Source: Desulfosporosinus youngiae DSM 17734 (GTDB lineage: Bacteria > Bacillota > Desulfitobacteriia > Desulfitobacteriales > Desulfitobacteriaceae). From it: a stretch of DNA of 64,000 nt. Under the pieces are notes generated by a model. The model was given only the letters and a program-made list of their open reading frames with translations. It ran no database searches and was not told the origin of the DNA. Positions 1-64,000 of this stretch are shown here, piece by piece. The position numbers were made by a program, and so were the translations under genes. The stretch is taken from the NCBI RefSeq assembly GCF_000244895.1, contig NZ_CM001441.1, positions 3,926,226 to 3,990,225 on the forward strand. The letters are read 5' to 3'. The stretch's first letter is position 1; each line of letters begins with the position of its first letter.

Positions 1-61
1 ACTAAATTAATACATCTGTCTGATCAATCATTTCACTGAAAGTTCCTGCCTGTGCCGTTTG

Positions 62-1453
62 TTAAAACTCACAGGAATTCGCGGTTCTAGGGAATGAAAT
101 CACATCCCGAATATTGGCCATACCCGTCAAATACATAATCACCCGTTCAAAACCCAGACCATACCCGGCATGTTTCACACCGCCATACCGCCTTAAGTCA
201 AGATACCACCAGTAATCCTCTGCGTTCAGTCCGGATTCCTGCATACGCTGCTGCAGGATATCCAGCCGTTCTTCCCGCTGGCTTCCCCCGATAATCTCAC
301 CAACTCCGGGAACGAGCAGGTCCATAGCGGCTACCGTCTTGTTGTCGTCATTCAGCCGCATATAGAAAGCCTTAATATCCTTAGGATAATCTGAGACAAA
401 GACAGGTTTTTTGAAGATCTTTTCAGTCAAATAACGTTCATGCTCAGTTTGAAGATCCATCCCCCAGCAAACAGGATACTCGAACTTGACATTTTCCCTT
501 TGCAGCATTTCCACAGCCTCTGTATAAGTAACACGAACAAATTCCGAGCTTAGGATATTTTCCAAGCGATCAAATAAGGTCTTATCGACAAACTTATTAA
601 AGAAGGCCATTTCCTCCGGAGCATTGTCCAAGGCATATTGGATCACAAACTTCATCATCTCTTCAGCTAAATTCATGTTATCTGAAAGATCAGCAAAAGC
701 AATCTCCGGTTCAATCATCCAAAACTCAGCGGCATGTCTCGCCGTATTGGAATTTTCTGCTCGAAACGTCGGCCCAAAGGTATACACATTTCGAAAGGCC
801 ATGCAATACGTCTCCACATTAAGCTGACCACTTACTGTCAGGCTGGTTTCCCTGCCGAAAAAGTCTTTGGCAAAATCAAGGTTGCCCGATTCATCCTTGG
901 GCGGCAAAGCCATATCCAAGGCAGTCACCCTAAACATTTCCCCTGCGCCTTCAGCATCACTGCCGGTAATAATCGGAGTATGTACATAGACATATCCCTT
1001 CTCCTGAAAGAACTTATGAATTGCGTAAGCAACAACGGATCTCAGCCGAAAGACAGCCGCAAAGGTATTCGTTCTCGGGCGCAAATGGGCAATAGTCCTC
1101 AAATACTCAAAGGTATGCCGCTTTTTTTGCAGAGGATAATCCGCCGCAGACAAGGCCAGAATCTCAATGTTTTCCGCCTTCACTTCAAAGGGTTGTTTGG
1201 CACCCGGTGAAGAGACCAGCTCACCTTGGATACGGATCGCCGAGCTAATGGTCAGCTTCCCGATCTCAAGGAAATTATCCAGACTCTCTTCGAAAACGAC
1301 TTGAATATTTTCGAAGAAACTTCCATCATTGATTTCTATAAAGCCAAATGCTTTGGAGGTACGCACAGTACGAACCCATCCGGAGAGTTCTACTTTTTGA
1401 TTGAGAAACAGGTCTGTCTCTCTGTAAATTTCCTTAACAGTCACTAATTTCAT
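62..1453 (-). CDS. asnS: Asparagine--tRNA ligase
   Basis: Charges tRNA-Asn with asparagine in the cytoplasm. The N-terminal OB-fold anticodon-binding domain (about residues 1-110) is followed by a class II catalytic core. Motif 2 is visible as [15 protein letters not shown] and motif 3 as the [13 protein letters not shown] stretch near the C-terminus. Length is 463 aa, normal for bacterial AsnRS. The open frame extends six codons further upstream, but the ATG at 1453 is preceded by GAGGAGG at good spacing, and the upstream ATG would overlap that site, so 1453 is preferred. The Asn rather than Asp assignment rests on overall resemblance to AsnS. No T-box leader is visible upstream. Confidence 0.95.
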
Positions 1454-1531
1454 GATTTTCCTCCTCAACAATCCTCATTGAGAGTTTAGGCATAGTTTAC
1501 TTTGCAATTATACCTGATTAGATTGCCGACT

Positions 1532-3550
1532 TCAAATCACAAACCGCTTACTTTGGGCCTTCAAGTCCTCCGTCAAGAGAACCAGTCCTTGCGTACTTTC
1601 ACGAATCATACCAACCGCTGCACTCATCTCCTCTGTGGAAGCGGCAATTTCCTCTGCAGCGGCCGCATCTTCCTGGCACATACCCGAAATCTCCGAAACT
1701 GACCTGGTGATTGCGTCCCCCATCTGAACAACCTGCTGAACCTCATCCTCCATTACCCTTAACATTTGAGCCACTGATTGCGTCCCTTGGGATATTTCCG
1801 TAAATTGCTCCAATGCCTGTTCTCCTATATCTGATTGTTCTTTGATCAAAAGAACAGCTTCTTCTGAAGCTTGGGCAGAGCTTTCTACATTTGAAGTCAC
1901 TTCATTGATCAACGCCGCAATCTGTGAGGCGCTTTCTCTGGAGCCCTCAGCCAACTTACGGACTTCTTCGGCTACTACAGCAAATCCTCGTCCGGCTTCA
2001 CCGGCACGCGCCGCCTCTACCGCCGCATTAAGGGCAAGGAGATTAGTCTGCTCAGAAATCCCCGTAATAATCTGAGTAATCCCGCGGATTTTTCCGGTTT
2101 GTTCTTTAAGAAGCTGACTTCCGTTCTGAATCTCCCCAACTTTGTCCGCAAAGGTCCGCATCTTATCCGCCAGATGTTTCATAATTGTTTCTCCGCTAAC
2201 GGTTCGTCCACTAACGTCGGTGGTGCTTGCCGCAATGTTCTCGATATGTCGTGCCAAGGTTTGAATGCTTTGATTAATACCCTCACTTTGTACATTCATC
2301 TCACTCGTACGCTGGGCAATCGCCTGAGAACCGCTGGCAACCTGGCCAACACTCTCAGACACTTGGTCTGTCCCTTTGGATGTTTGACTGACAGCCGCTG
2401 AAATTTCTCTTGAAGAACTCTCGACCCGCTCTGCCACTTGGTTTATTGAAGAACATGTTTCCCTGGTATTCTCCAGCATCTTTTTCATGGCGAGAGCTAA
2501 GGTTTCCAACTCTCCGTACCAATTTGTCTTAATATCAAGGTTTAAATTTCCCGTTGCCAGAACTTCTGCATCCTTTGTCAACTGAATCAGCGGCCGGGTA
2601 AGAGTTAATGAAACCAAATATCCGGCAGCGACTCCCAACAAAAGAACCAATAATCCCACCAGCAAGACCCAGCGTTTCAGAGCGCTTAGCTCTTGTTCTA
2701 TCCCTTCCCGCGAGACTGCCGTTTTGATATACCCTTTCACGTCTCCCCGGTAGTCTTGGAAGGGAATGAGCGAAACATTGAAACGGCCATCCTCACTTAC
2801 CGTAAATTGAGCCTGCCCATTGACAAGTGCTTTCAGCGTACTTTCCGGTACGGGGAAATTATCTTCACTGGTACCTGCCAGCAGACCGCCATTCTCTTTC
2901 ACCTTTTTGACCATGGAAGTCGCTGGATCGAGAAGATAGATAAAATAATCCCCAGGGTTCTTTTTTTGCAAAGACTCTAAAAAGTCTTCTCCGAAATCCA
3001 TTCCATACTCTACAGTACCAACCCACAGCTCTTGGTACTTGACCGGAACCACCACTCGAAATCCGTATCCTTCGACCCCTTCTTCCAATCCTTCCACAAT
3101 TTTATGTTCTAAATTGGCAGCCACCACTGTCGGGCGAATCTTTGAAAGATCATCTCCAAATTTATTCGGGGAATGTGCCCGGTAAAAGGAAATGGCTGGT
3201 GAGAGATGAAACTGGAGTTGGCTAAAGCCTTCCTTCTTAATCTCGTCAAAAACAGGCTGAACCAGACGGGCAACTGTGGTTCGGTCTTGTTCAGCTAAAG
3301 CCTTTGCCACGTCTGGGTTCATAGTCACGGATAGTACAGACGACTTTGCCCGATCCATACGATTAACAAATTCATCCTTAATTCCCTGTTCCACAAGTCG
3401 CTCTGTTTGAAGTTCACTGGTTTTAAGTAGTTTTTCAGCATTCCACAGGCTAGCGCCGGATAAGGCCGCCACCACGACAATAATCACCATCCCGGCTACA
3501 AGAGTAATTCGAGTTTTAATAGACATGGAATGTTTGCTCCGTTTTGACAT
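1532..3550 (-). CDS. Methyl-accepting chemotaxis protein with dCache-type sensor
   Basis: Transmembrane chemoreceptor of 672 aa. It has a first membrane helix at about residues 13-34 and an extracellular double-Cache-like domain at about 35-285. The [16 protein letters not shown] stretch resembles the dCache_3 family. A second helix lies near 291-313, then HAMP, then a long cytoplasmic coiled coil. The highly conserved signalling tip is present ([19 protein letters not shown], followed by [16 protein letters not shown]). The ATG has a GGGGGAG ribosome site. It stands alone, far from the cheA/cheW genes at 47.6-50.0 kb that it may signal through. The ligand cannot be predicted. Confidence 0.93.
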
Positions 3551-3902
3551 CTGATCTCCCCCAGTTCTGATTCACTTGCCGATTTTTGTAATTTAAAATG
3601 ATCTAATTGGGCCGACTACGATATAGCTGTTTAAGATTTTTTACTAGACAAATAACTGAAGACAAATAGCCTCGAAAAGGAACATATCTCTTCGAGGCTT
3701 ACATTTCATTCAATCTAAAATGTCTAAACTTATTGAGCACCCCTTTCCATAAAGGTCTCGAATAAACACTCTAAAAAACCGTCCTAAAAACTTAAAGACC
3801 CCAAAAAGGCAGTTTCTCGCACAGGAGTGAACGAATCGTACGTAGAGGCGGTAAGGCACAACTTCTTGAATTATCAATATTTTACCTCACATATCACAAA
3901 AT
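3551..3902. other. Non-coding stretch between MCP and DUF523 genes
   Basis: No convincing gene. It contains one small inverted repeat (AGCCTCGAA at 3668 pairing with TTCGAGGCT ending at 3699) with no clear T-run, so it may be a weak terminator or mRNA-end structure. No clear sigma-A promoter for the MCP gene could be picked out by eye. Confidence 0.5.
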
Positions 3903-3947
3903 AAAGGTAATATCCCCGACATAATTATTGTCAGGAATATTACCTTT
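3903..3947 (-). terminator. Intrinsic terminator of the MutS-like/DUF523 operon
   Basis: AAAGGTAATAT pairs with its complement across a partly paired centre. On the minus strand the hairpin is followed by a T-rich tail (TATTTTG). It lies 28 bp past the DUF523 stop codon. Confidence 0.65.
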
Positions 3948-3974
3948 ATCAAAAAAACAACTTAACCCTTCCCA

Positions 3975-4475
3975 TTATTTTGTGTGCTCTGCTGCCTTAT
4001 CCTTTGTGATCAGCTCAATTAATCCCTCCTCGGTCAGCTCTTCTTCTGAGTAAATCGGGATATCACGCTGTTTCAGTAGAGCAGCAGTCACACCTTGTCC
4101 AGGAATCAGGCGATGGGCAAAGCTTCCATTATAAATATAATTAACTCCGCAGGAAGGGCTCCGCTCCTTAAGAATCGCTGCTGTTACACTAACCATCCCC
4201 ACAATTTTCAAGACTTCCTTTGCTCCTTGAATGAATTGTAAGCTTACTTCATCTCCGTGCTCACCCCGGGCAGAGCTTTTTCCCTGAAGCACTTCCCACC
4301 CGGTTCCATTAATAATCTCCACAGGATCACGAGGAGTTGGCAATCCTCCCAATTGTTCAGGGCAAACCGGAATAAACCTTCCTAAAGAAGTATAGTTCTG
4401 AATTAATGCATGGGCATTTGACTCACCATTATACTTCGCATTTAATCCCAGCAAACAGGAACTCACAAGAATCAT
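3975..4475 (-). CDS. DUF523 family protein
   Basis: Small cytoplasmic protein of 166 aa matching DUF523 over its length. It shows the conserved N-terminal SSCLLGLNAKYNG, the VCPEQLGGL motif and the ERSPSCG motif, which together give several invariant cysteines and suggest a metal or redox role. Biochemical function is unknown. Its ATG overlaps the stop of the upstream MutS-like gene by 4 nt, so the two are translationally coupled. That pairing is the only clue to function. Confidence 0.85.
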   Translation of the reverse strand: MILVSSCLLGLNAKYNGESNAHALIQNYTSLGRFIPVCPEQLGGLPTPRDPVEIINGTGWEVLQGKSSARGEHGDEVSLQFIQGAKEVLKIVGMVSVTAAILKERSPSCGVNYIYNGSFAHRLIPGQGVTAALLKQRDIPIYSEEELTEEGLIELITKDKAAEHTK

Positions 4476-6283
4476 AGCTTATTTTCCTCCACATCAATTC
4501 CAGCCATTTTGATTAAATACATAGCATTACGAGTCGTTGAAATACCTGGCCGCAGTTTATAGTCAAAATGGATTTCATTATTTTTATAATACTCCCGAAA
4601 ATGATAATTCCGGATTCTCCTCTCACTCTCATGTTCCATACTCCCCAACTCTAAATCATGGGTTGAAACCATACCCATCGCCCCGGATTTACTCAACTGC
4701 TGAATTAGAACCTTAGCTCCGGCATGCCGGTCTTGAGAGTTCGTTCCTTTGAAAATTTCATCTAACAGGAAGAAAATGTTGGAGTGGGTCTTCGACGCAC
4801 TGACAATCTGCTTGATCCTTAACAGCTCTGCATAGAACGAAGAGATGCTTTCACCAAGATTATCACTGACCCGCATACAAGTATAAATCTGGAGTATCGA
4901 ACAGCTGAACACTTTGGCACATACCGGGGCTCCGGCATATGCCAAAACAAGATTGATACCCAGCGTTCGAAGCAAGGTGCTCTTGCCGGACATATTTGAA
5001 CCTGTAATTAACAATATACCGGAACGTCGATCCAAGGATAAATCATTGCATACCGCCTCTTTCAAAAGGGGGTGTCCCATACTAACCGCATCAATACCAG
5101 GCCTTTCAGTGATAATCTCCGGAATCACCCAGTCCTGGTGATCAAAGCGAATGATTGCCAAACTTGATAAGGCCTCCAATTCGCCGATAGTCTCCAGCCA
5201 CCGAGTAAGATAACGGCCCGACCTTTCTTTCCAGGATTCCAGAGCAATCATACACTGGATATCCCAAAGTGTGAGAATGTTAATCGCCAAAAACATTGAA
5301 TTATCCCGGTTAGCTATTAGCTCAGCAATACTCGAAAGCTTTTTGATTTGTTTAAACGCCGGTTTTTTATCACGATCGTATAAACCCAGCTTTAAAGCCT
5401 TGAGATAATCCGATTGGAAGGATCGCTTTTCGAACCGTTCCAACATTTTCTCATAGATTTTAATGCTCTCTTTATAAGTATAAACCTCATTCAGTGCTTT
5501 GCCCCGTTTCTTTCCGGTAAAGAGGATGATTGTCTGAATTATAACACCCGTCAGCGGATACCAGTAGGAGACCTTTGCTGTCATAAGGTAAAGCAGCAAA
5601 AATGTAATTGTGACGATCGGCAGCGCCCGGACTGAAATTAAAACGCCTGGCCGCAGATACGATTTATCATAGGTTTTAGCCCATTCAATAATGGCATTTG
5701 GAGACTTGATCGGGCCTTTAGCCATTTGGGCTTCGGCTAAGAACCGCTGACGCCAGGCAAGATTCCCCGCAAGTTCTTTAATTGCCTCTTGCTTCTTTTG
5801 AATCAATTCAACGTTTGTCGGAGGCTCGGTCAGCCACTCTTTCAGTTTATTCCGGCCGCCAAAGGTCTTAGCTGTATTAATCCACTGAAAAAGCGAACCA
5901 ACACCAAAAAGGTCAAGATCTTCTGAGTAAGGGTGTGCTGAGTCTTTAAAGTCCTCCCCTGCATCTGAGAAGGTTTTCCATTCTCCGCCAAGGCGCTTTA
6001 AAGCCTGATCATAGACTTCATAAAACACTTGATTATAATTTTGCCTTGTTCTTAAGTTCTGATGCCAGATTACCAAGGCAACGAAAGTGACTATGGTCAA
6101 AGCCATAATTCCAAAACTCCACGAAGTACTGTGAGTCATATAAAAAAAGCCTGCCAGTCCGCAGCCGGCAAGAAACGTGATGAGTCTTACATTGCTTAAT
6201 TGGTTAATAGTCCGAGTTAGTCTTTCTTTCCGGCCGGCATAATGCTTTGCGCGTTTTTCATATAGAATTTTTGGGTCTTTCAA
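4472..6283 (-). CDS. Membrane-associated MutS domain V-like ATPase
   Basis: 603 aa. The C-terminal third is a MutS-type ABC ATPase: Walker A GSNMSGKSTLL, Walker B FFLLDEIFKGTNSQDR and the STHDLEL switch. The N-terminal part lacks the mismatch-recognition and connector domains of MutS1. It instead carries two hydrophobic hairpins (about residues 30-68 and 220-255) that look like membrane segments, followed by a helical lever/core region. It therefore belongs to the poorly studied short MutS-like proteins and should not be called mismatch-repair MutS. It is first in a two-gene operon with the DUF523 gene. The substrate is unknown. Confidence 0.85.
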   Translation of the reverse strand: MKDPKILYEKRAKHYAGRKERLTRTINQLSNVRLITFLAGCGLAGFFYMTHSTSWSFGIMALTIVTFVALVIWHQNLRTRQNYNQVFYEVYDQALKRLGGEWKTFSDAGEDFKDSAHPYSEDLDLFGVGSLFQWINTAKTFGGRNKLKEWLTEPPTNVELIQKKQEAIKELAGNLAWRQRFLAEAQMAKGPIKSPNAIIEWAKTYDKSYLRPGVLISVRALPIVTITFLLLYLMTAKVSYWYPLTGVIIQTIILFTGKKRGKALNEVYTYKESIKIYEKMLERFEKRSFQSDYLKALKLGLYDRDKKPAFKQIKKLSSIAELIANRDNSMFLAINILTLWDIQCMIALESWKERSGRYLTRWLETIGELEALSSLAIIRFDHQDWVIPEIITERPGIDAVSMGHPLLKEAVCNDLSLDRRSGILLITGSNMSGKSTLLRTLGINLVLAYAGAPVCAKVFSCSILQIYTCMRVSDNLGESISSFYAELLRIKQIVSASKTHSNIFFLLDEIFKGTNSQDRHAGAKVLIQQLSKSGAMGMVSTHDLELGSMEHESERRIRNYHFREYYKNNEIHFDYKLRPGISTTRNAMYLIKMAGIDVEENKL

Positions 6284-6631
6284 AATTTGGCCTCCTAAAT
6301 TTAAAACAGATTGTCGCCTAAATAATGACGCAAATGATTCCAGTATAAGTATACACGAATCAATTCTTTATTTCCATATTATTACATGCTTCTTTGAGCT
6401 AAACTTTTCCTCACTTTTCCTCCTTCTTAATTATTCTGCCTCTCTGAATCAATACCTTCTCCCAGTTATTCTATTCAGGAATTTATTCATCTTTAATAGC
6501 ACTCCTATAACCAATTTTTACTTCCTGAGTACTCATTGATATTCTCCTTATAAGTAGTTATGAGCCGAAGAATGTAGTAAGATAGTTGATAGATCGATTT
6601 TGTTTGGAATTACAACTGGAGGAACTAAATA
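6284..6631. other. AT-rich divergent intergenic region
   Basis: About 350 bp between the divergent MutS-like and DUF815 genes. It must hold both promoters, but none matches consensus well enough to call. The only clear element is the CTGGAGGAACT ribosome site just before 6632. No structured RNA is recognised. Confidence 0.5.
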
Positions 6632-7975
6632 ATGAGCCAAAAGACATTAACGACCACATTGCTGGCACTGGATTCTCTGTCTATCTATCGAGGACTGCTG
6701 AACGATAAAGTAATCAACAGCCTGCGGTCCCTGCTTTATTGTCTAAACAAAACGGATACTGAACTTAGAGAGATTGTCAATTCATATAACGATTATTACT
6801 TTGAACTGGCCAAAAGCGGTACGATGTCATTGCAAGAATACATCCTGGACAAGATAGTTTTCGATGAAAATCCATTTACATTTAACTTACAGGCTGTGCA
6901 GAACAACGGTTTTGACCCTATTCTGGAAAAGGCTGCTTCAAATGATTTAAAAGCGCTTCAACTGGTTTCCAAACTTGAGCCAGCCATGATCAAAGCAGCA
7001 CTTAATCAGTTATTTGAAGAGCCCGGCTGTCAGACATTGATTGAGGGGCTCCCCGATTGGGCAATTATACCTCAAACTTCCGGCAGCCTTGCCCATATTC
7101 AACAAATTAAAGAGCAGTTTTGCCGTTCTATTCAATGGGCTGAGTGCCTGAAGGAGCTTAAAATTTTCCACAGAACTTACGGGTGTGGTGTATTCGCGCG
7201 TTACATTGCCTTTGTATGGGAAAAAACAAATGGACAAGGTTACCTTAAGGGTATAGATCATCCTGATCCAATTACTTTAGATGAGTTAGTGGAATACCAA
7301 AACGAACGTTCACCAGTGATAGAGAATACTCTTCAGTTTCTGAAGGGTTTTCCGTCCAACAATGTACTTTTATATGGTGACAGAGGCGCAGGAAAATCAT
7401 CAACCGTTAAAGCCATACTCAATGAATATCATACACAAGGATTACGCATGGTTGAGGTCCCCAAAGCCTATCTTGCCGATTTTCCGCTAATTATCCGGCA
7501 GCTGAAAAACAGAGCTCAAAAGTTCATCATCTTTGTTGACGATTTAGCATTCGGAGACAATGAGGAAAACTATACCTCGCTCAAGGCCGTACTTGAGGGC
7601 GGACTTGAAAGCAAAACCCCTAACATACTTATCTACGCAACTTCCAACCGAAGACATTTAGTAAAAGAGTATTTCAGCGAAAGGGCAGGCTTACATTCAG
7701 GCAACCATAATGAAGAGGTTCATGCCGGGGACAGTATGCAGGAAAAGCTTTCCCTCGCGGATCGTTTCGGAATAAACGTTGTTTTCTCTTCACCCGATCA
7801 GAAACGTTATTTGAAAATTGTTGAAGGGATCGCTGACAGCAGAAATTTGATAATTGACAGGGAACGCCTGCAGCGAGAGGCTTTGCAATGGGCACTATGG
7901 TATAACGGACGTTCTGCAAGGACTGCTAAACAGTTTGTCGATTGGATCGAGGGACATTTAAACTTGAATATCTAA
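6632..7975 (+). CDS. DUF815 family AAA ATPase
   Basis: 447 aa cytoplasmic P-loop ATPase. Walker A is LYGDRGAGKSSTVKA at about residue 250, Walker B is IIFVDDLAFGDNEENY, and a sensor-1-like IYATSNRRHLVKEYF follows, all typical of DUF815. The N-terminal 230 residues are a helical region without a recognised domain. A GGAGG site precedes the ATG by 9 nt. The gene is monocistronic, closed by the hairpin at 7991. Family members are uncharacterised; an AAA remodelling role is only inferred. Confidence 0.85.
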   Translation: MSQKTLTTTLLALDSLSIYRGLLNDKVINSLRSLLYCLNKTDTELREIVNSYNDYYFELAKSGTMSLQEYILDKIVFDENPFTFNLQAVQNNGFDPILEKAASNDLKALQLVSKLEPAMIKAALNQLFEEPGCQTLIEGLPDWAIIPQTSGSLAHIQQIKEQFCRSIQWAECLKELKIFHRTYGCGVFARYIAFVWEKTNGQGYLKGIDHPDPITLDELVEYQNERSPVIENTLQFLKGFPSNNVLLYGDRGAGKSSTVKAILNEYHTQGLRMVEVPKAYLADFPLIIRQLKNRAQKFIIFVDDLAFGDNEENYTSLKAVLEGGLESKTPNILIYATSNRRHLVKEYFSERAGLHSGNHNEEVHAGDSMQEKLSLADRFGINVVFSSPDQKRYLKIVEGIADSRNLIIDRERLQREALQWALWYNGRSARTAKQFVDWIEGHLNLNI

Positions 7976-7990
7976 CCGATTTAATATCCA

Positions 7991-8026
7991 GTCAAAAGGG
8001 AAGAGGCACGCCTCTTCCCTTTTGAC
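7991..8026 (+). terminator. Strong hairpin terminator after DUF815 gene
   Basis: Perfect 16-bp stem (7991-8006 with 8011-8026) and a CACG loop, 16 bp past the stop codon. The T-run lies inside the 3' arm. It could act in both directions. Confidence 0.75.
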
Positions 8027-8268
8027 AATAGCTAATTTCTTCCACCGGAATCCAAACCTCATTAACAGTCAGTGATCGTATTTAAAAATTCTTTGATACA
8101 CTCCCACTCGTTCAGCTTTTCTTCGAATTTGCATAACAATTTGTAATTACATCCCATAAGGCGATCCTCATATCCTTAACAAATGACACCCGTTCTTCGT
8201 AGACCTACAATGGGTTGAAAGGAGTTAACCAGACACATTGCTTTCTCCTGCTTTCTAAGTTTTGTCTT

Positions 8269-8508
8269 TCACCTAAAACGTTTCTCAAGACTGAGCAAAT
8301 CCTCGACACGTTCGCTCATATAATTATAAGAATCTTCGATCCCCTTATTATAAATATAAGGCCCGATATTAATTAGAATATAATCAAGAAGAAGCTCAGC
8401 GCCTAAATTGCTAAGATCTTCATCCCTCTCATTCGCGAAATATCTCTTAAGATCCTCTATAAGAACTTCTCTGATTTCTTTCCTGAGCTCTATCTCCATT
8501 TTCTTCAA
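8269..8508 (-). CDS. DUF2164 family protein
   Basis: 79 aa, highly charged, cytoplasmic. The middle (LLLDYILINIGPYIYNKGIEDS) matches the DUF2164 pattern of a hydrophobic 'GP.IYN.G..D' core. Function is unknown. The start chosen is TTG at 8508 because GGGGGG lies 7 nt upstream of it; the in-frame ATG at 8499 would be 16 nt from that site. Single-gene unit. Confidence 0.75.
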   Translation of the reverse strand: MKKMEIELRKEIREVLIEDLKRYFANERDEDLSNLGAELLLDYILINIGPYIYNKGIEDSYNYMSERVEDLLSLEKRFR

Positions 8509-8661
8509 TTCAAATCCCCCCTTATTCGCCTGACCAAAAACTGTTATTTTATTATACCTATAAGTTGAATTTAGTACATCCTGTATAACACCGGTTACTC
8601 AATGAATAAAAATCCACAAATTGGATGATAATGTAAATATAACGGAAAGGAGTTCATTGGC

Positions 8662-9018
8662 ATGGATGATTATTTTGATAACCTTGATAGTACAGAAATT
8701 AACTTAAAGTACTTTACAGAACATCATGGGACCATTTATGATGCCTATGAAAAATACGGCCAGCTAATACATAAGGATGGCGGACCCTTAGATGAAAAAA
8801 CATGCTGGCTCATTAAAGTAGCTTTATCTACGGAGTGCCAATACCCAAGAGCCTTAAGAACACACATCCTAAAAGCCATGAAATGCGGCTGCACTAAAGA
8901 GGAAATCGAACACGCTATTCTCTTAGTGGCACCTAGTGCAGGATTTCCGAGAACCATGCAAGGCATTTTAATCCTAAGGAAATTGTTAACCGAAGCTGAA
9001 GGACAATCGATCCACTAA
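8662..9018 (+). CDS. Carboxymuconolactone decarboxylase (AhpD-like) family protein
   Basis: 118 aa, one CMD domain. It has the family helix pattern CWLIKVALS, then RALRTHILKAMKCGCTKEEIEHAI, ending with RTMQGI. The characteristic AhpD CxxC pair is not present in the usual place, although KCGC gives two nearby cysteines, so peroxidase-type redox activity is uncertain. GGAG lies upstream of the ATG. It is probably monocistronic, with a hairpin terminator at 9046. The true substrate is unknown. Confidence 0.8.
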   Translation: MDDYFDNLDSTEINLKYFTEHHGTIYDAYEKYGQLIHKDGGPLDEKTCWLIKVALSTECQYPRALRTHILKAMKCGCTKEEIEHAILLVAPSAGFPRTMQGILILRKLLTEAEGQSIH

Positions 9019-9045
9019 GCCCAATAGATCTAGGCTGAAACTTCA

Positions 9046-9082
9046 AAGTCCTCTTCCTTAAACAGGCGGGAGGACTTCTTTA
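9046..9082 (+). terminator. Probable terminator after CMD gene
   Basis: AAGTCCTC (9046-9053) pairs with GAGGACTT (9070-9077), followed by CTTTAT. It lies 28 bp past the stop. Confidence 0.55.
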
Positions 9083-9152
9083 TGCCCGCGGTCCCTTCTT
9101 TATTTGAACCGTTCGGCTATTGCTTTTCTCAACCTATACCTAATTGTAATAA

Positions 9153-10823
<1,671 letters not shown>

Positions 10824-10878
10824 CTCCGTTAATTTTGGCATAAATAGCTTAAAATATGGTTATTAGGAAATATACTAT

Positions 10879-10906
10879 TTGACATCTGTCATTATTTTGT
10901 TATACT
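10879..10906 (+). promoter_or_regulatory. Sigma-A promoter for zinc-ribbon gene
   Basis: TTGACA at 10879-10884, 16-bp spacer, TATACT at 10901-10906. It is about 120 bp upstream of the ATG at 11028, leaving a leader of roughly 115 nt. It is the best consensus promoter seen in the left part of the window. Confidence 0.75.
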
Positions 10907-11027
10907 GATATAAGCTCGTAAAAACTTGTGGATTTAGCAAACCTTCTCTATTGCCTAAGGCTCTGGGATGAAGTTGTTGAACTTGCCATGTAGAGCACGG
11001 GTAATATATTTTTGGAGGTTTTTTATA

Positions 11028-11333
11028 ATGTTTAATGACAAAATTCTAAATTGCAGAGACTGTGGACGGGATTTCGAATTTACCGCATCTGAACAAGAGT
11101 TCTATGCAGAAAAAGGATTCACTAACGAACCTGGTCGCTGCCCTGAGTGCCGTGCAGCCAAAAAAGCACAAAACAGAAACAACGGCGGCGGATATGGCCG
11201 TCAGCAACGTGAAATGTTCCCTGCCATTTGCGCTACTTGCGGAAAAGAAACAACCGTTCCTTTCCAACCATCAGGCGACAAGCCAGTTTATTGCCGTGAG
11301 TGCTATCAACCACGTTCACGCAGCAATTGGTAA
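11028..11333 (+). CDS. Small zinc-ribbon (CxxC ... CxxC) protein
   Basis: 101 aa with four CxxC knuckles: CRDC at residue 9, CPEC near 38, CATC near 68 and CREC near 90. They form two probable zinc ribbons joined by a basic, Gly/Asn/Gln-rich linker (NRNNGGGYGRQQR). This fits the 'probable zinc-ribbon domain' family. The frame is open to an earlier ATG at 10968, but TTGGAGG stands 11 nt before the ATG at 11028. A nucleic-acid or ribosome-related role is a guess from basic charge and fold. The strong promoter and terminator suggest high expression. Confidence 0.8.
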   Translation: MFNDKILNCRDCGRDFEFTASEQEFYAEKGFTNEPGRCPECRAAKKAQNRNNGGGYGRQQREMFPAICATCGKETTVPFQPSGDKPVYCRECYQPRSRSNW

Positions 11334-11350
11334 TCACTAATCAGCACACT

Positions 11351-11384
11351 GAGACCTTCCTAAGCTTGCTTGGGAAGGTCTTTT
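11351..11384 (+). terminator. Intrinsic terminator of zinc-ribbon gene
   Basis: GACCTTCC pairs with GGAAGGTC in an extended stem and is followed directly by TTTT. It lies 18 bp past the stop codon. Confidence 0.85.
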
Positions 11385-11476
11385 AATATACTATTTCGTA
11401 TTCGTAAGCACCAAACATAGTAGATCTCAATTCATTCTTTGGTGGTGCCGTCAGCGACATGGAGGTCTTTCTAAGC

Positions 11477-11514
11477 ATACGGGCAGCTCCAACTTCTTGT
11501 GGAGCTGCCCGTAT
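11477..11514. terminator. Hairpin between convergent zinc-ribbon and dmsC genes
   Basis: ATACGGGCAGCTCCA at 11477 pairs with TGGAGCTGCCCGTAT ending at 11514. No clean T-run follows on either strand, so it may be a transcript-end stabilising structure for the dms operon rather than a classical terminator. Confidence 0.5.
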
Positions 11515-11574
11515 CATCTATTGCTTATTTGAACTTGGATTTAAAGTCTAAAACGTAATTACGCGTCTTTGAGC

Positions 11575-12453
11575 CTAGTGTAAGCCCACCATGATCGATA
11601 CCGCGGAAGCGTAAAATACATAACGCCCAATGAACTCTCCTACAAGTACTACGCCTAAAGCAAGGTAAACTGAGTTGGCAGGAATGGTCCCTTTGCCGCC
11701 TTTAAAGATGGCATTCAGTAAAAGAACTCCACCCAAGATGGAAATGACCCACTTTAAGATCAACGTCATAGCATAGCTGTCCTTAAGGAGTTCAGCTGAA
11801 GCCATTGCTGCACTTCCACCGGACCCCAAGCCCGAGATATAGACCGGCAAATAGATCAGGGGGACTGCCAACGCTGCGATAGCTACAAAACTTACTTTCT
11901 TCAAGGTGCTTGAAACCTCCGGCGAAACGTCGGCCCCTTTCATCCCGTGAACCATGGACGCTAAGGCTCCAGTCGCACCAAAGAGAAGTGTTGTGCCGAA
12001 AAAGGCAATATAAGTATTGGTGTCAGCCCAAGCGGGACGAACAGACGTGGCATAAATGCTGGCCATGCTAAAGACCGCCGCCAACCCAAACAGTACTGTG
12101 ACCCAACTCAGAGCAGCTCCGCTCTTGCCTTTTCTCTCAAGATAGTAACCAATTGCCCATAGTACAAAGAAACCTCCGGCCGTTACAATCTCACGGCTTA
12201 ACCAGGATGATCCTAAATTAGAAATCGACCGGTAGGCACCCAAAGGTGATCCTAAATGGAATAAGGAAAAGATCAAGGCTAAGGCCATTAACGGACCGAC
12301 TGCTCTCATCCCGCCTTTTGTGATCTGATCTGCAACCGGTGAGTTGTTCTTACTGTTCAGGATTGACCGCACGACTACTAAGATAAAATAAGTTCCTACT
12401 GCCAACTGGCTTAATAAAGTGAACATCATTAAAGGCCATTCTTCAGCAAACAT
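11575..12453 (-). CDS. dmsC: DmsC-type membrane anchor subunit
   Basis: 292 aa, almost entirely hydrophobic with about eight predicted membrane helices. It matches the DmsC family that anchors a periplasm-facing molybdoenzyme and oxidises menaquinol. It is the last gene of the torD-dmsA-dmsB-dmsC operon, 18 bp after dmsB, and would pass quinol electrons to the four-cluster DmsB subunit. The substrate of the complex (DMSO, TMAO or another S-/N-oxide) cannot be read from the anchor. No TM histidine pair typical of NarI was found, consistent with a heme-free DmsC type. Confidence 0.85.
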   Translation of the reverse strand: MFAEEWPLMMFTLLSQLAVGTYFILVVVRSILNSKNNSPVADQITKGGMRAVGPLMALALIFSLFHLGSPLGAYRSISNLGSSWLSREIVTAGGFFVLWAIGYYLERKGKSGAALSWVTVLFGLAAVFSMASIYATSVRPAWADTNTYIAFFGTTLLFGATGALASMVHGMKGADVSPEVSSTLKKVSFVAIAALAVPLIYLPVYISGLGSGGSAAMASAELLKDSYAMTLILKWVISILGGVLLLNAIFKGGKGTIPANSVYLALGVVLVGEFIGRYVFYASAVSIMVGLH

Positions 12454-12471
12454 TGTAAGGCCCCCTTCATT

Positions 12472-13023
12472 TTACTTCACAGCTTCTTTATTAGGATTAA
12501 TGATAAGCGAAGGATTGGTTATTCCTGAATCCGGTAACCCTTTGACATCTGCTGTGCCTTTATGGTTCTTACGCAGCTCTTCGATGTCTCCAAACTGCAA
12601 AGCTCTCATCTGGCAGGCAGTTACACAGGCCGGCTCTTCTCCCATATCAAGCAGGTCAGCACACATGTTGCATTTTCCGGCTTTACCTTGCTTCTCAAGG
12701 TACTTCGGTGCTCCATAGGGACAAGACCAGGTACAGAGTTTACAGCCAATACATTTTTCCTTATCATGCGTGACGACACCGTCCTTTTCGCGTTTAGATA
12801 ACGCGCCTGAAGGACAGTTCTTGACGCACTTCGGGTCTGAACAATGATTACACCCCATGGAGATGTGATAAGCCCAAGGTTTAGGAAATTTTCCGCCTTC
12901 GAAATTATGGACCTTTCTAAAAGTGGTTCCCGCTTCCAAATTATTTTTGTCACTACAGGCTATTTGACAGGTTTTACAGGTTGTGCAGACTGTCATATCG
13001 TAATAAAAACCAAGTTGTGCCAT
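12472..13023 (-). CDS. dmsB: DmsB-type four-cluster ferredoxin subunit
   Basis: 183 aa electron-transfer subunit with four cysteine groups for [4Fe-4S] clusters: CTTCKTCQIAC at residue 13, CNHCSDPKCVKNC near 59, CIGCKLCTWSC near 91, and CNMCADLLDMGEEPACVTAC near 118. It moves electrons between the membrane anchor and the molybdopterin subunit. An AAGGAGG site precedes the ATG. It starts 12 bp after the dmsA stop and is followed by dmsC, so the three form one complex. Confidence 0.93.
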   Translation of the reverse strand: MAQLGFYYDMTVCTTCKTCQIACSDKNNLEAGTTFRKVHNFEGGKFPKPWAYHISMGCNHCSDPKCVKNCPSGALSKREKDGVVTHDKEKCIGCKLCTWSCPYGAPKYLEKQGKAGKCNMCADLLDMGEEPACVTACQMRALQFGDIEELRKNHKGTADVKGLPDSGITNPSLIINPNKEAVK

Positions 13024-13035
13024 TATTCCACCTCC

Positions 13036-15576
13036 TTAAAAAATGATCCGTTGCGGCCAGGTATAGTCTGGTGCAAGAGGTTTATTGTATTTTTCGACCT
13101 TAACATTACAGGAGTTATGACCCGTATGCCCTTGCCCTGATGGAATAGGTCCATTAAGAACATTGGTAGCACCCGCCTTGTCAACCCCTTCTGCATCATC
13201 ATACTCAATCCAGGCACCCTCGCCGACCGCGACAACCCCAACGTTAATTCGTTCAGTGACATAGGCTTGACGGATGATGGAACCCCAACGGCTAGTGACC
13301 TTAACAATATCGTTATTCTTAATTCCTAAGGCAGCAGCATCGCTGGCATTGATCCAAAATTCCTGGGGAAATGCTTCTCTCAGCCAGGGCACATTATCCA
13401 TGGTTGAGTGTGACCTTCTTTGATAATGTATGGTCACGAGCTGGAATGGATATCCATCCTTTACACCATCTTCATACCCTTCGATAGAAGGCTCGTATTT
13501 GGGCAGCGGCGACTTGAGGTTAAAGCCAATCTTTTCGATGTGATCTGCTAAGGGCTGACAGTAAATTTCTAATTTACCGCTGGGAGTCGCTAGCTTTTTG
13601 CCCACCGGATCCGCTAAGAAATCTTCAAACGAGGTAAATTCAAACTTATCTCCCCGGGATCTGGGAAACTGATAGATACCTTTTTCCTTAAACTCGGCAT
13701 AAGTTATGCGCCCTGTTTGAGGGGTACCCTTAACCCCCAAGCTTTGAATGTCTTCGGCTGTAAATGTGACTAATTTTTCATAGCCCGAAGCATCCATTTT
13801 CATAACCGTAGCTCCGGCTAATTGGTTGTAGACCTGTTGCTCCTCAGAAACAGGATCAATGACCTGGGGATCAAGCCCTAATCGTTTTCCAAGTTCTTTA
13901 GCAATCCACATATCACTTTTGCTCTCATATAACGGCTCTATTACCTGACTGTAGTAAATCAAGATCTCCCGATTGCCTGTAAGGGTTCCGCCATAAGACT
14001 CCCATGGGGAAGAGACGGGTAAAACAACATCCGCATATCGGGAGTTAGTGTTCAGGAATAAGTTCTGAGATACTACAAATTCAACCTTCCGGTGAGCTTC
14101 AATCCCTTTCATCATTCCGGCTCTCTGATTGAGATCCGAAGCATATCCATGATAGATCATTTGAATATTGACATCTTTTTTGGGACCGGGACCATCCGTG
14201 TATTTTCCATCAAGCATTGCCTGCCACATTTCCAAGTTATTCAACTTGGCTTTTATGGGATTGGCAATAGCGGGAACACCGTTGCCTCCGGCTTTAACAA
14301 GAGCCGGACCAGCATTGGTCGAGCTATTATGCATATTAGGACTTACGCCGGCACCGGGAACCCCGATATTACCGGTCATAAAAGCTAACGTCATCAATGA
14401 GTGCGGGAAATGTTCCCCGTTATTGATCCTGGCCGGTGCACCGCCGGTGATCACCGCTACCGGTTTTGATGTGGCATACTCTTTAGCCAGTTTTGTGATA
14501 AGATCGGCGCTGACACCGCATATTTCAGCCGCCCACTCAGGAGTCTTAGGAGTTCCGTCAAAGGTGCCGAGTACATAGTCTTTAAAGTTCTCTTTCGGAT
14601 CAACCCCCTCGGGCAAGTGATCAGCATCATAACCAAGGCAATAGGTATCTAAAAATGCCTTATCCACTAAATTGTTTGTAATAATATAGTGGGCCATGCC
14701 GAGGATGAGGGTAGTGTCCGTCGCGGGGCGAATCGGAATCCACTCATCAGCTAAAACCCTGGCCGATTCGGTGTAGAGAGGGTCGATGACAATGAATTTA
14801 ACGCCCTCTTTTTTGGCTTGTAAGAAATTATAAGTCGGCGTACCCATACTTGAGGATGCAGGGTTAGCACCCCAAAGAATAATCAGCTTCGAGTCGCGCA
14901 GTCTGAAGCGGTCGTTCCCTGAAGAAGCCCCATTGTTGGCAATTCCGGTGATCTTGGGATAAACGTCCGCCCAGGTTCCCCAGGAAACCAATCCCCAGCG
15001 AGCCGTATATCCGCCATATAAACTAAGCACTCTAGGGATTTCAGTGCCGCCGCTTGGGTAGAAGAAAGCACCGTTTCCGTACTTTTCTTTAATTCGCTTG
15101 ATTTCGCTGGATACGATATCCAAAGCCTCGTCCCAGGAAATACGAACCCATTCATCCTTACCGCGCAGCTCTTTCTTTCCACCGCCAGGTTCCCAGTTCT
15201 TACGTTTCATCGGATACTTGAGACGATCCGCCCCCAGGATATGTTGACGATGAGAACGCCCCCGCAGGCAGCTTCGTTGCTGCGGATTATCCGGACTATC
15301 CGGATGTGTATCATCTGTCTTCATCTTAGTAACGATTCCGTTGACAACAAACGCCTTATTAAGGCAGCGACCACCGCAGTTATGCCAACAAGCCGATGTA
15401 ACCCACTTACCCTCTTGATTGGCTAACATCTCCGCTTGCTCCGCATCAACTTTGACCAGCCCGCACCCGGGCAGAGTGACCGCCGCCGCTGCACCTGCTG
15501 TAAACGTCGCCGTCATACGCAGAAACGACCGTCTGCTTAACATGTAGTCCTTGGCTTTTCCAATCAGGTCCGCCAT
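13036..15576 (-). CDS. dmsA: DmsA-type molybdopterin oxidoreductase, catalytic subunit
   Basis: 846 aa. The N-terminus has a twin-arginine signal (SRRSFLR at about residue 15, then an Ala-rich hydrophobic stretch), so the folded enzyme is exported by Tat. The Fe-S site follows as CWHNCGGRC near residue 63 plus a fourth Cys in RSCLRG near 103. The molybdopterin domain and C-terminal dinucleotide-binding domain (GQGHTGHNSCNV near the end) are complete. A Ser in GLVSWGTW is a plausible Mo ligand, as in DMSO reductases. Organisms of this kind often have many such paralogues, so the DMSO assignment is by family only. It is second in the operon after its chaperone gene. Confidence 0.88.
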   Translation of the reverse strand: MADLIGKAKDYMLSRRSFLRMTATFTAGAAAAVTLPGCGLVKVDAEQAEMLANQEGKWVTSACWHNCGGRCLNKAFVVNGIVTKMKTDDTHPDSPDNPQQRSCLRGRSHRQHILGADRLKYPMKRKNWEPGGGKKELRGKDEWVRISWDEALDIVSSEIKRIKEKYGNGAFFYPSGGTEIPRVLSLYGGYTARWGLVSWGTWADVYPKITGIANNGASSGNDRFRLRDSKLIILWGANPASSSMGTPTYNFLQAKKEGVKFIVIDPLYTESARVLADEWIPIRPATDTTLILGMAHYIITNNLVDKAFLDTYCLGYDADHLPEGVDPKENFKDYVLGTFDGTPKTPEWAAEICGVSADLITKLAKEYATSKPVAVITGGAPARINNGEHFPHSLMTLAFMTGNIGVPGAGVSPNMHNSSTNAGPALVKAGGNGVPAIANPIKAKLNNLEMWQAMLDGKYTDGPGPKKDVNIQMIYHGYASDLNQRAGMMKGIEAHRKVEFVVSQNLFLNTNSRYADVVLPVSSPWESYGGTLTGNREILIYYSQVIEPLYESKSDMWIAKELGKRLGLDPQVIDPVSEEQQVYNQLAGATVMKMDASGYEKLVTFTAEDIQSLGVKGTPQTGRITYAEFKEKGIYQFPRSRGDKFEFTSFEDFLADPVGKKLATPSGKLEIYCQPLADHIEKIGFNLKSPLPKYEPSIEGYEDGVKDGYPFQLVTIHYQRRSHSTMDNVPWLREAFPQEFWINASDAAALGIKNNDIVKVTSRWGSIIRQAYVTERINVGVVAVGEGAWIEYDDAEGVDKAGATNVLNGPIPSGQGHTGHNSCNVKVEKYNKPLAPDYTWPQRIIF

Positions 15577-15597
15577 TCGTTAGACACCTCCTAAATT

Positions 15598-16302
15598 TTA
15601 AACATTTATATCTAAAAGCTCTTCTAAAGCTTTAAGATCCAATTCTAAAAATCCAGCTAAAATCTTGACCATACCCTCGTAGAATTGGGTTTGAGCATGT
15701 CGGGCGGCTTGTTTACTGAACTCCGGTACCCACTTCAACAAATGATCTTCTAAAAACGCCTTTTGATCCCTAAGGACTTCCACCAGGCCTCCAATGTCTT
15801 GCTTGCTAACCTTCGCTTCGGCTAATTCACTGAGTTGGTACATAAAGTCAAGCTCTAATCCCAAATGATCATCTGCTTCATGGCCAAAGTCCTTTGGCAG
15901 AAATGCATACTTCAAATAAGCTCTTCGCACGTTTATGGTTTCTTCTTGAAACAAAAGCCGTTCCTTATTTAAATAAGCCGATTCCCAAGGGGGAGCAGGC
16001 AATTCGTAAGGTCCTATAAACATACGCGTATAATCCCAATGCAATTTATCGTGCACTTCTTCACTTAAAACATCCTGATTTTTAAGATACTCCGAGACGT
16101 TTTCTGCTCCCTCGTGTATCAATGCACTATCTTCGGCAAAAGGAAACCCTTCGATGAAACCTTCATGACTCACGGTTCGGAGAAACTCCTTAGACGGCTC
16201 GCCCAGAAACGTTCTTCTCAGGCAATCATAAGCGAATATTCTCACTTGCAGGAGCGGCAGAACCTGTTCTAGCGTTGTTTGACCTGAAGGCATCTTAATC
16301 AA
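15598..16302 (-). CDS. TorD/DmsD-family molybdoenzyme chaperone
   Basis: 234 aa helical cytoplasmic protein. The family core is visible as DYTRMFIGPYELPAPPWESAY, followed by the DHLGLELDFMYQL helix. Such chaperones bind the Tat signal of the partner molybdoenzyme and keep it export-incompetent until the cofactor is inserted. It directly precedes dmsA (21 bp), which identifies the partner. The start is taken as TTG at 16302, 9 nt from GGAAGGGG; an ATG at 16293 is the alternative. Confidence 0.85.
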   Translation of the reverse strand: MIKMPSGQTTLEQVLPLLQVRIFAYDCLRRTFLGEPSKEFLRTVSHEGFIEGFPFAEDSALIHEGAENVSEYLKNQDVLSEEVHDKLHWDYTRMFIGPYELPAPPWESAYLNKERLLFQEETINVRRAYLKYAFLPKDFGHEADDHLGLELDFMYQLSELAEAKVSKQDIGGLVEVLRDQKAFLEDHLLKWVPEFSKQAARHAQTQFYEGMVKILAGFLELDLKALEELLDINV

Positions 16303-16570
16303 CTTCTTAATCCCCTTCCGAGACGCATTTTTCCAGCTATAATCAACATTCCTTACTTCAGGGTAAACTAATCCCCTTTAGCAGCACAAAGTCCAGCAAG
16401 TTAATGCAAATTATTGCTTTAACCTCCTCGATTCTATAAAATATCTCAATATCACTATTATTTCGACCTATATCATTATTCGCAAATTCTTGCTGAATTC
16501 CCTTTGTATAATCATCCAAAGAAAGGGCTCCATTTTTGTTACTTTCTAATCAATATAGCTATAGAAAGCC
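16303..16570. other. Upstream region of the torD-dmsABC operon
   Basis: About 270 bp of AT-rich sequence that must hold the operon promoter. I looked for a -24/-12 sigma-54 site facing torD and did not find one, and no FNR-type TTGAT-N4-ATCAA palindrome is evident. No gene seen. Confidence 0.4.
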
Positions 16571-16615
16571 ACTAAAAAACACTGGCAATCCAACTTCATG
16601 TTGAACTGCCAGTGT
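16571..16615 (-). terminator. Intrinsic terminator of DUF2680 gene
   Basis: ACACTGGCA pairs with TGCCAGTGT, with an inner CAAC/GTTG pairing. On the minus strand the stem ends in TTTTTT (complement of 16574-16580). It lies about 58 bp past the DUF2680 stop. Confidence 0.8.
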
Positions 16616-16672
16616 CAGGCTCTTTAAGTATAGTTTAGTTTTTCTGCTAATCCCCCAAGATGTACCAAATTC

Positions 16673-17302
16673 CTAGAAATTAGTCTGAGATGTACTTTCC
16701 GGTGTGGCGTTTGTTTCCGGCGCCAGTTTTTCATTCCAAGCACCCCGATGACCGCCGCGCATTCCTTTGCCTAAGCCACCGCCCATGCCGCCAGGAACAA
16801 AGGTACCATTCTTCATAGCTTCTTTCTGAACTTCCAGCTGGGCTTGTTCAGCTTCGCTCCAAGTTTTGATCTGCTCCTCCGTTAATTTGCCGTTTTTCTT
16901 CATGGCTTCTACTTGAGCCGCTATGCGTTTTTCGGCAGCTTCACTCCAGGCTTCAATCTGTTCTTCCGTCATAGGTTCACCATTATTAAATATCTTGACT
17001 TTGTCGCGTATCCCCATGCCATTTCCGCCAATACAAGGACCTAGTACCTTGCCTTCAGCTAAGGCTTGTTCGCTGGCCTGTTGCCGCTCGTCAATAAATT
17101 TTTTCATCGTGTCTGCCTGTTCAGCTGTCTTTAGCCCGGCTTCCACTTGTTTGTCCACAATTTGCTTCTGAATTCCAAACATTTGCTGTGTCAGGCTTTT
17201 AATTTCATCGAGCTTTGCTGAATCTGTGGCGCCCAAAGCTGCCGTTGCACCTCCAACCAACAAGACAGCACTCAGGATCCCTACCGCTAGTTTCTTTTTC
17301 AT
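16673..17302 (-). CDS. Exported DUF2680 family protein
   Basis: 209 aa with a Sec signal peptide (residues 1-24, ending ALGA). The mature N-terminal part (LDEIKSLTQQMFGIQKQIVD...) is a DUF2680 helical domain. A second region carries two related helical units with TEEQIEAWSEA and TEEQIKTWSEA. The C-terminus is Gly/Met-rich (GGMGGGLGKGMRGGHRG). Function is unknown; the acidic helical pairs suggest an extracellular binding or stress protein. AAGGAGG precedes the ATG. It is monocistronic with its own terminator, between the dms operon and the sigma-54 activator. Confidence 0.75.
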   Translation of the reverse strand: MKKKLAVGILSAVLLVGGATAALGATDSAKLDEIKSLTQQMFGIQKQIVDKQVEAGLKTAEQADTMKKFIDERQQASEQALAEGKVLGPCIGGNGMGIRDKVKIFNNGEPMTEEQIEAWSEAAEKRIAAQVEAMKKNGKLTEEQIKTWSEAEQAQLEVQKEAMKNGTFVPGGMGGGLGKGMRGGHRGAWNEKLAPETNATPESTSQTNF

Positions 17303-17468
17303 TGGATTCCTCCTTAAAAATTGTTTCCGATTTCAAAGCAGGTACTTTATAATCGGGTCACTATTATGATAGCCACCAATTATGGTAAAATTGTGAATCC
17401 AACTTTAAGATGTTGTGTGGTTTCAATAAAGAAAATGTCTTGAGGAGACTCAAGCTGCTATAGTTTCA

Positions 17469-19550
17469 CTACGGAGTTTTAATATCGTAACGCCGCATTT
17501 TTTCATAAAGCCAGGATCGCGAAATTCCGAGCAGCCGGGCAACCTCGGATTTATTGCCGTTCATTTCGAGGAGGGCCTTTTCCAAGGTTTCTTTGTCCAA
17601 ATGTTCACGGGCATTCTCCAAGTTCCAATCCTTCGTTAAAAATAAGGGCGGCCCTTGTCGTTCTTCTCTGAGGTAAAAGGGTAAATCTGCTCGTTCCAGC
17701 AATTCCCCGGCAGCAAAATTCACGGCCCTCTCAATCACATTTTTCAGCTCCCGCACATTTCCGGGCCAACGATGAGCAATAAGAATCTTTTCTACTTCCG
17801 GGCTAACCCCTAAAATTCGTTTGCCAAAATCTTGATTTAGCCGTTCTAAGAAAACATGAACTAAAGGAATGATGTCTTCTGAGCGGTTTCGAATTGGGAT
17901 TAGGCGGAATGAAATAACGTTAAGACGATAGTAAAGATCACTGCGGAATTCGCCACGCGCGACCTTTTCCGTAAGATCTTTATTCGTAGCCGCAATGATT
18001 CTCACATCTGCTTTTACAGATTCATTGCTCCCGATTGGTTCAAAAGACCTGTCCTCTAATACCCTTAAGAGTTTACTTTGTAAATTAAGGGACATATCGC
18101 CAATCTCATCCAGAAAAAGTGTCCCTCCATCAGCAACAGCAAATTTACCTGCTTTGCCCCCCTTCTGGGCCCCCGTGAATGCACCGCCGGCATAGCCAAA
18201 GAATTCGGACTCCAGAAGATTTTCCGGAACTGCTGCGCAATTAACCTTGACATAGGGACCATTTCGATGGGGGCTTGCCCGGTGAATAGCTTCCGCGAAA
18301 AGTTCCTTGCCCGTACCGCTTTCCCCCGTCAGCATAATTGTCGAATTACCCCGGGCGGCAATTTCAGCCTCTTGCTTCAATCTGCGCATATCCTGATTAA
18401 CCGTAATAATCTGATTAAATGTAACAGGTCCTCTGGCTGAGCCTATTTGTTCCTTGTAATAATTTAATTCCAGGTCCAACTGAGCAAGTCTTTGAGCAAC
18501 CTCCTTGACTTCATCCAATTTCTGAAACGTAATTTTACCCACCGCTCCAATAATCTTGCCTTGGCGCACAATAGGCAGGCGGGAGACGATATAAGGACGG
18601 CCATATATGACCTGGATTTCATTGGTTTCCGCCATGCCGGTTTTTAAGGTTCGCAGAAGCCGGGTATTCTCGATGACTTGATCAATTGGTTTTTGCAATA
18701 ATTCGTTTTCTCTCTTGCCAAAAAATTGACAGGCTGCCTCATTGGCCAGCGTAATTTTTCCCTGGTCGTCTACAACGAAAATCGCCTCATAGGCAATATT
18801 GGTAACTGTAAGCAAGGTTTCATACAAGCGTTTCGTGGCATCCAGCTCTAAGGCCACTTGGTCTAAATCCGTTAAAGCTTGGAAAACAATCACAGCTCCG
18901 GCCATCTGACCCAAAGGGCTGATATTGCAGAGAACGGTCACCTGATTCATTTCAGTCTGAACTCCAACTAAATATTGAGACTGTCTTAATACTGAATCCA
19001 AATCCAAACCTGAAATAACCCTATTGAAGAGCTGTTCTTTAATGACTTCCTGCTTCAAACCCAGAATTTTTTCACCGGCAGGATTTATCTGTTGAATACG
19101 GTTATCCTGATCCACAACGATAATTCCGTTGGGCATGGCTTGATAGACCGTATTTATCTTATTAGCTTGTTGTTCTGCTTCTCTAAAAAGAGCTATGATC
19201 ATGTCAACTTTAGTAAAAATCCCTAATACTTTTCCCTCTTTGTCGACAACGACACCTGTACCTACAGAAGTCTGTTTAGCCTGCTGTTCAACCTCCTGGT
19301 AAGGAATATCTGCTTCAACAGTCACTACCTGGGTATTATAATGGCGTTCAATTATTTCCGAAGAATCTGCCCCGGCCAAAAAGGCATCCAGGACATTGGC
19401 TTTAGTAAAAATCCCAATTAGGAAACCATCCTTGTCCACCACCGGCAGCGCATCCAGCTTGGTCCAGCGTAAAAGCTCCACCCCCCGCCTAAGATTATCC
19501 TGAAGATGCAGCAGAGGGACATCCCGGGTCATCATATCGCTCATCAGCAT
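17469..19550 (-). CDS. Sigma-54-dependent activator with CBS pair and PAS domains
   Basis: 693 aa enhancer-binding protein. Two CBS domains (about 1-125, the second ending [13 protein letters not shown]) are followed by two PAS domains (about 130-240 and 250-350). The AAA+ domain has Walker [17 protein letters not shown], the sigma-54 contact loop GAFTGA and Walker [15 protein letters not shown]-terminal Fis-type helix-turn-helix ends the protein ([19 protein letters not shown]). CBS domains usually sense adenosyl nucleotides and PAS domains redox or small ligands, so it probably links energy state to transcription. Targets are unknown. The only sigma-54 promoters I found in the window are at 43.2-43.5 kb. 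GAGGTGAG precedes the ATG. Confidence 0.93.
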
Positions 19551-19694
19551 TATATCTCACCTCACCGTAAAACTAGAGAAAACGATCAACTCATGGTCTC
19601 CACAATATAGGAACCTACCCTATTATTCTCCCTGGACAACTGCTATTCCTCTATCTTCAGAACATTCATACTTCATGAACTATCCTTTTCCACT

Positions 19695-19738
19695 TAAAAA
19701 GAGCCTTCAGCAATGCAAAAATGCTGAGGCTCTTTTAA
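19695..19738 (-). terminator. Intrinsic terminator ending the corrinoid-uptake operon
   Basis: AAAAGAGCCT...CAGCAnnnnnTGCTG...AGGCTCTTTT stem. On the minus strand it ends in TTTTT just beyond the cbrT stop at 19743. It closes a transcription unit that starts near 39.87 kb. Confidence 0.85.
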
Positions 19739-19742
19739 CAAA

Positions 19743-20495
19743 CTATTTATCCAGCGTCTTTCCAATTAATGAGGGTTCTAAAACAACATCATCTCTACCC
19801 TCTTTTCCATTATCCAGCAAACCAAACTTCTTTTTAATTCGTTCCAGCTTTTTAATCCAAGGATTAGCTAAAACCACGAGAAAGATCAAGGTAGAAAGAG
19901 CGTGCGTAAAATCAAACCAGAAACTGGAGATGTAAGCTGCAATAACGGCCTGATAGGTGATGGGTTCAATAAAGCCAATGATATACCAAATATTCATGAC
20001 CCAACCAAAGCCAAAGCCTGTCATAAAACCGAAGACGGCTAAACCCGGCCTGCTTTTCAGCCAACCGGCGTTTCTGAGCATTCCGGCCGCAAAGCCGATC
20101 ATTCCCCAGCAAAACATCTGCCACGGGGTCCATGGCCCTTGCCCGAAAAACAGATTAGAGGTGAGTGCCGCTACAGCACCTGTCAAAAAACCGGCCTCCG
20201 GTCCAAACACCATAGCGGTAATAATCACGACAGCCGAGGTGGGTTTAAAATGAGGGATCGGGGCAAAAGCCACTCGCCCTAAAGCACCAATTCCGGCCAT
20301 GACTGCGATAACTACCAGCTCCCTGGCCTCTGGCCTGCGTCTTTCAAAACTCAGGAAAAAAGGAATCATGATCAGAATGATCAATAAAATACTCAATAAA
20401 CCATAATTCTTATCTCCCCTCAACGTTGAAACGACCAATAAGCAGGGCACTGTCATCATCAATACCCAACGGATTATGCGAATCCTATTTGACAT
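19743..20495 (-). CDS. cbrT: ECF transporter substrate-binding (S) component, CbrT-like
   Basis: 250 aa membrane protein with about six or seven helices. It resembles the S component annotated as CbrT, the predicted cobalamin-specific subunit of an ECF importer: RVAFAPIPHFKPTSAVVII, then FGPEAGFLTGAVAAL and GPWTPWQMFCWGMIGFAAG. It would bind the corrinoid at the membrane and toggle with the energising module. The ATG lies inside the end of cbrU (22 nt overlap). It is the last gene of the riboswitch-controlled operon, which independently supports a cobalamin substrate. The C-terminal 35 residues are a charged cytoplasmic tail. Substrate choice is inferred, not shown. Confidence 0.85.
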   Translation of the reverse strand: MSNRIRIIRWVLMMTVPCLLVVSTLRGDKNYGLLSILLIILIMIPFFLSFERRRPEARELVVIAVMAGIGALGRVAFAPIPHFKPTSAVVIITAMVFGPEAGFLTGAVAALTSNLFFGQGPWTPWQMFCWGMIGFAAGMLRNAGWLKSRPGLAVFGFMTGFGFGWVMNIWYIIGFIEPITYQAVIAAYISSFWFDFTHALSTLIFLVVLANPWIKKLERIKKKFGLLDNGKEGRDDVVLEPSLIGKTLDK

Positions 20496-22183
20496 TGTTT
20501 AATCACATCCTTGCAAGTAACCGCTTGGGAAAAGATGCCCCGGGCCATGCGGTTGGCTGCGGTTGTGTAAAAGCTATTCCCGGCAAAAAACTCCCGGGGA
20601 TTCCCCTCCGAGACGATCTCTCCATCAAACATCATGGCACAGCGATCCCCGTATTCAGCCGCAAATTCAAGGTCATGAGTCACTACAACAATCGCTGCCC
20701 CTTGAGAACGCAGACGGAAGAAAATCTGGGCTAATCCTTCCTTAGAATAAGCGTCCAGTCCTTTAGTCGGTTCATCAAGCAGGATAACCTTGGGCTGGAG
20801 GAGCAGAAGCTTGGCTATCCCGGCCTTTTGCTGCTCTCCTCCGCTTAAATCATAGGGATGACGCCGAGCCAGCTCTTCAATGCCCAATTCTTCCATCACT
20901 TTGGAGATTGTCAGCTCTCGTACGGTCTTATCCCGGCTGATCAGCTCTGCCGCTTCTTCCAGGTCCCCCCGCACCGTATCCGATACAAACAGTGCTTTAG
21001 GATTCTGGGGCAACATCGCCAAATTATGCCGATAGAGTTCACCGTATTTAAAATCCGTCAGCTTTTTCCCATCCACCCATACCTGCCCTCTTTTTATTTT
21101 CAGGACTCCGGACAGCACACCTAAAAGAGTGGTCTTGCCTGTGCCATTGCCGCCCAGCACACAAAGCGTTTCTCCGGCGTAAGCCTGCAAGGACACGCCC
21201 CTCAAGATGTCACTTCCTTCTGCAGAATACTTAAACCAGATTTCCTTGGTTTCAAGGGCCGGCCTGCTTCGCTCCGCCTTTGTGTTTCCAGTCCAAACAG
21301 ATTTTGCCGGCTGACCCATCTGATCCAGGCTATCCGTTTCAGCCAAATTAGGCAGAACCTGCTGAATCAGCCATTGCCGCCCTTCCCGCACAGTCAAAGG
21401 ACACTTCTCCCCTATCGGCAATTCACTATAAATCCGAATAGGCGATGGCAGACCTTTAAAGATCACCTTACTGCTGTCCGCCCCTAACACCTGGGCAACT
21501 TTCTCCGGCTTGTCAGCACAGAAGACCTGCCCCCCTTCCATCACAACCACCCTGTCGGCCAGGGGAAAGACTTCCTCCAGCCGGTGTTCGCTTAAAATGA
21601 CCGTAACGCCCAAGTCACGATTAATCTTTTCGATCATGGCGAGAAACTCCTGGGCAGCAATAGGGTCCAGCTGAGCGGTAGGCTCATCCAATAAAAGCAA
21701 TTTTGGCTGCATGGCCATGATTGAAGCTAGATTTAAAATTTGCTTTTGCCCTCCGGATAAATCATCCACTGATTTTCTGAACCAGCTGTCAATCCCGAAA
21801 AAGCTGGCCATTTCCGCGACCTTCCGCCGGATCTCCCCCTTCTCCAGCCCTAAGTTTTCCAGACCAAAGGCCAGTTCATGCCAGACCCTGTCCGTCACAA
21901 TCTGAGTCTCGGGATTTTGCAGCACAAAGCCAATCTCTGTGACGGCAGTCCGTTGATCTAAGTGTTCAATTTCTACACCTGCGTAGCAGACTTCCCCACG
22001 TTTATGACCATGAGGCGCCAATTCCCGTTTGATATGACGAAGTAAGGTGCTTTTACCGCATCCGGACACACCAATAAGCAGAATCAGCTCTCCCTCCTCC
22101 ACCGCCAGATTGATCTTATCCAGTGCTTTGTGCGAGGATTCAGGATAAGTAAAGCTTAAATCATTGATTTGTAAGAGCGCCAT
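20474..22183 (-). CDS. cbrU: ECF transporter duplicated ATPase, CbrU-like
   Basis: 569 aa with two complete ABC ATPase halves in one chain, replacing the usual EcfA1/EcfA2 pair. Half 1 has GVSGCGKSTLL, LSGGQKQILNLA and LLLDEPTAQLDP. Half 2 has GGNGTGKTTLL, LSGGEQQKAGIA and ILLDEPTKGLD. It powers corrinoid import with CbrV and CbrT. Its start overlaps cbrV by 28 nt and its end overlaps cbrT by 22 nt, so the three are translationally coupled. AAGGGAG precedes the ATG. All catalytic motifs are intact. Confidence 0.92.
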   Translation of the reverse strand: MALLQINDLSFTYPESSHKALDKINLAVEEGELILLIGVSGCGKSTLLRHIKRELAPHGHKRGEVCYAGVEIEHLDQRTAVTEIGFVLQNPETQIVTDRVWHELAFGLENLGLEKGEIRRKVAEMASFFGIDSWFRKSVDDLSGGQKQILNLASIMAMQPKLLLLDEPTAQLDPIAAQEFLAMIEKINRDLGVTVILSEHRLEEVFPLADRVVVMEGGQVFCADKPEKVAQVLGADSSKVIFKGLPSPIRIYSELPIGEKCPLTVREGRQWLIQQVLPNLAETDSLDQMGQPAKSVWTGNTKAERSRPALETKEIWFKYSAEGSDILRGVSLQAYAGETLCVLGGNGTGKTTLLGVLSGVLKIKRGQVWVDGKKLTDFKYGELYRHNLAMLPQNPKALFVSDTVRGDLEEAAELISRDKTVRELTISKVMEELGIEELARRHPYDLSGGEQQKAGIAKLLLLQPKVILLDEPTKGLDAYSKEGLAQIFFRLRSQGAAIVVVTHDLEFAAEYGDRCAMMFDGEIVSEGNPREFFAGNSFYTTAANRMARGIFSQAVTCKDVIKQCQIGFA

Positions 22184-23043
22184 TGCACATTCTCCCTTAA
22201 TTCGATCAGACTAGGCATTAAGGCCAGGGCAAAAAAACACAGATACATTCCCAGCGCCGGAGAAGATGTTTTGAGGGGGGCTATCGACGGGTAAAAGCGC
22301 ATCACACCATAGCCCGCAAAATAACCGGCCCAACAGAATGCACCCAGAGCCATGATGATGCCCAACATAACCCCATCCCGCCGGGAAAATTTAAACAGAG
22401 AAAAGGTGGAGCGGTTTTTTAAGCCATACCCCCTGGCTTTCATAGAATCTGAAGTTTCTATCCCGTCTTCCATCGCCCAGCTGAGCAGGATGGAAATCGT
22501 TCTCATTCCCCGCCGAATTCTTTGCCTGACCTGCCCTTCTTTTGCATCCAGACCGATGGCATGCTGAGCGGCGGTGATCATTTTCAACTGACCGCGCAGC
22601 TTGTAGACCATTCTGATGCTCATCGTAATCAACAGGGCAATCGAAGGTATCACTTTAGCGAATAAGTACAAAAACTTATCCGAGGTTATGACTTTGTTGT
22701 AACAAGAAAACCAGACAATGATCCCGATCAGGGAGGCTGCGGAACAAAGACCATACATGGTGGCTTCCAGGGTAATGGGATTATCCCTGAAGAAGAATAA
22801 AACCGTTTTCCCCCGATGATTTAATAAAGGATTTGCCAGTGCAACCAACAAAAACATGGGCAGTCCAAATTTAAGATTGAAGCGAAGTCCCTTTAGACCA
22901 TTCAAAAACCAGGAAAACAGGCAGGCTGAGATTAGATTCAGGCCAACGAACACGGGATGCATCAAAAGCATGGCTAATATGAAAATCAAGACAAAAAAGC
23001 TGAAACTAACCACAGGATGATACGAGGCAAACGCCTTATTCAT
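22156..23043 (-). CDS. cbrV: ECF transporter membrane (T) component, CbrV-like
   Basis: 295 aa with about six membrane helices. The cytoplasmic coupling region shows the EcfT hallmark DSMKARGYGLKNRS (an 'ARG' motif that docks on the ATPase). It is a scaffold between the duplicated ATPase CbrU and the S component CbrT. It lies 26 bp after the DUF4430 lipoprotein gene and overlaps cbrU. Its dedicated place beside one S component argues for a group I (single-substrate) ECF system. Confidence 0.88.
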   Translation of the reverse strand: MNKAFASYHPVVSFSFFVLIFILAMLLMHPVFVGLNLISACLFSWFLNGLKGLRFNLKFGLPMFLLVALANPLLNHRGKTVLFFFRDNPITLEATMYGLCSAASLIGIIVWFSCYNKVITSDKFLYLFAKVIPSIALLITMSIRMVYKLRGQLKMITAAQHAIGLDAKEGQVRQRIRRGMRTISILLSWAMEDGIETSDSMKARGYGLKNRSTFSLFKFSRRDGVMLGIIMALGAFCWAGYFAGYGVMRFYPSIAPLKTSSPALGMYLCFFALALMPSLIELRENVQWRSYKSMI

Positions 23044-23069
23044 TCTTCTCTTCCTTCCTTTTCCTGCCT

Positions 23070-23858
23070 CTACTCACTCAACCAGGTCTGTCCCAGATCC
23101 TTACCTAAGTCGCAGGTGTAATTCCACTCAATCAGATCTCCCGGTTTGAGCTTGTATTCTCCACAGCCATAATTGGGATATACTTTATTGACACAATACA
23201 TCCAACCGCTCAACGGGCCTCCGTCGAATTCATACAAATTACTGATCCCCTGAATATAAGGGGTACCCTTCGAACCTTCATACTCCATATGAATTTTATG
23301 TTGGCGTACCACTTGTTTCAGAGCGTCAAACACCTTTTCTCCCTCTTTAAATTCCACGACCGTGGGAGGCAGGATAATTCCGTCGGCAGGCACTGCCTCC
23401 TGAAATTGTTCCTTAAGGTGAAAACCCTTAGCTACGAAAGTTTGGCAACTAATCGAGAAGGTGACGGTATTTTCAGCAGTAGTATTTGGCTGAGGGACCG
23501 GAGGGGCTGTAAGAGCCGGAACGGCACCCTCACTTGAACCAGAGCTGCCGGAACTGGGCGGGCTCACGGCTGAAGCTGACTTGCTCTCCTGATTTTCTGA
23601 GGAGGGCTGATCAGATTGACTCTCTTGCGTGCTTGGCTCCAAAGCGGCGTGAACAGCCTGAGTATTGTCGGGCTGTTGCTCAATACGTTTCCCATCGGTT
23701 TCAAGCGCACTGCTCTCCTCTGCTTTCCAGGCTGAATCATCCACCGATTTAGTGATTCCCGCCGGCAGATCGCCGTTGGCAATCTTGGTTCCTCCGCAGC
23801 CGGTTAAGACAAGGGACAGCAGCATGATCAGGATGAGTAAAACAGAAACTTTTTTCAT
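23070..23858 (-). CDS. DUF4430 (transcobalamin C-terminal-like) lipoprotein
   Basis: 262 aa. A signal peptide with lipobox LTGC (lipidated Cys21) tethers it to the outer face of the membrane. A Ser/Gln/Glu-rich flexible linker (about 30-130) leads to a DUF4430 domain (about 131-253). Typical DUF4430 features are present: VTFSI strand, GEKVFDALKQVV helix, GWMYCVN and YKLKPGDLIEW. DUF4430 is classed with the C-terminal beta-domain of transcobalamin and intrinsic factor. Sitting just upstream of cbrV, it is the natural candidate for the membrane-proximal corrinoid receptor that feeds the ECF transporter. Several Cys (138, 222, 232, 249) are present. Ligand binding is unproven. Confidence 0.85.
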   Translation of the reverse strand: MKKVSVLLILIMLLSLVLTGCGGTKIANGDLPAGITKSVDDSAWKAEESSALETDGKRIEQQPDNTQAVHAALEPSTQESQSDQPSSENQESKSASAVSPPSSGSSGSSEGAVPALTAPPVPQPNTTAENTVTFSISCQTFVAKGFHLKEQFQEAVPADGIILPPTVVEFKEGEKVFDALKQVVRQHKIHMEYEGSKGTPYIQGISNLYEFDGGPLSGWMYCVNKVYPNYGCGEYKLKPGDLIEWNYTCDLGKDLGQTWLSE

Positions 23859-23880
23859 AGTAGCTCCCTTCCTTCAGCGT

Positions 23881-25887
23881 TTATGGAGTGCCGGCTTGGA
23901 GAATCTGCTTTAGGGCCTGCAGCGTGCTGTCGGATATAACGGCGGCGCCGCCCAGAACATAGGTCTCTGTGACAAGATCGCGGGCCGAGCGGAGAAGCTG
24001 CTCTTGCCCGCCGGTCAAACCTTTTCCCTCATTTGATCCTCGTTCGGTCAGTAAAATCCAGGCATTAGACTGACCGGCAACGGCTGCCCCGGCCAAGGCA
24101 TCGGCAAACCCGCCTCCGGTAGCTACAAAGATTTTTGTGGGATTAGGCTGGAGTTGACCCAAAACTATGGCATTGGTATCATAAAGGGTTTGGCCGCTAT
24201 AGCGTTTCGGGTCAGGAAGTATTTGTTCTAATTCCAGCGGCAGTACGGCTGTGCCGCCGATCAGGAGGGTTTGTTTGACTCCCAGTTCAGAGATAGCCTG
24301 CCCTGTCGGCTTAGGCAGTTGGGCAGATCTATCTGCATAGAGGACGGGCACACCGTTATAAGCCGCCCAAGCTGAGATGGAGAGCGCATCAGGGTAGCTG
24401 TGACTATAATCTCCGCTGACGATCACAGCCTGCCCTTGAGTCCCCAGCAGTTTAGCAATTTCATAAGCCGTGGAGTAGTGATCGTTGCCGGATACTCTCT
24501 GTACGTCAAGTCCCGCTTGATCTAAGACAGCGGACACCTGTCTGCCAATTGCGCCCTCTCCTCCCATGATCAAAACCTTTTTTGCTCCCAAGGCTCGAAT
24601 TTCATTAAAAACCTGACTCGGCAGTTGATCAGAGGGAGTCAGCAAGAGGGGTGCCTGATACTTCCTGGCCAAAGGCACAGCCGGCAGAGCATCGGCCGAA
24701 ACATCCCCCCGGGCAAGAATGACCGTTTCTGCTCCCTGCGGGAAATTCCGTTTAGCAATTTCCACCGCTGTAGCGTAACAATCCGCTCCGGCGATTCGCA
24801 GGATCTCAGGCATCGCAGGGCCGGTTTGTTCATTAGAAAGGGCTGGAATAGAAATAGGCTTTTCCGGATGATAGTCATACAAACCGGACTTTTCATCCTG
24901 AAACCTTACATAGGCCGCTAGCGCAATCAAGGCTTGTTCTGAAGCCATAGGGTTCGTGCTGTCCTCTAAAGTGTGTCTAAAACCGCCATCATTGGACTTG
25001 AATTTAAGCAAATCACTTAACAACGTGTTGGAATTCTTAATAAAACGGGCATCCGTATCTATGTCGATCCCAATGGAACACAGAGCGATGATCGTCTGAC
25101 AGACACTTTCACTGTTTTTCGTGCCCCAGGATCTGAAGCCCCCGTCCGCTTCCTGGGCCTGAGCTAAATAAGCCAGAGCCTTATCTACGACCGCTTTCAC
25201 CTCAGGCAGCCCTGCCCTGTAGTATGGAGCCAAGCCTTGGATTGCCATGGCGGTAATATCCACATCCCCATTTCCAGTACCATCCAAGGAAAAGCCTCCA
25301 TCGGACAATTGCTTGCTTAAAATAATCTCTAATAGTTTATCCCGCGTCCACTTGGCCGTGGCAGGCAGCTCATATCTGCCGCTGTCCAAGGCAATCAAAG
25401 CAAAAATTGGTCCATTAATACCTTGGGCTTCAATGTTAGGATAGTTATAAATCTCGGCGATCAAATCTTTGCCGCCGTAATCCTGGGGATTTCCCTGAGC
25501 TGCCCCAACTGCCAAACTGATTCTGGCCAGATCTGTCACCTTTCGCAAAATAGAATTCCAATTCTGTTGGATATATTTTTCATTCTCCGCCAGGTAAACG
25601 GAGAGCCCATCATACCGTTCCAGTCTGCCCAGGCCAATTGTCGGCCAGTTATACACTGTAGGGTCGACAATCTCTTGCTCAGACGCTGTCTGAAAAGCGG
25701 CTTGAATAGATGCCCTTTCCCATTGCTCTAAAGCATTGATTACCTGATCCACCGTCGTGCGGCTCGCTGTTCCTTGGTTGGCTGCAGTCTGAGCTTGGGC
25801 TTCCGCGGCTAAACCGGTCACTAACGTACTCAGCAGCAGCAGGCAGGTCAGAAACGTTCCTAAACCCTGTTTAATTATTCTTTTCAT
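23881..25887 (-). CDS. Secreted alpha/alpha-barrel protein with three CWB2 wall-binding repeats
   Basis: 668 aa. Signal peptide is 1-28. Residues about 42-337 form an alpha/alpha-barrel of the prenyltransferase/squalene-cyclase-like type, with repeated DGGF units (DGGFSLDG, DGGFRSWG, DGGFRHTL) and a VDITAMA helix. The same fold forms the N-terminal domain of transcobalamin and intrinsic factor, and VDITAMA resembles a segment I recall from those proteins. Residues about 362-665 are three cell-wall-binding repeat 2 units (RIAGADCYATAVEIAK, RVSGNDHYSTAYEIAK, RYSGQTLYDTNAIVLG) that anchor proteins non-covalently to wall polymers. With its neighbours it would be a wall-held corrinoid binder. Confidence 0.85.
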   Translation of the reverse strand: MKRIIKQGLGTFLTCLLLLSTLVTGLAAEAQAQTAANQGTASRTTVDQVINALEQWERASIQAAFQTASEQEIVDPTVYNWPTIGLGRLERYDGLSVYLAENEKYIQQNWNSILRKVTDLARISLAVGAAQGNPQDYGGKDLIAEIYNYPNIEAQGINGPIFALIALDSGRYELPATAKWTRDKLLEIILSKQLSDGGFSLDGTGNGDVDITAMAIQGLAPYYRAGLPEVKAVVDKALAYLAQAQEADGGFRSWGTKNSESVCQTIIALCSIGIDIDTDARFIKNSNTLLSDLLKFKSNDGGFRHTLEDSTNPMASEQALIALAAYVRFQDEKSGLYDYHPEKPISIPALSNEQTGPAMPEILRIAGADCYATAVEIAKRNFPQGAETVILARGDVSADALPAVPLARKYQAPLLLTPSDQLPSQVFNEIRALGAKKVLIMGGEGAIGRQVSAVLDQAGLDVQRVSGNDHYSTAYEIAKLLGTQGQAVIVSGDYSHSYPDALSISAWAAYNGVPVLYADRSAQLPKPTGQAISELGVKQTLLIGGTAVLPLELEQILPDPKRYSGQTLYDTNAIVLGQLQPNPTKIFVATGGGFADALAGAAVAGQSNAWILLTERGSNEGKGLTGGQEQLLRSARDLVTETYVLGGAAVISDSTLQALKQILQAGTP

Positions 25888-25912
25888 TTTCTTACTCCTT
25901 TACAAAGTGATA

Positions 25913-25952
25913 AGCCTAGAGCCAACCCTCTAAAAAAGTTGACTCTAAGGCT
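25913..25952 (-). other. Intra-operon hairpin
   Basis: Imperfect inverted repeat (AGCCTAGAGCCAAC with GTTGACTCTAAGGCT) in the 78-bp gap between two surface-protein genes. There is no T-run after it on the minus strand, so it is more likely an mRNA-processing or stability element than a terminator. Confidence 0.4.
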
Positions 25953-25965
25953 GGATTGGGTACAA

Positions 25966-28900
25966 TCACTCCGGGCTTTCTGTACTTACCGTACCCTCTA
26001 TACTTTCAGTTCCTTCAGGTGAGGGGGTTAGAGCAGAGCGAAGCGCGCTTTCCTGATCCGCCCTGATAATTCCTTCTCCACCTAGAATAATTAGCTCAGA
26101 CTGCTGAGTCTGATGGTTATGCAGGAAATTCAAAGTGGAGCTGGGGATCCCCTCGTTAACTAAGACAATAGGGGAAAGCGTGCGCGCTGCAAGATTGCCT
26201 GCTGTAAGCGCATCCGCAAAGTTCAGCCCGGTAGCTACATACACCTTGCTTGGATTAAGCTCTAATCCTTCGGCAAGCTTGGTGGCTGTCTCGTAAAGAT
26301 CCACTCCGCCATAACGCACAGCCCCCGGCAGTTGCCGATAGATTTCCTCAGGCACAACATAGCCGCCGCCTACAACCAGGGTTTGACTTACTTTTTGATC
26401 GGCTAAGGCCTGGAGCGTCTCAGCCGGCAAAGCGGTTCGCTCTGTGAAAAGAATCGGTATGCCATGATAACCGGCATAGCTGGAGATTGCCAAAGCATCC
26501 GCATAGCTGGCAGGTCCTCCATTGGCGATCACAGCTTGGCCCGTAGTTCCCAGAGTTTTGGCAATCAGAGCAGCCGTTTCATAAAGATCCCTACCGCCGC
26601 AGCGTATAACATTTTCTGCTCCATAAAGCTGATTGAGCTGATCCTGAATGACTTGGGAAATAACGCTGGTTCCTCCAATTAAGGTTACTTTTTTAGGATT
26701 TAGCTTCTTTAACTGCTCAAACGTCGAAGGGGTTAAAACGGCAGCCTCAGTCAGCAAAATCGGGGCCTGGTTTTTATAGGCCAAAGGTACAGCGGCCAAA
26801 ACATCCGAATAAGCATAGGCATTGGCCAGTATCACATGATCCGCCCCGGCTTTCCAGCCGTAAGCGGAGGCTTGGTTGGCCGTGTCATAACGTTCCTGCC
26901 CGGCGATCCGCTTCGGGGTGGGCGCCGTATCAGCCATTACCGCATAGGTGGAAAAATGATAGGTGGTCAGTGAAAGGGTCTTCGCGCTCGAATCATACAC
27001 TCCGCCCTGTTTGACCCAATCCCCTTTGGCTGAATTCCACAAATAAAACGCAAGTTGCCTTGTCGATACCCCTTCCGGCAGATCCTCTGGGTTAATGGGG
27101 AAGGTCAAGGTCACCGGGGAGGCAAACTCAACCCTATCCTGAGCCTGATCCACCAAGCTAAACTCACGCTGGTATTTGATGGGATCAAGCACCATGGCTC
27201 CTAGCTCAGCCTGGGGAGGAACTGTCACCTGTCCTACCTCCACGGAAAATTGTACCGGACCACTCCAAAGCCTGAGTGCCCCCGGGGGTATGGTCAGCTG
27301 CACTCCATCCATAGTCTTTAACACCGTCGGCTCTGTATTCTCCGGATTAACAGCGGGAGTATTTTCCGGCAGCCTGGCCGCTGCCAACTGTTCCGGGGTA
27401 ACCGTTTCCAACGTCGCCAAAATCGTTTGATTATAATCTGTATAGTCGATCACTGGAATTACTTCTTCGATGGGAATACTAACCTCCGGCCCCTTGACTG
27501 TCACCGTAGCTTTTTCCGTGCGGGCCATGAGGGGAAAGTTATACCCTTTGTAGGATGAGCCGGAATCAGTTTTGTCTGCATAAACCGTGAAGCTGCCGGA
27601 TCGGTTCATCGTGATCTCAGCTTCACCTTTCGCATCAGTGATGTAGGTTTCTGAACCAACGTGGACCGTAGCTCCGCTCACGGTTGTCCTGGTCGTGGAA
27701 TCTCCCCCATCCACCCCGCCATTGCCTTTAGCGGTAACTTTAACAAGGAGTTTATCCCCGGTGTTTAAGGATGAAGAACTAAGATCGAGATAACCGAATG
27801 AGCTCTTGATATCCCCATAGAACCACTCCACCGTATCCCCGTCCTCAATCTCCCATACCCCGACCCCTTGATTAATCAAGCGGTCGTTAACCCGAACCAG
27901 CCAGCCGCAGGTAGGGTGCTGCGCCTTAAAATCAAATTCCTCTTCCCCGGCCATGCGGGCTACATAGTTGTCGTTAAAGGTCACTTTATTGTCCCGGATG
28001 CTTTTCTTGTTCCAGGCCGCAATCGTAGCCATTAGAACAGTAGGATAGTTAAACGAATATTTTTTTCCGTCCGGATCAGTAATTTCATACTTGCCGGTTG
28101 TCTTATTTTTATAGGTTTCGGGCTTAAAGCTGATATTACCGTCAAAGACAGTTCCCCGGTAGCCCTCAATACGCATCCTGACCTGAAAGGTATCGCTATC
28201 TTCTACCGGATACGGGTCCAACCCGGTGGTGGAAACCACCACCGTCAATGGAACAGGGCGGATGAAATTCCCCTCGGTTTGGGCGGTTATTCCATAGACT
28301 CCCTTTTCATCCGCCTGGAAGGTAACCTGCCCTTTGTCATTGGTATACTTGGTGCTCCCGGCAAATGTGACCGGTTGATCCTCTGTCGGCAAGTACCCTC
28401 CCCCGGAGTAGTTTTCGAGCGTAACCTTGAACTCTGTTCCTGACTTTACCGAAATGTCCTCATTTTTCCCTTCCACACTGAGCCGGGTAAGGCTGGGATT
28501 CCAGAGCTTGCCGCTGACCATGACGATCTGATCACTTTGCTTCAGAGGGGTGGTGGGAAGGGCCATCCCGCTTGTGCCATTGATCAGCCACTGCCAGTCT
28601 TTCTCTTGATCTTTGCCGATCCAGTTAATCATGTTGTTAGCTATTTCATAGGGAACAGCATTCCCATCCAAAGCTTTTTTGACCGCTTCCATGACAGTTG
28701 TTTCACCATCAAAAATTTCGATGCTTTTTTGAGGTAAAAGAGTCTGGCTCAGTCCTTCGACCCGTACACTTACCGTAGCCTGACGGGCGTCATTAACCCT
28801 TAAATTCTTCTGCTGATAGATACCGTTGCTGGTGACATTAACCCGATAATCCCCTGAGTCCATGTCCAAAGCAAATTGATACAGGCCTGCTTGATTTGAG

Positions 28901-29166
28901 CTGGTTTGATCCAGATAACACTTTTCTCCGTCCAGACTGCGGGCAACCACCAGGGATACCTGGGTATCGGGAGTGGTTTTGCCATTGACCGTAACTTGTC
29001 TGCCTTCAGCATACACCGACAGGGTTAGGTTCTCCTGATAAGCAACCAGCCGGTTAACCTCTCCCGGCGACGGGCTGTTGACCTGGGCTAAGGCCCCCGT
29101 TGGGCAGAGCATGACAAAGGTCATCAGCAGGACCAGAACTCTTAGAAATTGCTTTGATAATCGCAC
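25966..29166 (-). CDS. Large secreted protein with two DUF4430-like domains and three CWB2 repeats
   Basis: 1066 aa. Signal peptide is 1-27. An Ig-like/carboxypeptidase-regulatory-like domain (about 45-125) is followed by DUF4430 number 1 (about 131-218, with GETTVMEAVKKAL and DWQWLING). Further Ig-like domains flank DUF4430 number 2 (about 327-452, with YPTVLMATIAAW, CGWLVRVND and IEDGDTVEWFYG). A ZU5-like region covers about 613-745. Three CWB2 units occupy about 752-1047 (RIAGQERYDTANQAS, RCGGRDLYETAALIA, RYGGVDLYETATKLA). The start is GTG at 29166, 7 nt after AAGGAGG. It couples transcobalamin-C-like modules to wall anchoring, and so complements the barrel protein downstream. Confidence 0.83.
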   Translation of the reverse strand: MRLSKQFLRVLVLLMTFVMLCPTGALAQVNSPSPGEVNRLVAYQENLTLSVYAEGRQVTVNGKTTPDTQVSLVVARSLDGEKCYLDQTSSNQAGLYQFALDMDSGDYRVNVTSNGIYQQKNLRVNDARQATVSVRVEGLSQTLLPQKSIEIFDGETTVMEAVKKALDGNAVPYEIANNMINWIGKDQEKDWQWLINGTSGMALPTTPLKQSDQIVMVSGKLWNPSLTRLSVEGKNEDISVKSGTEFKVTLENYSGGGYLPTEDQPVTFAGSTKYTNDKGQVTFQADEKGVYGITAQTEGNFIRPVPLTVVVSTTGLDPYPVEDSDTFQVRMRIEGYRGTVFDGNISFKPETYKNKTTGKYEITDPDGKKYSFNYPTVLMATIAAWNKKSIRDNKVTFNDNYVARMAGEEEFDFKAQHPTCGWLVRVNDRLINQGVGVWEIEDGDTVEWFYGDIKSSFGYLDLSSSSLNTGDKLLVKVTAKGNGGVDGGDSTTRTTVSGATVHVGSETYITDAKGEAEITMNRSGSFTVYADKTDSGSSYKGYNFPLMARTEKATVTVKGPEVSIPIEEVIPVIDYTDYNQTILATLETVTPEQLAAARLPENTPAVNPENTEPTVLKTMDGVQLTIPPGALRLWSGPVQFSVEVGQVTVPPQAELGAMVLDPIKYQREFSLVDQAQDRVEFASPVTLTFPINPEDLPEGVSTRQLAFYLWNSAKGDWVKQGGVYDSSAKTLSLTTYHFSTYAVMADTAPTPKRIAGQERYDTANQASAYGWKAGADHVILANAYAYSDVLAAVPLAYKNQAPILLTEAAVLTPSTFEQLKKLNPKKVTLIGGTSVISQVIQDQLNQLYGAENVIRCGGRDLYETAALIAKTLGTTGQAVIANGGPASYADALAISSYAGYHGIPILFTERTALPAETLQALADQKVSQTLVVGGGYVVPEEIYRQLPGAVRYGGVDLYETATKLAEGLELNPSKVYVATGLNFADALTAGNLAARTLSPIVLVNEGIPSSTLNFLHNHQTQQSELIILGGEGIIRADQESALRSALTPSPEGTESIEGTVSTESPE

Positions 29167-29201
29167 TGCATTTCCTCCTTGCGCTACTTACTGCCCACGT
29201 T

Positions 29202-32200
29202 CTACCGGGAAATAATGATTGGCTCGCAGAGAGGTTTCCCATCCCAGCCGCTCCAAATCATCACCTTGCCCTGAAACTTTTTGTCACCTGGCGGCCAAAT
29301 AAATCCACCGCCAATGTTGTATATTTCACCAGGTGCGAGAGTTTTTTCCAAATAAGACTGCTGCACGATGCTTTGAACCTCCAGGCTGGGCTCAGTCTCT
29401 GAGGTTTGATCCTGTTGATAAAGTACTATATTAACCAAAACCTTGATGGCTTTCCCGGAAAGATTGTGAACCTGAGTAGCAAGTTCTTTGCCGCTGATCC
29501 CGATGATCGGCTGCTCAGGCGTTAGCGGAGCACTAACTTCAATCAACTGACCGACCACATTAACCTGGGCCTGAGCTTGAATTGCAGGATTGCTTTTCAA
29601 TTGCACCAAGACATCCGCCGTTCCCGGTTTCATCCCTGTGAAGAGACCCTCTTCTGTAATCTGAGCCAGGCTCGGGTCGCCTAAAATACTCCAGGTTAAA
29701 AGGAACTGCCCTTGATCATCCTTGTCCACCCCTTGCCCGGCTTGATTCTCAGCTTTCAATTGAATCGTTCTCCCCACGGGGATCTCCGCGGTAGCCGGAG
29801 TGATTTCTAAAGAGTTTACTTCCTCAGGCGCAGGCGGGGCAGCACTGATTTTGTAGTAAATATCCGAGCGGCCTTTGTCCATAAAGCAGACAATCGCACC
29901 TAAAGCTTCCATTGCCTGAGGGGTAGCCATGTAAGCGTCTATCGTATCGACATGCTTGAATACACCTGAGGAGGTCTGAAAACTTAGCAGTGCTGTCACC
30001 GCATTGCCCGTGGTTTTGGTAAAGTCCGGTCCTTGAGGATCAACTCCCCAAGCCGTAACCCCCATAATAGCCTGGGCTGCGGACTCACAATTCACCGAAC
30101 CCCAGGAGCCGAATTTGCCGTCACTCAGTTGATTCTCGCTCAACCAGCGAATGGCCTGTTCTCCCGCCTCTTTTACCGCCAGCATATCCCGGTAGGGGGC
30201 CAGGGCATAAAGGGCCATGCCGGTCATATCCACTTCCGGCAATCCGCCGCTGAAAGACCAGCCTTCTTTCACCCGGTGGTCCAGGATATGTTGGATTAAG
30301 GCTTCCCGGTTGTTCTTGACTTGGGAAGGAACAATAGCTCCAGCCCCGTCCAGAGCAATCAGTGCCCAGATTCCGGCATTGATGCCCTGACTCAGACTGG
30401 GGTAATCCATAATTTCTTGCAGGAGGTTTTCCCCGGCAAAAGCATAAGGATCCCCCCCTGCTGAGAGCACGCCAAGGGAAGTACGGGCATAATCTGTGAG
30501 CTGGCTTCCTACTCCGCTTTCATTAACCTTGGCGGTCAGTTGGGACAAATACTCCTCCCGGTCATTGGCGGAAATCCACTCCGGACTGCAGGCATTGAGG
30601 CCAAAGACATCCCAGTCCGACAAAATTTTCCCCCCTTGGGAATTGGCATTGACATAATTAGCGGCTTTGGCAATAGCCGTTTGAATTCCTGCCCTGTCAA
30701 CGGGGGTCACTTGATAAGCCCTGATCTCCAGGTTAATCGTCGCCTGCAGTTCAGGATGGGCTGCCACCCGGGCGTTAACTGAGACTGTCCCCGCCTGCTG
30801 ACCGGCTGTGACCAGACCCTGATTATCCACAGTCGCCAAAGGTGAGCCGCTTTTCCACTCCAAGCTCTCACCCTGGACCACCTTGCCGTCAGGTGTGAGG
30901 ATTCGAGCCTGAAGAGGCAGCTTCTGACCGATTAACACTACCGGCCGGGCAGGTGTAAGGCTGAGACTGAACCCTGACCCTGGGGCCACTACCCTGACGT
31001 TAAGCTCGGCACGCAGACGATTGTCGGCTTCATCATTGTCAGAGTGGCGGATGGTGATCCTGGCTTCGCCCAGAGCTTTGCCCTTTAAGAGGCCATCCTT
31101 TACCTCTGCTGCTGCGGAGTTACTGCTTTCCCAGCTCAGACCATTCAGCGGAAGCTGACGGCCGTAGGTGTCCAGCAAACGCACAGGCAGCGTATACTCT
31201 CCGCCCGCAAACAGGGTGCATTCCTCCCCCTCCAGTTCCAACCGCCAGGGAACAGGGGTGAACCCGGGATCAGTAAAGCGTGCTAAAGCACTCCCCCCTA
31301 CCGCAGCATACAGCTCTCCCTGGGGTCCGGGGCCGGCTACAGCATAGAGCTGGCTGTCTGTTTGAGCAGGCTGGGATTTCCACTTCAGCTCGGCCCCTTC
31401 CTCCTTATCCTGGAAGGCATAGATTTTGTCATAGAATGTTGTATAAAGTGTCCCATCCGGACCAATCAGCGGAGCGGCCCTGAAGGCAACATGCTTATCC
31501 GGAGAGGTAGTCTCTACAACCGGATAAGTCCATTTCAGATTGCCCCTTTCCGTCTCCAGCGCGTAAAGCTCATTTCCGGCTGTCTTATAGTATACCGTCC
31601 CCTGGTAATAAGCCGGGGAGCTGACCACCGCTTCGATATCCCGGTACCACTTTACCTCTCCGGCCGGGGTAAAGACCCACAGTCTATTCTGATCTGATTC
31701 TGCGGTACCTTTATCATTATTCAAAGTAATGAAATAGACGGCCCCCGCCTCATCCACAGCCATCCGCTTTTCTCGCCTTGCCACATTGCCATTGGCTTTT
31801 CCCACAAAAGGAGAATAGTCTCCCCGGCCTTCAATATCCGGCAATTGGTTAAGGACCTTTGTCCACCGGAGTGTACCCTCGGGTTTTATGGCGTTAATGG
31901 CTGATAAGCTGGCCACATAGATTGTTCCGTCCTGAGGAGAGACCACGGGCGTATTGAGCCCATTAGAAGTCAGGGCTACTACCCAGGCCCGGGAACCGTC
32001 TGCGGTGTTCAAGGCATAAAGGCTCTTGGCAGACACCACATAAAGAGTCTTGCCATCTGCCGACAGGGCAGGGGACGTTCCGGGCGCCACAGCCTCCTGT
32101 CCTTCCATGGCCGAAGTCCAGAGCACCTGCCCATTGGGGTTAATGGCATAGACCCGCCCGTTCCCCGAACCGATATAGCAAATCCCCTGTTCATCAATGA

Positions 32201-32513
32201 CTGGCCCCACTCCGCCGAGGGCATAATAAGCCCCTCTCTGCCCCAGATCCACCTTCCATTTCAAGGTCCGGTCCGGGAAAACGCAGTAGAGATACCCTTG
32301 GGAATCCACGGTATAGACCTGCCCTTCCCGGTCTACGCTAGGCAGATCATCCAGTCTGGGTATCGCGGACGCATCCTTATAATAGGAGCGCAGCCAGTCG
32401 GGGTAGACCTCTGTCTGTCCGGCCAGAGCAGCGGCGGGCAGCAGGCTCCATAAGATGGCAAAAACCATAAGGCAAGCCAGGACAGCCCGCTTCTTTTTCA
32501 TTTGTATCACCAT
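29202..32513 (-). CDS. Secreted beta-propeller protein with transcobalamin-N-like barrel
   Basis: 1103 aa from the ATG at 32513. The frame is open to a GTG at 32528, but that GTG is part of the GAGGAGG site. A signal peptide is followed by a PQQ-type beta-propeller (about 45-415, blades with GRVYAINPNGQVLW, KSLYALNTADGSRAW and NELYALETERGNLKW). Two BIG2-like Ig domains follow (about 425-600), then an alpha/alpha-barrel (about 605-885, with VDMTGMA and DGKFGSWGS), another BIG2-like domain and a C-terminal beta domain. The barrel is paralogous to that of the 668-aa protein. No CWB2 repeats or sortase motif, so wall attachment is unclear. Its ribosome site overlaps the upstream stop. Confidence 0.8.
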   Translation of the reverse strand: MVIQMKKKRAVLACLMVFAILWSLLPAAALAGQTEVYPDWLRSYYKDASAIPRLDDLPSVDREGQVYTVDSQGYLYCVFPDRTLKWKVDLGQRGAYYALGGVGPVIDEQGICYIGSGNGRVYAINPNGQVLWTSAMEGQEAVAPGTSPALSADGKTLYVVSAKSLYALNTADGSRAWVVALTSNGLNTPVVSPQDGTIYVASLSAINAIKPEGTLRWTKVLNQLPDIEGRGDYSPFVGKANGNVARREKRMAVDEAGAVYFITLNNDKGTAESDQNRLWVFTPAGEVKWYRDIEAVVSSPAYYQGTVYYKTAGNELYALETERGNLKWTYPVVETTSPDKHVAFRAAPLIGPDGTLYTTFYDKIYAFQDKEEGAELKWKSQPAQTDSQLYAVAGPGPQGELYAAVGGSALARFTDPGFTPVPWRLELEGEECTLFAGGEYTLPVRLLDTYGRQLPLNGLSWESSNSAAAEVKDGLLKGKALGEARITIRHSDNDEADNRLRAELNVRVVAPGSGFSLSLTPARPVVLIGQKLPLQARILTPDGKVVQGESLEWKSGSPLATVDNQGLVTAGQQAGTVSVNARVAAHPELQATINLEIRAYQVTPVDRAGIQTAIAKAANYVNANSQGGKILSDWDVFGLNACSPEWISANDREEYLSQLTAKVNESGVGSQLTDYARTSLGVLSAGGDPYAFAGENLLQEIMDYPSLSQGINAGIWALIALDGAGAIVPSQVKNNREALIQHILDHRVKEGWSFSGGLPEVDMTGMALYALAPYRDMLAVKEAGEQAIRWLSENQLSDGKFGSWGSVNCESAAQAIMGVTAWGVDPQGPDFTKTTGNAVTALLSFQTSSGVFKHVDTIDAYMATPQAMEALGAIVCFMDKGRSDIYYKISAAPPAPEEVNSLEITPATAEIPVGRTIQLKAENQAGQGVDKDDQGQFLLTWSILGDPSLAQITEEGLFTGMKPGTADVLVQLKSNPAIQAQAQVNVVGQLIEVSAPLTPEQPIIGISGKELATQVHNLSGKAIKVLVNIVLYQQDQTSETEPSLEVQSIVQQSYLEKTLAPGEIYNIGGGFIWPPGDKKFQGKVMIWSGWDGKPLCEPIIISR

Positions 32514-32524
32514 TATTCTCCTCC

Positions 32525-35500
32525 TCACTGAGCTTGAACAGGCAGCAGGATGGTTTGCACGGGCTCAAGCTGATCCGGAGCTGCCACTTGAATTTTTACC
32601 TGGTAATTTCCGGTCTTGGGAATCCTCAGACTGCCCGGGTATTCCTTGATCAGTCCCGGGGTTAGGGTATCGGTGAGCGAAGAATAGCTGATCACCTGCT
32701 CCGTTCCCTGATTTCCCTTTTGAATCAGGGTAATAGTCAGGCGCACAGACTGAGAACTCAGCTGCTGATTCATTAATTTAATCTTCAGCTCCTGCAGCCC
32801 ACCCAGTTTAAGGACTGAATTACTCACTTTGACTTGCAGGCCCTCCCCCCCGGATAAATCGGTGCCCTGCAGAGCCACTAAGCCTAATTCTCCCATGGAC
32901 AGGAAAACCATTCCTTCGTCAGCCGGGGCGATGGAGTGAGGTACGGTTATGGAAAATTCGTCTTTGATCTCCGCTTGCCAAAGAGGACTGAGCATCTCCC
33001 CTTGTTCACCGGTCAGGTTCAGATCGAAGACATACAAGCCTACCAGCGGAATATACAGCTGCCCATTCTCGCCGATGACCGGGGTATAAAGGCCCTGGGC
33101 CTCCTTCTTCCAACTATTGACCTGGAACTGTCCGTCTACCTGTGCCGTGCCGTCCGGACGAAGGAAGTACAAATGTTTCCGCTCTTGATTGGCCGGAGCG
33201 GAAACGGCGTAAACCATGCCGTTGGGAGCTACAGTGACCACCACCCGCTCAGCCAGCGGATAAACCCATTGCAGCGGATCATCCTTACCCGGATCAAGGG
33301 CAAGAAGACTGACCTGACTCCCTTCCTGCTGCTGAAGGATCAGAGCCCCTGCGGCGGAGCTGCCTTCCAGCTTGAGACCGGCTCCCCCTTTAGTATAAAG
33401 AGATTTTTTTTGTCCATCGGCAGAAAGCTCATACACAGTTGATCCTGAACTATAGTAGGCTTTTCCCGTGGAAGCTGCGGCCAGTCCGCTGACCACCCCG
33501 CCGGCGGCATAGGGCTGATTCCATTGCGGCTCTCCCTTTGCTTTATCCAGCTTGTAAATAAGCCCTCCCTTGGTAAGGGCCAGGACGCTGTCCCCCCCAA
33601 AGACCAGCTTAGCAACCGGGTCGTTGCCGGGGGCTGTGTACCCCCAGAGAACCTTCCCGCTCTGAGCTTCCACGGCAACGACGGCTGTACTGTTAGTGGC
33701 ATAGAGAAAGACATTGCCGTTCTCATCGACTTGAGGTGCGCTGAGGCTGATTCCGTAATAACTGCCCGGATCGGACGTCCACAAAGGGGTGGCATCACTC
33801 CGGCGCACTGCCTGAAGTTGATTCTGGTTGACATAAAAGATCTCCCCCCGGCGTCCTGTCGCCAGCTCCGCCACTTTTTTGCCATAGGAGCCGCCTAAGG
33901 GAAGCTGCCAGAGAATTTCATAAGGGGCGGGCAGAACTTCCAGCTTTACTGTGCAGTAAATCTCCGGATTGTTGATCAGACTGGCCTTCAGGCTGATCGT
34001 GCCTACCTCTTTGCCTGTCAGGTTAGCATTGTAGCGGATGCTGTCATCCCCGCTGCCCCCCTGATAGTTGAGCATGGCTACCTTCCCTGTTTCATCCCCC
34101 TCCTTAATCAGCTCCCACTTGATTAATTGTTTGGGTACAAAATAGCCGCTCTGATCGGCGACAAACACCCGGATCGGACTAAAGGCTTCTCCGTTGACCT
34201 CCGAAAGCTTTTCCCCCACGACTTGGTAGTCGCTCAGGGTTTTACCGGCGTAATCATTCTTATCATAAATAAAGACCATGCTCTGCACTACGGCCTGAGG
34301 CAGCACTGTCACCTGAATCGCTTGGCTCAGGGCAGGGTCCGTGCTGTCCTTAACCTTAACCGTTACCGTCGTTGTGACCTGCTCTTGACCGGGTGTCCGC
34401 TTAGCGGCGGTAATCAAACCATCACTGCTCACCGCGGCTACCTGGGGATCGGCGCTGGACCATTCCAGAGCCACACCGGGCAGACTAACCTCTGCCTGAT
34501 CCAACACTTGGGTCAGCACCCGGCCGCTTTCCTCAGAATAGAGGGTAAGCTCCGGCTGCCCGATAACCAGCTGAACAGGAACCGCCCCTGTCAAATCATA
34601 CAGCCTTGCCTTCTCCAGGGCGTCATAACTTTCTCCAGATTTGATTGCCCTGTACAAGGTTCCGTCCTCAGAAAGGGCAAACATACTGTAATCATTATTA
34701 GGAAAGGACGTATTGGGCTCAGCATAATAGGCCACCACGGTTCCGTCCGGCGCATAAATTCCTCTCGTGGTGTAGAGCAATCCGTCTGCTCCCAGCTGAG
34801 GATCAGGTCCGTTCTTGGGATAAATAACACACAGAGAATAATCTATGGCATAATTCTTGGCGGTCTTAGCACCTGTTGCCAGGTCCAGCTCCACCAGCCT
34901 GCCCTCACTGGAGACCAGCAGCCCTTCAGGCATGATCAGTGGCGGAAAAATCATAACATTCCGGCAGGAGCTGTTCTGCCAGGCTAAACTAACCGGCTGT
35001 CCCCCGCCGGGAGGATTGAGGCAGTAGATTTGATCGGCATTATCCACCAGATAAACTCTGCCGCCTTCGTCCACCGCAGCCTGGGTTTTGAACGAAGCAG
35101 CGGCGGGGGTTTTATATTCCCAGAGCAATTCCCCGTTCAAACCGTTCAGGACGGAAAGGGTATCCCCATGCACCAGATAAACCTGATTGCTCTGATCTAC
35201 GGTTGGAGCGGAATACAAGACCTGGCCGCCTTTAGCATTAAGAATCGGCTGCACAACGGGAAAACTCCAGGTCCATTTCTCATCCGACAGGTCAAGGCTG
35301 TAAAGGGCATTGTTTGCGCAGCTTAAATAAATCTGCCCGTTGGGCCCCAGTCCCGGCATGCCTGTGATCTGGGCCGGCAGCTCCACCTGGCGGAGCACAG
35401 CCCCGGTGTCCGGATCGAGGGCTAAAAGACTCTTTTCCTGCACCACCAGCACATATTCCTGTCCCTCCTGTTCTACTACCCTAGCCGGGAAAAGCTGGGT

Positions 35501-37255
35501 CAGGACAGGGGAAGCAAAACCCGCTTTGGGCCTTCCCTCAGGATCAAGGGCCAGCAGGTACCGTGTAGGCTCGTAAACAACATCACCAAAGGGGTTGGAC
35601 AACACAGTATAACTGGAGCCATCTGACGTCAATGCCGGTTTTCCATGCCCTGGTGTAGTGATTGGCACGGCATACGTCCAAAGGGGGGCCAGCTTTTGAT
35701 TGTAACTGGCTTGGACTTCTACATACCAATCCTTGGAAACACTGGGGATCCCCGATAAAGAAGCTGTCAGCTTCACTTTCCCCAGGTCTTGACCGGTTAT
35801 CTCTTTGGTGACTGTCAGTTTATTTACCAGACCCTGAGCATTGGTCACCAGCGTATATTTTTCCGTTCCGTCGACAGGCACTGCCTGCGGACTATCTGAC
35901 TGCCATTCGAGTTTAAAGTCTGTTCCCTGGGGAACGGGGGAAGGAATGTTGACCGTTGCGGTAAGGGTAAGCATCTCTCCGATTTTTAAGGAGGCCGGGC
36001 GGGCGCTGGAACCGGCCGGAGCAAGCACAATGCTGAGAGGCTGCCCGGTCTTAAAATACCAGCAGTTTGGGCCGCTGGTTCCCGTGATGGCGGGAGAAGT
36101 CTTGCTGCTTCCGGCCACGGGAACCGCTCCGGCTGCCATTTCAAATTTATAGGTTTTATTAAAGGCCAGCGGAACACAGCCCGCTCCCACTTCGCTCCAA
36201 AGAGATTTGCTTAAATCTACCTTCAGCTTGTTCGGCGCCTCCTCATCCCAGGCGACAGGGAGGGAGCTGCTGATCAAAGAACCAGTGCTCAAATAAAGAG
36301 CAACAGCTCCTATCGGGTTCTCCCCGTCAATGGGACGATTGTAGGTAAGGCTGACCTCTTGGGGATTGTAGCCCGGATAGACATTGTTTTGGTTATTCGT
36401 GGGGGTCCGGGCGACAACAGTGAGCTCGGGATCCAGACTGTCTCCCACCGTTACCGCCAAACTGCCTTTAATCTCCCTGTTTTCTTCCAGGGCAGCGGTA
36501 ATGTACACGATACCGGCCAGCTTTCCGGTGACCACCCCGTCACTGTCCACTGAAGCAACTTCCGGCACCTGACTTGTCCAGACCAAGGCCGAAGAGGTGG
36601 TTACCTCATTGCCCTCCTGATCATGAACCATCAGAGGCAGACCGGCTCCGATTGGGACCCGGTTATGCTCATCTGCGGAAGACAGGCTTAGTCCTTCTCC
36701 CGCCAGATTTGCCGGGGCGACTGACTGTTCCGGATTCTCTTGATTTAATGGTTCCTGAATAGTTTGATCTTCTTCACCCTTTTGGCCCTCTTCACTTTCT
36801 TGGCTCTCCGGATTCTCTTGGCTGAGTTCAGGCTCATCCGGTAAAATGTTTAAAACAGCCTGCTGGGTCTGCCCTTCGTAAAAAGCAAAAACTGTGATTT
36901 CAAGCATGTCCTCCCCAGGGTTTTCCGGCACTGTGAAGCTAAGGCGGTCACTGTCCTCCTCCAGAGTCTGCCCTGGCCCCTCTTCAGATTCGGGAAGGCA
37001 ATGCCATTGGATTCCTGTGCCGATAGGGCTTTCTGTTGTTCCAAACCGGGCCTGCAGTGTGACCACATCCCCGCTTCGGTAAGCCTCCTGATCAGGCTCC
37101 ACGGTCAAGCTAAGCTCTGATCCCGGACCTGCCGGAGAGGGCTCCCCCCCTCCCTGCTCAGAACCGGAAGAGGCAGCGGACACAGGCAGACATACGGAAC
37201 CTATTAATAAAAGAAGGACCAGGAACAGATTCAGCCCTTTGTGGGCAAATTTCAT
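32525..37255 (-). CDS. Giant secreted protein with Ig-like domains and two PQQ-type beta-propellers
   Basis: 1576 aa, the largest gene in the window. Signal peptide is 1-28. An Ig-like domain (about 46-138) is joined by an acidic Glu/Gln/Pro linker (140-185) to a BIG2 domain (about 195-272), a Big_5/SbsA-type Ig domain (about 278-405) and another Ig-like domain. Two PQQ-type propellers cover about 520-870 and 1110-1470, separated by BIG2 and other Ig-like domains; a beta domain ends the protein. No transpeptidase, nuclease or protease motif is seen. GGGGGAG precedes the ATG. As part of the cobalamin-controlled operon it could be a surface scaffold or capture protein; no direct evidence of ligand. 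Confidence 0.78.
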   Translation of the reverse strand: MKFAHKGLNLFLVLLLLIGSVCLPVSAASSGSEQGGGEPSPAGPGSELSLTVEPDQEAYRSGDVVTLQARFGTTESPIGTGIQWHCLPESEEGPGQTLEEDSDRLSFTVPENPGEDMLEITVFAFYEGQTQQAVLNILPDEPELSQENPESQESEEGQKGEEDQTIQEPLNQENPEQSVAPANLAGEGLSLSSADEHNRVPIGAGLPLMVHDQEGNEVTTSSALVWTSQVPEVASVDSDGVVTGKLAGIVYITAALEENREIKGSLAVTVGDSLDPELTVVARTPTNNQNNVYPGYNPQEVSLTYNRPIDGENPIGAVALYLSTGSLISSSLPVAWDEEAPNKLKVDLSKSLWSEVGAGCVPLAFNKTYKFEMAAGAVPVAGSSKTSPAITGTSGPNCWYFKTGQPLSIVLAPAGSSARPASLKIGEMLTLTATVNIPSPVPQGTDFKLEWQSDSPQAVPVDGTEKYTLVTNAQGLVNKLTVTKEITGQDLGKVKLTASLSGIPSVSKDWYVEVQASYNQKLAPLWTYAVPITTPGHGKPALTSDGSSYTVLSNPFGDVVYEPTRYLLALDPEGRPKAGFASPVLTQLFPARVVEQEGQEYVLVVQEKSLLALDPDTGAVLRQVELPAQITGMPGLGPNGQIYLSCANNALYSLDLSDEKWTWSFPVVQPILNAKGGQVLYSAPTVDQSNQVYLVHGDTLSVLNGLNGELLWEYKTPAAASFKTQAAVDEGGRVYLVDNADQIYCLNPPGGGQPVSLAWQNSSCRNVMIFPPLIMPEGLLVSSEGRLVELDLATGAKTAKNYAIDYSLCVIYPKNGPDPQLGADGLLYTTRGIYAPDGTVVAYYAEPNTSFPNNDYSMFALSEDGTLYRAIKSGESYDALEKARLYDLTGAVPVQLVIGQPELTLYSEESGRVLTQVLDQAEVSLPGVALEWSSADPQVAAVSSDGLITAAKRTPGQEQVTTTVTVKVKDSTDPALSQAIQVTVLPQAVVQSMVFIYDKNDYAGKTLSDYQVVGEKLSEVNGEAFSPIRVFVADQSGYFVPKQLIKWELIKEGDETGKVAMLNYQGGSGDDSIRYNANLTGKEVGTISLKASLINNPEIYCTVKLEVLPAPYEILWQLPLGGSYGKKVAELATGRRGEIFYVNQNQLQAVRRSDATPLWTSDPGSYYGISLSAPQVDENGNVFLYATNSTAVVAVEAQSGKVLWGYTAPGNDPVAKLVFGGDSVLALTKGGLIYKLDKAKGEPQWNQPYAAGGVVSGLAAASTGKAYYSSGSTVYELSADGQKKSLYTKGGAGLKLEGSSAAGALILQQQEGSQVSLLALDPGKDDPLQWVYPLAERVVVTVAPNGMVYAVSAPANQERKHLYFLRPDGTAQVDGQFQVNSWKKEAQGLYTPVIGENGQLYIPLVGLYVFDLNLTGEQGEMLSPLWQAEIKDEFSITVPHSIAPADEGMVFLSMGELGLVALQGTDLSGGEGLQVKVSNSVLKLGGLQELKIKLMNQQLSSQSVRLTITLIQKGNQGTEQVISYSSLTDTLTPGLIKEYPGSLRIPKTGNYQVKIQVAAPDQLEPVQTILLPVQAQ

Positions 37256-37325
37256 GATATCTCCCCCTATAAACGTTATTATTTTCTATTAAATACTTTT
37301 TTGGGTTTTATTTGGGGACGCCTAA

Positions 37326-37351
37326 ATCAGGAAGGGTTGTCCCTTCCTGAT
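37326..37351 (-). terminator. Intercistronic hairpin, possible attenuator
   Basis: Perfect 11-bp stem ATCAGGAAGGG/CCCTTCCTGAT with a 4-nt loop, followed on the minus strand by TTTAGG. It lies between the second DUF4430 gene and the 1576-aa gene. The short T-run suggests partial termination, lowering expression of the large genes relative to the small binders. Confidence 0.5.
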
Positions 37352-37405
37352 CCGAGCGGCAGTGTGATATTTAAATTTTCAGAGGGCGGTCAAGAACTTC
37401 TTCTT

Positions 37406-38209
37406 TTACCAGTTTTTATATTCCCATACTACAGAATCGCCAGACTGCAACTCATAAACAGATGCGGCAAAATCAGGTTCGATAATGTTGTTGTTCACAT
37501 CTACTATGGTATACATCCAGCCTTCTGTACCGGAGGCAAAGTCAGCGCCGATCCCGGCCACATAGCTGCCGCCACTGAAAACCGTAAGGTTATTTTCAGC
37601 CCAGTCCGGGTCGGAATAGTATTCATTTCCGGCCATGGCTAAGCCATGCAGAGCAGAGGAATCTTTTTTCAGGGTTTTGCCATTGTCGAGCATCCAGTCC
37701 AGATCGGTGAGATTGACAGTCTCATTAATGACATAAAAGTCATTAACCGTGCCGGGTGCATCCACATAGACGGAGATATCCGATACACTGACAGTAGGAG
37801 AGCCGTCAGTCTCTACGACGACATAAGCACTGACTTCCATGTTGTCATAGTGGGCAGTCACGTAAGCTCTTCCTTCTGTTAAAAGTCTGATTTTGACGGT
37901 ATCCGTCTCATCAATAGTGGCAACAGGGGTTGAACCATCTAAAAACTTAACCACGGAGGAGTCTGAGGTGGTCCACTCAATGTTTTCCGGGTCGGTGATT
38001 TCTTCTGTCATCCAGGTTGTCCCATCCAGACCCAAGACCTGGATATCCGCTACCTCATCATTAACCTCTCCTAAAATAGTGAAGTGTTCGGAATCGGCTA
38101 AGGTAAGCATATCCGTGGCTGCTTTAGCCGGTGCCGGTGCGACAAAGAAGGTTAGTCCCAAGGCCAAACTCATTACTAAACCGAGAAACTTTTGTTTGGT
38201 TTTAAACAT
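37406..38209 (-). CDS. Secreted BIG2-DUF4430 protein, copy B
   Basis: 267 aa. A signal peptide (to about residue 30, AKA) leads to a BIG2-like Ig domain (about 32-133) and a DUF4430 domain (about 141-264, with SALHGLAMAGNEYYSDPDW, EGWMYTIVDVNNN and YELQSGDSVVWEY). It is a tandem duplicate of the next gene. The Ig half is almost unchanged between copies, whereas the DUF4430 half differs more, chiefly at about residues 166-185 and 240-267. There is no lipobox or wall-binding repeat, so it is secreted free or held by partners. GGGGGAA precedes the ATG. It is the second gene after the tandem riboswitches and is likely a corrinoid-binding protein by family. Confidence 0.82.
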   Translation of the reverse strand: MFKTKQKFLGLVMSLALGLTFFVAPAPAKAATDMLTLADSEHFTILGEVNDEVADIQVLGLDGTTWMTEEITDPENIEWTTSDSSVVKFLDGSTPVATIDETDTVKIRLLTEGRAYVTAHYDNMEVSAYVVVETDGSPTVSVSDISVYVDAPGTVNDFYVINETVNLTDLDWMLDNGKTLKKDSSALHGLAMAGNEYYSDPDWAENNLTVFSGGSYVAGIGADFASGTEGWMYTIVDVNNNIIEPDFAASVYELQSGDSVVWEYKNW

Positions 38210-38242
38210 ACTTTTTCCCCCTTTAATCTGATCTTTTAATCT

Positions 38243-39134
38243 GCCCTCTGAAAATTCCGCCCAAAAGATTTAATATAAAGATTTATATTCCCAGACTACA
38301 GAGTCGCCGGGTTGCAGCTCATAGCTGGCTGCAGGATAATCAGGCTCGATAATATTGTTGTTCACATCTACTATGGTATACACCCAGCCTTCCAGGCCGG
38401 AAGCAAAGTCAGTGCCGATCCCGGCCACATAGCCGCCGCCGTTGAAAACCGTAAGGTTATTTTCCGCCCAGTCCGGGTCGGAATAGTATTCATTTCCGGC
38501 CATGGCTAAGGCATGGAGAGCAGAGCAATTTAATTGCAGAGTTTGGCTTTGATCGAGCAGCCAGTCCAGATCGCTGAGATTGACAGTTTCATTAATGACA
38601 TAAAAGTCATTAACTGTGCCAGGTGCATCCACATAGACGGAGATATCCGATACACTGGCAGTAGGAAGGCCTTTTGTCTCCACTACCACATAGGCACTGA
38701 CTTCCATGCTGTCATAGTGGGCAGTCACGTAAGCTCTTCCTTCTGCTAAAAGTCTGATTTTAACGGTATCCGTCTCATCAATAGTGGCAACAGGGGTTGA
38801 ACCATCTAAAAACTTAACCACAGAGGCGTCTGAGGTGGTCCACTCAATATTTTCCGGGTCGCTGATTTCTTCCGTCATCCAGGTTGTCCCATCCAGACCC
38901 AAGACTTGGATATCCGCTACCTCATCATTAACCTCTCCTAAAATAGTGAAATGTTCGGAGTCGGCTAAGGTAAGCATATCCGTGGCTGCCTTAGCAGGTG
39001 CCGGTGCGACAAAGAAGGTTAGTCCCAGAATCAACATCATGAACAAACTGAGAATCTTTTGTTTGGTTTTCATACTCTTTTCCTCCTTTTCATCTAAATC
39101 TACTTTAAATAAGCCCTCTGAAAATTCCGCCCAA
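38243..39134. repeat. 870-bp tandem duplication with 22-bp direct repeat at its borders
   Basis: The 22-bp sequence beginning GCCCTCTGAAAATTCC occurs at 39113-39134 and again at 38243-38264, exactly 870 bp apart, immediately upstream of each DUF4430 copy. It marks the unit that duplicated. Confidence 0.8.
38270..39073 (-). CDS. Secreted BIG2-DUF4430 protein, copy A
   Basis: 267 aa, first gene after the cobalamin riboswitches. Architecture is as in copy B: signal peptide ending near AKA, a BIG2-like domain (about 32-133) and DUF4430 (about 141-264, with SALHALAMAGNEYYSDPDW, EGWVYTIVDVNNN and YELQPGDSVVWEY). AGGAGG precedes the ATG. Being first in a riboswitch-controlled operon, and separated from the giant genes by an attenuator-like hairpin, it is probably the most abundant product. 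DUF4430 similarity to transcobalamin C-terminal domains suggests corrinoid binding, but this is not shown. Confidence 0.83.
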   Translation of the reverse strand: MKTKQKILSLFMMLILGLTFFVAPAPAKAATDMLTLADSEHFTILGEVNDEVADIQVLGLDGTTWMTEEISDPENIEWTTSDASVVKFLDGSTPVATIDETDTVKIRLLAEGRAYVTAHYDSMEVSAYVVVETKGLPTASVSDISVYVDAPGTVNDFYVINETVNLSDLDWLLDQSQTLQLNCSALHALAMAGNEYYSDPDWAENNLTVFNGGGYVAGIGTDFASGLEGWVYTIVDVNNNIIEPDYPAASYELQPGDSVVWEYKSLY

Positions 39135-39139
39135 GATAT

Positions 39140-39164
39140 AAAAAAGAGCCGATGTATTCGGCTC
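39140..39164 (-). terminator. Terminator of gene-proximal cobalamin riboswitch
   Basis: GAGCCGA-TGTAT-TCGGCTC hairpin followed on the minus strand by TTTTTT. It sits 67 nt before the first ATG and about 125 nt after the riboswitch core, as expected for a transcription-terminating expression platform. Confidence 0.88.
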
Positions 39165-39289
39165 AGAGATAATGTGACCCCGCTGTAAAAGATAACGATA
39201 AAAACAGGCAGCCTAAAGTATGCTCCTAGTTCTTCTCATCCACAGCAAAGTTGTTCACGTACTTCCCCCCGAAAGCCTTATGATCCTGA

Positions 39290-39442
39290 ATAGGGCAAGT
39301 CTCCTGACTCGAAGTCATCCTCCTCCCTTGCCTTCCCGGTTTTACCCAGTGGTTTCCATTAAGGGATTCGTCATTCATACAGTAGCGGGGCTGTTCCGGC
39401 TTCTCACCGGATTCCTTATTAATGCTTTTTCAGCAACCCTAA
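39290..39442 (-). ncRNA. Cobalamin riboswitch 2 (gene-proximal)
   Basis: On the minus strand the core elements of the cobalamin aptamer occur in order: GGTTGC near 39438, GAATCCGGTGAGAAGCCGG, the ACAGCCCCGCTACTGTA element, CCACTGGGT, and the B12 box AGTCAGGAGACTTGCC (complement of 39294-39309). It is nearly identical in its central 60 nt to riboswitch 1. When bound to cobalamin it would favour the terminator at 39140 and shut the operon. Confidence 0.93.
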
Positions 39443-39562
39443 TCAGCTATTAAGTTTTGTGAGTATTTATTTAAAATGTTCTTTGCTAATTCTAATTAAT
39501 ACTTGCTCTCTTTTTAATTATCTCACCTCGACTTCTTCCTTTGATGTCTATATAGTGAAAAC

Positions 39563-39589
39563 AAAAAGAGCCGGTTCCTCCGGCTCTTT
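39563..39589 (-). terminator. Terminator of promoter-proximal cobalamin riboswitch
   Basis: AAAGAGCCGG-AGGAA-CCGGCTCTTTTTG hairpin with a T-run on the minus strand. It lies about 90 nt after the B12 box of riboswitch 1 and before riboswitch 2. Confidence 0.9.
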
Positions 39590-39679
39590 GCAAACATGAT
39601 ATAACAAAGTAGGATGTCTCCATCCAAAACTTCAATTTACCACACTTACCTTCCCCCGAAAGAGTTGTGACTTTTGAAC

Positions 39680-39830
39680 ATGGCAGGTATCCTGACTTGA
39701 AATCATCCTCCTCCCTTGCCTTCCCGGTTTCACCCAGTGGTTTCCATTAAGGGATTCGTCATTCATACAGTAGCGGGGCTGTCCTGGCTTCTCACCAGAG
39801 TTCCCATATTAATGCATTTAAGCAACCATA
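39680..39830 (-). ncRNA. Cobalamin riboswitch 1 (promoter-proximal)
   Basis: Complete second aptamer on the minus strand: GGTTGC near 39827, CTCTGGTGAGAAGCCAGG, the same ACAGCCCCGCTACTGTA element, CCACTGGGT, and B12 box AGTCAGGATACCTGCC (complement of 39682-39697). It has its own terminator. With riboswitch 2 it forms a series of two independent stop points for one transcript. Confidence 0.93.
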
Positions 39831-39876
39831 TTCAACCTATTGAGTTATTTCTTTCCGACCCTATATTATCACTTAC

Positions 39877-39903
39877 ATTATACCAATTAATTACCAGAGT
39901 CAA
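39877..39903 (-). promoter_or_regulatory. Promoter of the corrinoid-uptake operon
   Basis: On the minus strand TTGACT (39903-39898), a 15-bp spacer and TATAAT (39882-39877), with an extended -10 (TGGTATAAT). Transcription would start near 39870, about 40 nt before riboswitch 1. No terminator is visible between the acyl-CoA dehydrogenase stop at 40026 and this site, so the riboswitch terminators may also stop read-through. Confidence 0.7.
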
Positions 39904-40025
39904 CAGCATATTTTGACTAAAAAAGTAAAATTTCGCCGGGACCTGCCGCTGAGTTTACACTGCTTCTTTAAATCAAGAATCCGCTCCTTTTAATAGCTGA
40001 TACATCATCCGGTTCACCTTCCCGC

Positions 40026-41162
40026 TCACAATCCTAACGTTCGAGCGATGATCAGCTTCATAATCTCTGAGGTACCCGCATAAATCGTGTGCACCCGCAC
40101 ATCCCGGTAATGCCGGGCAATCGGATACTCTTCCATATAGCCATACCCTCCGTAAAGCTGGAGGCAGTTATAAGCCACGCGATTAGCCATTTCGCCAATC
40201 CAGTACTTAGCCATGGAAACCTTGGCCACAATCTCTTCTCCTGCCATATGATCTGAGATGAGGTTATCCAGGAACACTCGCCCCAACTCGACCTCCGTCG
40301 CCATTTCAGCAAGCTTAAAGGCATTATGCTGGAATTTACCGATGGGTTTCCCAAAAGCCTCTCTTGTCTTAACATAAGCTAGAGTATCACTAAGCATCCG
40401 CTCCGCCAACCCCTGGGAACAAAGTGCCGAGATCAGTCGCTCCTGCTGCAGCTTCTCCATGAGATACGAGAACCCCTTACCCTCTTCACCCAAACGATTG
40501 CTCATTGGCACTCTGCAGTTGTCAAAAAAGAGCTCTGCCGTATCCTGGCTGTGCATCCCCAACTTATTCAGCTTTTTGCCTTTTGTAAAGCCGGGCGTCC
40601 CATCTTCCACTACAATAAGACTGATTCCCTTGTTGCCCGGAATCCCGGCATTCTCAGTCTTGACCGCGACAATGATCAAATCGGCAGAAATCCCATTACT
40701 GATAAACGTCTTTGACCCATTAATAACATAGTCATTTCCGTCCCGGACAGCCATCGCTCTCATTCCCTGAAGATCAGATCCGGCCTGGGGTTCGGTCATG
40801 GCGATAGCCAATATTTTCTCCCCCCGGGCACAGGCAGGAAGCCAGTCAGACTTTTGTTTTTCCGTGCCATAGGCCTGAATATAAGGAGCAATAATATCGC
40901 TATGCAATCCGAACCCAATGCCCACCCCTGCTTTGGCCAGTTCCTCATTAAGGATGGCGGAAAAACCAAAATCTGCTCCTGTCCCGCCGTATTTTTCTTC
41001 CAGCCAAGGACATAAATAGCCCATTTCTCCCATACGCAGCCAAACCCAACGGGGAATCTCCCGCTTTTCCTCCCATTCCTCGATGTGAGGAGAAAGTTCG
41101 CTTTCCACAAACTTTACGAAGGACCGGCGAAACATTTTATGCTCTTCCGAATAGATGTCCAT
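40026..41162 (-). CDS. Acyl-CoA dehydrogenase
   Basis: 378 aa FAD enzyme introducing the alpha,beta double bond into acyl-CoA. The N-terminal helical, middle beta and C-terminal helical domains are complete. The signatures AMTEPQAGSDLQGM and the C-terminal QLYGGYGYMEEYPIARHYRDVRV are clear, with the catalytic Glu expected in the YAGTSEI region. The frame is open 39 codons further upstream, but the ATG at 41162 has GAGGTGAGGGG before it and fits the family N-terminus. It is third in the thiolase-SDR operon. Chain-length preference is unknown. Confidence 0.92.
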   Translation of the reverse strand: MDIYSEEHKMFRRSFVKFVESELSPHIEEWEEKREIPRWVWLRMGEMGYLCPWLEEKYGGTGADFGFSAILNEELAKAGVGIGFGLHSDIIAPYIQAYGTEKQKSDWLPACARGEKILAIAMTEPQAGSDLQGMRAMAVRDGNDYVINGSKTFISNGISADLIIVAVKTENAGIPGNKGISLIVVEDGTPGFTKGKKLNKLGMHSQDTAELFFDNCRVPMSNRLGEEGKGFSYLMEKLQQERLISALCSQGLAERMLSDTLAYVKTREAFGKPIGKFQHNAFKLAEMATEVELGRVFLDNLISDHMAGEEIVAKVSMAKYWIGEMANRVAYNCLQLYGGYGYMEEYPIARHYRDVRVHTIYAGTSEIMKLIIARTLGL

Positions 41163-41211
41163 ATGCCCCTCACCTCTCTTCACTCTTACAGCGCTTACGA
41201 GGCAATCTGTT

Positions 41212-41979
41212 CTATCTCGGCTGCATGCGAATAGCTCCGTCCAAACGAATCGTTGTACCATTGAGCATAGGATTCTCAAGGATACTTCTCACTAATAGTG
41301 CATATTCTTCCGGGTAGCCTAGCCGGGATGGGAAGGGGATCATCGCACCCAGTGACTTGCGGGCCTCCTCAGGCAGAGTATTGAACATCGGTGTTTCAAA
41401 AAGACCTGGGGCGATGGTCATTACCCGGATCCCATGGACAGCCATTTCCCGGGCTATGGGTAAGGTCATCCCCACAATCCCTCCTTTTGAAGCACTGTAA
41501 GCAGCCTGCCCGATCTGACCTTCATAGGCCGCTACAGAAGCAGTATTGATGATAACCCCCCGTTCCCCCCCTACGTTAGGCTCATTACCCGCCATTTGGG
41601 CCGCGGCCAGCCTAATAACGTTAAAACTTCCGATAAGATTTACCTCTATTATTTTAGAAAAACTCTCCAGCCCATGAAGTCCCTTCTTGCCAATCACCTT
41701 CTCCGCGGCAGCAATCCCCGCGCAATTCACAACGGCATTCAACTGGCCAAACTCTTCAACTGTGCGTTCTAAGGCCTCCTGTACGCTCTCTGCGCTGCAA
41801 ACATCCATTTTCTGAAATAAGGCCTTCCCGCCTAATTCAGAAGCCAACCTCTCTCCCCGCTCCACCGCAAGATCCAGAATCATGACCTTGCCGCCATCAT
41901 TAACAATCCGCCGGACCGTCGCTTCCCCCAGACCAGAAGCCCCTCCTGTAACGAACCCAACCACTTGTTTCAAATCCAT
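41212..41979 (-). CDS. SDR-family 3-hydroxyacyl-CoA dehydrogenase (type II-like)
   Basis: 255 aa short-chain dehydrogenase. NAD-binding TGGASGLG is at residue 11, NCAGIA near 85, a Ser before the catalytic YSASK near 160, and the [10 protein letters not shown] loop follows. Overall layout is that of HSD17B10-type 3-hydroxyacyl-CoA dehydrogenases. This fits its place between thiolase and acyl-CoA dehydrogenase, where it would oxidise 3-hydroxyacyl-CoA with NAD. No enoyl-CoA hydratase gene is nearby, so that beta-oxidation step must be encoded elsewhere. Confidence 0.88.
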
Positions 41980-42013
41980 TCCAAACTCCCCTTCCTAAAC
42001 CTTATTTCTTCTC

Positions 42014-43165
42014 TCAGTCCAACCGCTCGATAATGGTGGCATTGGACATGCCATGTCCTTCGCACATGGTTTGCAGCCCATAACGCCCGCCGGTGCGTTC
42101 TAATTCGTGCATGAGCGTGGTCATTAAGCGAGCTCCGCTGGCACCCAGGGGATGTCCGAGAGCAATAGCTCCGCCGCAAGGGTTAAGTTTCTTAGGATCT
42201 GCTCCCGTCTCTATCAGCCAGGCCAAGGGCACTGCGGCGAAAGCTTCATTTACCTCAAAAATATCAATCTCCGACAGACTAAGACCTGCCTTGCTTAACA
42301 CCTTAGCTGTGGCAGGAATTGGACCCGTAAGCATCAGAGTCGGATCTGAACCGATGACACTCCTGGCCAGGATACGGAAGCGAGGCTTAATCCCCAATTC
42401 CTCCGCTTTTTCTCGGGACATAATAAGGACTGCTGCTGCTCCATCCGAAATCTGACTGGCATTGCCGGCAGTAACCTGGCCATTTTCCAGGAAGGGTGAT
42501 TTTAAACCGGCCAGCTTTTCTAAGTTCGTATCAGGCCTTGGGCCCTCGTCCCTTTTTACAATTGTTTGGCTGCCATCCGGCAGAACGACGTTTAAAGGCA
42601 TGATCTCCCGTTCAAAACGTCCTTCCTCCTGGGATTTTACAGCCTTCATATGGCTCTCTAAGGAAAATTCGTCCATTCTTTGCCGGCTGATCCCCCATTT
42701 TTGGGCGATTCGCTCTGTGGAGAGGCCTTGATTGATAATCTCATAGCGTGATGTAAGCTCCTGAGATAATTCAGTTCCTGCAATATTAGAGCCCATGGGT
42801 ACCCGGGACATATTTTCAACCCCCGCTGCCACAACCACATCCATATCCCCTGCCAGTATTGCTTGGGCTGCGAAATGAACCGCCTGCTGACTTGAGCCGC
42901 ATTGCCGGTCAATGGTCAGACCAGGAACATGGATTGGGTAATCCGCAATAAGGGCAGCCTGCCGCCCAATACAGAACCCCTGCTCTCCCACTTGAGAAAC
43001 ACATCCCATTAACACATCCTCGACCAAGGCAGGGTCCAGGCCTGCGCGCTGAACCACCTCTCTGAGAACCAGACCTGCCAGGTCCTCAGAGCGAAGATGG
43101 CTTAATCCCCCTTTCCTACGTCCAACCGGGGTTCTCACTGCTTCTACTATGACTGCTTCCCGCAT
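42014..43165 (-). CDS. Acetyl-CoA C-acyltransferase (thiolase)
   Basis: 383 aa thiolase. The nucleophilic Cys is in DRQCGSSQQA near residue 88. The His of GGAIALGHPLGASG and the second Cys in TMCEGHG complete the active site. It cleaves 3-ketoacyl-CoA, or condenses in reverse. It is the first gene of a three-gene operon (thiolase, SDR, acyl-CoA dehydrogenase), started by the sigma-54 promoter at 43246-43261, 81 bp upstream of the ATG. Confidence 0.93.
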   Translation of the reverse strand: MREAVIVEAVRTPVGRRKGGLSHLRSEDLAGLVLREVVQRAGLDPALVEDVLMGCVSQVGEQGFCIGRQAALIADYPIHVPGLTIDRQCGSSQQAVHFAAQAILAGDMDVVVAAGVENMSRVPMGSNIAGTELSQELTSRYEIINQGLSTERIAQKWGISRQRMDEFSLESHMKAVKSQEEGRFEREIMPLNVVLPDGSQTIVKRDEGPRPDTNLEKLAGLKSPFLENGQVTAGNASQISDGAAAVLIMSREKAEELGIKPRFRILARSVIGSDPTLMLTGPIPATAKVLSKAGLSLSEIDIFEVNEAFAAVPLAWLIETGADPKKLNPCGGAIALGHPLGASGARLMTTLMHELERTGGRYGLQTMCEGHGMSNATIIERLD

Positions 43166-43245
43166 AGTTTCACATCACCCTTCTTTTCTAATTCTCATGT
43201 GTCAATAAAACTCTGAATTTTCTGTCCATTCATTTTCCAGAGCAT

Positions 43246-43261
43246 TGCAAATCCCATGCCA
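43246..43261 (-). promoter_or_regulatory. Sigma-54 (-24/-12) promoter facing thiolase operon
   Basis: On the minus strand TGGCAT-GGGAT-TTGCA, one mismatch from TGGCAC-N5-TTGCA, with exact spacing. It lies 81 bp before the thiolase ATG and faces away from the matching promoter at 43474. Confidence 0.75.
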
Positions 43262-43381
43262 CTTAGATCTAAGCTTAACCTCAACAGTCTATGACCCCTT
43301 ACTCAGGCTTAAAACTCTTTTTATTACACTGCCTCAATCAGGAGACTCCTTCTCAAGGAAGGGGAATGCAACCCTGTCCTC

Positions 43382-43412
43382 TGTTGTCCTCAATGACGGA
43401 CAGTTGACAACA
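43382..43412. promoter_or_regulatory. Candidate enhancer (UAS) shared by two sigma-54 promoters
   Basis: Inverted repeat TGTTGTC (43382-43388) and GACAACA (43406-43412), with an inner TGTCC-N8-GGACA. It lies about 60 bp upstream of one -24 element and about 120 bp upstream of the other, a normal distance for a sigma-54 activator site. The remaining bases of this 429-bp region hold no gene. Confidence 0.55.
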
Positions 43413-43473
43413 CACTACATACTTTGTCTTGCTCATCCGACACTCATTACCAGAGAAACATTGTTTTTTTTAT

Positions 43474-43489
43474 TGGCACTAAAATTGCA
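43474..43489 (+). promoter_or_regulatory. Sigma-54 (-24/-12) promoter facing acyl-CoA dehydrogenase
   Basis: TGGCAC-TAAAA-TTGCA is a perfect consensus match, preceded by a T-run. It is 105 bp upstream of the TTG start of the 379-aa acyl-CoA dehydrogenase gene. Confidence 0.85.
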
Positions 43490-43594
43490 GTGTAAATGTA
43501 TTTAAATATTCTGAAATAAGGAACTAACCTAAGTTTGTTACATTTTAGTTCCTTCCGGGGATGAAAAACTCCCCAATAAGAGGAGGTAAACCAA

Positions 43595-44734
43595 TTGGAT
43601 TTTGAATTATCGGAAGAACAGAGAGCCTTTCAAAGCCTGGCCTACAAATTTGCCCTCAAAGAATTCCCCCCTTTCGCCCAAGTATGTGATCGGGAGGAAA
43701 AATATCCGAGAGAAGTCTGGCAAAAGGCCTGTGAAGCAGGACTGGTCGGAATTGCCATTCCTGAGGAATACGGCGGACCCGGCGCCGGCTGGATGGAAAC
43801 AGCTTTAGTCACCGAGCAGCTCTCGCGAATAGACCTAGGTCTCGGCTTAGCTGCCGTCGCTGCAACCTTTGGGGCAGAAAACATCATCAACTATGGCAGC
43901 GAAGAACAAAAGCAAACTTATCTGCCCTTGCTTCCTGCCGGTAAAGCAATCTTTGCCGGTGCTTACACCGAGCCAAATGCCGGAAGCGATGTGGCAGGAA
44001 CTGCCACCCGGGCTGTCAAAGATGGTTCCGACTATATTATTAACGGCAGTAAAACTTTCATCACGAACGGAACGATTTGTGACTATATGGTCGCCCTATG
44101 CGTGACAAACCCCGAGTCGCCTAAGAAAACCCAGCGCCACAGCCTGATCATTGTTGATGCCAATACTCCGGGAATTACCAGGATGAAAATCCATGGAAAA
44201 ATGGGAATCAGATCCTCAGATACTGCCGAAATCACTTTCGAAGATGTGCGGGTTCCTCAAAAGAATCTTGTCGGCAAAGAAGGCAACGGCTTCTACCAAT
44301 TAATGCATTTCTTTGATCAGACGCGCATCATGGTAGCCTCACAAGGACTGGGTCTAGCTCAAGGAGCTTTAGATTTAGCCATTAAATATGTGCAGGAGCG
44401 TAAAACCTTCGGGCTTCCTCTGGCCGCCAATCAAGCGATACAGTTCCAATTGGCAGAAATGGCCACACGAATAGAATTGGCCCGCAACATAATCTATAAA
44501 GCTGCCTGGAAAGCTGACAACGGTCAGTTAGATCCTGCTCTCAACGCTATGGCCAAATTCTATGCCGGAGAAACGGCGGTCTGGGTGACTGATAAAGCCC
44601 TGCAAATGCACGGTGGCTATGGCTATATTGACGAATATGATATTCAGCGTTTCTATCGAGATGCTAAAATTCTGGAGATTTATGAAGGGGCTAAGGAGAT
44701 CGAGAAAATAACCATCGCTAAGAGACTCTTTTAA
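43595..44734 (+). CDS. Acyl-CoA dehydrogenase
   Basis: 379 aa, second acyl-CoA dehydrogenase of the locus. It shows AYTEPNAGSDVAGT, KTFGLPLAANQAIQFQLAEM and the C-terminal LQMHGGYGYIDEYDIQRFYR, followed by IYEGAKEIEK with the likely catalytic Glu position. It differs enough from the 378-aa enzyme to suggest another chain length or electron partner. The start is TTG at 43595, 8 nt after AGGAGGT. A nearby ATG at 43561 is out of frame and opens only a 14-codon frame. Monocistronic, from a perfect sigma-54 promoter. Confidence 0.93.
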   Translation: MDFELSEEQRAFQSLAYKFALKEFPPFAQVCDREEKYPREVWQKACEAGLVGIAIPEEYGGPGAGWMETALVTEQLSRIDLGLGLAAVAATFGAENIINYGSEEQKQTYLPLLPAGKAIFAGAYTEPNAGSDVAGTATRAVKDGSDYIINGSKTFITNGTICDYMVALCVTNPESPKKTQRHSLIIVDANTPGITRMKIHGKMGIRSSDTAEITFEDVRVPQKNLVGKEGNGFYQLMHFFDQTRIMVASQGLGLAQGALDLAIKYVQERKTFGLPLAANQAIQFQLAEMATRIELARNIIYKAAWKADNGQLDPALNAMAKFYAGETAVWVTDKALQMHGGYGYIDEYDIQRFYRDAKILEIYEGAKEIEKITIAKRLF

Positions 44735-44748
44735 CTCGCTCAGCTAAA

Positions 44749-44810
44749 GAAACAGGGGGACAGGTGCATTGTTTCGTTTTGACGAAACAGCACACCTGTC
44801 CCCCTGTTTT
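44749..44810. repeat. Long palindrome (REP-like) acting as terminator
   Basis: Arms of about 28 bp beginning GAAACAGGGGGACAGGTGC, with a few central mismatches, ending in TTTT. It is almost the same sequence as the palindrome at 54151-54212, so it is a dispersed repeat that also sits where the acyl-CoA dehydrogenase transcript should end. Confidence 0.8.
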
Positions 44811-44883
44811 CATTCTGAAATCATTTACATTATTCAACCTCCCTCTTTGAGGTTCTGTGTCTCCTTTATAACTGTTGAATTCA

Positions 44884-44903
44884 GGAGAGCCTTGTGGCTC
44901 TCC
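44884..44903 (-). terminator. Small hairpin after MCP gene
   Basis: GGAGAGCC-TTGT-GGCTCTCC, 13 bp past the chemoreceptor stop. T-run is poor, so terminator function is uncertain. Confidence 0.35.
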
Positions 44904-44915
44904 CTATTAAATTCA

Positions 44916-47579
44916 TTAATATTTCCCAAATTCTTGATCACTTAAAGCGATTCTTGACTTACTGCTTGTTTTCGCTGCCTCGGCATTCCCCCGATTCTTT
45001 GAACTATTCTCCTGTTTCTTTTGAGACATATTTTCTAACATGCGTAAAACATCCGGGTTCATATGCTCAAGGCCTCTATAGGCAGAGCCCGTAGTTTTCT
45101 TAAGTTTGAACCTACTAACCTGTTCTCTTAACAGTTCAGCTTGACTTGATAATTCTTCACTCGCAGCGGCACTCTCTTCCGACGTCGCCGAATTCGTCTG
45201 TACAACATCTGAGACTTGCAAAATCCCTTGATTCACTTGATTAATTCCTAACGCTTGTTCATTGGATGCAGTAGCGATTTCCCCCACAAGATTTGTGGTT
45301 TTTGAAACGTCTTCAACGATTTGGTTGAGAGCTGCAGCCGTATCATTAGCAATTTTCGTACCGCCCTCGACCTTATTAATCGAGCCCTCGATGAGAGCTG
45401 TCGTTTCTTTCGCAGCGTTGGCACTTCTAGCTGCCAGATTGCGCACTTCCTCTGCGACCACCGCAAAGCCTTTGCCGTGTTGACCCGCTCGTGCAGCTTC
45501 AACTGCCGCATTTAGGGCTAAGATATTTGTTTGAAAGGCAATTTCATCAATGACCTTAATAATCTTGTAAATATTTCCGGATGCTTCATTAATATCGGCC
45601 ATAGCCTTAAGCATACCCTGCATTTGCTCATTCCCTTTTATAGCACCTTCCTTTGCCGCCAAGGCCAACTCATTGGCCTGATTCGCATTTGCAGCATTCA
45701 GCTTCGTCTGAGTCGATATTTCCTCCATCGAGGCAGTTAACTCTTCGATAGAACTCGCTTGTTCGGTAGACCCCTGAGAGAGGGCTTGAGCGGAATCTGA
45801 CACCTGTCTTGCCCCGGCAGCAACTTGAACCGAAGCGTTATTCATATTACTTAATACTTCATTAAAGGAGTCTATGATTAAATTCACCGAACTCTTAATT
45901 TCAGCAAAATCCCCTTTGTAATCATCAGTAATACTCAAATCCAGATTGCCCATGGACATTTCGGTAAGAACCTTTGCTGTTTCCTTAACATAAGCCGACA
46001 TAGCATTTAGGCTTTCTTCAAAACTTTTATAGATGTTGGTAAACATTTCTCCAATTGCCTTCGTATCTACATCCGTCGGTTCGATTTTAGAACTGCAATG
46101 TAACTTTCCTTGGGCCAGATTCTCAATATTGACAAGAAGTTTTGAAGTCTCTTTTTCCTGATATTTCGCCTGTTTTTCAGCTACTCTGGCGGCATTCATA
46201 ATAGCGGTCTGGTCTACTACAAGTTCCATAGCTCCTATTACTTGATTTTTTTTGTCCTTCAGCGGTATGGCTGTACACAATATATCAAGATTCATTCCGT
46301 TGGGGTGTGCATCAGTTTCTCGGCTGACTTTCTGCCCCTGTTGCATGGACATAGCACAGGCACAATTTGCTGTCTTGCAATCAGAGGTTTTATAAACATC
46401 ATAACATTTATTGCCAACAAGCTGTTTTTGAGTGGCTGACAGTAAGTTTGCGCCAGTTTTATTCATATAAACAATGTTGAAATCCTTGTCAATTATCATT
46501 ACGGGACTTGGCATTGAATCAATATGCCCAACCAAGGTATCTATTAGATTATTGATACCGCCGACTAAAGTTCCCCAGCTGCCTACAAAAGCTTTGGCAT
46601 TTCCCCGGGTGTCTAACTTCCCTTCTTGGGTTGCCACAACCAGCTTATCGGTTTCATCCAAAAGAACTTTCATAGTGTCCTGCATCTCCACAAGTTTTTT
46701 ACCCAATAAGTCTTTATCCGACTTCACCTTAACTGTAACCGATAGATTTCCATCTGCCATTTTTTCAGTTGCATCGACTTGATCACGAACATTTTCAACC
46801 ATTTTTTCAAAGGACCCCAGCAAAGTACCTATCTCATCTTTTGCTTTTCTTTTTACATTCACATCAACATCAATATCTCCAACCGCTAACTTATCCGCCG
46901 TTTCTGCAAGAAACTTCAGCGGTTTGCTGATAATTGAGCTGAGGTACATACCTAACCCTATTGCTATGAGCACCCCTGCGAGTATAACAATAACCATGAT
47001 TACTGTCGCCCTGTTAACAATCGCTGTATTATCATCGGACTTTAACTTTGCATCCTCTATTTGAACTTTGATCATATTATCAATGGCACCCTCCAGTGCT
47101 TTTGTAGTGATGCCAGCGGCACCTGTTGCACTCATTAGTGCCGGAATTCCAGCCACTTCACCTTTTTCTGCCAGCTCGTATACCCTATCAACACTCTGTT
47201 GACTCTCCGCGTTCTTCTTAACCAGGTCATCAAATAATTCTCTCATCCGGACTGATGTTATTGTTTTATTAATCGATTCTAAATCCTTAGCCATAATCGT
47301 TTGTCTCTGCGCTATTTGGTCTAAATTACTTTTTACCACTAACGGATCGTCTGTTAGGAGAATATCGCGAAAATTGACTCTTAGCCGCTGAAATTCTATG
47401 GACATATCCGCTAATTCTGAGATAGGCACTGTCACGTTTTCATAAAGCTCTACATCAGACTTTGCAATGGCCTTTATATTTACGATGCCTATAACACCTA
47501 CAACTGCTGTAAGCAAAGAAACTATGATAAACCCAGTCGATAACTTTGCGGCAATTTTCATATTCATAAACCATTTCAT
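44916..47579 (-). CDS. Methyl-accepting chemotaxis protein with Cys-rich PAS domain
   Basis: 887 aa chemoreceptor. Two membrane helices (about 10-32 and 190-212) bracket a four-helix-bundle sensor. HAMP and a second HAMP-like region follow, then a PAS domain (about 375-470) with a cysteine cluster ([20 protein letters not shown]). Another HAMP-like linker leads to the signalling coiled coil with tip [20 protein letters not shown]. The C-terminus ends in a basic tail without a clear CheR/B-tethering pentapeptide. It is the last gene of the cheA-cheW-MCP operon, so it likely signals to that kinase. The Cys cluster suggests redox or metal sensing. Confidence 0.92.
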
Positions 47580-47603
47580 TCCCGAACACCTCCACTTAGT
47601 ATC

Positions 47604-48092
47604 TTAAAGATCATTTATAGTGTCCAACTCTGTTTCCCTGAGCAAACCTGAATCCAAGAGAAGTTTGATTTCCCCTCCCACTTTACCGATCCCTTTGATA
47701 TATTTGTTACCTTCATTATCCATGTTCGGAGGAGCAACAATTTCTTGATCAGCAATAAATAATACTTCGGAAACACTATCAACTATGAGACCTATCAAAA
47801 CATCTCTTATATCAATGACCACGATGCAAGTCCTATCATTATACTCTCTGAAGGGTTTCTTAAAGCGCAGCCGCACATCCATGACAGGGATAATCTTACC
47901 TCGCAAATTAATGATTCCCTTAATATAATCAGGCATCTGGGGAATTTCAGTAATAGGCTGCATTCCAATGATTTCCGTGACATATTCAATTTCAATCCCG
48001 TAAAACTCTTTGCCCATGCAAAAGGTAAGAAACTTGCCTTTCTGAGTATCTTCGATCAAGTCCGGAGTATCTTGTTCAGCAATATCCGGCAT
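47604..48092 (-). CDS. cheW: Chemotaxis adaptor CheW
   Basis: 162 aa, single CheW domain. It shows the FLTFCMGKEFYGIEI strand, EIPQMPDYIKGIINLRGKIIPVMDVRLRF (the conserved NLRG core) and an IGLIVDSVSEVL strand. It bridges receptors and the CheA kinase. It lies 24 bp upstream of the chemoreceptor gene and 39 bp downstream of cheA. Confidence 0.95.
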   Translation of the reverse strand: MPDIAEQDTPDLIEDTQKGKFLTFCMGKEFYGIEIEYVTEIIGMQPITEIPQMPDYIKGIINLRGKIIPVMDVRLRFKKPFREYNDRTCIVVIDIRDVLIGLIVDSVSEVLFIADQEIVAPPNMDNEGNKYIKGIGKVGGEIKLLLDSGLLRETELDTINDL

Positions 48093-48131
48093 AATAGTTC
48101 TCCTTTCTCATCCAAAGAACATGATGATTAT

Positions 48132-50039
48132 CTAACTCATCAGCCCCCCGATATCCAGTATGAGGCTGATACTTCCATCCCCCAATAAGGTACATCCAGC
48201 CAAACTCTTAACTATTTTCGTGTTCCGAATATACGTTGGCAGGGCTTTCACAACAATCTGCTGCTGACCAATCATTCTATCTGCAAAAACACAAAGGGTT
48301 TTGTTGTCCTGCTCCACCATAATGATGATCCCATCTGCCAATTGGGTTACATCTGTCCGGACATGGTAAATATCATGCAAACGCAGGATGGGAAAACACT
48401 GTCCCCGAACCATTATCATTTCATTATCATTTGGGTCGACAATCACGTCTGTCATTATGGGCCTGAAGGACTCTTTTATCGCGGTCGTCGGTATGGTAAA
48501 GCCCGAATCCCCTACCTTGATATTCATTCCATCTATGATAGCCAGGGTTAGAGGAATTTTGAGGGTAATGGTCGTTCCCTTTCCAGGCACACTATCCGCC
48601 GCTATTGCTCCCCCAACGGCTTCGAGATTCTTCACAACCACATCCATCCCAACCCCGCGCCCGGAAAATTCCGTAACATTCTCGTTCGTCGAAAACCCAG
48701 GCAATAAGACCAAGTTATAAATTTCCTTATCCGTGATTTCCTCATCCGGCACTTGAATTAGCCCCTTTTCACGAGCTTTGATCAAGATTCGGTCTTTATT
48801 AAAACCTTGACCATCATCACGAATAATGATTAAGACATCCCCGCCTGCATTTTTAGCTTCCAAAGTAATGGTTCCTAAACAAGGTTTGCCCTTGGCTTCA
48901 CGTTCATCCGGCATTTCTATGCCATGATCGATGGAATTGCGGATTAAATGCATTAAGGGATCAGAAATATGCTCAATGATATTTTTATCAACCTCTGTTT
49001 CTTGACCAATAAGCTGAAGCTGAGCTTCCTTGTTGAGTTTTTTACACATATCCCGAAGCGGCCTCTTCATTTTTTGGAATGTGCCGGCTAACGGTACCAT
49101 GCGCACGGACATAACTATATCTTGTAATTCGCCGGTAATTTTTCTGAGTTGGCGGGCGGCCTTGGAAAAGTTGTTCAGTTCCAAGCCTTTGAGATCCGGA
49201 TTTTGTGTGACCATGGCTTCGGCGATTACCATTTCTCCCACCAAATCCATGAGCTGATCCAGCTTCCCAACACTAACACTAATAATGCTTGGCTGAGTTT
49301 TGGTTGAAGGATGATTGTTGTCTTTCGGATCCTTAACCCGCTCATTATTTTCCTCTTGAGTCAATTGAAGATCTTTTAAACCAATAGTCTGAAGCAGAAC
49401 ATTGCGAATTTCTTCCAAGGAACGCTCGGTTTTCATAAACAGGATAAACCCTTGCTCCCGGATAGCAGCGGCACTATCTTCATGATTGAGATCTTCCGGA
49501 ATATGATAGTACTCTTCAATAAGATCTTCCAAATCACGAACTGCCACGAACGCCCGCACGTTTTCCATTCCACTTGCACATTGATCAAAGCGCAGTATGG
49601 CCTTGAACTTATTTCTGCAGGGAGTTGCGTCCGGACCACGTCCTTTGATCGCGGTATGAAAAGCGCGCAAATTATTAATTAACTCAGTTGCATTGCCATC
49701 CGGCCGGTCCAGATTTTTTATTTTCGCAATTTCTACCTTGATAAAGTCGAGCCCCTCAAGTACTAAATCGGATAGTTCCGAATAATTAATATTCCGGGGT
49801 TTATCCTCCCTTAGGACGTAAAACACGTCTTCTATAGAATGTGCCAGCATAGATATATTGTTAAAGCTCATCATAGCAGCTGAACCCTTTATCGTATGCA
49901 TGATCCGAAAGATCTCGTTGATAGTCTCGAAGGTATACGAACTCGATGATTCATTAGAAATAATTAATAACTCCATTTGCTCAATTAGTTGCATGGACTC
50001 AAAGATGAAGAGTTCCAGCATTGGTTCCCGGTTAGACAA
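48132..50039 (-). CDS. cheA: Chemotaxis histidine kinase CheA
   Basis: 635 aa. It has an HPt domain (about 1-110) with phospho-His in MHTIKGSAAMM, a P2-like region (about 145-230), a dimerisation helix pair (KLDQLMDLVGEMVIAE), and an ATPase domain with N-box HLIRNSIDHGIE, G1 DDGQGF and G2 GRGVGMD. A C-terminal CheW-like domain ends the protein. The start is taken as TTG at 50039, after GGGGTG; an ATG six codons later is possible. No cheY, cheB or cheR is in this operon, so the kinase may serve a non-flagellar or accessory output, or rely on genes elsewhere. Confidence 0.94.
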   Translation of the reverse strand: MSNREPMLELFIFESMQLIEQMELLIISNESSSSYTFETINEIFRIMHTIKGSAAMMSFNNISMLAHSIEDVFYVLREDKPRNINYSELSDLVLEGLDFIKVEIAKIKNLDRPDGNATELINNLRAFHTAIKGRGPDATPCRNKFKAILRFDQCASGMENVRAFVAVRDLEDLIEEYYHIPEDLNHEDSAAAIREQGFILFMKTERSLEEIRNVLLQTIGLKDLQLTQEENNERVKDPKDNNHPSTKTQPSIISVSVGKLDQLMDLVGEMVIAEAMVTQNPDLKGLELNNFSKAARQLRKITGELQDIVMSVRMVPLAGTFQKMKRPLRDMCKKLNKEAQLQLIGQETEVDKNIIEHISDPLMHLIRNSIDHGIEMPDEREAKGKPCLGTITLEAKNAGGDVLIIIRDDGQGFNKDRILIKAREKGLIQVPDEEITDKEIYNLVLLPGFSTNENVTEFSGRGVGMDVVVKNLEAVGGAIAADSVPGKGTTITLKIPLTLAIIDGMNIKVGDSGFTIPTTAIKESFRPIMTDVIVDPNDNEMIMVRGQCFPILRLHDIYHVRTDVTQLADGIIIMVEQDNKTLCVFADRMIGQQQIVVKALPTYIRNTKIVKSLAGCTLLGDGSISLILDIGGLMS

Positions 50040-50156
50040 TCGTTATTCACCCCATATCTTAGCGATACTTTTTAAACGCCTAGTGCTTTACAAATTGTCT
50101 GAAGATATTCTATATCTATCACGGATGGGATTTTATACCAACCAATTTGTTTGTAT

Positions 50157-50186
50157 ATGATATGTTTGTACTAACTATCTTGACAA
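50157..50186 (-). promoter_or_regulatory. Possible promoter of the cheA-cheW-MCP operon
   Basis: On the minus strand TTGTCA (50186-50181), an 18-bp spacer and TATCAT (50162-50157), about 120 bp before the cheA start. Moderate match to sigma-A; no sigma-D flagellar promoter was recognised. Confidence 0.35.
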
Positions 50187-50210
50187 GCTTTTAAAAAGTT
50201 CAGTAAGTTT

Positions 50211-50262
50211 AGATAAAAATAAGCCTCCACGTTCTAGTGAACGTGGAGGCTTATTTTTATCT
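50211..50262. terminator. Strong terminator of the GGDEF/HD-GYP gene
   Basis: Long perfect stem (AAGCCTCCACGTT with AACGTGGAGGCTT) flanked by A-run and T-run, so it could terminate in both directions. It ends at the stop codon of the minus-strand gene and isolates it from the cheA promoter. Confidence 0.88.
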
Positions 50263-51700
50263 AAACTTTAAATTCACGCTTCTTGATAATCTCCAGATAT
50301 AAGTCGACAAGCTTGGGATCAAACTGTATCCCTTTACCGCGTTTAAGCTCTACCATTGCCTCTACGCGAGATAAAGCCATTCGATAAGGCCGATCGTTGG
50401 TCATAGCATCATAAGCATCCGCAATACTTAAAATCCTGCACTCCACAGGGATTTCCTCTCCCTTTATACCCAATGGATAACCCTTACCATTCCACCATTC
50501 ATGATGTTTCAGGATATAGCCGGCGATTGGTTTAAGGGGTGAAACTAATTCTATAATTTTCTGTCCAATCTCGCTATGACGTTGTATTTCTTTGTACTCC
50601 TGAGGGGTTAAAGGCCCAGCCTTTTGGAGAATCCGATCTGAAATTCCAATCTTCCCAATGTCATGTATTTTTGCCAACATTCTCAAGTCAGCAATTTGAT
50701 GATTGGGTAATGCTAATGCTGTACCCATTAATGTTACACTTTTTTGAACCCTGTCGGAATGTTGTTCCGATATATAATCATGACTCTCCAGGGCTTTCAT
50801 CAGAGCTGCAACAAAACTTCCGCACATGCTTCTGCTGTGAAGAAGTTTTTCGCGATACATATTGTCTTCCGCTTCTTTATATAGTTCAGTTAAGCTATTT
50901 CGATTTTCCGGACTAAAGCCCCAACCCATAGATAAACTTATTGGGAGCTCGGGTGTTTGTATATTATAGTCATTTAAAGCTTCACAAATCCTATTGTAAA
51001 CCAATTCCATTTTCGATAAATCCCCTTGATCGACGATGACTGCAAATTCATCCCCTCCAATTCTTGCCACTAAATCTTTTTGATCCGTTGATGCTTTTAG
51101 AACATTGGACACAGTAAGCAGCAAAGCATCACCTTGATCAGGCCCTAAGGTATCATTAACACTCTTTAGCCCATCAACATCACACAGAATTAGTCCAATA
51201 GAACTTCGTTGTTCATTCTCTAATCTCTGCATTTCCAGTTCGAAATAAGTCCGATTATAGAGCCCAGTCATAGAATCATGGAAGCTAATACGTTTATACT
51301 GCTCTTTTAGCATTTTTCCATCCCTTATATCTCTCGCAATTGCATAAATCCCAATGAAATGGTTATTAGCAATAATCGAAAAAACCACCATTTCTACATC
51401 TAGAAGGCTTCCTTGTTTTTGTCTGATAACGGTTTCAAACCATTGTGCATGGTACCGTGAATTTTCGAAATACCTGAATAAACGATCCTTCTCTTCCGGA
51501 AGCAAGATGTTTGAAATTTGCATTTGTCTTAACTCTTCGAACGAATATCCGAATAGTCCCGTTGTAGCAGAATTCAATGCAACAAACTTTCCATCAAGGT
51601 CTATCATAAAAGTCGCATCAAAATTGTATTTGAACAAGTCTTGGCTGACCATCTCATTCCGAATAATCCGTTCCGGGACCTCAGGAATGACATTGAGCAT
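50261..51700 (-). CDS. PAS-GGDEF-HD-GYP cyclic-di-GMP enzyme
   Basis: 479 aa soluble signalling protein. A PAS domain (about 20-130) is followed by a diguanylate cyclase domain with intact ARIGGDEFAVIV near residue 215. An HD-GYP phosphodiesterase domain completes it, with HDIGKIG and HHEWWNGKGYPLG. Both active-site motifs are present, so it could make or break c-di-GMP depending on PAS input. ATAGGAGG precedes the ATG. Monocistronic. Being next to the chemotaxis operon suggests a link to motility or surface behaviour, but this is only contextual. Confidence 0.93.
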   Translation of the reverse strand: MLNVIPEVPERIIRNEMVSQDLFKYNFDATFMIDLDGKFVALNSATTGLFGYSFEELRQMQISNILLPEEKDRLFRYFENSRYHAQWFETVIRQKQGSLLDVEMVVFSIIANNHFIGIYAIARDIRDGKMLKEQYKRISFHDSMTGLYNRTYFELEMQRLENEQRSSIGLILCDVDGLKSVNDTLGPDQGDALLLTVSNVLKASTDQKDLVARIGGDEFAVIVDQGDLSKMELVYNRICEALNDYNIQTPELPISLSMGWGFSPENRNSLTELYKEAEDNMYREKLLHSRSMCGSFVAALMKALESHDYISEQHSDRVQKSVTLMGTALALPNHQIADLRMLAKIHDIGKIGISDRILQKAGPLTPQEYKEIQRHSEIGQKIIELVSPLKPIAGYILKHHEWWNGKGYPLGIKGEEIPVECRILSIADAYDAMTNDRPYRMALSRVEAMVELKRGKGIQFDPKLVDLYLEIIKKREFKV

Positions 51701-51821
51701 AATAACTTCCTCCTATGATTCTATTTAATCTTAGTACAAGCTATGCTCTATTTGTCTGTTTGGTTAATTATCCTGTTTGACAACTTAAAGACCCTAACTA
51801 TCCAAAGGTGCAGAAAACACC

Positions 51822-51846
51822 AAAAGCACCGTCTTTAAACGGTGCT
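51822..51846 (-). terminator. Hairpin downstream of fic remnant
   Basis: AGCACCGT-CTTTAA-ACGGTGCT followed on the minus strand by TTTT. It is about 145 bp beyond the fic stop and may end that transcript. Confidence 0.6.
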
Positions 51847-51991
51847 CAACTTTCCCCAAAGGCCGAAAAATTTACTTCAGACTATACAATTACGCAGAAT
51901 ACCTTTATACTCCTATCCCATGTACCCTATATTTGCACAAAAGTACGACCCCGAGGGGCAGAGATATATCCGATCGCTATACTATACTTTT

Positions 51992-52838
51992 TCATTGCTC
52001 CGGCCTAGGCTTCCTGTATTTTTGATTTTTACTGTTTGGCTTATCAGGAAGCGTCATTTCAATTAGCTGGGAGTTCAAAGCAGGCTGCAAATACGTTTTT
52101 CGGAAGGCCGGACGATTCCTTAGTCCCATACTCTCCATGATCTCGCTTGCGGATAATTCATCATTGCCCAGCTTATCTAAGAATAGCTGAATATGCGGGC
52201 TGACTTTTCCGGTGGGTATTTGATCGCGTTCAATCTCTATAAGTGTGTCGAGGATTGCTTGCAGCAAAAACTCCACAAACGGCGTGGCGTTGGCAATCCT
52301 GTCCGCTTCACTAAGAGAGTCGTAATAGACGTCCTGCTTTTCGCGTATAACAGTTTCTACAGGTATCCACGCAAATATTGGCTTCCATTGATACAGTAGC
52401 AGCGTGTTCCACATTCTTCCCATATGGCCATTCCCATCTGCAAAGGGATGGATAAACTCAAATTCATAATGGAATACGCAACCTTTAATCAGCGGGTGTG
52501 CCTTTGCGGTTTCTGTCCAATGCAGGAGGTTGGCGATATAGCTGGGGCACCATATCGGCTAGCGGAGCCATGTGTACTATCTGTTCGCCCTTAAACACGC
52601 CTACACCACCAGAACGGAAACGCCCCGCTTCTTTTACCAGATCAGTCATCAGGATGCCGTGCGCTTTAAGTAAATCGTCAACTGAATAAGGATTGAACGA
52701 CAGCAGCCTTTCGTATGCCTCGTAAGCATTTTTGACCTCACGGATTTCGCCGGGTGCGCAGAGGTTTCTGCGTAATCGGTGGGCTATTCTTATATCATTC
52801 CCACCATCTAAGATGATGATACAAGATAACCTTTATGA
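51992..52838 (-). pseudogene. Fic/DOC family gene, frameshifted and 5'-truncated
   Basis: Reading the minus strand, one frame from about 52830 to 52550 encodes RSGGVGVFKGEQIVHMAPLAD and related Fic sequence, then runs into a wrong-frame TAA. The frame shifted by one base from about 52550 continues as NLLHWTETAKAHPLIK, then the Fic active-site loop HPFADGNGHMGR, to the stop at 51992. A single-base change in the CCCCAG run near 52538-52550 would explain it. The 5' end lacks the usual Fic N-terminus and has an in-frame stop just upstream. The final part alone is open from an internal ATG (143 aa), but without the active-site His it should be inactive. Confidence 0.82.
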
Positions 52839-52865
52839 CCTGTCAACTCCTCTATATATCGTAGG

Positions 52866-52945
52866 GGGGAAGTGAACTCGTTCAACTAAAGTTGAACATC
52901 AATACTTCGGTGGGGGACTCTACCCCCAACGAAGCAAGGTACGGG
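52866..52945. repeat. Nested inverted repeats upstream of the fic remnant
   Basis: GTTCAAC-TAAA-GTTGAAC is followed by CTTCG-GTGGGGG-ACTCTA-CCCCCAA-CGAAG. These look like two adjacent stable stem-loops, as at the end of an IS200/IS605-type element or in a structured RNA. No transposase is left here. Identity not established. Confidence 0.4.
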
Positions 52946-53011
52946 GTACCATTCCCGATTATAGAAATGAGAGTCTTAACGATTGGATAAATCTAGATTG
53001 GTTTAAAGTTA

Positions 53012-53020
53012 TGGTATAAT
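53012..53020 (+). promoter_or_regulatory. Extended -10 promoter before the HTH gene
   Basis: TGGTATAAT without a good -35. It would start a leader of about 185 nt before the gene at 53212. The leader contains possible stems (for example GGCAG near 53095 with CTGCC-like partners) but no recognised riboswitch. Confidence 0.4.
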
Positions 53021-53211
53021 GACAAAAACAAGCACTGTGCTAGGATGGGGCGATGACACATCTCTGAACTTAGGGTTATTTCCAATAACAGAAAGGCAGT
53101 TCGGTTTATTACCCAAGAACCCCATTGCCTGTAGCCGTTTGGAGTGTCAACGTCACAAAGATATTTTGCAATCTAATTTAAGAAAAGACGCGTAATAGAA
53201 AGGAGAAACAT

Positions 53212-53655
53212 ATGCAAAGTATAGAGTTTACTGGAGGACCAGATATAATAAGGGAGAATTTATTGGTAGCTATTAAAGAATATAAAATTACGTTATACAC
53301 TTTAAATAAAGTAACTGGAATAGATATTAATTGGCTTTCTGATTATATAGATAAAAAAAAAGAACTAGCTGATTTACCAATTGAAAAATATGGACTCCTA
53401 TTTGAGACAACCATTTTCTTATCAAAAGGAATAAAAATGATTAGCGAAGATGAGAGAATAAAGAGTGTTATTAATGTACTTGTTCAAACATTTGGGCTTA
53501 AATATGAAACTATATCACATTATGCGGGACTAAAAATACATGATATTGAAAACTTCATGAAAGATACCACTATGATTGATTATGAGAAAAAATATAAGTT
53601 GGCAACCGCAAGTATGATATTGCATTATCTATTTAAACCAAATTATCCTAATTAG
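53212..53655 (+). CDS. AT-rich HTH-type DNA-binding protein
   Basis: 147 aa. Two helical segments look like paired helix-turn-helix units: residues about 15-60 (LYTLNKVTGIDINWLSDYI) and about 82-125 (LKYETISHYAGLKIHDIENFM). I recognise a loose resemblance to uncharacterised clostridial HTH proteins, not a named family. A GAAAGGAG site precedes the ATG. Base composition is clearly more AT-rich than neighbours, and it sits in a decayed island with a broken fic gene and palindromes, so horizontal acquisition is likely. Function unknown. Confidence 0.65.
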   Translation: MQSIEFTGGPDIIRENLLVAIKEYKITLYTLNKVTGIDINWLSDYIDKKKELADLPIEKYGLLFETTIFLSKGIKMISEDERIKSVINVLVQTFGLKYETISHYAGLKIHDIENFMKDTTMIDYEKKYKLATASMILHYLFKPNYPN

Positions 53656-53702
53656 AAATAATTGAATCTAAAAGGGGCGCGGGAAACATTTAACATGCAG
53701 AC

Positions 53703-53747
53703 GAAAACGGGACGTGACGAAACTGAGTTTCGTCACGTCCCGTTTTC
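53703..53747. repeat. Perfect 21-bp-arm palindrome
   Basis: GAAAACGGGACGTGACGAAAC, loop TGA, then the exact reverse complement. It shares the GACGAAAC core with the palindromes at 44749 and 54151. It lies 47 bp after the HTH gene and could act as its terminator. Confidence 0.8.
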
Positions 53748-53758
53748 ACTATTCCGTT

Positions 53759-54126
53759 TTAGTTTATCCACGTGATATAGTTAGGAACTGTATGTGCTAC
53801 AGGGATACCCAGTAAAGTAGTCATACCGGTCAATGAAGCACTATATCTATGTCCCGAAATATTGGAAGTAGGAACTGATCCACTAAAACCCGATACTGGA
53901 TTTCGCCCACCACTTAAACCGGAACTAATGTCCGTTACATCCATTAAACCCGTAAAACCTGTCGCTGCAACATACATTGTTATCTTGTAATGAACCTTAC
54001 CAGTAACTGGCCATAATTCTAGTAATCCTTTTTCGCCAGGAAATTCGTTAAATGGTTGAATGTCTGAACTAGAATTTTCTATTGCTTTAAGCGGTACTTT
54101 GGGATACAGAACTCTTGGGCCGCACT
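53759..54126 (-). pseudogene. 3' fragment of an unrecognised protein gene
   Basis: The minus-strand frame ending at 53759 is open back to about 54126, where an in-frame TAA occurs, with no start codon or ribosome site at its head. The first ATG is internal, at 53977. Protein-like sequence (LWPVTGKVHYKITMYVAATG) runs through that internal ATG, so this is the tail of a longer gene cut off near the palindrome at 54151. Gly/Ser/Thr-rich; family not recognised. Confidence 0.5.
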
Positions 54127-54150
54127 CTTATGAGCATGTTTTCTGCCAGG

Positions 54151-54212
54151 GAAACAGAGGGACAGGTGCATTGTTTCGTTTTGACGAAACAATGCACCTG
54201 TCCCTCTGTTTC
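54151..54212. repeat. Perfect 29-bp-arm palindrome (REP-like)
   Basis: Arms begin GAAACAGAGGGACAGGTGC and are exact reverse complements around a 4-nt TTTG loop. Nearly the same element lies at 44749-44810. No transposase gene is adjacent. Confidence 0.88.
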
Positions 54213-54284
54213 TACATATGCTGTAGTTAAAGCTATTAAAAAGCGGAAATCAAAATGGATGAACTATTCGCTGACGGCGGCAGA

Positions 54285-54312
54285 TCAAATTCGTCTGCGC
54301 AGACGAATTTGA
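54285..54312. repeat. Perfect 28-bp palindrome after dppC
   Basis: TCAAATTCGTCTGC joined directly to its reverse complement with no loop, 40 bp past the dppC stop. There is no T-run, so it is more like a protein-binding palindrome or a repeat than a terminator. Confidence 0.7.
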
Positions 54313-54352
54313 CCTGCTACCAGGCCCTTCTCCTGCCGGAATTGCTGAGCAG

Positions 54353-55180
54353 TTACAGTTCCTTTCTCAGCCTGGGATCAAGAAAATCCCTCAAACTGTC
54401 GCCAATGAAGTTGGTCCCCACCGCCATAGTTAATATAGCTAAACCGGGGAAGGTCCCAATCCACCAATAGTTAAAATTCAAAACACCATCCGCCACCATG
54501 GCACCCCATTCCGGAGTAGGCGGAGGAGACCCCAGACCTAAAAAACTCAAGCCCGAGAAAAGAAGAATGGCATTGCCGAAATCTAAAGTAGCCAGCACCA
54601 AGACCGGGCCGATGCTATTAGGCATAATCTCATGAAAAAATATTCTAAAATGGGAGGCACCCAGTGATTTGGCCGCTTCCACATACTCATTCTCTTTGTT
54701 GGCAATCACCATGCTTCGCATAACCCTGGCATAGTTCGGCCACCAAATAATCACCATAGCCAGCAAGGTATTATAAAGACTTGGCCCTAATGCCGCAGAA
54801 ATCGTCATTGCCAGGATAATTCCCGGAAAGGCCATTACCATTTCCGAAACCCGCATCATGATTTCATCCGTCAATCCGCCAATATAACCCGCGATTCCTC
54901 CGTAAATCATGCCGATAAATGAGGCCAGAATAATAGTAACCAGACCGGCGATCAGTGAAATCCGGCTGCCTATCAGGACCCGGCTGAAAACATCCCGCCC
55001 AATGCTGTCCGTACCAAACCAATGCAAACTGCTTGGCGCTTGAAAGCGGTTGGCCAAATCCTGCCCCAGATAACTGTATGGGGTTATCAGCGGCGCAATA
55101 ATTGCAATGACAATCCATAAGCTGCAAACAATGATTCCTATTGAAAATAATAAATTATTTTTCATAATTCGTGCCAGCAT
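54353..55180 (-). CDS. dppC: Dipeptide/oligopeptide ABC transporter permease DppC
   Basis: 275 aa inner-membrane permease. The N-terminal helix is followed by the family WFGTDSIGRDVFSRVLIGSR segment, and the EAA coupling loop appears as EYVEAAKSLGASHFRIFFHEIMPN. It pairs with DppB in the translocation channel and is the last gene of the operon, 1 bp after dppB. Intact. Confidence 0.92.
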   Translation of the reverse strand: MLARIMKNNLLFSIGIIVCSLWIVIAIIAPLITPYSYLGQDLANRFQAPSSLHWFGTDSIGRDVFSRVLIGSRISLIAGLVTIILASFIGMIYGGIAGYIGGLTDEIMMRVSEMVMAFPGIILAMTISAALGPSLYNTLLAMVIIWWPNYARVMRSMVIANKENEYVEAAKSLGASHFRIFFHEIMPNSIGPVLVLATLDFGNAILLFSGLSFLGLGSPPPTPEWGAMVADGVLNFNYWWIGTFPGLAILTMAVGTNFIGDSLRDFLDPRLRKEL

Positions 55181-55181
55181 A

Positions 55182-56201
55182 TTAACGATACCTCACTCTG
55201 GGGTCAAGAATTCCATATAAAATGTCTACGACAAGATTAATAACAACGTAGTTAATGGAAATCAAAATAGAGACCCCGATGATAGCAGGAAAATCTAAGT
55301 TTCCTGCCGCTTTATAAGCATATTGCCCGATACCGGGCCAGGCAAAAATCGTTTCTACTAAAACCATACCCCCTAAAAGATTGCCGAACCCAATTCCAAT
55401 AACCGTAACGACCGGTATCAAGGCATTGCCTAAAGCATGACGCACAATAATCATTTTTTCAGTCAGACCTTTGGCCCTGGCCGTACGAATAAAGTCTAAA
55501 GACATCACTTCCAACAAGCTGGAACGAGTGGTACGAGTAATCAAACCCATAGTAAATGAGCCTAAAACCAGGCCGGGCAGCAACAAATGCTGCAGGGCAT
55601 CCACCGCCAGGTTCCAATTACCTGCCAAAAGAGCATCAATAACATAAAGATTGGTGACTCCCACAGGCGGTGCCAGATAGGGGCTTATCCTCCCCGGTCC
55701 CGGTGCTATCCCTAACTTGACATAAAAAAGCAGTAAGAACATAAGTCCCAGCCAGAAACTAGGGACTGATACTCCTAAAACAGAAATTCCCCTTATTAGC
55801 TGATCCGTTGCGCTGTTGCGTTTGATGGCCGAGATGATGCCAAAAAGCATTCCAAATAAAACCGCAATAAGAATAGAAAAAAGTGCTAATTCAATGGTTG
55901 CCGGAAAATAGTCCTTCAGGTCTTCCATCACAGGACGTTGAGTTCTGATTGACGTGCCCATGTCTCCCTTGACTAAATTGCCTACATAAATAAAGTATTG
56001 GGTGTATAAAGGTTTATCCAGGCCCCACTTAGCTTTGAAGGTTTCTACCATTTCCGGGTTATCCATGTTCCTCTGACTTAAATTGGCCAAAACAGGGTCA
56101 CTGGGTACAGAGTGGGAGATGATAAAGACAACTAATGAAACTCCAATGACAAGAAAGGTTAAAAATAACAATCTTCTGGCTATGTATTTTAGAAGTCCCA
56201 A
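55182..56201 (-). CDS. dppB: Dipeptide/oligopeptide ABC transporter permease DppB
   Basis: 339 aa permease. It starts LLKYIARRLLFLTFLVIGVS, has the external loop WGLDKPLYTQYFIYVGNLVKGDMG, and the EAA-type loop DFIRTARAKGLTEKMIIVRHALGNA. The frame stays open far upstream into dppA, but the start is taken as TTG at 56201, placed 9 nt after GGAGGTG. A GTG four codons earlier is inside the ribosome site, and a nearby ATG is out of frame. Confidence 0.9.
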   Translation of the reverse strand: MGLLKYIARRLLFLTFLVIGVSLVVFIISHSVPSDPVLANLSQRNMDNPEMVETFKAKWGLDKPLYTQYFIYVGNLVKGDMGTSIRTQRPVMEDLKDYFPATIELALFSILIAVLFGMLFGIISAIKRNSATDQLIRGISVLGVSVPSFWLGLMFLLLFYVKLGIAPGPGRISPYLAPPVGVTNLYVIDALLAGNWNLAVDALQHLLLPGLVLGSFTMGLITRTTRSSLLEVMSLDFIRTARAKGLTEKMIIVRHALGNALIPVVTVIGIGFGNLLGGMVLVETIFAWPGIGQYAYKAAGNLDFPAIIGVSILISINYVVINLVVDILYGILDPRVRYR

Positions 56202-56283
56202 ATGACATTTCACCTCCTTCAGGCCTTTTGGATATTCTATTGAGGGCAGATGCCAATAGGCACCTGCCCTTACTATTTCCAGA

Positions 56284-57891
56284 CTATTTTGCAGAAACAT
56301 TCTTGAGATTGATTTTATAAAGGTCGATATAATCTGTACCCTGGATGTTATCACGAGTAGCGTAATGACGAGCATGCTGCAATAAGACATTAAAGGCGCT
56401 ATCTTCATCCATCATCGTTTGAATTTCTTCCAGGTACTTGATTCGGGCAGCTTTGTCAACTTCAACCGCAGCTTTCTTGCCCAAATCAGCTAGTTTAGGA
56501 TTCATCTCAGCGGTCCAATTAGCCCGCAAACCAACTGGGCTGCCGGGTAAGAAGGCTAACTGGCTGTTCGGATCCGGATAGTCCGGACCCCAATACCACA
56601 GAGACAAAGCTTGGGTGCCTTTACGATAGGGGTCAAGAGCAACCATAATATCCGAGGGTTTGATTTCGGTTTCAATGCCGATCTGGAGCAAGTCGTTCTG
56701 AATCTTTTGGGCAAGTGTAGGTAAATCCATACCCTCAACAGCCAAGGTGGCTACTTCCAGCGTGGTCTTAAAGCCTTTCTCATAACCGGCCTTTTTCATT
56801 AACTCTTTAGCCTTTTCCACATCTTGAGCGGTTTTCGGATCCCGCGGAGGCAACGTACCTAAAAATCCGACTTGGAAAGGTGCAACCGGGGTGATGGACC
56901 CTTCACCGGCAATTGTCTGCATCCCTTGATAATCCAAAACCAGGCGGATGGCTTTCTGAACATCCGGATTGGCAATAGGACCTCCAATTTTGGGGTCACG
57001 GTTCATTAATAAAAAGGTCAGGGTCATGGCTTGAGCTTTTTTAATTTCAATGCCCGCCTTATTTTGAATTTGTTTAACATGTTCAGGGCCTAAGTTAAAG
57101 GCGATGTCGATATCCCCTTTTTCGAGCATCATTAATTGAGTTCCCGGATCGGAAATAGCTTTTAGAACTACTTTATCGTAGTAGGGAGCTTCGCCCCAAT
57201 AATTTTGATTGCGGGCTAAGACCACTTCCACTTTAGGGGTATAAGATTCAATCACATAGGGACCAGATCCCGCAGAGTGTGTATCAAACCACAATTTCGC
57301 TTTATCGCTGGTATTGGCATCTGCTGCATTGGTAGCGCCATGCTCCATAGCCACTTTGCTATCGATAACACCAAAGGCATTATAAGTAAGTTTTGTTAAA
57401 AAAGAAGCATCCTGCTCTTTTAAGTTAAAAACCACTGTCTTGGCATCAGGGGTCTCGATTGATTTAATACCATCCGCCAAAAATGCACCATTGCCCTTTA
57501 AGCTAATGGATCTCTCCACACTCCACTTGACATCTTGGGCAGTAAGCGGATTGCCGCCGGAAAACTTAATTCCCTCCCGCAGCTTAAAGGTGTAACTCAG
57601 ACCGTCCTGGCTGACCTCATGACTTTCAGCTATGCCGTATACAGGTGCATCCAAGTTATCTTCAAACTGCATCAAGGTATCATAAACCGGATGCAGAACG
57701 AGCAGGGCATACACCTCATAAGCCAGACCGGGGTCAAAGGTTTCATAATCCGGATCAAGGGCCATAATCAACTGTTTATTACCGTCCGTGGCTTCAGGCT
57801 TAGTGGCTGCATCTTTACTCCCGCCACATCCTGCCGTAAAGAGCAGCACTATGGTCAACATTGCCAACAGAATTCTAAGCTTCTTTCTCAC
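56284..57891 (-). CDS. dppA: Peptide ABC transporter substrate-binding lipoprotein DppA/OppA-like
   Basis: 535 aa SBP_bac_5 family lipoprotein. Lipobox FTAGC marks the lipidated Cys. The mature protein shows YTFKLREGIKFSGGNPLTAQDVKWSVERS and other cluster C binding-protein features. It captures peptides, or possibly another small ligand such as nickel, at the membrane surface. The start is taken as GTG at 57891, 6 nt after AAGGGAG, rather than the TTG six codons upstream. The order dppD-dppF-dppA-dppB-dppC and an adjacent M24 peptidase favour peptides. Confidence 0.9.
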   Translation of the reverse strand: MRKKLRILLAMLTIVLLFTAGCGGSKDAATKPEATDGNKQLIMALDPDYETFDPGLAYEVYALLVLHPVYDTLMQFEDNLDAPVYGIAESHEVSQDGLSYTFKLREGIKFSGGNPLTAQDVKWSVERSISLKGNGAFLADGIKSIETPDAKTVVFNLKEQDASFLTKLTYNAFGVIDSKVAMEHGATNAADANTSDKAKLWFDTHSAGSGPYVIESYTPKVEVVLARNQNYWGEAPYYDKVVLKAISDPGTQLMMLEKGDIDIAFNLGPEHVKQIQNKAGIEIKKAQAMTLTFLLMNRDPKIGGPIANPDVQKAIRLVLDYQGMQTIAGEGSITPVAPFQVGFLGTLPPRDPKTAQDVEKAKELMKKAGYEKGFKTTLEVATLAVEGMDLPTLAQKIQNDLLQIGIETEIKPSDIMVALDPYRKGTQALSLWYWGPDYPDPNSQLAFLPGSPVGLRANWTAEMNPKLADLGKKAAVEVDKAARIKYLEEIQTMMDEDSAFNVLLQHARHYATRDNIQGTDYIDLYKINLKNVSAK

Positions 57892-57959
57892 TGTTCTCTC
57901 TCCCTTCAAATTGTAAGTTCAACTATAGGTAATTATTCGATAATCCCTCCTTCTCCTGA

Positions 57960-58928
57960 TCATTTAACTAAATGACAAGCTGCACAATGACCTGCAAACA
58001 CCTCCTTTAGCAGAGGCTCCTCTTGACTGCATAAGTCTATCGCCTCAGGGCACCTGGTATGAAAGCGGCACCCGGATGGAGGATTTGCCGGGCTTGGCAC
58101 ATCTCCTTTAAGCAGGATCCGCTCTCTTCGATCATCCGGATCAGCATTGGGAATAGCTGAGATCAAGGCCTTGGCATAAGGATGCTGAGTGTTACGATAA
58201 ATATCCTCATGACTGCCAATCTCCACAAGTTTTCCCAGGTACATAACCCCTACCCGATCGCAGATATGATGTACGACACTTAAGTTATGGGAGATAAATA
58301 AATAGGTCAGATCATATTCCTTCTGAAGGTCTTCCAATAAATTAATAACCTGGGCCTGAATCGAAACATCCAAAGCAGAGACCGGTTCATCGCAGATGAT
58401 CAGCTTGGGATTCAAGGCCAAAGCCCTGGCAATGCCTACCCTCTGCTTTTGCCCTCCCGACATTTCATGAGGATAGCGGCTTAAATGATACTCAGAAAGA
58501 CCGACTCTTTCCATTAAATCCTTAATCTTCGCCTTACGCTCGATTTTGGTTCCCACTTGGTGAATGTGAAAAGGTTCATTTAAAATATCATTAATCGTCT
58601 TTCTTGGATTTAAGGAAGCACTTGGATCCTGAAAAATTAGCTGGATTTTTTTGCGCATTTCTTTCATTCTCTTATTATTGAACGAAAAAATATCCTCACC
58701 TTCGAAGATCACCTTACCGGCATTTGGCTTATACAGGCCTAGTATTGTGCGTCCCAGAGTACTTTTACCGCAGCCTGATTCACCCACCAAGCCAAAGGTT
58801 TCTCCTTTAAACAGCTCAAATGAGACATCGTCAACTGCTTTTATGTATTTTTTATGTAAGGATAAGCTCCCTTCCGTTTGAAAATACATCTTAAGATTTT
58901 GAATCTGAACAAGTAAACTATCTTCCAT
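57960..58928 (-). CDS. dppF: Peptide ABC transporter ATPase DppF-like
   Basis: 322 aa ABC ATPase. Walker A is GESGCGKSTLGRTIL, signature is MSGGQKQRVGIARAL, Walker B is LIICDEPVSALDVS, and the C-terminal oligopeptide-transporter extension has a Cys pattern (CRFHTRCPEAIDLC). The ATG at 58928 has AGGAG 7 nt upstream and is preferred to one ten codons earlier. Works with DppD to power the importer. Confidence 0.92.
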   Translation of the reverse strand: MEDSLLVQIQNLKMYFQTEGSLSLHKKYIKAVDDVSFELFKGETFGLVGESGCGKSTLGRTILGLYKPNAGKVIFEGEDIFSFNNKRMKEMRKKIQLIFQDPSASLNPRKTINDILNEPFHIHQVGTKIERKAKIKDLMERVGLSEYHLSRYPHEMSGGQKQRVGIARALALNPKLIICDEPVSALDVSIQAQVINLLEDLQKEYDLTYLFISHNLSVVHHICDRVGVMYLGKLVEIGSHEDIYRNTQHPYAKALISAIPNADPDDRRERILLKGDVPSPANPPSGCRFHTRCPEAIDLCSQEEPLLKEVFAGHCAACHLVK

Positions 58929-58938
58929 ATTTTCACTC

Positions 58939-59940
58939 CTACCCCTGTTTGCCTTCATTCACATGGCGCCAGCATCTGACAGCACGTTCTTCCGTTATAT
59001 GAACCAATTCCGGAGTCTTCTCGGAGCAAAGTGAGGTTGAATAGTTACACCGCGGTTGAAAGCTGCAGCCTATCGGCATGTTGAAAGGACTGGGAACAGT
59101 GCCTTCAATTGTATGCAAGCGCTGCTTTTCTTTTGTTATAGTAGGAATAGACCGCAGCAGCCCTTCCGTATAAGGGTGCAGCGACTCTTTTATCAATTCT
59201 TTGAGCGGGCTGGACTCGACCACCTGCCCTGCATACATAACCACCACACGATCACACATTTCGGTAATGATCCCCAGATCATGGGTAATCATAATAATGG
59301 CAGTATCGATTTCCTTACGTAAATTCTTCATCAATTCCAGAATTTGAGCTTGAATTGTTACATCAAGAGCTGTGGTCGGTTCATCTGCCAGGAGCAGCTT
59401 AGGACGGCAAGCCAAGGCCATGGCAATCATAATCCTTTGCCGCATTCCGCCGGATAATTGATGGGGATACTCTTTGAATCTTTGCTCCGGAATTGGAATA
59501 CCCACCATCTTCAAGAGTTCTAAAGCGCGTACTTTAGCCTCCTTTTTAGTAAAGCCTTTATGCAGCAAGAGCGGTTCCATAATCTGTTTACCACAAGTAT
59601 GAATCGGATTTAATGAGGTCATTGGCTCCTGAAAGATCATTGAAATTTCATTACCCCGAATGGTTCGAACCTCTTCCGGCGATAAATTTCTTAGATTCCG
59701 CCCATTGAACAAGATATCTCCAGTCGCCTCTCCGGGAGGATTAGGAATTAAATTCATAATTGAGAGAGCAGTGACACTTTTACCGCTTCCGCTTTCCCCT
59801 ACAATACCCAGCGTCTCCCCGGAACGTATTGAAATACTCACATCCCGGACAGCCCTAAAGGCCCCCTCCGAGGTTCTGAACCGCACATTCAGGTTGTTTA
59901 TTCTCAGTAAATCCTCATTGTCTAATAAAACATCTCTCAT
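58939..59940 (-). CDS. dppD: Peptide ABC transporter ATPase DppD-like
   Basis: 333 aa ABC ATPase. Walker A is GESGSGKSVTALSIM, signature is LSGGMRQRIMIAMAL, Walker B is LLLADEPTTALDVT, and the C-terminal extension carries the cysteine set (GCSFQPRCNYSTSLC) that may hold an Fe-S cluster in relatives. The ribosome site before the ATG is weak, suggesting coupling to the upstream peptidase gene, 50 bp away. Confidence 0.92.
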   Translation of the reverse strand: MRDVLLDNEDLLRINNLNVRFRTSEGAFRAVRDVSISIRSGETLGIVGESGSGKSVTALSIMNLIPNPPGEATGDILFNGRNLRNLSPEEVRTIRGNEISMIFQEPMTSLNPIHTCGKQIMEPLLLHKGFTKKEAKVRALELLKMVGIPIPEQRFKEYPHQLSGGMRQRIMIAMALACRPKLLLADEPTTALDVTIQAQILELMKNLRKEIDTAIIMITHDLGIITEMCDRVVVMYAGQVVESSPLKELIKESLHPYTEGLLRSIPTITKEKQRLHTIEGTVPSPFNMPIGCSFQPRCNYSTSLCSEKTPELVHITEERAVRCWRHVNEGKQG

Positions 59941-59990
59941 CGCTCATGTCTCACAATCATAAAAGATTTATCATTTAGGTACAGCGATTC

Positions 59991-61085
59991 TTACGCCTCG
60001 ATTAATTCCCGGGGAAAATTATTAAAACGTATCGGTCCATTTTCGGAGAGTCCGACAATATCTTCAATGCGTACCCCATATTGCCCCGGTATATAAATAC
60101 CCGGTTCAATACTGAACGTCATTCCGGTCTGCAAAGTTTCTTGATTACCCGAAACTATAAAGGGGTCTTCATGGATATCCAACCCTATACCATGGCCTGT
60201 TCGATGAATAAAATACTGTCCATATCCCGCTCGTGAAATGGTATCCCGGACGGCCTCATCGACTTTTTCACAGGAAATCCCTGCGCAAACTGCTTGAAAA
60301 CCAGCTTCATTGGCATCTTTGACAGCTTGGTATATTTTCTTGATCTCCGCGGAGGCTTTACCTACCGAGAAAGTCCGGGTCATATCTGAACAGTACCCTT
60401 GAAAAAGCCCTCCGAAATCCAAGACCACCAAATCACCTGGAATCAGCCTTCTTTCACTGGTATGGTGGTGAGGGGATGAGGTATTAGGTCCTGAGGCTAC
60501 AATAGGTTTGAAAGAAAGCTCCTCCGCGCCATATTCTTTAAGCTTGCCTTCCACAAAAAATGCCAATTCCTTTTCAGAAATATCTGGCTTGATGACCTTT
60601 AGAACCTCCGCCATAACCTTGTCCGTTAATCTTCCGGCCATTTCTAAAAGGCTCATCTCATTGTGGTCCTTAATCATTCGAACTTGTCTCATAATCTTTG
60701 CGGCACCGGTAAACTCGAACCCGGAGAACGCTTTTCTGACCTGCAAAAAGTGTCCTGCCCACATTCTTTCATCGATGGCAGCCAGTGCTGAGTGTCCCTT
60801 GATCAAAGGAAGCAGCAAGTCAACAGGATCTGTTCCATCAGACCAGGTCAGTAATTCAAAGCTATTCTCTTCAACATCTTCTGCCGCTTCCCGATACATC
60901 TCCGGCAGAACCATAACCGGCTTGCCTTCTGCAGGCACCAAATAAGCTTGCAGCCTTTCATCGGCTGTCGTCCTTAATCCGGTGAGATAAAAAAAATTGG
61001 CTGAAGGGGCCACTACCAGATAATCCGTGCTTTGAGATTTCATAATTGCTTGAATTCGTTTGATTCTTTCTTTAAATACATTCAT
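59991..61085 (-). CDS. M24 family metallopeptidase (Xaa-Pro dipeptidase-like)
   Basis: 364 aa. An N-terminal creatinase-like domain (about 1-125) is followed by a pita-bread catalytic domain with all five metal ligands: Asp in VVLDFGG, Asp in CSDMTRTF, His in HRTGHGIG, Glu in SIEPGIYI and Glu in VRIEDIV. It would hydrolyse Xaa-Pro or related dipeptides in the cytoplasm. The frame opens 24 codons earlier, but AAGGAGG precedes the ATG at 61085. It is directly upstream of the dpp transporter genes, so imported peptides are the likely substrate. Confidence 0.9.
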   Translation of the reverse strand: MNVFKERIKRIQAIMKSQSTDYLVVAPSANFFYLTGLRTTADERLQAYLVPAEGKPVMVLPEMYREAAEDVEENSFELLTWSDGTDPVDLLLPLIKGHSALAAIDERMWAGHFLQVRKAFSGFEFTGAAKIMRQVRMIKDHNEMSLLEMAGRLTDKVMAEVLKVIKPDISEKELAFFVEGKLKEYGAEELSFKPIVASGPNTSSPHHHTSERRLIPGDLVVLDFGGLFQGYCSDMTRTFSVGKASAEIKKIYQAVKDANEAGFQAVCAGISCEKVDEAVRDTISRAGYGQYFIHRTGHGIGLDIHEDPFIVSGNQETLQTGMTFSIEPGIYIPGQYGVRIEDIVGLSENGPIRFNNFPRELIEA

Positions 61086-61175
61086 TAATATGTATCCTCC
61101 TTGTAAATCCTGGCATTTTTCCTTCTTTTTATATTGCTGGCCTGGCAGAGAACTCATTCAACTAAAGATAATTAA

Positions 61176-61508
61176 CTACTTTACCATGAACCAAATTATT
61201 TCACAGTTTTCTGTTCCATCATTGAAGGCCCAGTGCTCTTCACCTGCCGGTATGATCGTAGCTTGCCCCTCGGATATGCGGCATTCTTTTCCCCCGCTCA
61301 TGGTTAAAAGTGATCCGCTCATTATATACGAATATTCATGTTCGGCATGAACTCCCGCACCTTCTGCCGGGACTCTTGCCCCGGGAGGAAATACGACGGT
61401 TCCCATTGTCACGTTAGCATCCTTCGCTGCATTACTGCCGAAAAGGGTTTTCATGATCACATCGTGACGATTTGCTGCTTCGATATCTTTGGTTGTTACA
61501 ATTTTCAT
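61176..61508 (-). CDS. Single-domain cupin protein
   Basis: 110 aa. One beta-barrel cupin with a probable metal site: HAEHEYSYIMSGSLLTM (His/His/Glu set) and, later, EEHWAFND. It is small and soluble. Co-transcribed between the cupin regulator and the peptidase gene, it may bind or modify a ligand linked to the imported peptide, but no reaction can be assigned. Confidence 0.8.
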   Translation of the reverse strand: MKIVTTKDIEAANRHDVIMKTLFGSNAAKDANVTMGTVVFPPGARVPAEGAGVHAEHEYSYIMSGSLLTMSGGKECRISEGQATIIPAGEEHWAFNDGTENCEIIWFMVK

Positions 61509-61609
61509 GGTGTGCTTTCTCCTTCTCTACTTCCTTTGAAGGGCCTAATTCGACATATCAGAGGATAGCTTGGATAAGTGCTGTCAGCCTCTATTGAAGA
61601 AACTATTGA

Positions 61610-62158
61610 TTACTCATGAAAGATGATCGGGGTAAGTACGGCGATCATATGAACTGCTTCGTCAGTTGGGTTATGCCAAGTATGATTTAAGGTGGAGGGG
61701 AAATGAATCGTATCCCCTTCGTTCATTTCATATTCCTTGTCCCCTACCATCATTAAAACCCTGCCCCGCAAAATATAGTAAAACTCTTCACCGGGATGGT
61801 TAAATATAACCTCTTGCCCTTGCAAGGGAGCTAATACTATGTGAATTGGTTCCAATACTTTGCCCGGAAAGTTTCCTCCTAATCGAGTAAACACTGAATC
61901 AGATCTCTCAATTTGAAATGGCTTCCGCGCTTCCACAGGCGTAAAAAAACTGTTGCTTTCTGTGCTTTCAAAAAAGGAGGACATAGAAACCTTAAAGACA
62001 TCGGCAATCTTCTGAAGGGATGTAATAGCCAAGGAGCTGTTTCCCCGTTCGACTTGAGAAAGAAAACTGACGGATAAACCTGTTTTTTCACTCAGTTCTT
62101 TAAGCGTCATGTTCATGCTGACACGCAAACTCCTAATACGCTCATAGATATTATCCAT
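61610..62158 (-). CDS. XRE-family regulator with C-terminal cupin
   Basis: 182 aa. An N-terminal Cro/C1-type HTH (about 5-62, MTLKELSEKTGLSVSFLSQVERG) is joined to a cupin sensor domain (about 105-178, GEEFYYILRGRVLMMVGDKEY and HFPSTLNHTWHNPTDE). This architecture is common for ligand-responsive regulators of amine, amino acid and peptide use. As the first gene upstream of the cupin-peptidase-dpp set it most likely controls that operon and itself; the effector is unknown. Confidence 0.9.
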   Translation of the reverse strand: MDNIYERIRSLRVSMNMTLKELSEKTGLSVSFLSQVERGNSSLAITSLQKIADVFKVSMSSFFESTESNSFFTPVEARKPFQIERSDSVFTRLGGNFPGKVLEPIHIVLAPLQGQEVIFNHPGEEFYYILRGRVLMMVGDKEYEMNEGDTIHFPSTLNHTWHNPTDEAVHMIAVLTPIIFHE

Positions 62159-62432
62159 AAAATACCTCGAATTCCTTAAATAATTTAGTTATATGAAATA
62201 TATTACAGTATTACTAAAAAGTCTAGACATTGAACCACAATAATACAATATTTTACTGAACACTCCGATAATACTAAATCAAACAATGCAAGTCATTCTG
62301 AGCCAAAGAGTTTATTAATTTCAGCCTAATTTACTCTATAAAAATTGTGCAAATTTCCAAAGGAATTGAAAAATGAACAACGAATATATTGAGAGCTGAT
62401 GAATCTAAAAAAACTATTGGAGGTTCTTAACA

Positions 62433-62963
62433 TTGATAAGAATAGCTGGGTATATTAAATCTCCTTATCAGAAAATCGCCTATATTTTTACTCTTACCCT
62501 AGTATTATATATAGCCGGTTCGGGGTTATTTTCCATACCTCTTAATTCAACGACTATGAACATCTCGGCCAGAGCAGGAGGGTTATCCTTTTACGCCATA
62601 GGGGCCTTGTTTCTGCTGACGGTTATCAAAGCGGCCTTTCTTGAATTTGTCAAAAACAGCTCAATACGAAGCAGCGGACAAACGATCTTCCGCTTTCTGC
62701 ATAAAGCCCTGGGCTGGTTCATCCTTATTCTCGCAGGCTATCACAGTCTGTTCTTTTTGTACTATTACATTTGGCCGGTCGTTCCTATCTCTATTTTTGT
62801 TGTTATTACCGGACTATGTGCTATGGCCTGCTTATTCTATGTAATAATCTTAGGCAGAAACACATTCTTCAAGAATTCAAATTATGAATCCATGTATTTT
62901 AAACATGTTTTTGCAACCCTCCTGCTCATATTAATAACCGTCCTTCACCTGAATCTTCTTTAA
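62433..62963 (+). CDS. Small membrane protein, candidate diheme cytochrome b
   Basis: 176 aa with about five membrane helices. Two helices each carry a pair of histidines 14 residues apart: His90 and His104 (HKALGWFILILAGYH), and His158 and His172 (HVFATLLLILITVLH). This H-x13-H on two helices is the arrangement that holds two stacked b hemes in bc1-type and ferric-reductase/NOX-type proteins. The start is TTG at 62433, after TTGGAGG. Stand-alone gene closed by the terminator at 62970. No flavin or NAD domain is attached. Family not recognised with certainty. Confidence 0.6.
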   Translation: MIRIAGYIKSPYQKIAYIFTLTLVLYIAGSGLFSIPLNSTTMNISARAGGLSFYAIGALFLLTVIKAAFLEFVKNSSIRSSGQTIFRFLHKALGWFILILAGYHSLFFLYYYIWPVVPISIFVVITGLCAMACLFYVIILGRNTFFKNSNYESMYFKHVFATLLLILITVLHLNLL

Positions 62964-62969
62964 AAAAAA

Positions 62970-63003
62970 GGCCCGAAAGGCGTTAAAAAACGTCCTCTCG
63001 GGC
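62970..63003. terminator. Bidirectional terminator between convergent genes
   Basis: GCCCGA...TCGGGC stem with inner GTT/AAC and GG/CC pairs, T-run on both strands (TTTTTT on plus at 63007, eight As at 62962 giving Ts on minus). It serves both the small membrane-protein gene and the GDYXXLXY gene. Confidence 0.85.
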
Positions 63004-63031
63004 TGATTTTTTGTGCATTATTTTCCGAAAG

Positions 63032-63553
63032 CTAGCGACGGGCAATTCCCGTCAGAACTCCATATCCGCCCAGGACCTTAACCGTTCCTTCCAGCCCACC
63101 CTTGATAGATTCCTGCTCAAGCTCTTTGCCGCTTCCCTGCTCAACAAAATACTTATCCAAACTGTAATCCACCCGGTAATTGGCCGCTTCACCGGCTTGC
63201 CCAAACCCATTAAATCCTTCTCTGAATTTTCCTTTTAAATAGACTCCTTGCTTTGGTTTAACGTCACTAACCTGATCGACAACAAAATATTTGCCCTCTT
63301 GTTTAAGACTTACATAAAGATTCTTATTGTATACCTTATCCAGGGACAGGTCCACCTTAGACTTGGGCACATCTGAGATTGCAAAATTCAGGGCGACATA
63401 GTCCCCTCTGAACAAATCTGTAGGGTCATAAGCCTTTGTTTCCAGAAGGATCTCCTGCCCGAAGAGAACCGTTGCCTGAGGTTTGATCGTCATCCCCAGG
63501 AGAATCAGCAAGGGAAGCGCTATAGCTAATAAGAACCTTGTTTTCTTACTCAT
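63032..63553 (-). CDS. GDYXXLXY family membrane-anchored protein
   Basis: 173 aa. One N-terminal membrane helix (about 7-24) precedes an extracytoplasmic beta domain with the family motif as RGDYVALNF (Phe replacing the last Tyr). Function unknown. The ATG overlaps the upstream membrane-protein gene by 8 nt; that pairing is usual for this family. Confidence 0.83.
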   Translation of the reverse strand: MSKKTRFLLAIALPLLILLGMTIKPQATVLFGQEILLETKAYDPTDLFRGDYVALNFAISDVPKSKVDLSLDKVYNKNLYVSLKQEGKYFVVDQVSDVKPKQGVYLKGKFREGFNGFGQAGEAANYRVDYSLDKYFVEQGSGKELEQESIKGGLEGTVKVLGGYGVLTGIARR

Positions 63554-64000
63554 GCCTGAATCCCTCCTTTTGCTGACTCCTCATCCGTTCAAAGTAGAAA
63601 CCAAAGGCGAGTAACAGCAGCCCTCCTACAATAAAAAACAGGGATTTCGATAAAAAGGCGTAGGTGTCTGCATAATAGCGGAAGATAGTAACACATACAA
63701 AGACTAAGCTTATTAGGCTGCCCTTTCTGATCAGGAAAAACAGCAAAGCGACAAAAGCGAGGGCAAAGAGGATACTCGCTAACCGCGTGGACTGAGCGCT
63801 GAGCAAAACATCCCATAATTCAGGAACGGTCAGCATGACGCCGGTCACTCCAAAGAGAACGTTGCCCTGAACCCGGAATATATCCCGCTCAAAGTTGTGC
63901 TTCAACCCATACATGACCAGTCCTATTAAGAAAAAGAGCAGGGTTGCAAACAAACCTTCAACCTCATATCGCAACGTGATTTGCAGGATGAAGCTCAGTG
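63546..64000 (-). CDS. Membrane protein, C-terminal part (DUF2157/DUF4401-like), cut by window end
   Basis: The frame is open to the right edge, so the N-terminus is outside the window. The visible 151 residues hold about five hydrophobic helices with short loops. Placement directly before, and overlapping, a GDYXXLXY gene fits the DUF2157/DUF4401 membrane proteins that accompany that family. A TTG at 63974 could serve as a start, but no ribosome site was seen there. Confidence 0.65.
   Translation of the reverse strand, partial: LSFILQITLRYEVEGLFATLLFFLIGLVMYGLKHNFERDIFRVQGNVLFGVTGVMLTVPELWDVLLSAQSTRLASILFALAFVALLFFLIRKGSLISLVFVCVTIFRYYADTYAFLSKSLFFIVGGLLLLAFGFYFERMRSQQKEGFRHE

Follow-up and report, generated by a model that had tools for sequence, protein, structure and literature searches.

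The window, the whole stretch of 64,000 nucleotides that was analysed, belongs to a genome of the genus Desulfosporosinus. It contains an operon of ten minus-strand ORFs running from position 39073 to 19743, with intergenic gaps of −28 to 150 nt. Pfam families found across the operon include DUF4430, PQQ-type propellers, Big_2, CWB2 repeats and a Prenyltrans/SQHop toroid; those of the importer part are CbiQ, a double ABC ATPase and an ECF S component. The original prediction correctly placed the genes on one strand but counted eight, although its own list sums to ten. The single promoter it named, TTGACT–15 nt–TATAAT (39877..39903, minus strand), is present in the sequence but absent from the output of a promoter scan that accepts spacers of 16–18 nt, and the sigma-70 promoter at 39903 is therefore graded as plausible. 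The operon ends with a terminator (19690..19740, minus strand), a hairpin with a U run after the EcfS gene (z −4.2). This closing terminator had been anticipated, but two more, belonging to the riboswitches (39589–39565 and 39164–39146), had been overlooked.

Two cobalamin riboswitch aptamers (RF00174) head the operon on the minus strand. The upstream aptamer (39665..39845) scores 108.1 bits and the downstream one (39277..39456) 116.9 bits, against a gathering score of 31.5 bits, and both span the whole model, positions 1–189, in agreement with the two riboswitches predicted originally. Each is followed by its own intrinsic terminator hairpin and T run, constituting an expression platform; the hairpins lie at 39565..39589 (z −3.5) and 39146..39164 (z −3.6), both on the minus strand. 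The ten-gene operon, with its tandem riboswitches and end terminator, is real, and it is predicted to be repressed by vitamin B12.

Six genes, all on the minus strand, encode the surface proteins. Genes 1 (38270..39073) and 2 (37406..38209) are paralogues; the product of gene 1 is a secreted protein of 267 aa with a weak C-terminal DUF4430-like domain, and gene 2 has a weak DUF4430-like domain too. The DUF4430 character ascribed to this pair holds as a similarity, but the protein scores, 21.0 and 23.1 bits, lie just below the Pfam cut-off of 23.8; a six-frame search gave 22.8 and 24.8 bits. Gene 3 (32525..37255) encodes a secreted protein of 1576 aa with two PQQ-type propeller regions and Ig-like domains, according to Pfam and PDB matches. 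Gene 4 (29202..32528) encodes a secreted protein of 1108 aa with a PQQ-type propeller, Big_2 domains and the second transcobalamin-like toroid of the window (about 29850–30677). The signal peptides of genes 1–4 were recognised by eye. The description of genes 3 and 4 as two large propeller/Ig proteins was right about these domains but missed the toroid of gene 4. Among the listed PDB matches, the propellers of both genes resemble designed PQQ-type propellers, PQQ-type proteins and BamB; BtuG (3DSM) is absent from these matches, and a BtuG-like identity is unsupported. Both genes occur in another genome (G007) as well.

The wall protein encoded by gene 5 (25966..29166) has 1066 aa, with a DUF4430 domain (27817–28041) and three CWB2 repeats found by Pfam. 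It had been read as carrying two DUF4430 domains; the one at residues 376–450 is assigned by Pfam, whereas that at about 135–220 is seen by eye only. Gene 6 (23881..25887) encodes the expected alpha/alpha-barrel wall protein, 668 aa long, in which Pfam and a structural model (pLDDT 93) place an alpha/alpha toroid (about 24856–25728) together with three CWB2 repeats.

The remaining genes, also on the minus strand, encode a lipoprotein and an ECF importer. Gene 7 (23070..23858) encodes the predicted DUF4430 lipoprotein, with an LTGC lipobox at residue 18, and is a conserved partner of the ECF module. It is followed by EcfT of the CbiQ family (gene 8, 22156..23043), an ECF ABC ATPase with two ATPase domains per chain (gene 9, 20474..22183) and a CbrT-like substrate-binding subunit, EcfS (gene 10, 19743..20495). 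These proteins were assigned by Pfam, EcfS also by a PDB match, and they make the ECF set in the window complete, with EcfT, two ABC ATPase domains and an S component. Residues 54–229 of EcfS match chain A of 6FNP (E 6e-12), the sole significant match; antibody chains account for the other four of its five PDB matches up to E 10. Chain A, to judge from its length of 182 residues, is CbrT. The 6FNP structure is ECF-CbrT, described as an importer of cobalamin and cobinamide (PMC5997447). The top Pfam family for EcfS is the riboflavin S-component family. The 6FNP match and the riboswitches support the original assignment of a CbrT-type ECF importer to a riboswitch-headed corrinoid uptake operon.

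The likeness of the surface proteins to transcobalamin was assessed using both structures and sequences. By itself, the gene 6 toroid is ambiguous: its modelled fold is no closer to transcobalamin than to terpene cyclases. Foldseek returned transcobalamin mixed with prenyltransferases, terpene cyclases and a glucuronyl hydrolase. In VIA-align, terpene cyclases scored Z 22–23 (the top ones being drimenyl diphosphate synthase and squalene–hopene cyclase), against Z 19–21 for sugar epimerases and glycosidases and Z 19 for the transcobalamin family. Identification of the toroid as transcobalamin from sequence failed. Toroid profiles matched cyclases and complement-type proteins, with no B12 carrier up to E 0.01; Pfam Cobalamin_bind (PF01122) is absent from the gene 6 toroid up to E 0.01 and matches one of 72 aligned toroids (E 0.001). 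This alignment comprises the two window toroids and one toroid each from 70 of 79 related loci, nine being omitted for brevity. A profile of the DUF4430 proteins preceding EcfT, including the lipoprotein, found no transcobalamin in the PDB up to E 10, the one match (E 0.4) being meaningless.

The transcobalamin likeness rests on a relative in which toroid and DUF4430 are fused. When its model (pLDDT 89) was compared with the PDB, transcobalamin, haptocorrin and intrinsic factor took the first 15 places (E 2e-10 to 6e-9) and the transcobalamin beta domain the two after that; no cyclase ranked better than E 1.2e-3. The prediction of transcobalamin-like surface proteins is supported by these matches. 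Sequence identity to the animal B12 carriers is about 12–16%. Each domain of the ligand-free model matches these carriers, but the relative placement of the domains differs (RMSD about 20 Å over both).

Related loci were collected around 79 toroids, the best-scoring of 554 confirmed matches, from many Bacillota; the set is biased towards close kin of the window toroid and is not fully independent, as two loci (L089, L099) share a contig and two others (L113, L121) an assembly. Locus ORFs begin at the first start codon past a stop, which is possibly too early. DUF4430 is present in 78 of these 79 best-scoring loci and fused to the toroid in 50; 18 toroid–DUF4430 units have the toroid followed by the beta-grasp in one chain, a layout absent from the window, where the halves lie on separate proteins. 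EcfT and EcfS on the same strand were found in 50 of the 79 best-scoring loci, and DUF4430 immediately precedes EcfT in 50 as well. The full order DUF4430 > EcfT > EcfAA > EcfS recurs in 47 of the 79 (best-scoring of 554); a neighbourhood search for DUF4430 next to such importer genes had been proposed with the original prediction. Same-strand EcfT and EcfS are missing from 29 of the best-scoring loci; 13 of the 29 show more than 3.5 kb downstream, including one with ECF genes on the opposite strand (L133) and one with EcfAA and EcfS upstream (L151).

The DUF4430 proteins found before EcfT form a tight subfamily of their own, with a mean column identity of 58% (52 sequences). In all 51 proteins immediately before EcfT, a hydrophobic segment precedes the domain, and 12 of them also carry a lipobox-like motif. 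Across the genus, DUF4430 occurs in nine of 29 genomes and the S component in ten, including all nine (Fisher p 1e-6, uncorrected for kinship). PQQ-propeller genes are present in just two of the 79 best-scoring loci, so the propellers of genes 3 and 4 look like accessories of the lineage to which the window belongs. The window operon is an unusually elaborate version of an arrangement widespread in Gram-positive bacteria.

A cobalamin riboswitch lies upstream of a toroid or DUF4430 ORF, on the same strand, in 54 of the 79 best-scoring loci, and within 500 nt in 43 of them; about 0.08 loci would be expected by chance within 500 nt, a rough estimate at the riboswitch density of the source genome. 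The riboswitch alignment across loci has 27 rows. By the rule applied, 25 of the 79 (best-scoring of 554) have no same-strand upstream riboswitch, including the minimal loci L101 and L115. The source genome also encodes CbiE/CbiT, CobT and BtuF-like proteins, so scavenging is probably not its sole source of corrinoids; CbiE, CbiT, CobT and a ThiC-family protein lie behind riboswitches.

The gene order, riboswitches, family relations and conservation of the core were computed. A riboswitch-repressed corrinoid-scavenging operon, in which split-transcobalamin surface proteins would capture the ligand and a lipoprotein would present it to the CbrT-like EcfS, is probably what they describe. Its general part, a B12-repressed scavenging system, is well supported by the S-component match, the transcobalamin-like fold, the riboswitches and the gene order recurring across loci. 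At low intracellular cobalamin, both riboswitches would permit read-through and the secreted proteins would be made. These would represent two halves of transcobalamin, namely the toroid (in gene 4 and in the wall-bound product of gene 6) and the DUF4430 beta-grasp (genes 1, 2, 5 and 7), which may capture corrinoids outside the membrane. The membrane-anchored lipoprotein would then present them to the S component, with EcfT and the double ATPase powering import. The parts of this account that we infer are its regulation in vivo, the binding and handover of corrinoids, and what the propeller/Ig proteins do. Handover from wall to lipoprotein to CbrT is plausible given the conserved gene order; against such a relay, liposome experiments are reported in which purified ECF-CbrT of Lactobacillus delbrueckii moved cobalamin with no DUF4430 protein present (PMC5997447).

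Adhesins and scaffolds often contain propeller, Ig and CWB2 domains. The window surface proteins, among which all three occur, might mainly attach the cell to surfaces, polysaccharides or other cells, alongside a self-sufficient importer, with co-regulation reflecting a shared need. The partner-free activity of purified ECF-CbrT (PMC5997447) and the rarity of the propeller genes (two of the 79 best-scoring loci) agree with this explanation, but it is unlikely given the company of toroid and DUF4430 in 78 of the 79 (best-scoring of 554), their fusion in 50, some of the fusions following transcobalamin in domain order and fold, and the strongly conserved subfamily (58% identity) preceding EcfT in 50. 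Fusion to DUF4430 in 50 and a position behind cobalamin riboswitches in 54 of the same best-scoring loci also make it very improbable that the toroid is an enzyme, terpene-cyclase-like or carbohydrate-active, despite its top structural scores (Z 22–23 for drimenyl diphosphate synthase and squalene–hopene cyclase) and the agreeing sequence profiles; at E below 1e-8, the two-domain form matches B12 carriers only. The ligand could instead be a B12 precursor, a lower-ligand base, cobalt or another tetrapyrrole, rather than a complete corrinoid. This seems quite improbable, considering the cobalamin riboswitches and an S component that resembles CbrT, for which cobalamin and cobinamide are proven substrates (PMC5997447), although the best Pfam match is the riboflavin family, the source genome has its own corrin-ring and CobT genes and archaeal members of the family may, according to Burroughs et al. 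(PMC1796856), scavenge a distinct metabolite.

It is possible, though less likely than not, that each wall receptor is a complete corrinoid binder, with toroid and DUF4430 combined within or between wall proteins, and that the lipoprotein merely docks or gates the ECF module, so that no transfer chain exists. In four genomes (G008, G011, G017, G029), a single wall protein comprises a toroid, DUF4430 and a second toroid, and the separate tight subfamily before EcfT fits this explanation as well. In three clusters (G012, L101, L115), however, the sole toroid is on a DUF4430-free protein and the sole DUF4430 of the cluster precedes EcfT, so that a two-part pocket, if one is required, could form there only in trans; a DUF4430 encoded elsewhere in the genome could serve, and one more G012 match lies on a different contig (C56). 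The most specific form of the relay model is tentative: as two transcobalamin halves, wall toroid and membrane DUF4430 may together enclose the corrinoid in trans and pass it on to CbrT. The ECF transporter would then have a dedicated, Bacillota-wide relay of extracytoplasmic binding proteins, and a surviving relative of the possible bacterial ancestor of animal B12 carriers would be at hand.

Burroughs et al. (2007) reported transcobalamin-like proteins of Gram-positive bacteria that are secreted or anchored to the wall, contain alpha/alpha toroids, Ig domains or propellers, and share operons with CbiO-like and CbiQ-like genes. They suggested that these proteins scavenge B12 or precursors of it, in hosts usually lacking key B12 synthesis enzymes (PMC1796856). 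A wall-level capture machine, which the original prediction considered new, was therefore already foreseen, and the statement that no such machine is known was rejected. In the window, too, secreted DUF4430/SLBB proteins are encoded alongside CbiO/CbiQ-like genes in one operon, and the secreted or wall-bound toroid and beta-grasp, the Ig and propeller fusions and the paralogous pairs recur (PMC1796856). It differs in its tandem cobalamin riboswitches, CbrT-like S component, conserved membrane-anchored DUF4430 partner, CWB2 anchors and separate toroid and DUF4430 chains; the terms 'riboswitch', 'lipoprotein' and 'S component' are absent from the main text of that paper (PMC1796856). As far as searched, the riboswitch and CbrT links, the conserved membrane-anchored partner and the split, elaborated form of the window are new. 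Among the titles covered by a non-exhaustive literature search, none pointed to experiments on a transcobalamin-like protein from bacteria.

Several known systems are comparable. The Isd heme relay of Staphylococcus aureus uses NEAT domains and a conventional ABC importer; the likeness is one of working principle as proposed for the window, with metal-tetrapyrrole cargo passing from wall proteins to a membrane lipoprotein and a transporter, and we know of no folds in common. To our knowledge, ECF importers normally lack a separate extracytoplasmic binding protein. Their substrate-binding part is the S component (PMC5997447). The L. delbrueckii ECF-CbrT (6FNP) shares with the window a whole-length S-component relation, EcfT and ECF ATPases, but there one ECF module serves several S components, and the nrdJ-cbrS-cbrT-pduO cluster, as given in the cited parts of PMC5997447, names no DUF4430 gene; in 50 of the 79 best-scoring related loci, EcfT and EcfS occur together, with a DUF4430 partner in addition. 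BtuG of Bacteroides also captures B12 at the surface, as a beta-propeller lipoprotein adjoining B12 transport genes, but it is a seven-bladed partner of Gram-negative BtuB (PMC6143338), whereas the window propellers are PQQ/BamB-type by sequence. Animal transcobalamin, intrinsic factor and haptocorrin have the toroid-then-beta-grasp chain of the 18 bacterial units from the best-scoring loci; unlike in these carriers, the window halves are on different chains, and the carriers' domain placement was not reproduced in the relative's model.

Little is known about extracytoplasmic B12 capture in Gram-positive bacteria. Gut Clostridia, for which corrinoid competition matters, carry related loci. The idea, put forward in 2007, that low-GC Gram-positives were the source of transcobalamin in animals (PMC1796856) now has concrete two-domain relatives in bacteria. 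A few purified proteins would be enough to address the question, given the conserved DUF4430 > EcfT > EcfAA > EcfS core and the five-gene forms of the system observed, for example, in G012, L101 and L115.

The original prediction was largely right in its observation, in that a real and conserved system with a link to B12 is present; its claim of a new kind of machine does not stand, since the kind had already been predicted and the operon of the window is an elaborate variant of it. Two points merit specialist attention: a conserved membrane-anchored DUF4430 partner of the ECF importer, and a split transcobalamin. The operon occupies positions 39903 to about 19690 of the minus strand, within a 5.66-Mb, single-contig genome, and comprises, in 5′ to 3′ order, a plausible promoter, two tandem cobalamin riboswitches, ten genes and a terminator. 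The riboswitches possess separate terminator hairpins (minus strand, 39589–39565 for the upstream and 39164–39146 for the downstream one), so transcription would pass two gates in series. Eight genes had been counted previously, and the number is corrected here to ten, which is what the accompanying gene list already added up to.

Genes 1 and 2 encode small proteins that appear to be secreted (signal peptides of the operon proteins were judged by eye) and match DUF4430 weakly, with 21.0 and 23.1 bits against a cut-off of 23.8. Genes 3 and 4 encode secreted propeller/Ig proteins of 1576 and 1108 aa; the 1108-aa protein also holds a second toroid (the alpha/alpha barrel domain of transcobalamin-like proteins), overlooked earlier. 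Each of the two wall proteins, one with DUF4430 (gene 5) and one with a toroid (gene 6), has three CWB2 repeats, and genes 7–10 encode a DUF4430 lipoprotein, EcfT, a double ECF ATPase (EcfAA) and the S component (EcfS). The toroid profile has two matches in the genome at E up to 0.001, both within the operon. The gene next downstream (17469–19550, minus strand) encodes a sigma-54 activator with CBS and PAS domains, and genes for an acyl-CoA dehydrogenase, a short-chain dehydrogenase and a thiolase lie upstream; no link of either flanking set to the operon was seen in the window.

When 84,980 species genomes were searched with the toroid alignment, at least 598 pattern matches and at least 554 confirmed ones were obtained; the best 80 of the latter make up 79 loci with flanks of up to 10 kb. 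Among the sources of these best loci are Paenibacillus and other Bacilli, Clostridium, gut Clostridia, Desulfosporosinus and Acididesulfobacillus. DUF4430 occurs in 78 of the 79 and is fused to the toroid in 50. EcfT and EcfS share a strand in 50 loci, a DUF4430 ORF directly precedes EcfT in 50, and the full order DUF4430, EcfT, EcfAA, EcfS is found in 47. Same-strand EcfT and EcfS are missing from 29 loci, many of which are truncated by contig ends; in 13 of the 29, over 3.5 kb of downstream sequence is present, five of the 13 being Paenibacillus and two having ECF genes elsewhere in the locus (on the other strand in L133, upstream in L151). ECF genes accompany toroid and DUF4430 domains located only on separate ORFs in 21 loci. 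PQQ-propeller ORFs occur in only two of the 79. Loci L133, L140, L153 and L166 have a second EcfT-like gene behind EcfS, and L148 (5180–11371) encodes a protein of 2063 aa in which nine DUF4430-like repeats, each about 95 residues long, are followed by a toroid–DUF4430–toroid unit.

Every DUF4430 protein directly before EcfT in the best loci has a hydrophobic stretch preceding the domain (51/51), and 12 of the 51 show a lipobox-like motif. The domain is strongly conserved, with a mean column identity of 58% over 52 sequences, and Ser92, Gly93, Trp94 and Trp120 (numbered along the aligned stretch) are among its invariant residues. In the gene 7 lipoprotein, the GW within LSGWMY (residues 216–221) is strongly conserved. 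Its profile is matched in 20 of 82 genomes of the host class at E up to 0.001.

The sole significant PDB match of the S component is 6FNP chain A (E = 6e-12, residues 54–229); the other four of the five matches up to E 10 are antibody chains. According to excerpts of the structural report, 6FNP is ECF-CbrT, which was shown experimentally to import cobalamin and cobinamide (PMC5997447); chain A, judged by its length of 182 residues, is presumably the S subunit. NCBIfam matches of the S component are weak, and its top Pfam family is a riboflavin one. Close S components are found in 12 of 45 genomes of the host family, with DUF4430 genes nearby in 11; in the remaining one, G026, the contig stops immediately before EcfT. 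Within the genus (29 genomes), DUF4430 is found in nine genomes and the S component in ten, all nine being common to both (Fisher p = 1e-6, with genomes counted without correction for relatedness).

The gene 6 toroid (residues about 34–350), modelled from an alignment with 71 relatives (pLDDT 93), is by itself not diagnostic of transcobalamin likeness; its strongly conserved residues include Asp210, Thr212, Gln245, Glu260, Gln264 and Gln318. Among the 50 best Foldseek rows, prenyltransferases, terpene cyclases and a glucuronyl hydrolase stand beside transcobalamin (rank 2), and VIA-align gives Z 22–23 for terpene cyclases, 19–21 for sugar epimerases and glycosidases, and 19 for intrinsic factor, haptocorrin and transcobalamin. 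At the sequence level, the profile hits cyclases and complement-type proteins (E up to 0.01), and Pfam Cobalamin_bind is matched by one of 72 toroids (E = 0.001). It is the two-domain toroid–DUF4430 form that, at the level of predicted models, is diagnostic of B12-carrier likeness. A fused unit of a Bacillus record (L095) was modelled together with 17 relatives (pLDDT 89, pTM 0.73), and its 15 best PDB matches are all transcobalamin, haptocorrin or intrinsic factor (E from 2e-10 to 6e-9); the isolated transcobalamin beta domain follows (target TM 0.75), and the first cyclase appears at E = 1.2e-3. Both domains of the model match the transcobalamin family; their relative placement differs from that in B12-bound carriers (rmsd about 20 Å over both domains), so the model does not reproduce the corrinoid sandwich. 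The DUF4430 of this model is a wall-protein domain; the one before EcfT belongs to the same Pfam family (52/52 alignment members), and its sequence profile did not find transcobalamin in a PDB search. A free-standing 443-aa protein of Anaerovorax sp. IOR16 (L156:3099–4430, minus strand), with a lipobox-like motif, has a toroid followed by DUF4430, the domain order of animal transcobalamin, which is of about the same size.

When the 79 best loci were searched with a covariance model derived from 27 cobalamin riboswitches in the genus and family, 70 matches (E up to 0.01) came up, spread over 56 loci; 67 of the 70 are on the toroid's strand. In 54 loci a toroid or DUF4430 ORF is preceded by a riboswitch on the same strand, at a distance of 500 nt or less in 43 of these (median 188 nt); some of the other 25 are cut off upstream. 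At the density of the host's own genome (22 riboswitches), about 0.08 of 79 loci would be expected to have one within 500 nt, a rough yardstick as riboswitch density differs in other genomes. In L153 (1292–4959), three cobalamin riboswitches stand in a row, each before a DUF4430 ORF; the first two ORFs, which agree in length (138 aa), match positions and E-values, are apparently near-identical copies. AdoCbl riboswitch doublets are known as such, 26 being given in an excerpt of PMC9481103. Tandem riboswitches occur in seven of nine genus loci. In the host, G007 and G012, the copies within a pair are 78–81% alike, whereas each is 87–93% alike to its counterparts in the other two genomes, a pattern that suggests a single old duplication. 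For G008, G011, G015 and G017, the within-pair likeness of only 54–59% points to a separate origin of the copies.

The relatives differ in how the domains are distributed. A single wall protein combines toroid, DUF4430, CWB2 region and second toroid in G008, G011, G017 and the relative G029; in G015 the same parts are split over two consecutive ORFs. The minimal form, in G012, consists of two riboswitches and genes for a toroid–CWB2 protein, a DUF4430 lipoprotein, EcfT, EcfAA and EcfS. Loci L101 and L115 have the same five genes, and the covariance search found no riboswitch upstream of these clusters. The window and G007 share additions comprising two small DUF4430 proteins, two propeller proteins and the DUF4430–CWB2 protein. 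G010 carries a run of two modules, and in the second one EcfT has no DUF4430 of its own ahead of it. At the G007 and G004 loci, a DUF4430 gene is followed directly by the S component, and no close EcfT or EcfAA was found at either. The G004 pair stands behind a riboswitch, and the 19 kb examined yielded no toroid; its DUF4430 gene (L050:11577–11975) may be damaged, because the signal end is not in frame.

According to the proposed mechanism, low cobalamin would open both riboswitches, toroid and DUF4430 domains on the wall proteins and lipoprotein would bind corrinoids outside the membrane, and the lipoprotein would present the corrinoid to the CbrT-like subunit, with uptake driven by the ECF ATPases. 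Corrinoid binding by the surface proteins is predicted from sequence and fold, and transport from similarity to ECF-CbrT; we infer the handover from wall to lipoprotein to CbrT. The strongest argument that toroid and DUF4430 could act in trans comes from the five-gene clusters of G012, L101 and L115, since their only toroid and only DUF4430 are on different proteins; G012 has a further DUF4430 match on another contig, and a DUF4430 elsewhere in the genome could weaken this argument. What speaks most strongly against an essential relay is the transport of cobalamin in liposomes by purified L. delbrueckii ECF-CbrT without a DUF4430-type partner, as described in excerpts of PMC5997447. The words riboswitch, lipoprotein and ‘S component’ are absent from the main text of Burroughs et al. 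2007 (PMC1796856), which had already proposed that transcobalamin-like surface proteins of Gram-positive bacteria, encoded beside CbiO- and CbiQ-like genes, scavenge B12 or its precursors. Among the titles listed from the openly licensed literature, none reports an experiment on a bacterial transcobalamin-like protein.

The host probably has corrinoid sources other than scavenging by this operon, judging from its gene content. Twenty of its cobalamin riboswitches lie outside the operon, and the genes scanned behind ten of these encode, among others, CbiE/CbiT, CobT, CbiM, a ThiC-family protein (BzaB-like below its cut-off), BtuF-like binding proteins (below the curated cut-off) and the anaerobic ribonucleotide reductase NrdD; loci L005, L011, L014, L019, L020, L021 and L025 hold genes of this kind. 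A weak cobalamin riboswitch (G000:C1:1825919–1826053, L026; 63 bits, model positions 47–167) precedes a gene for a NifH/CfbC-like ATPase.
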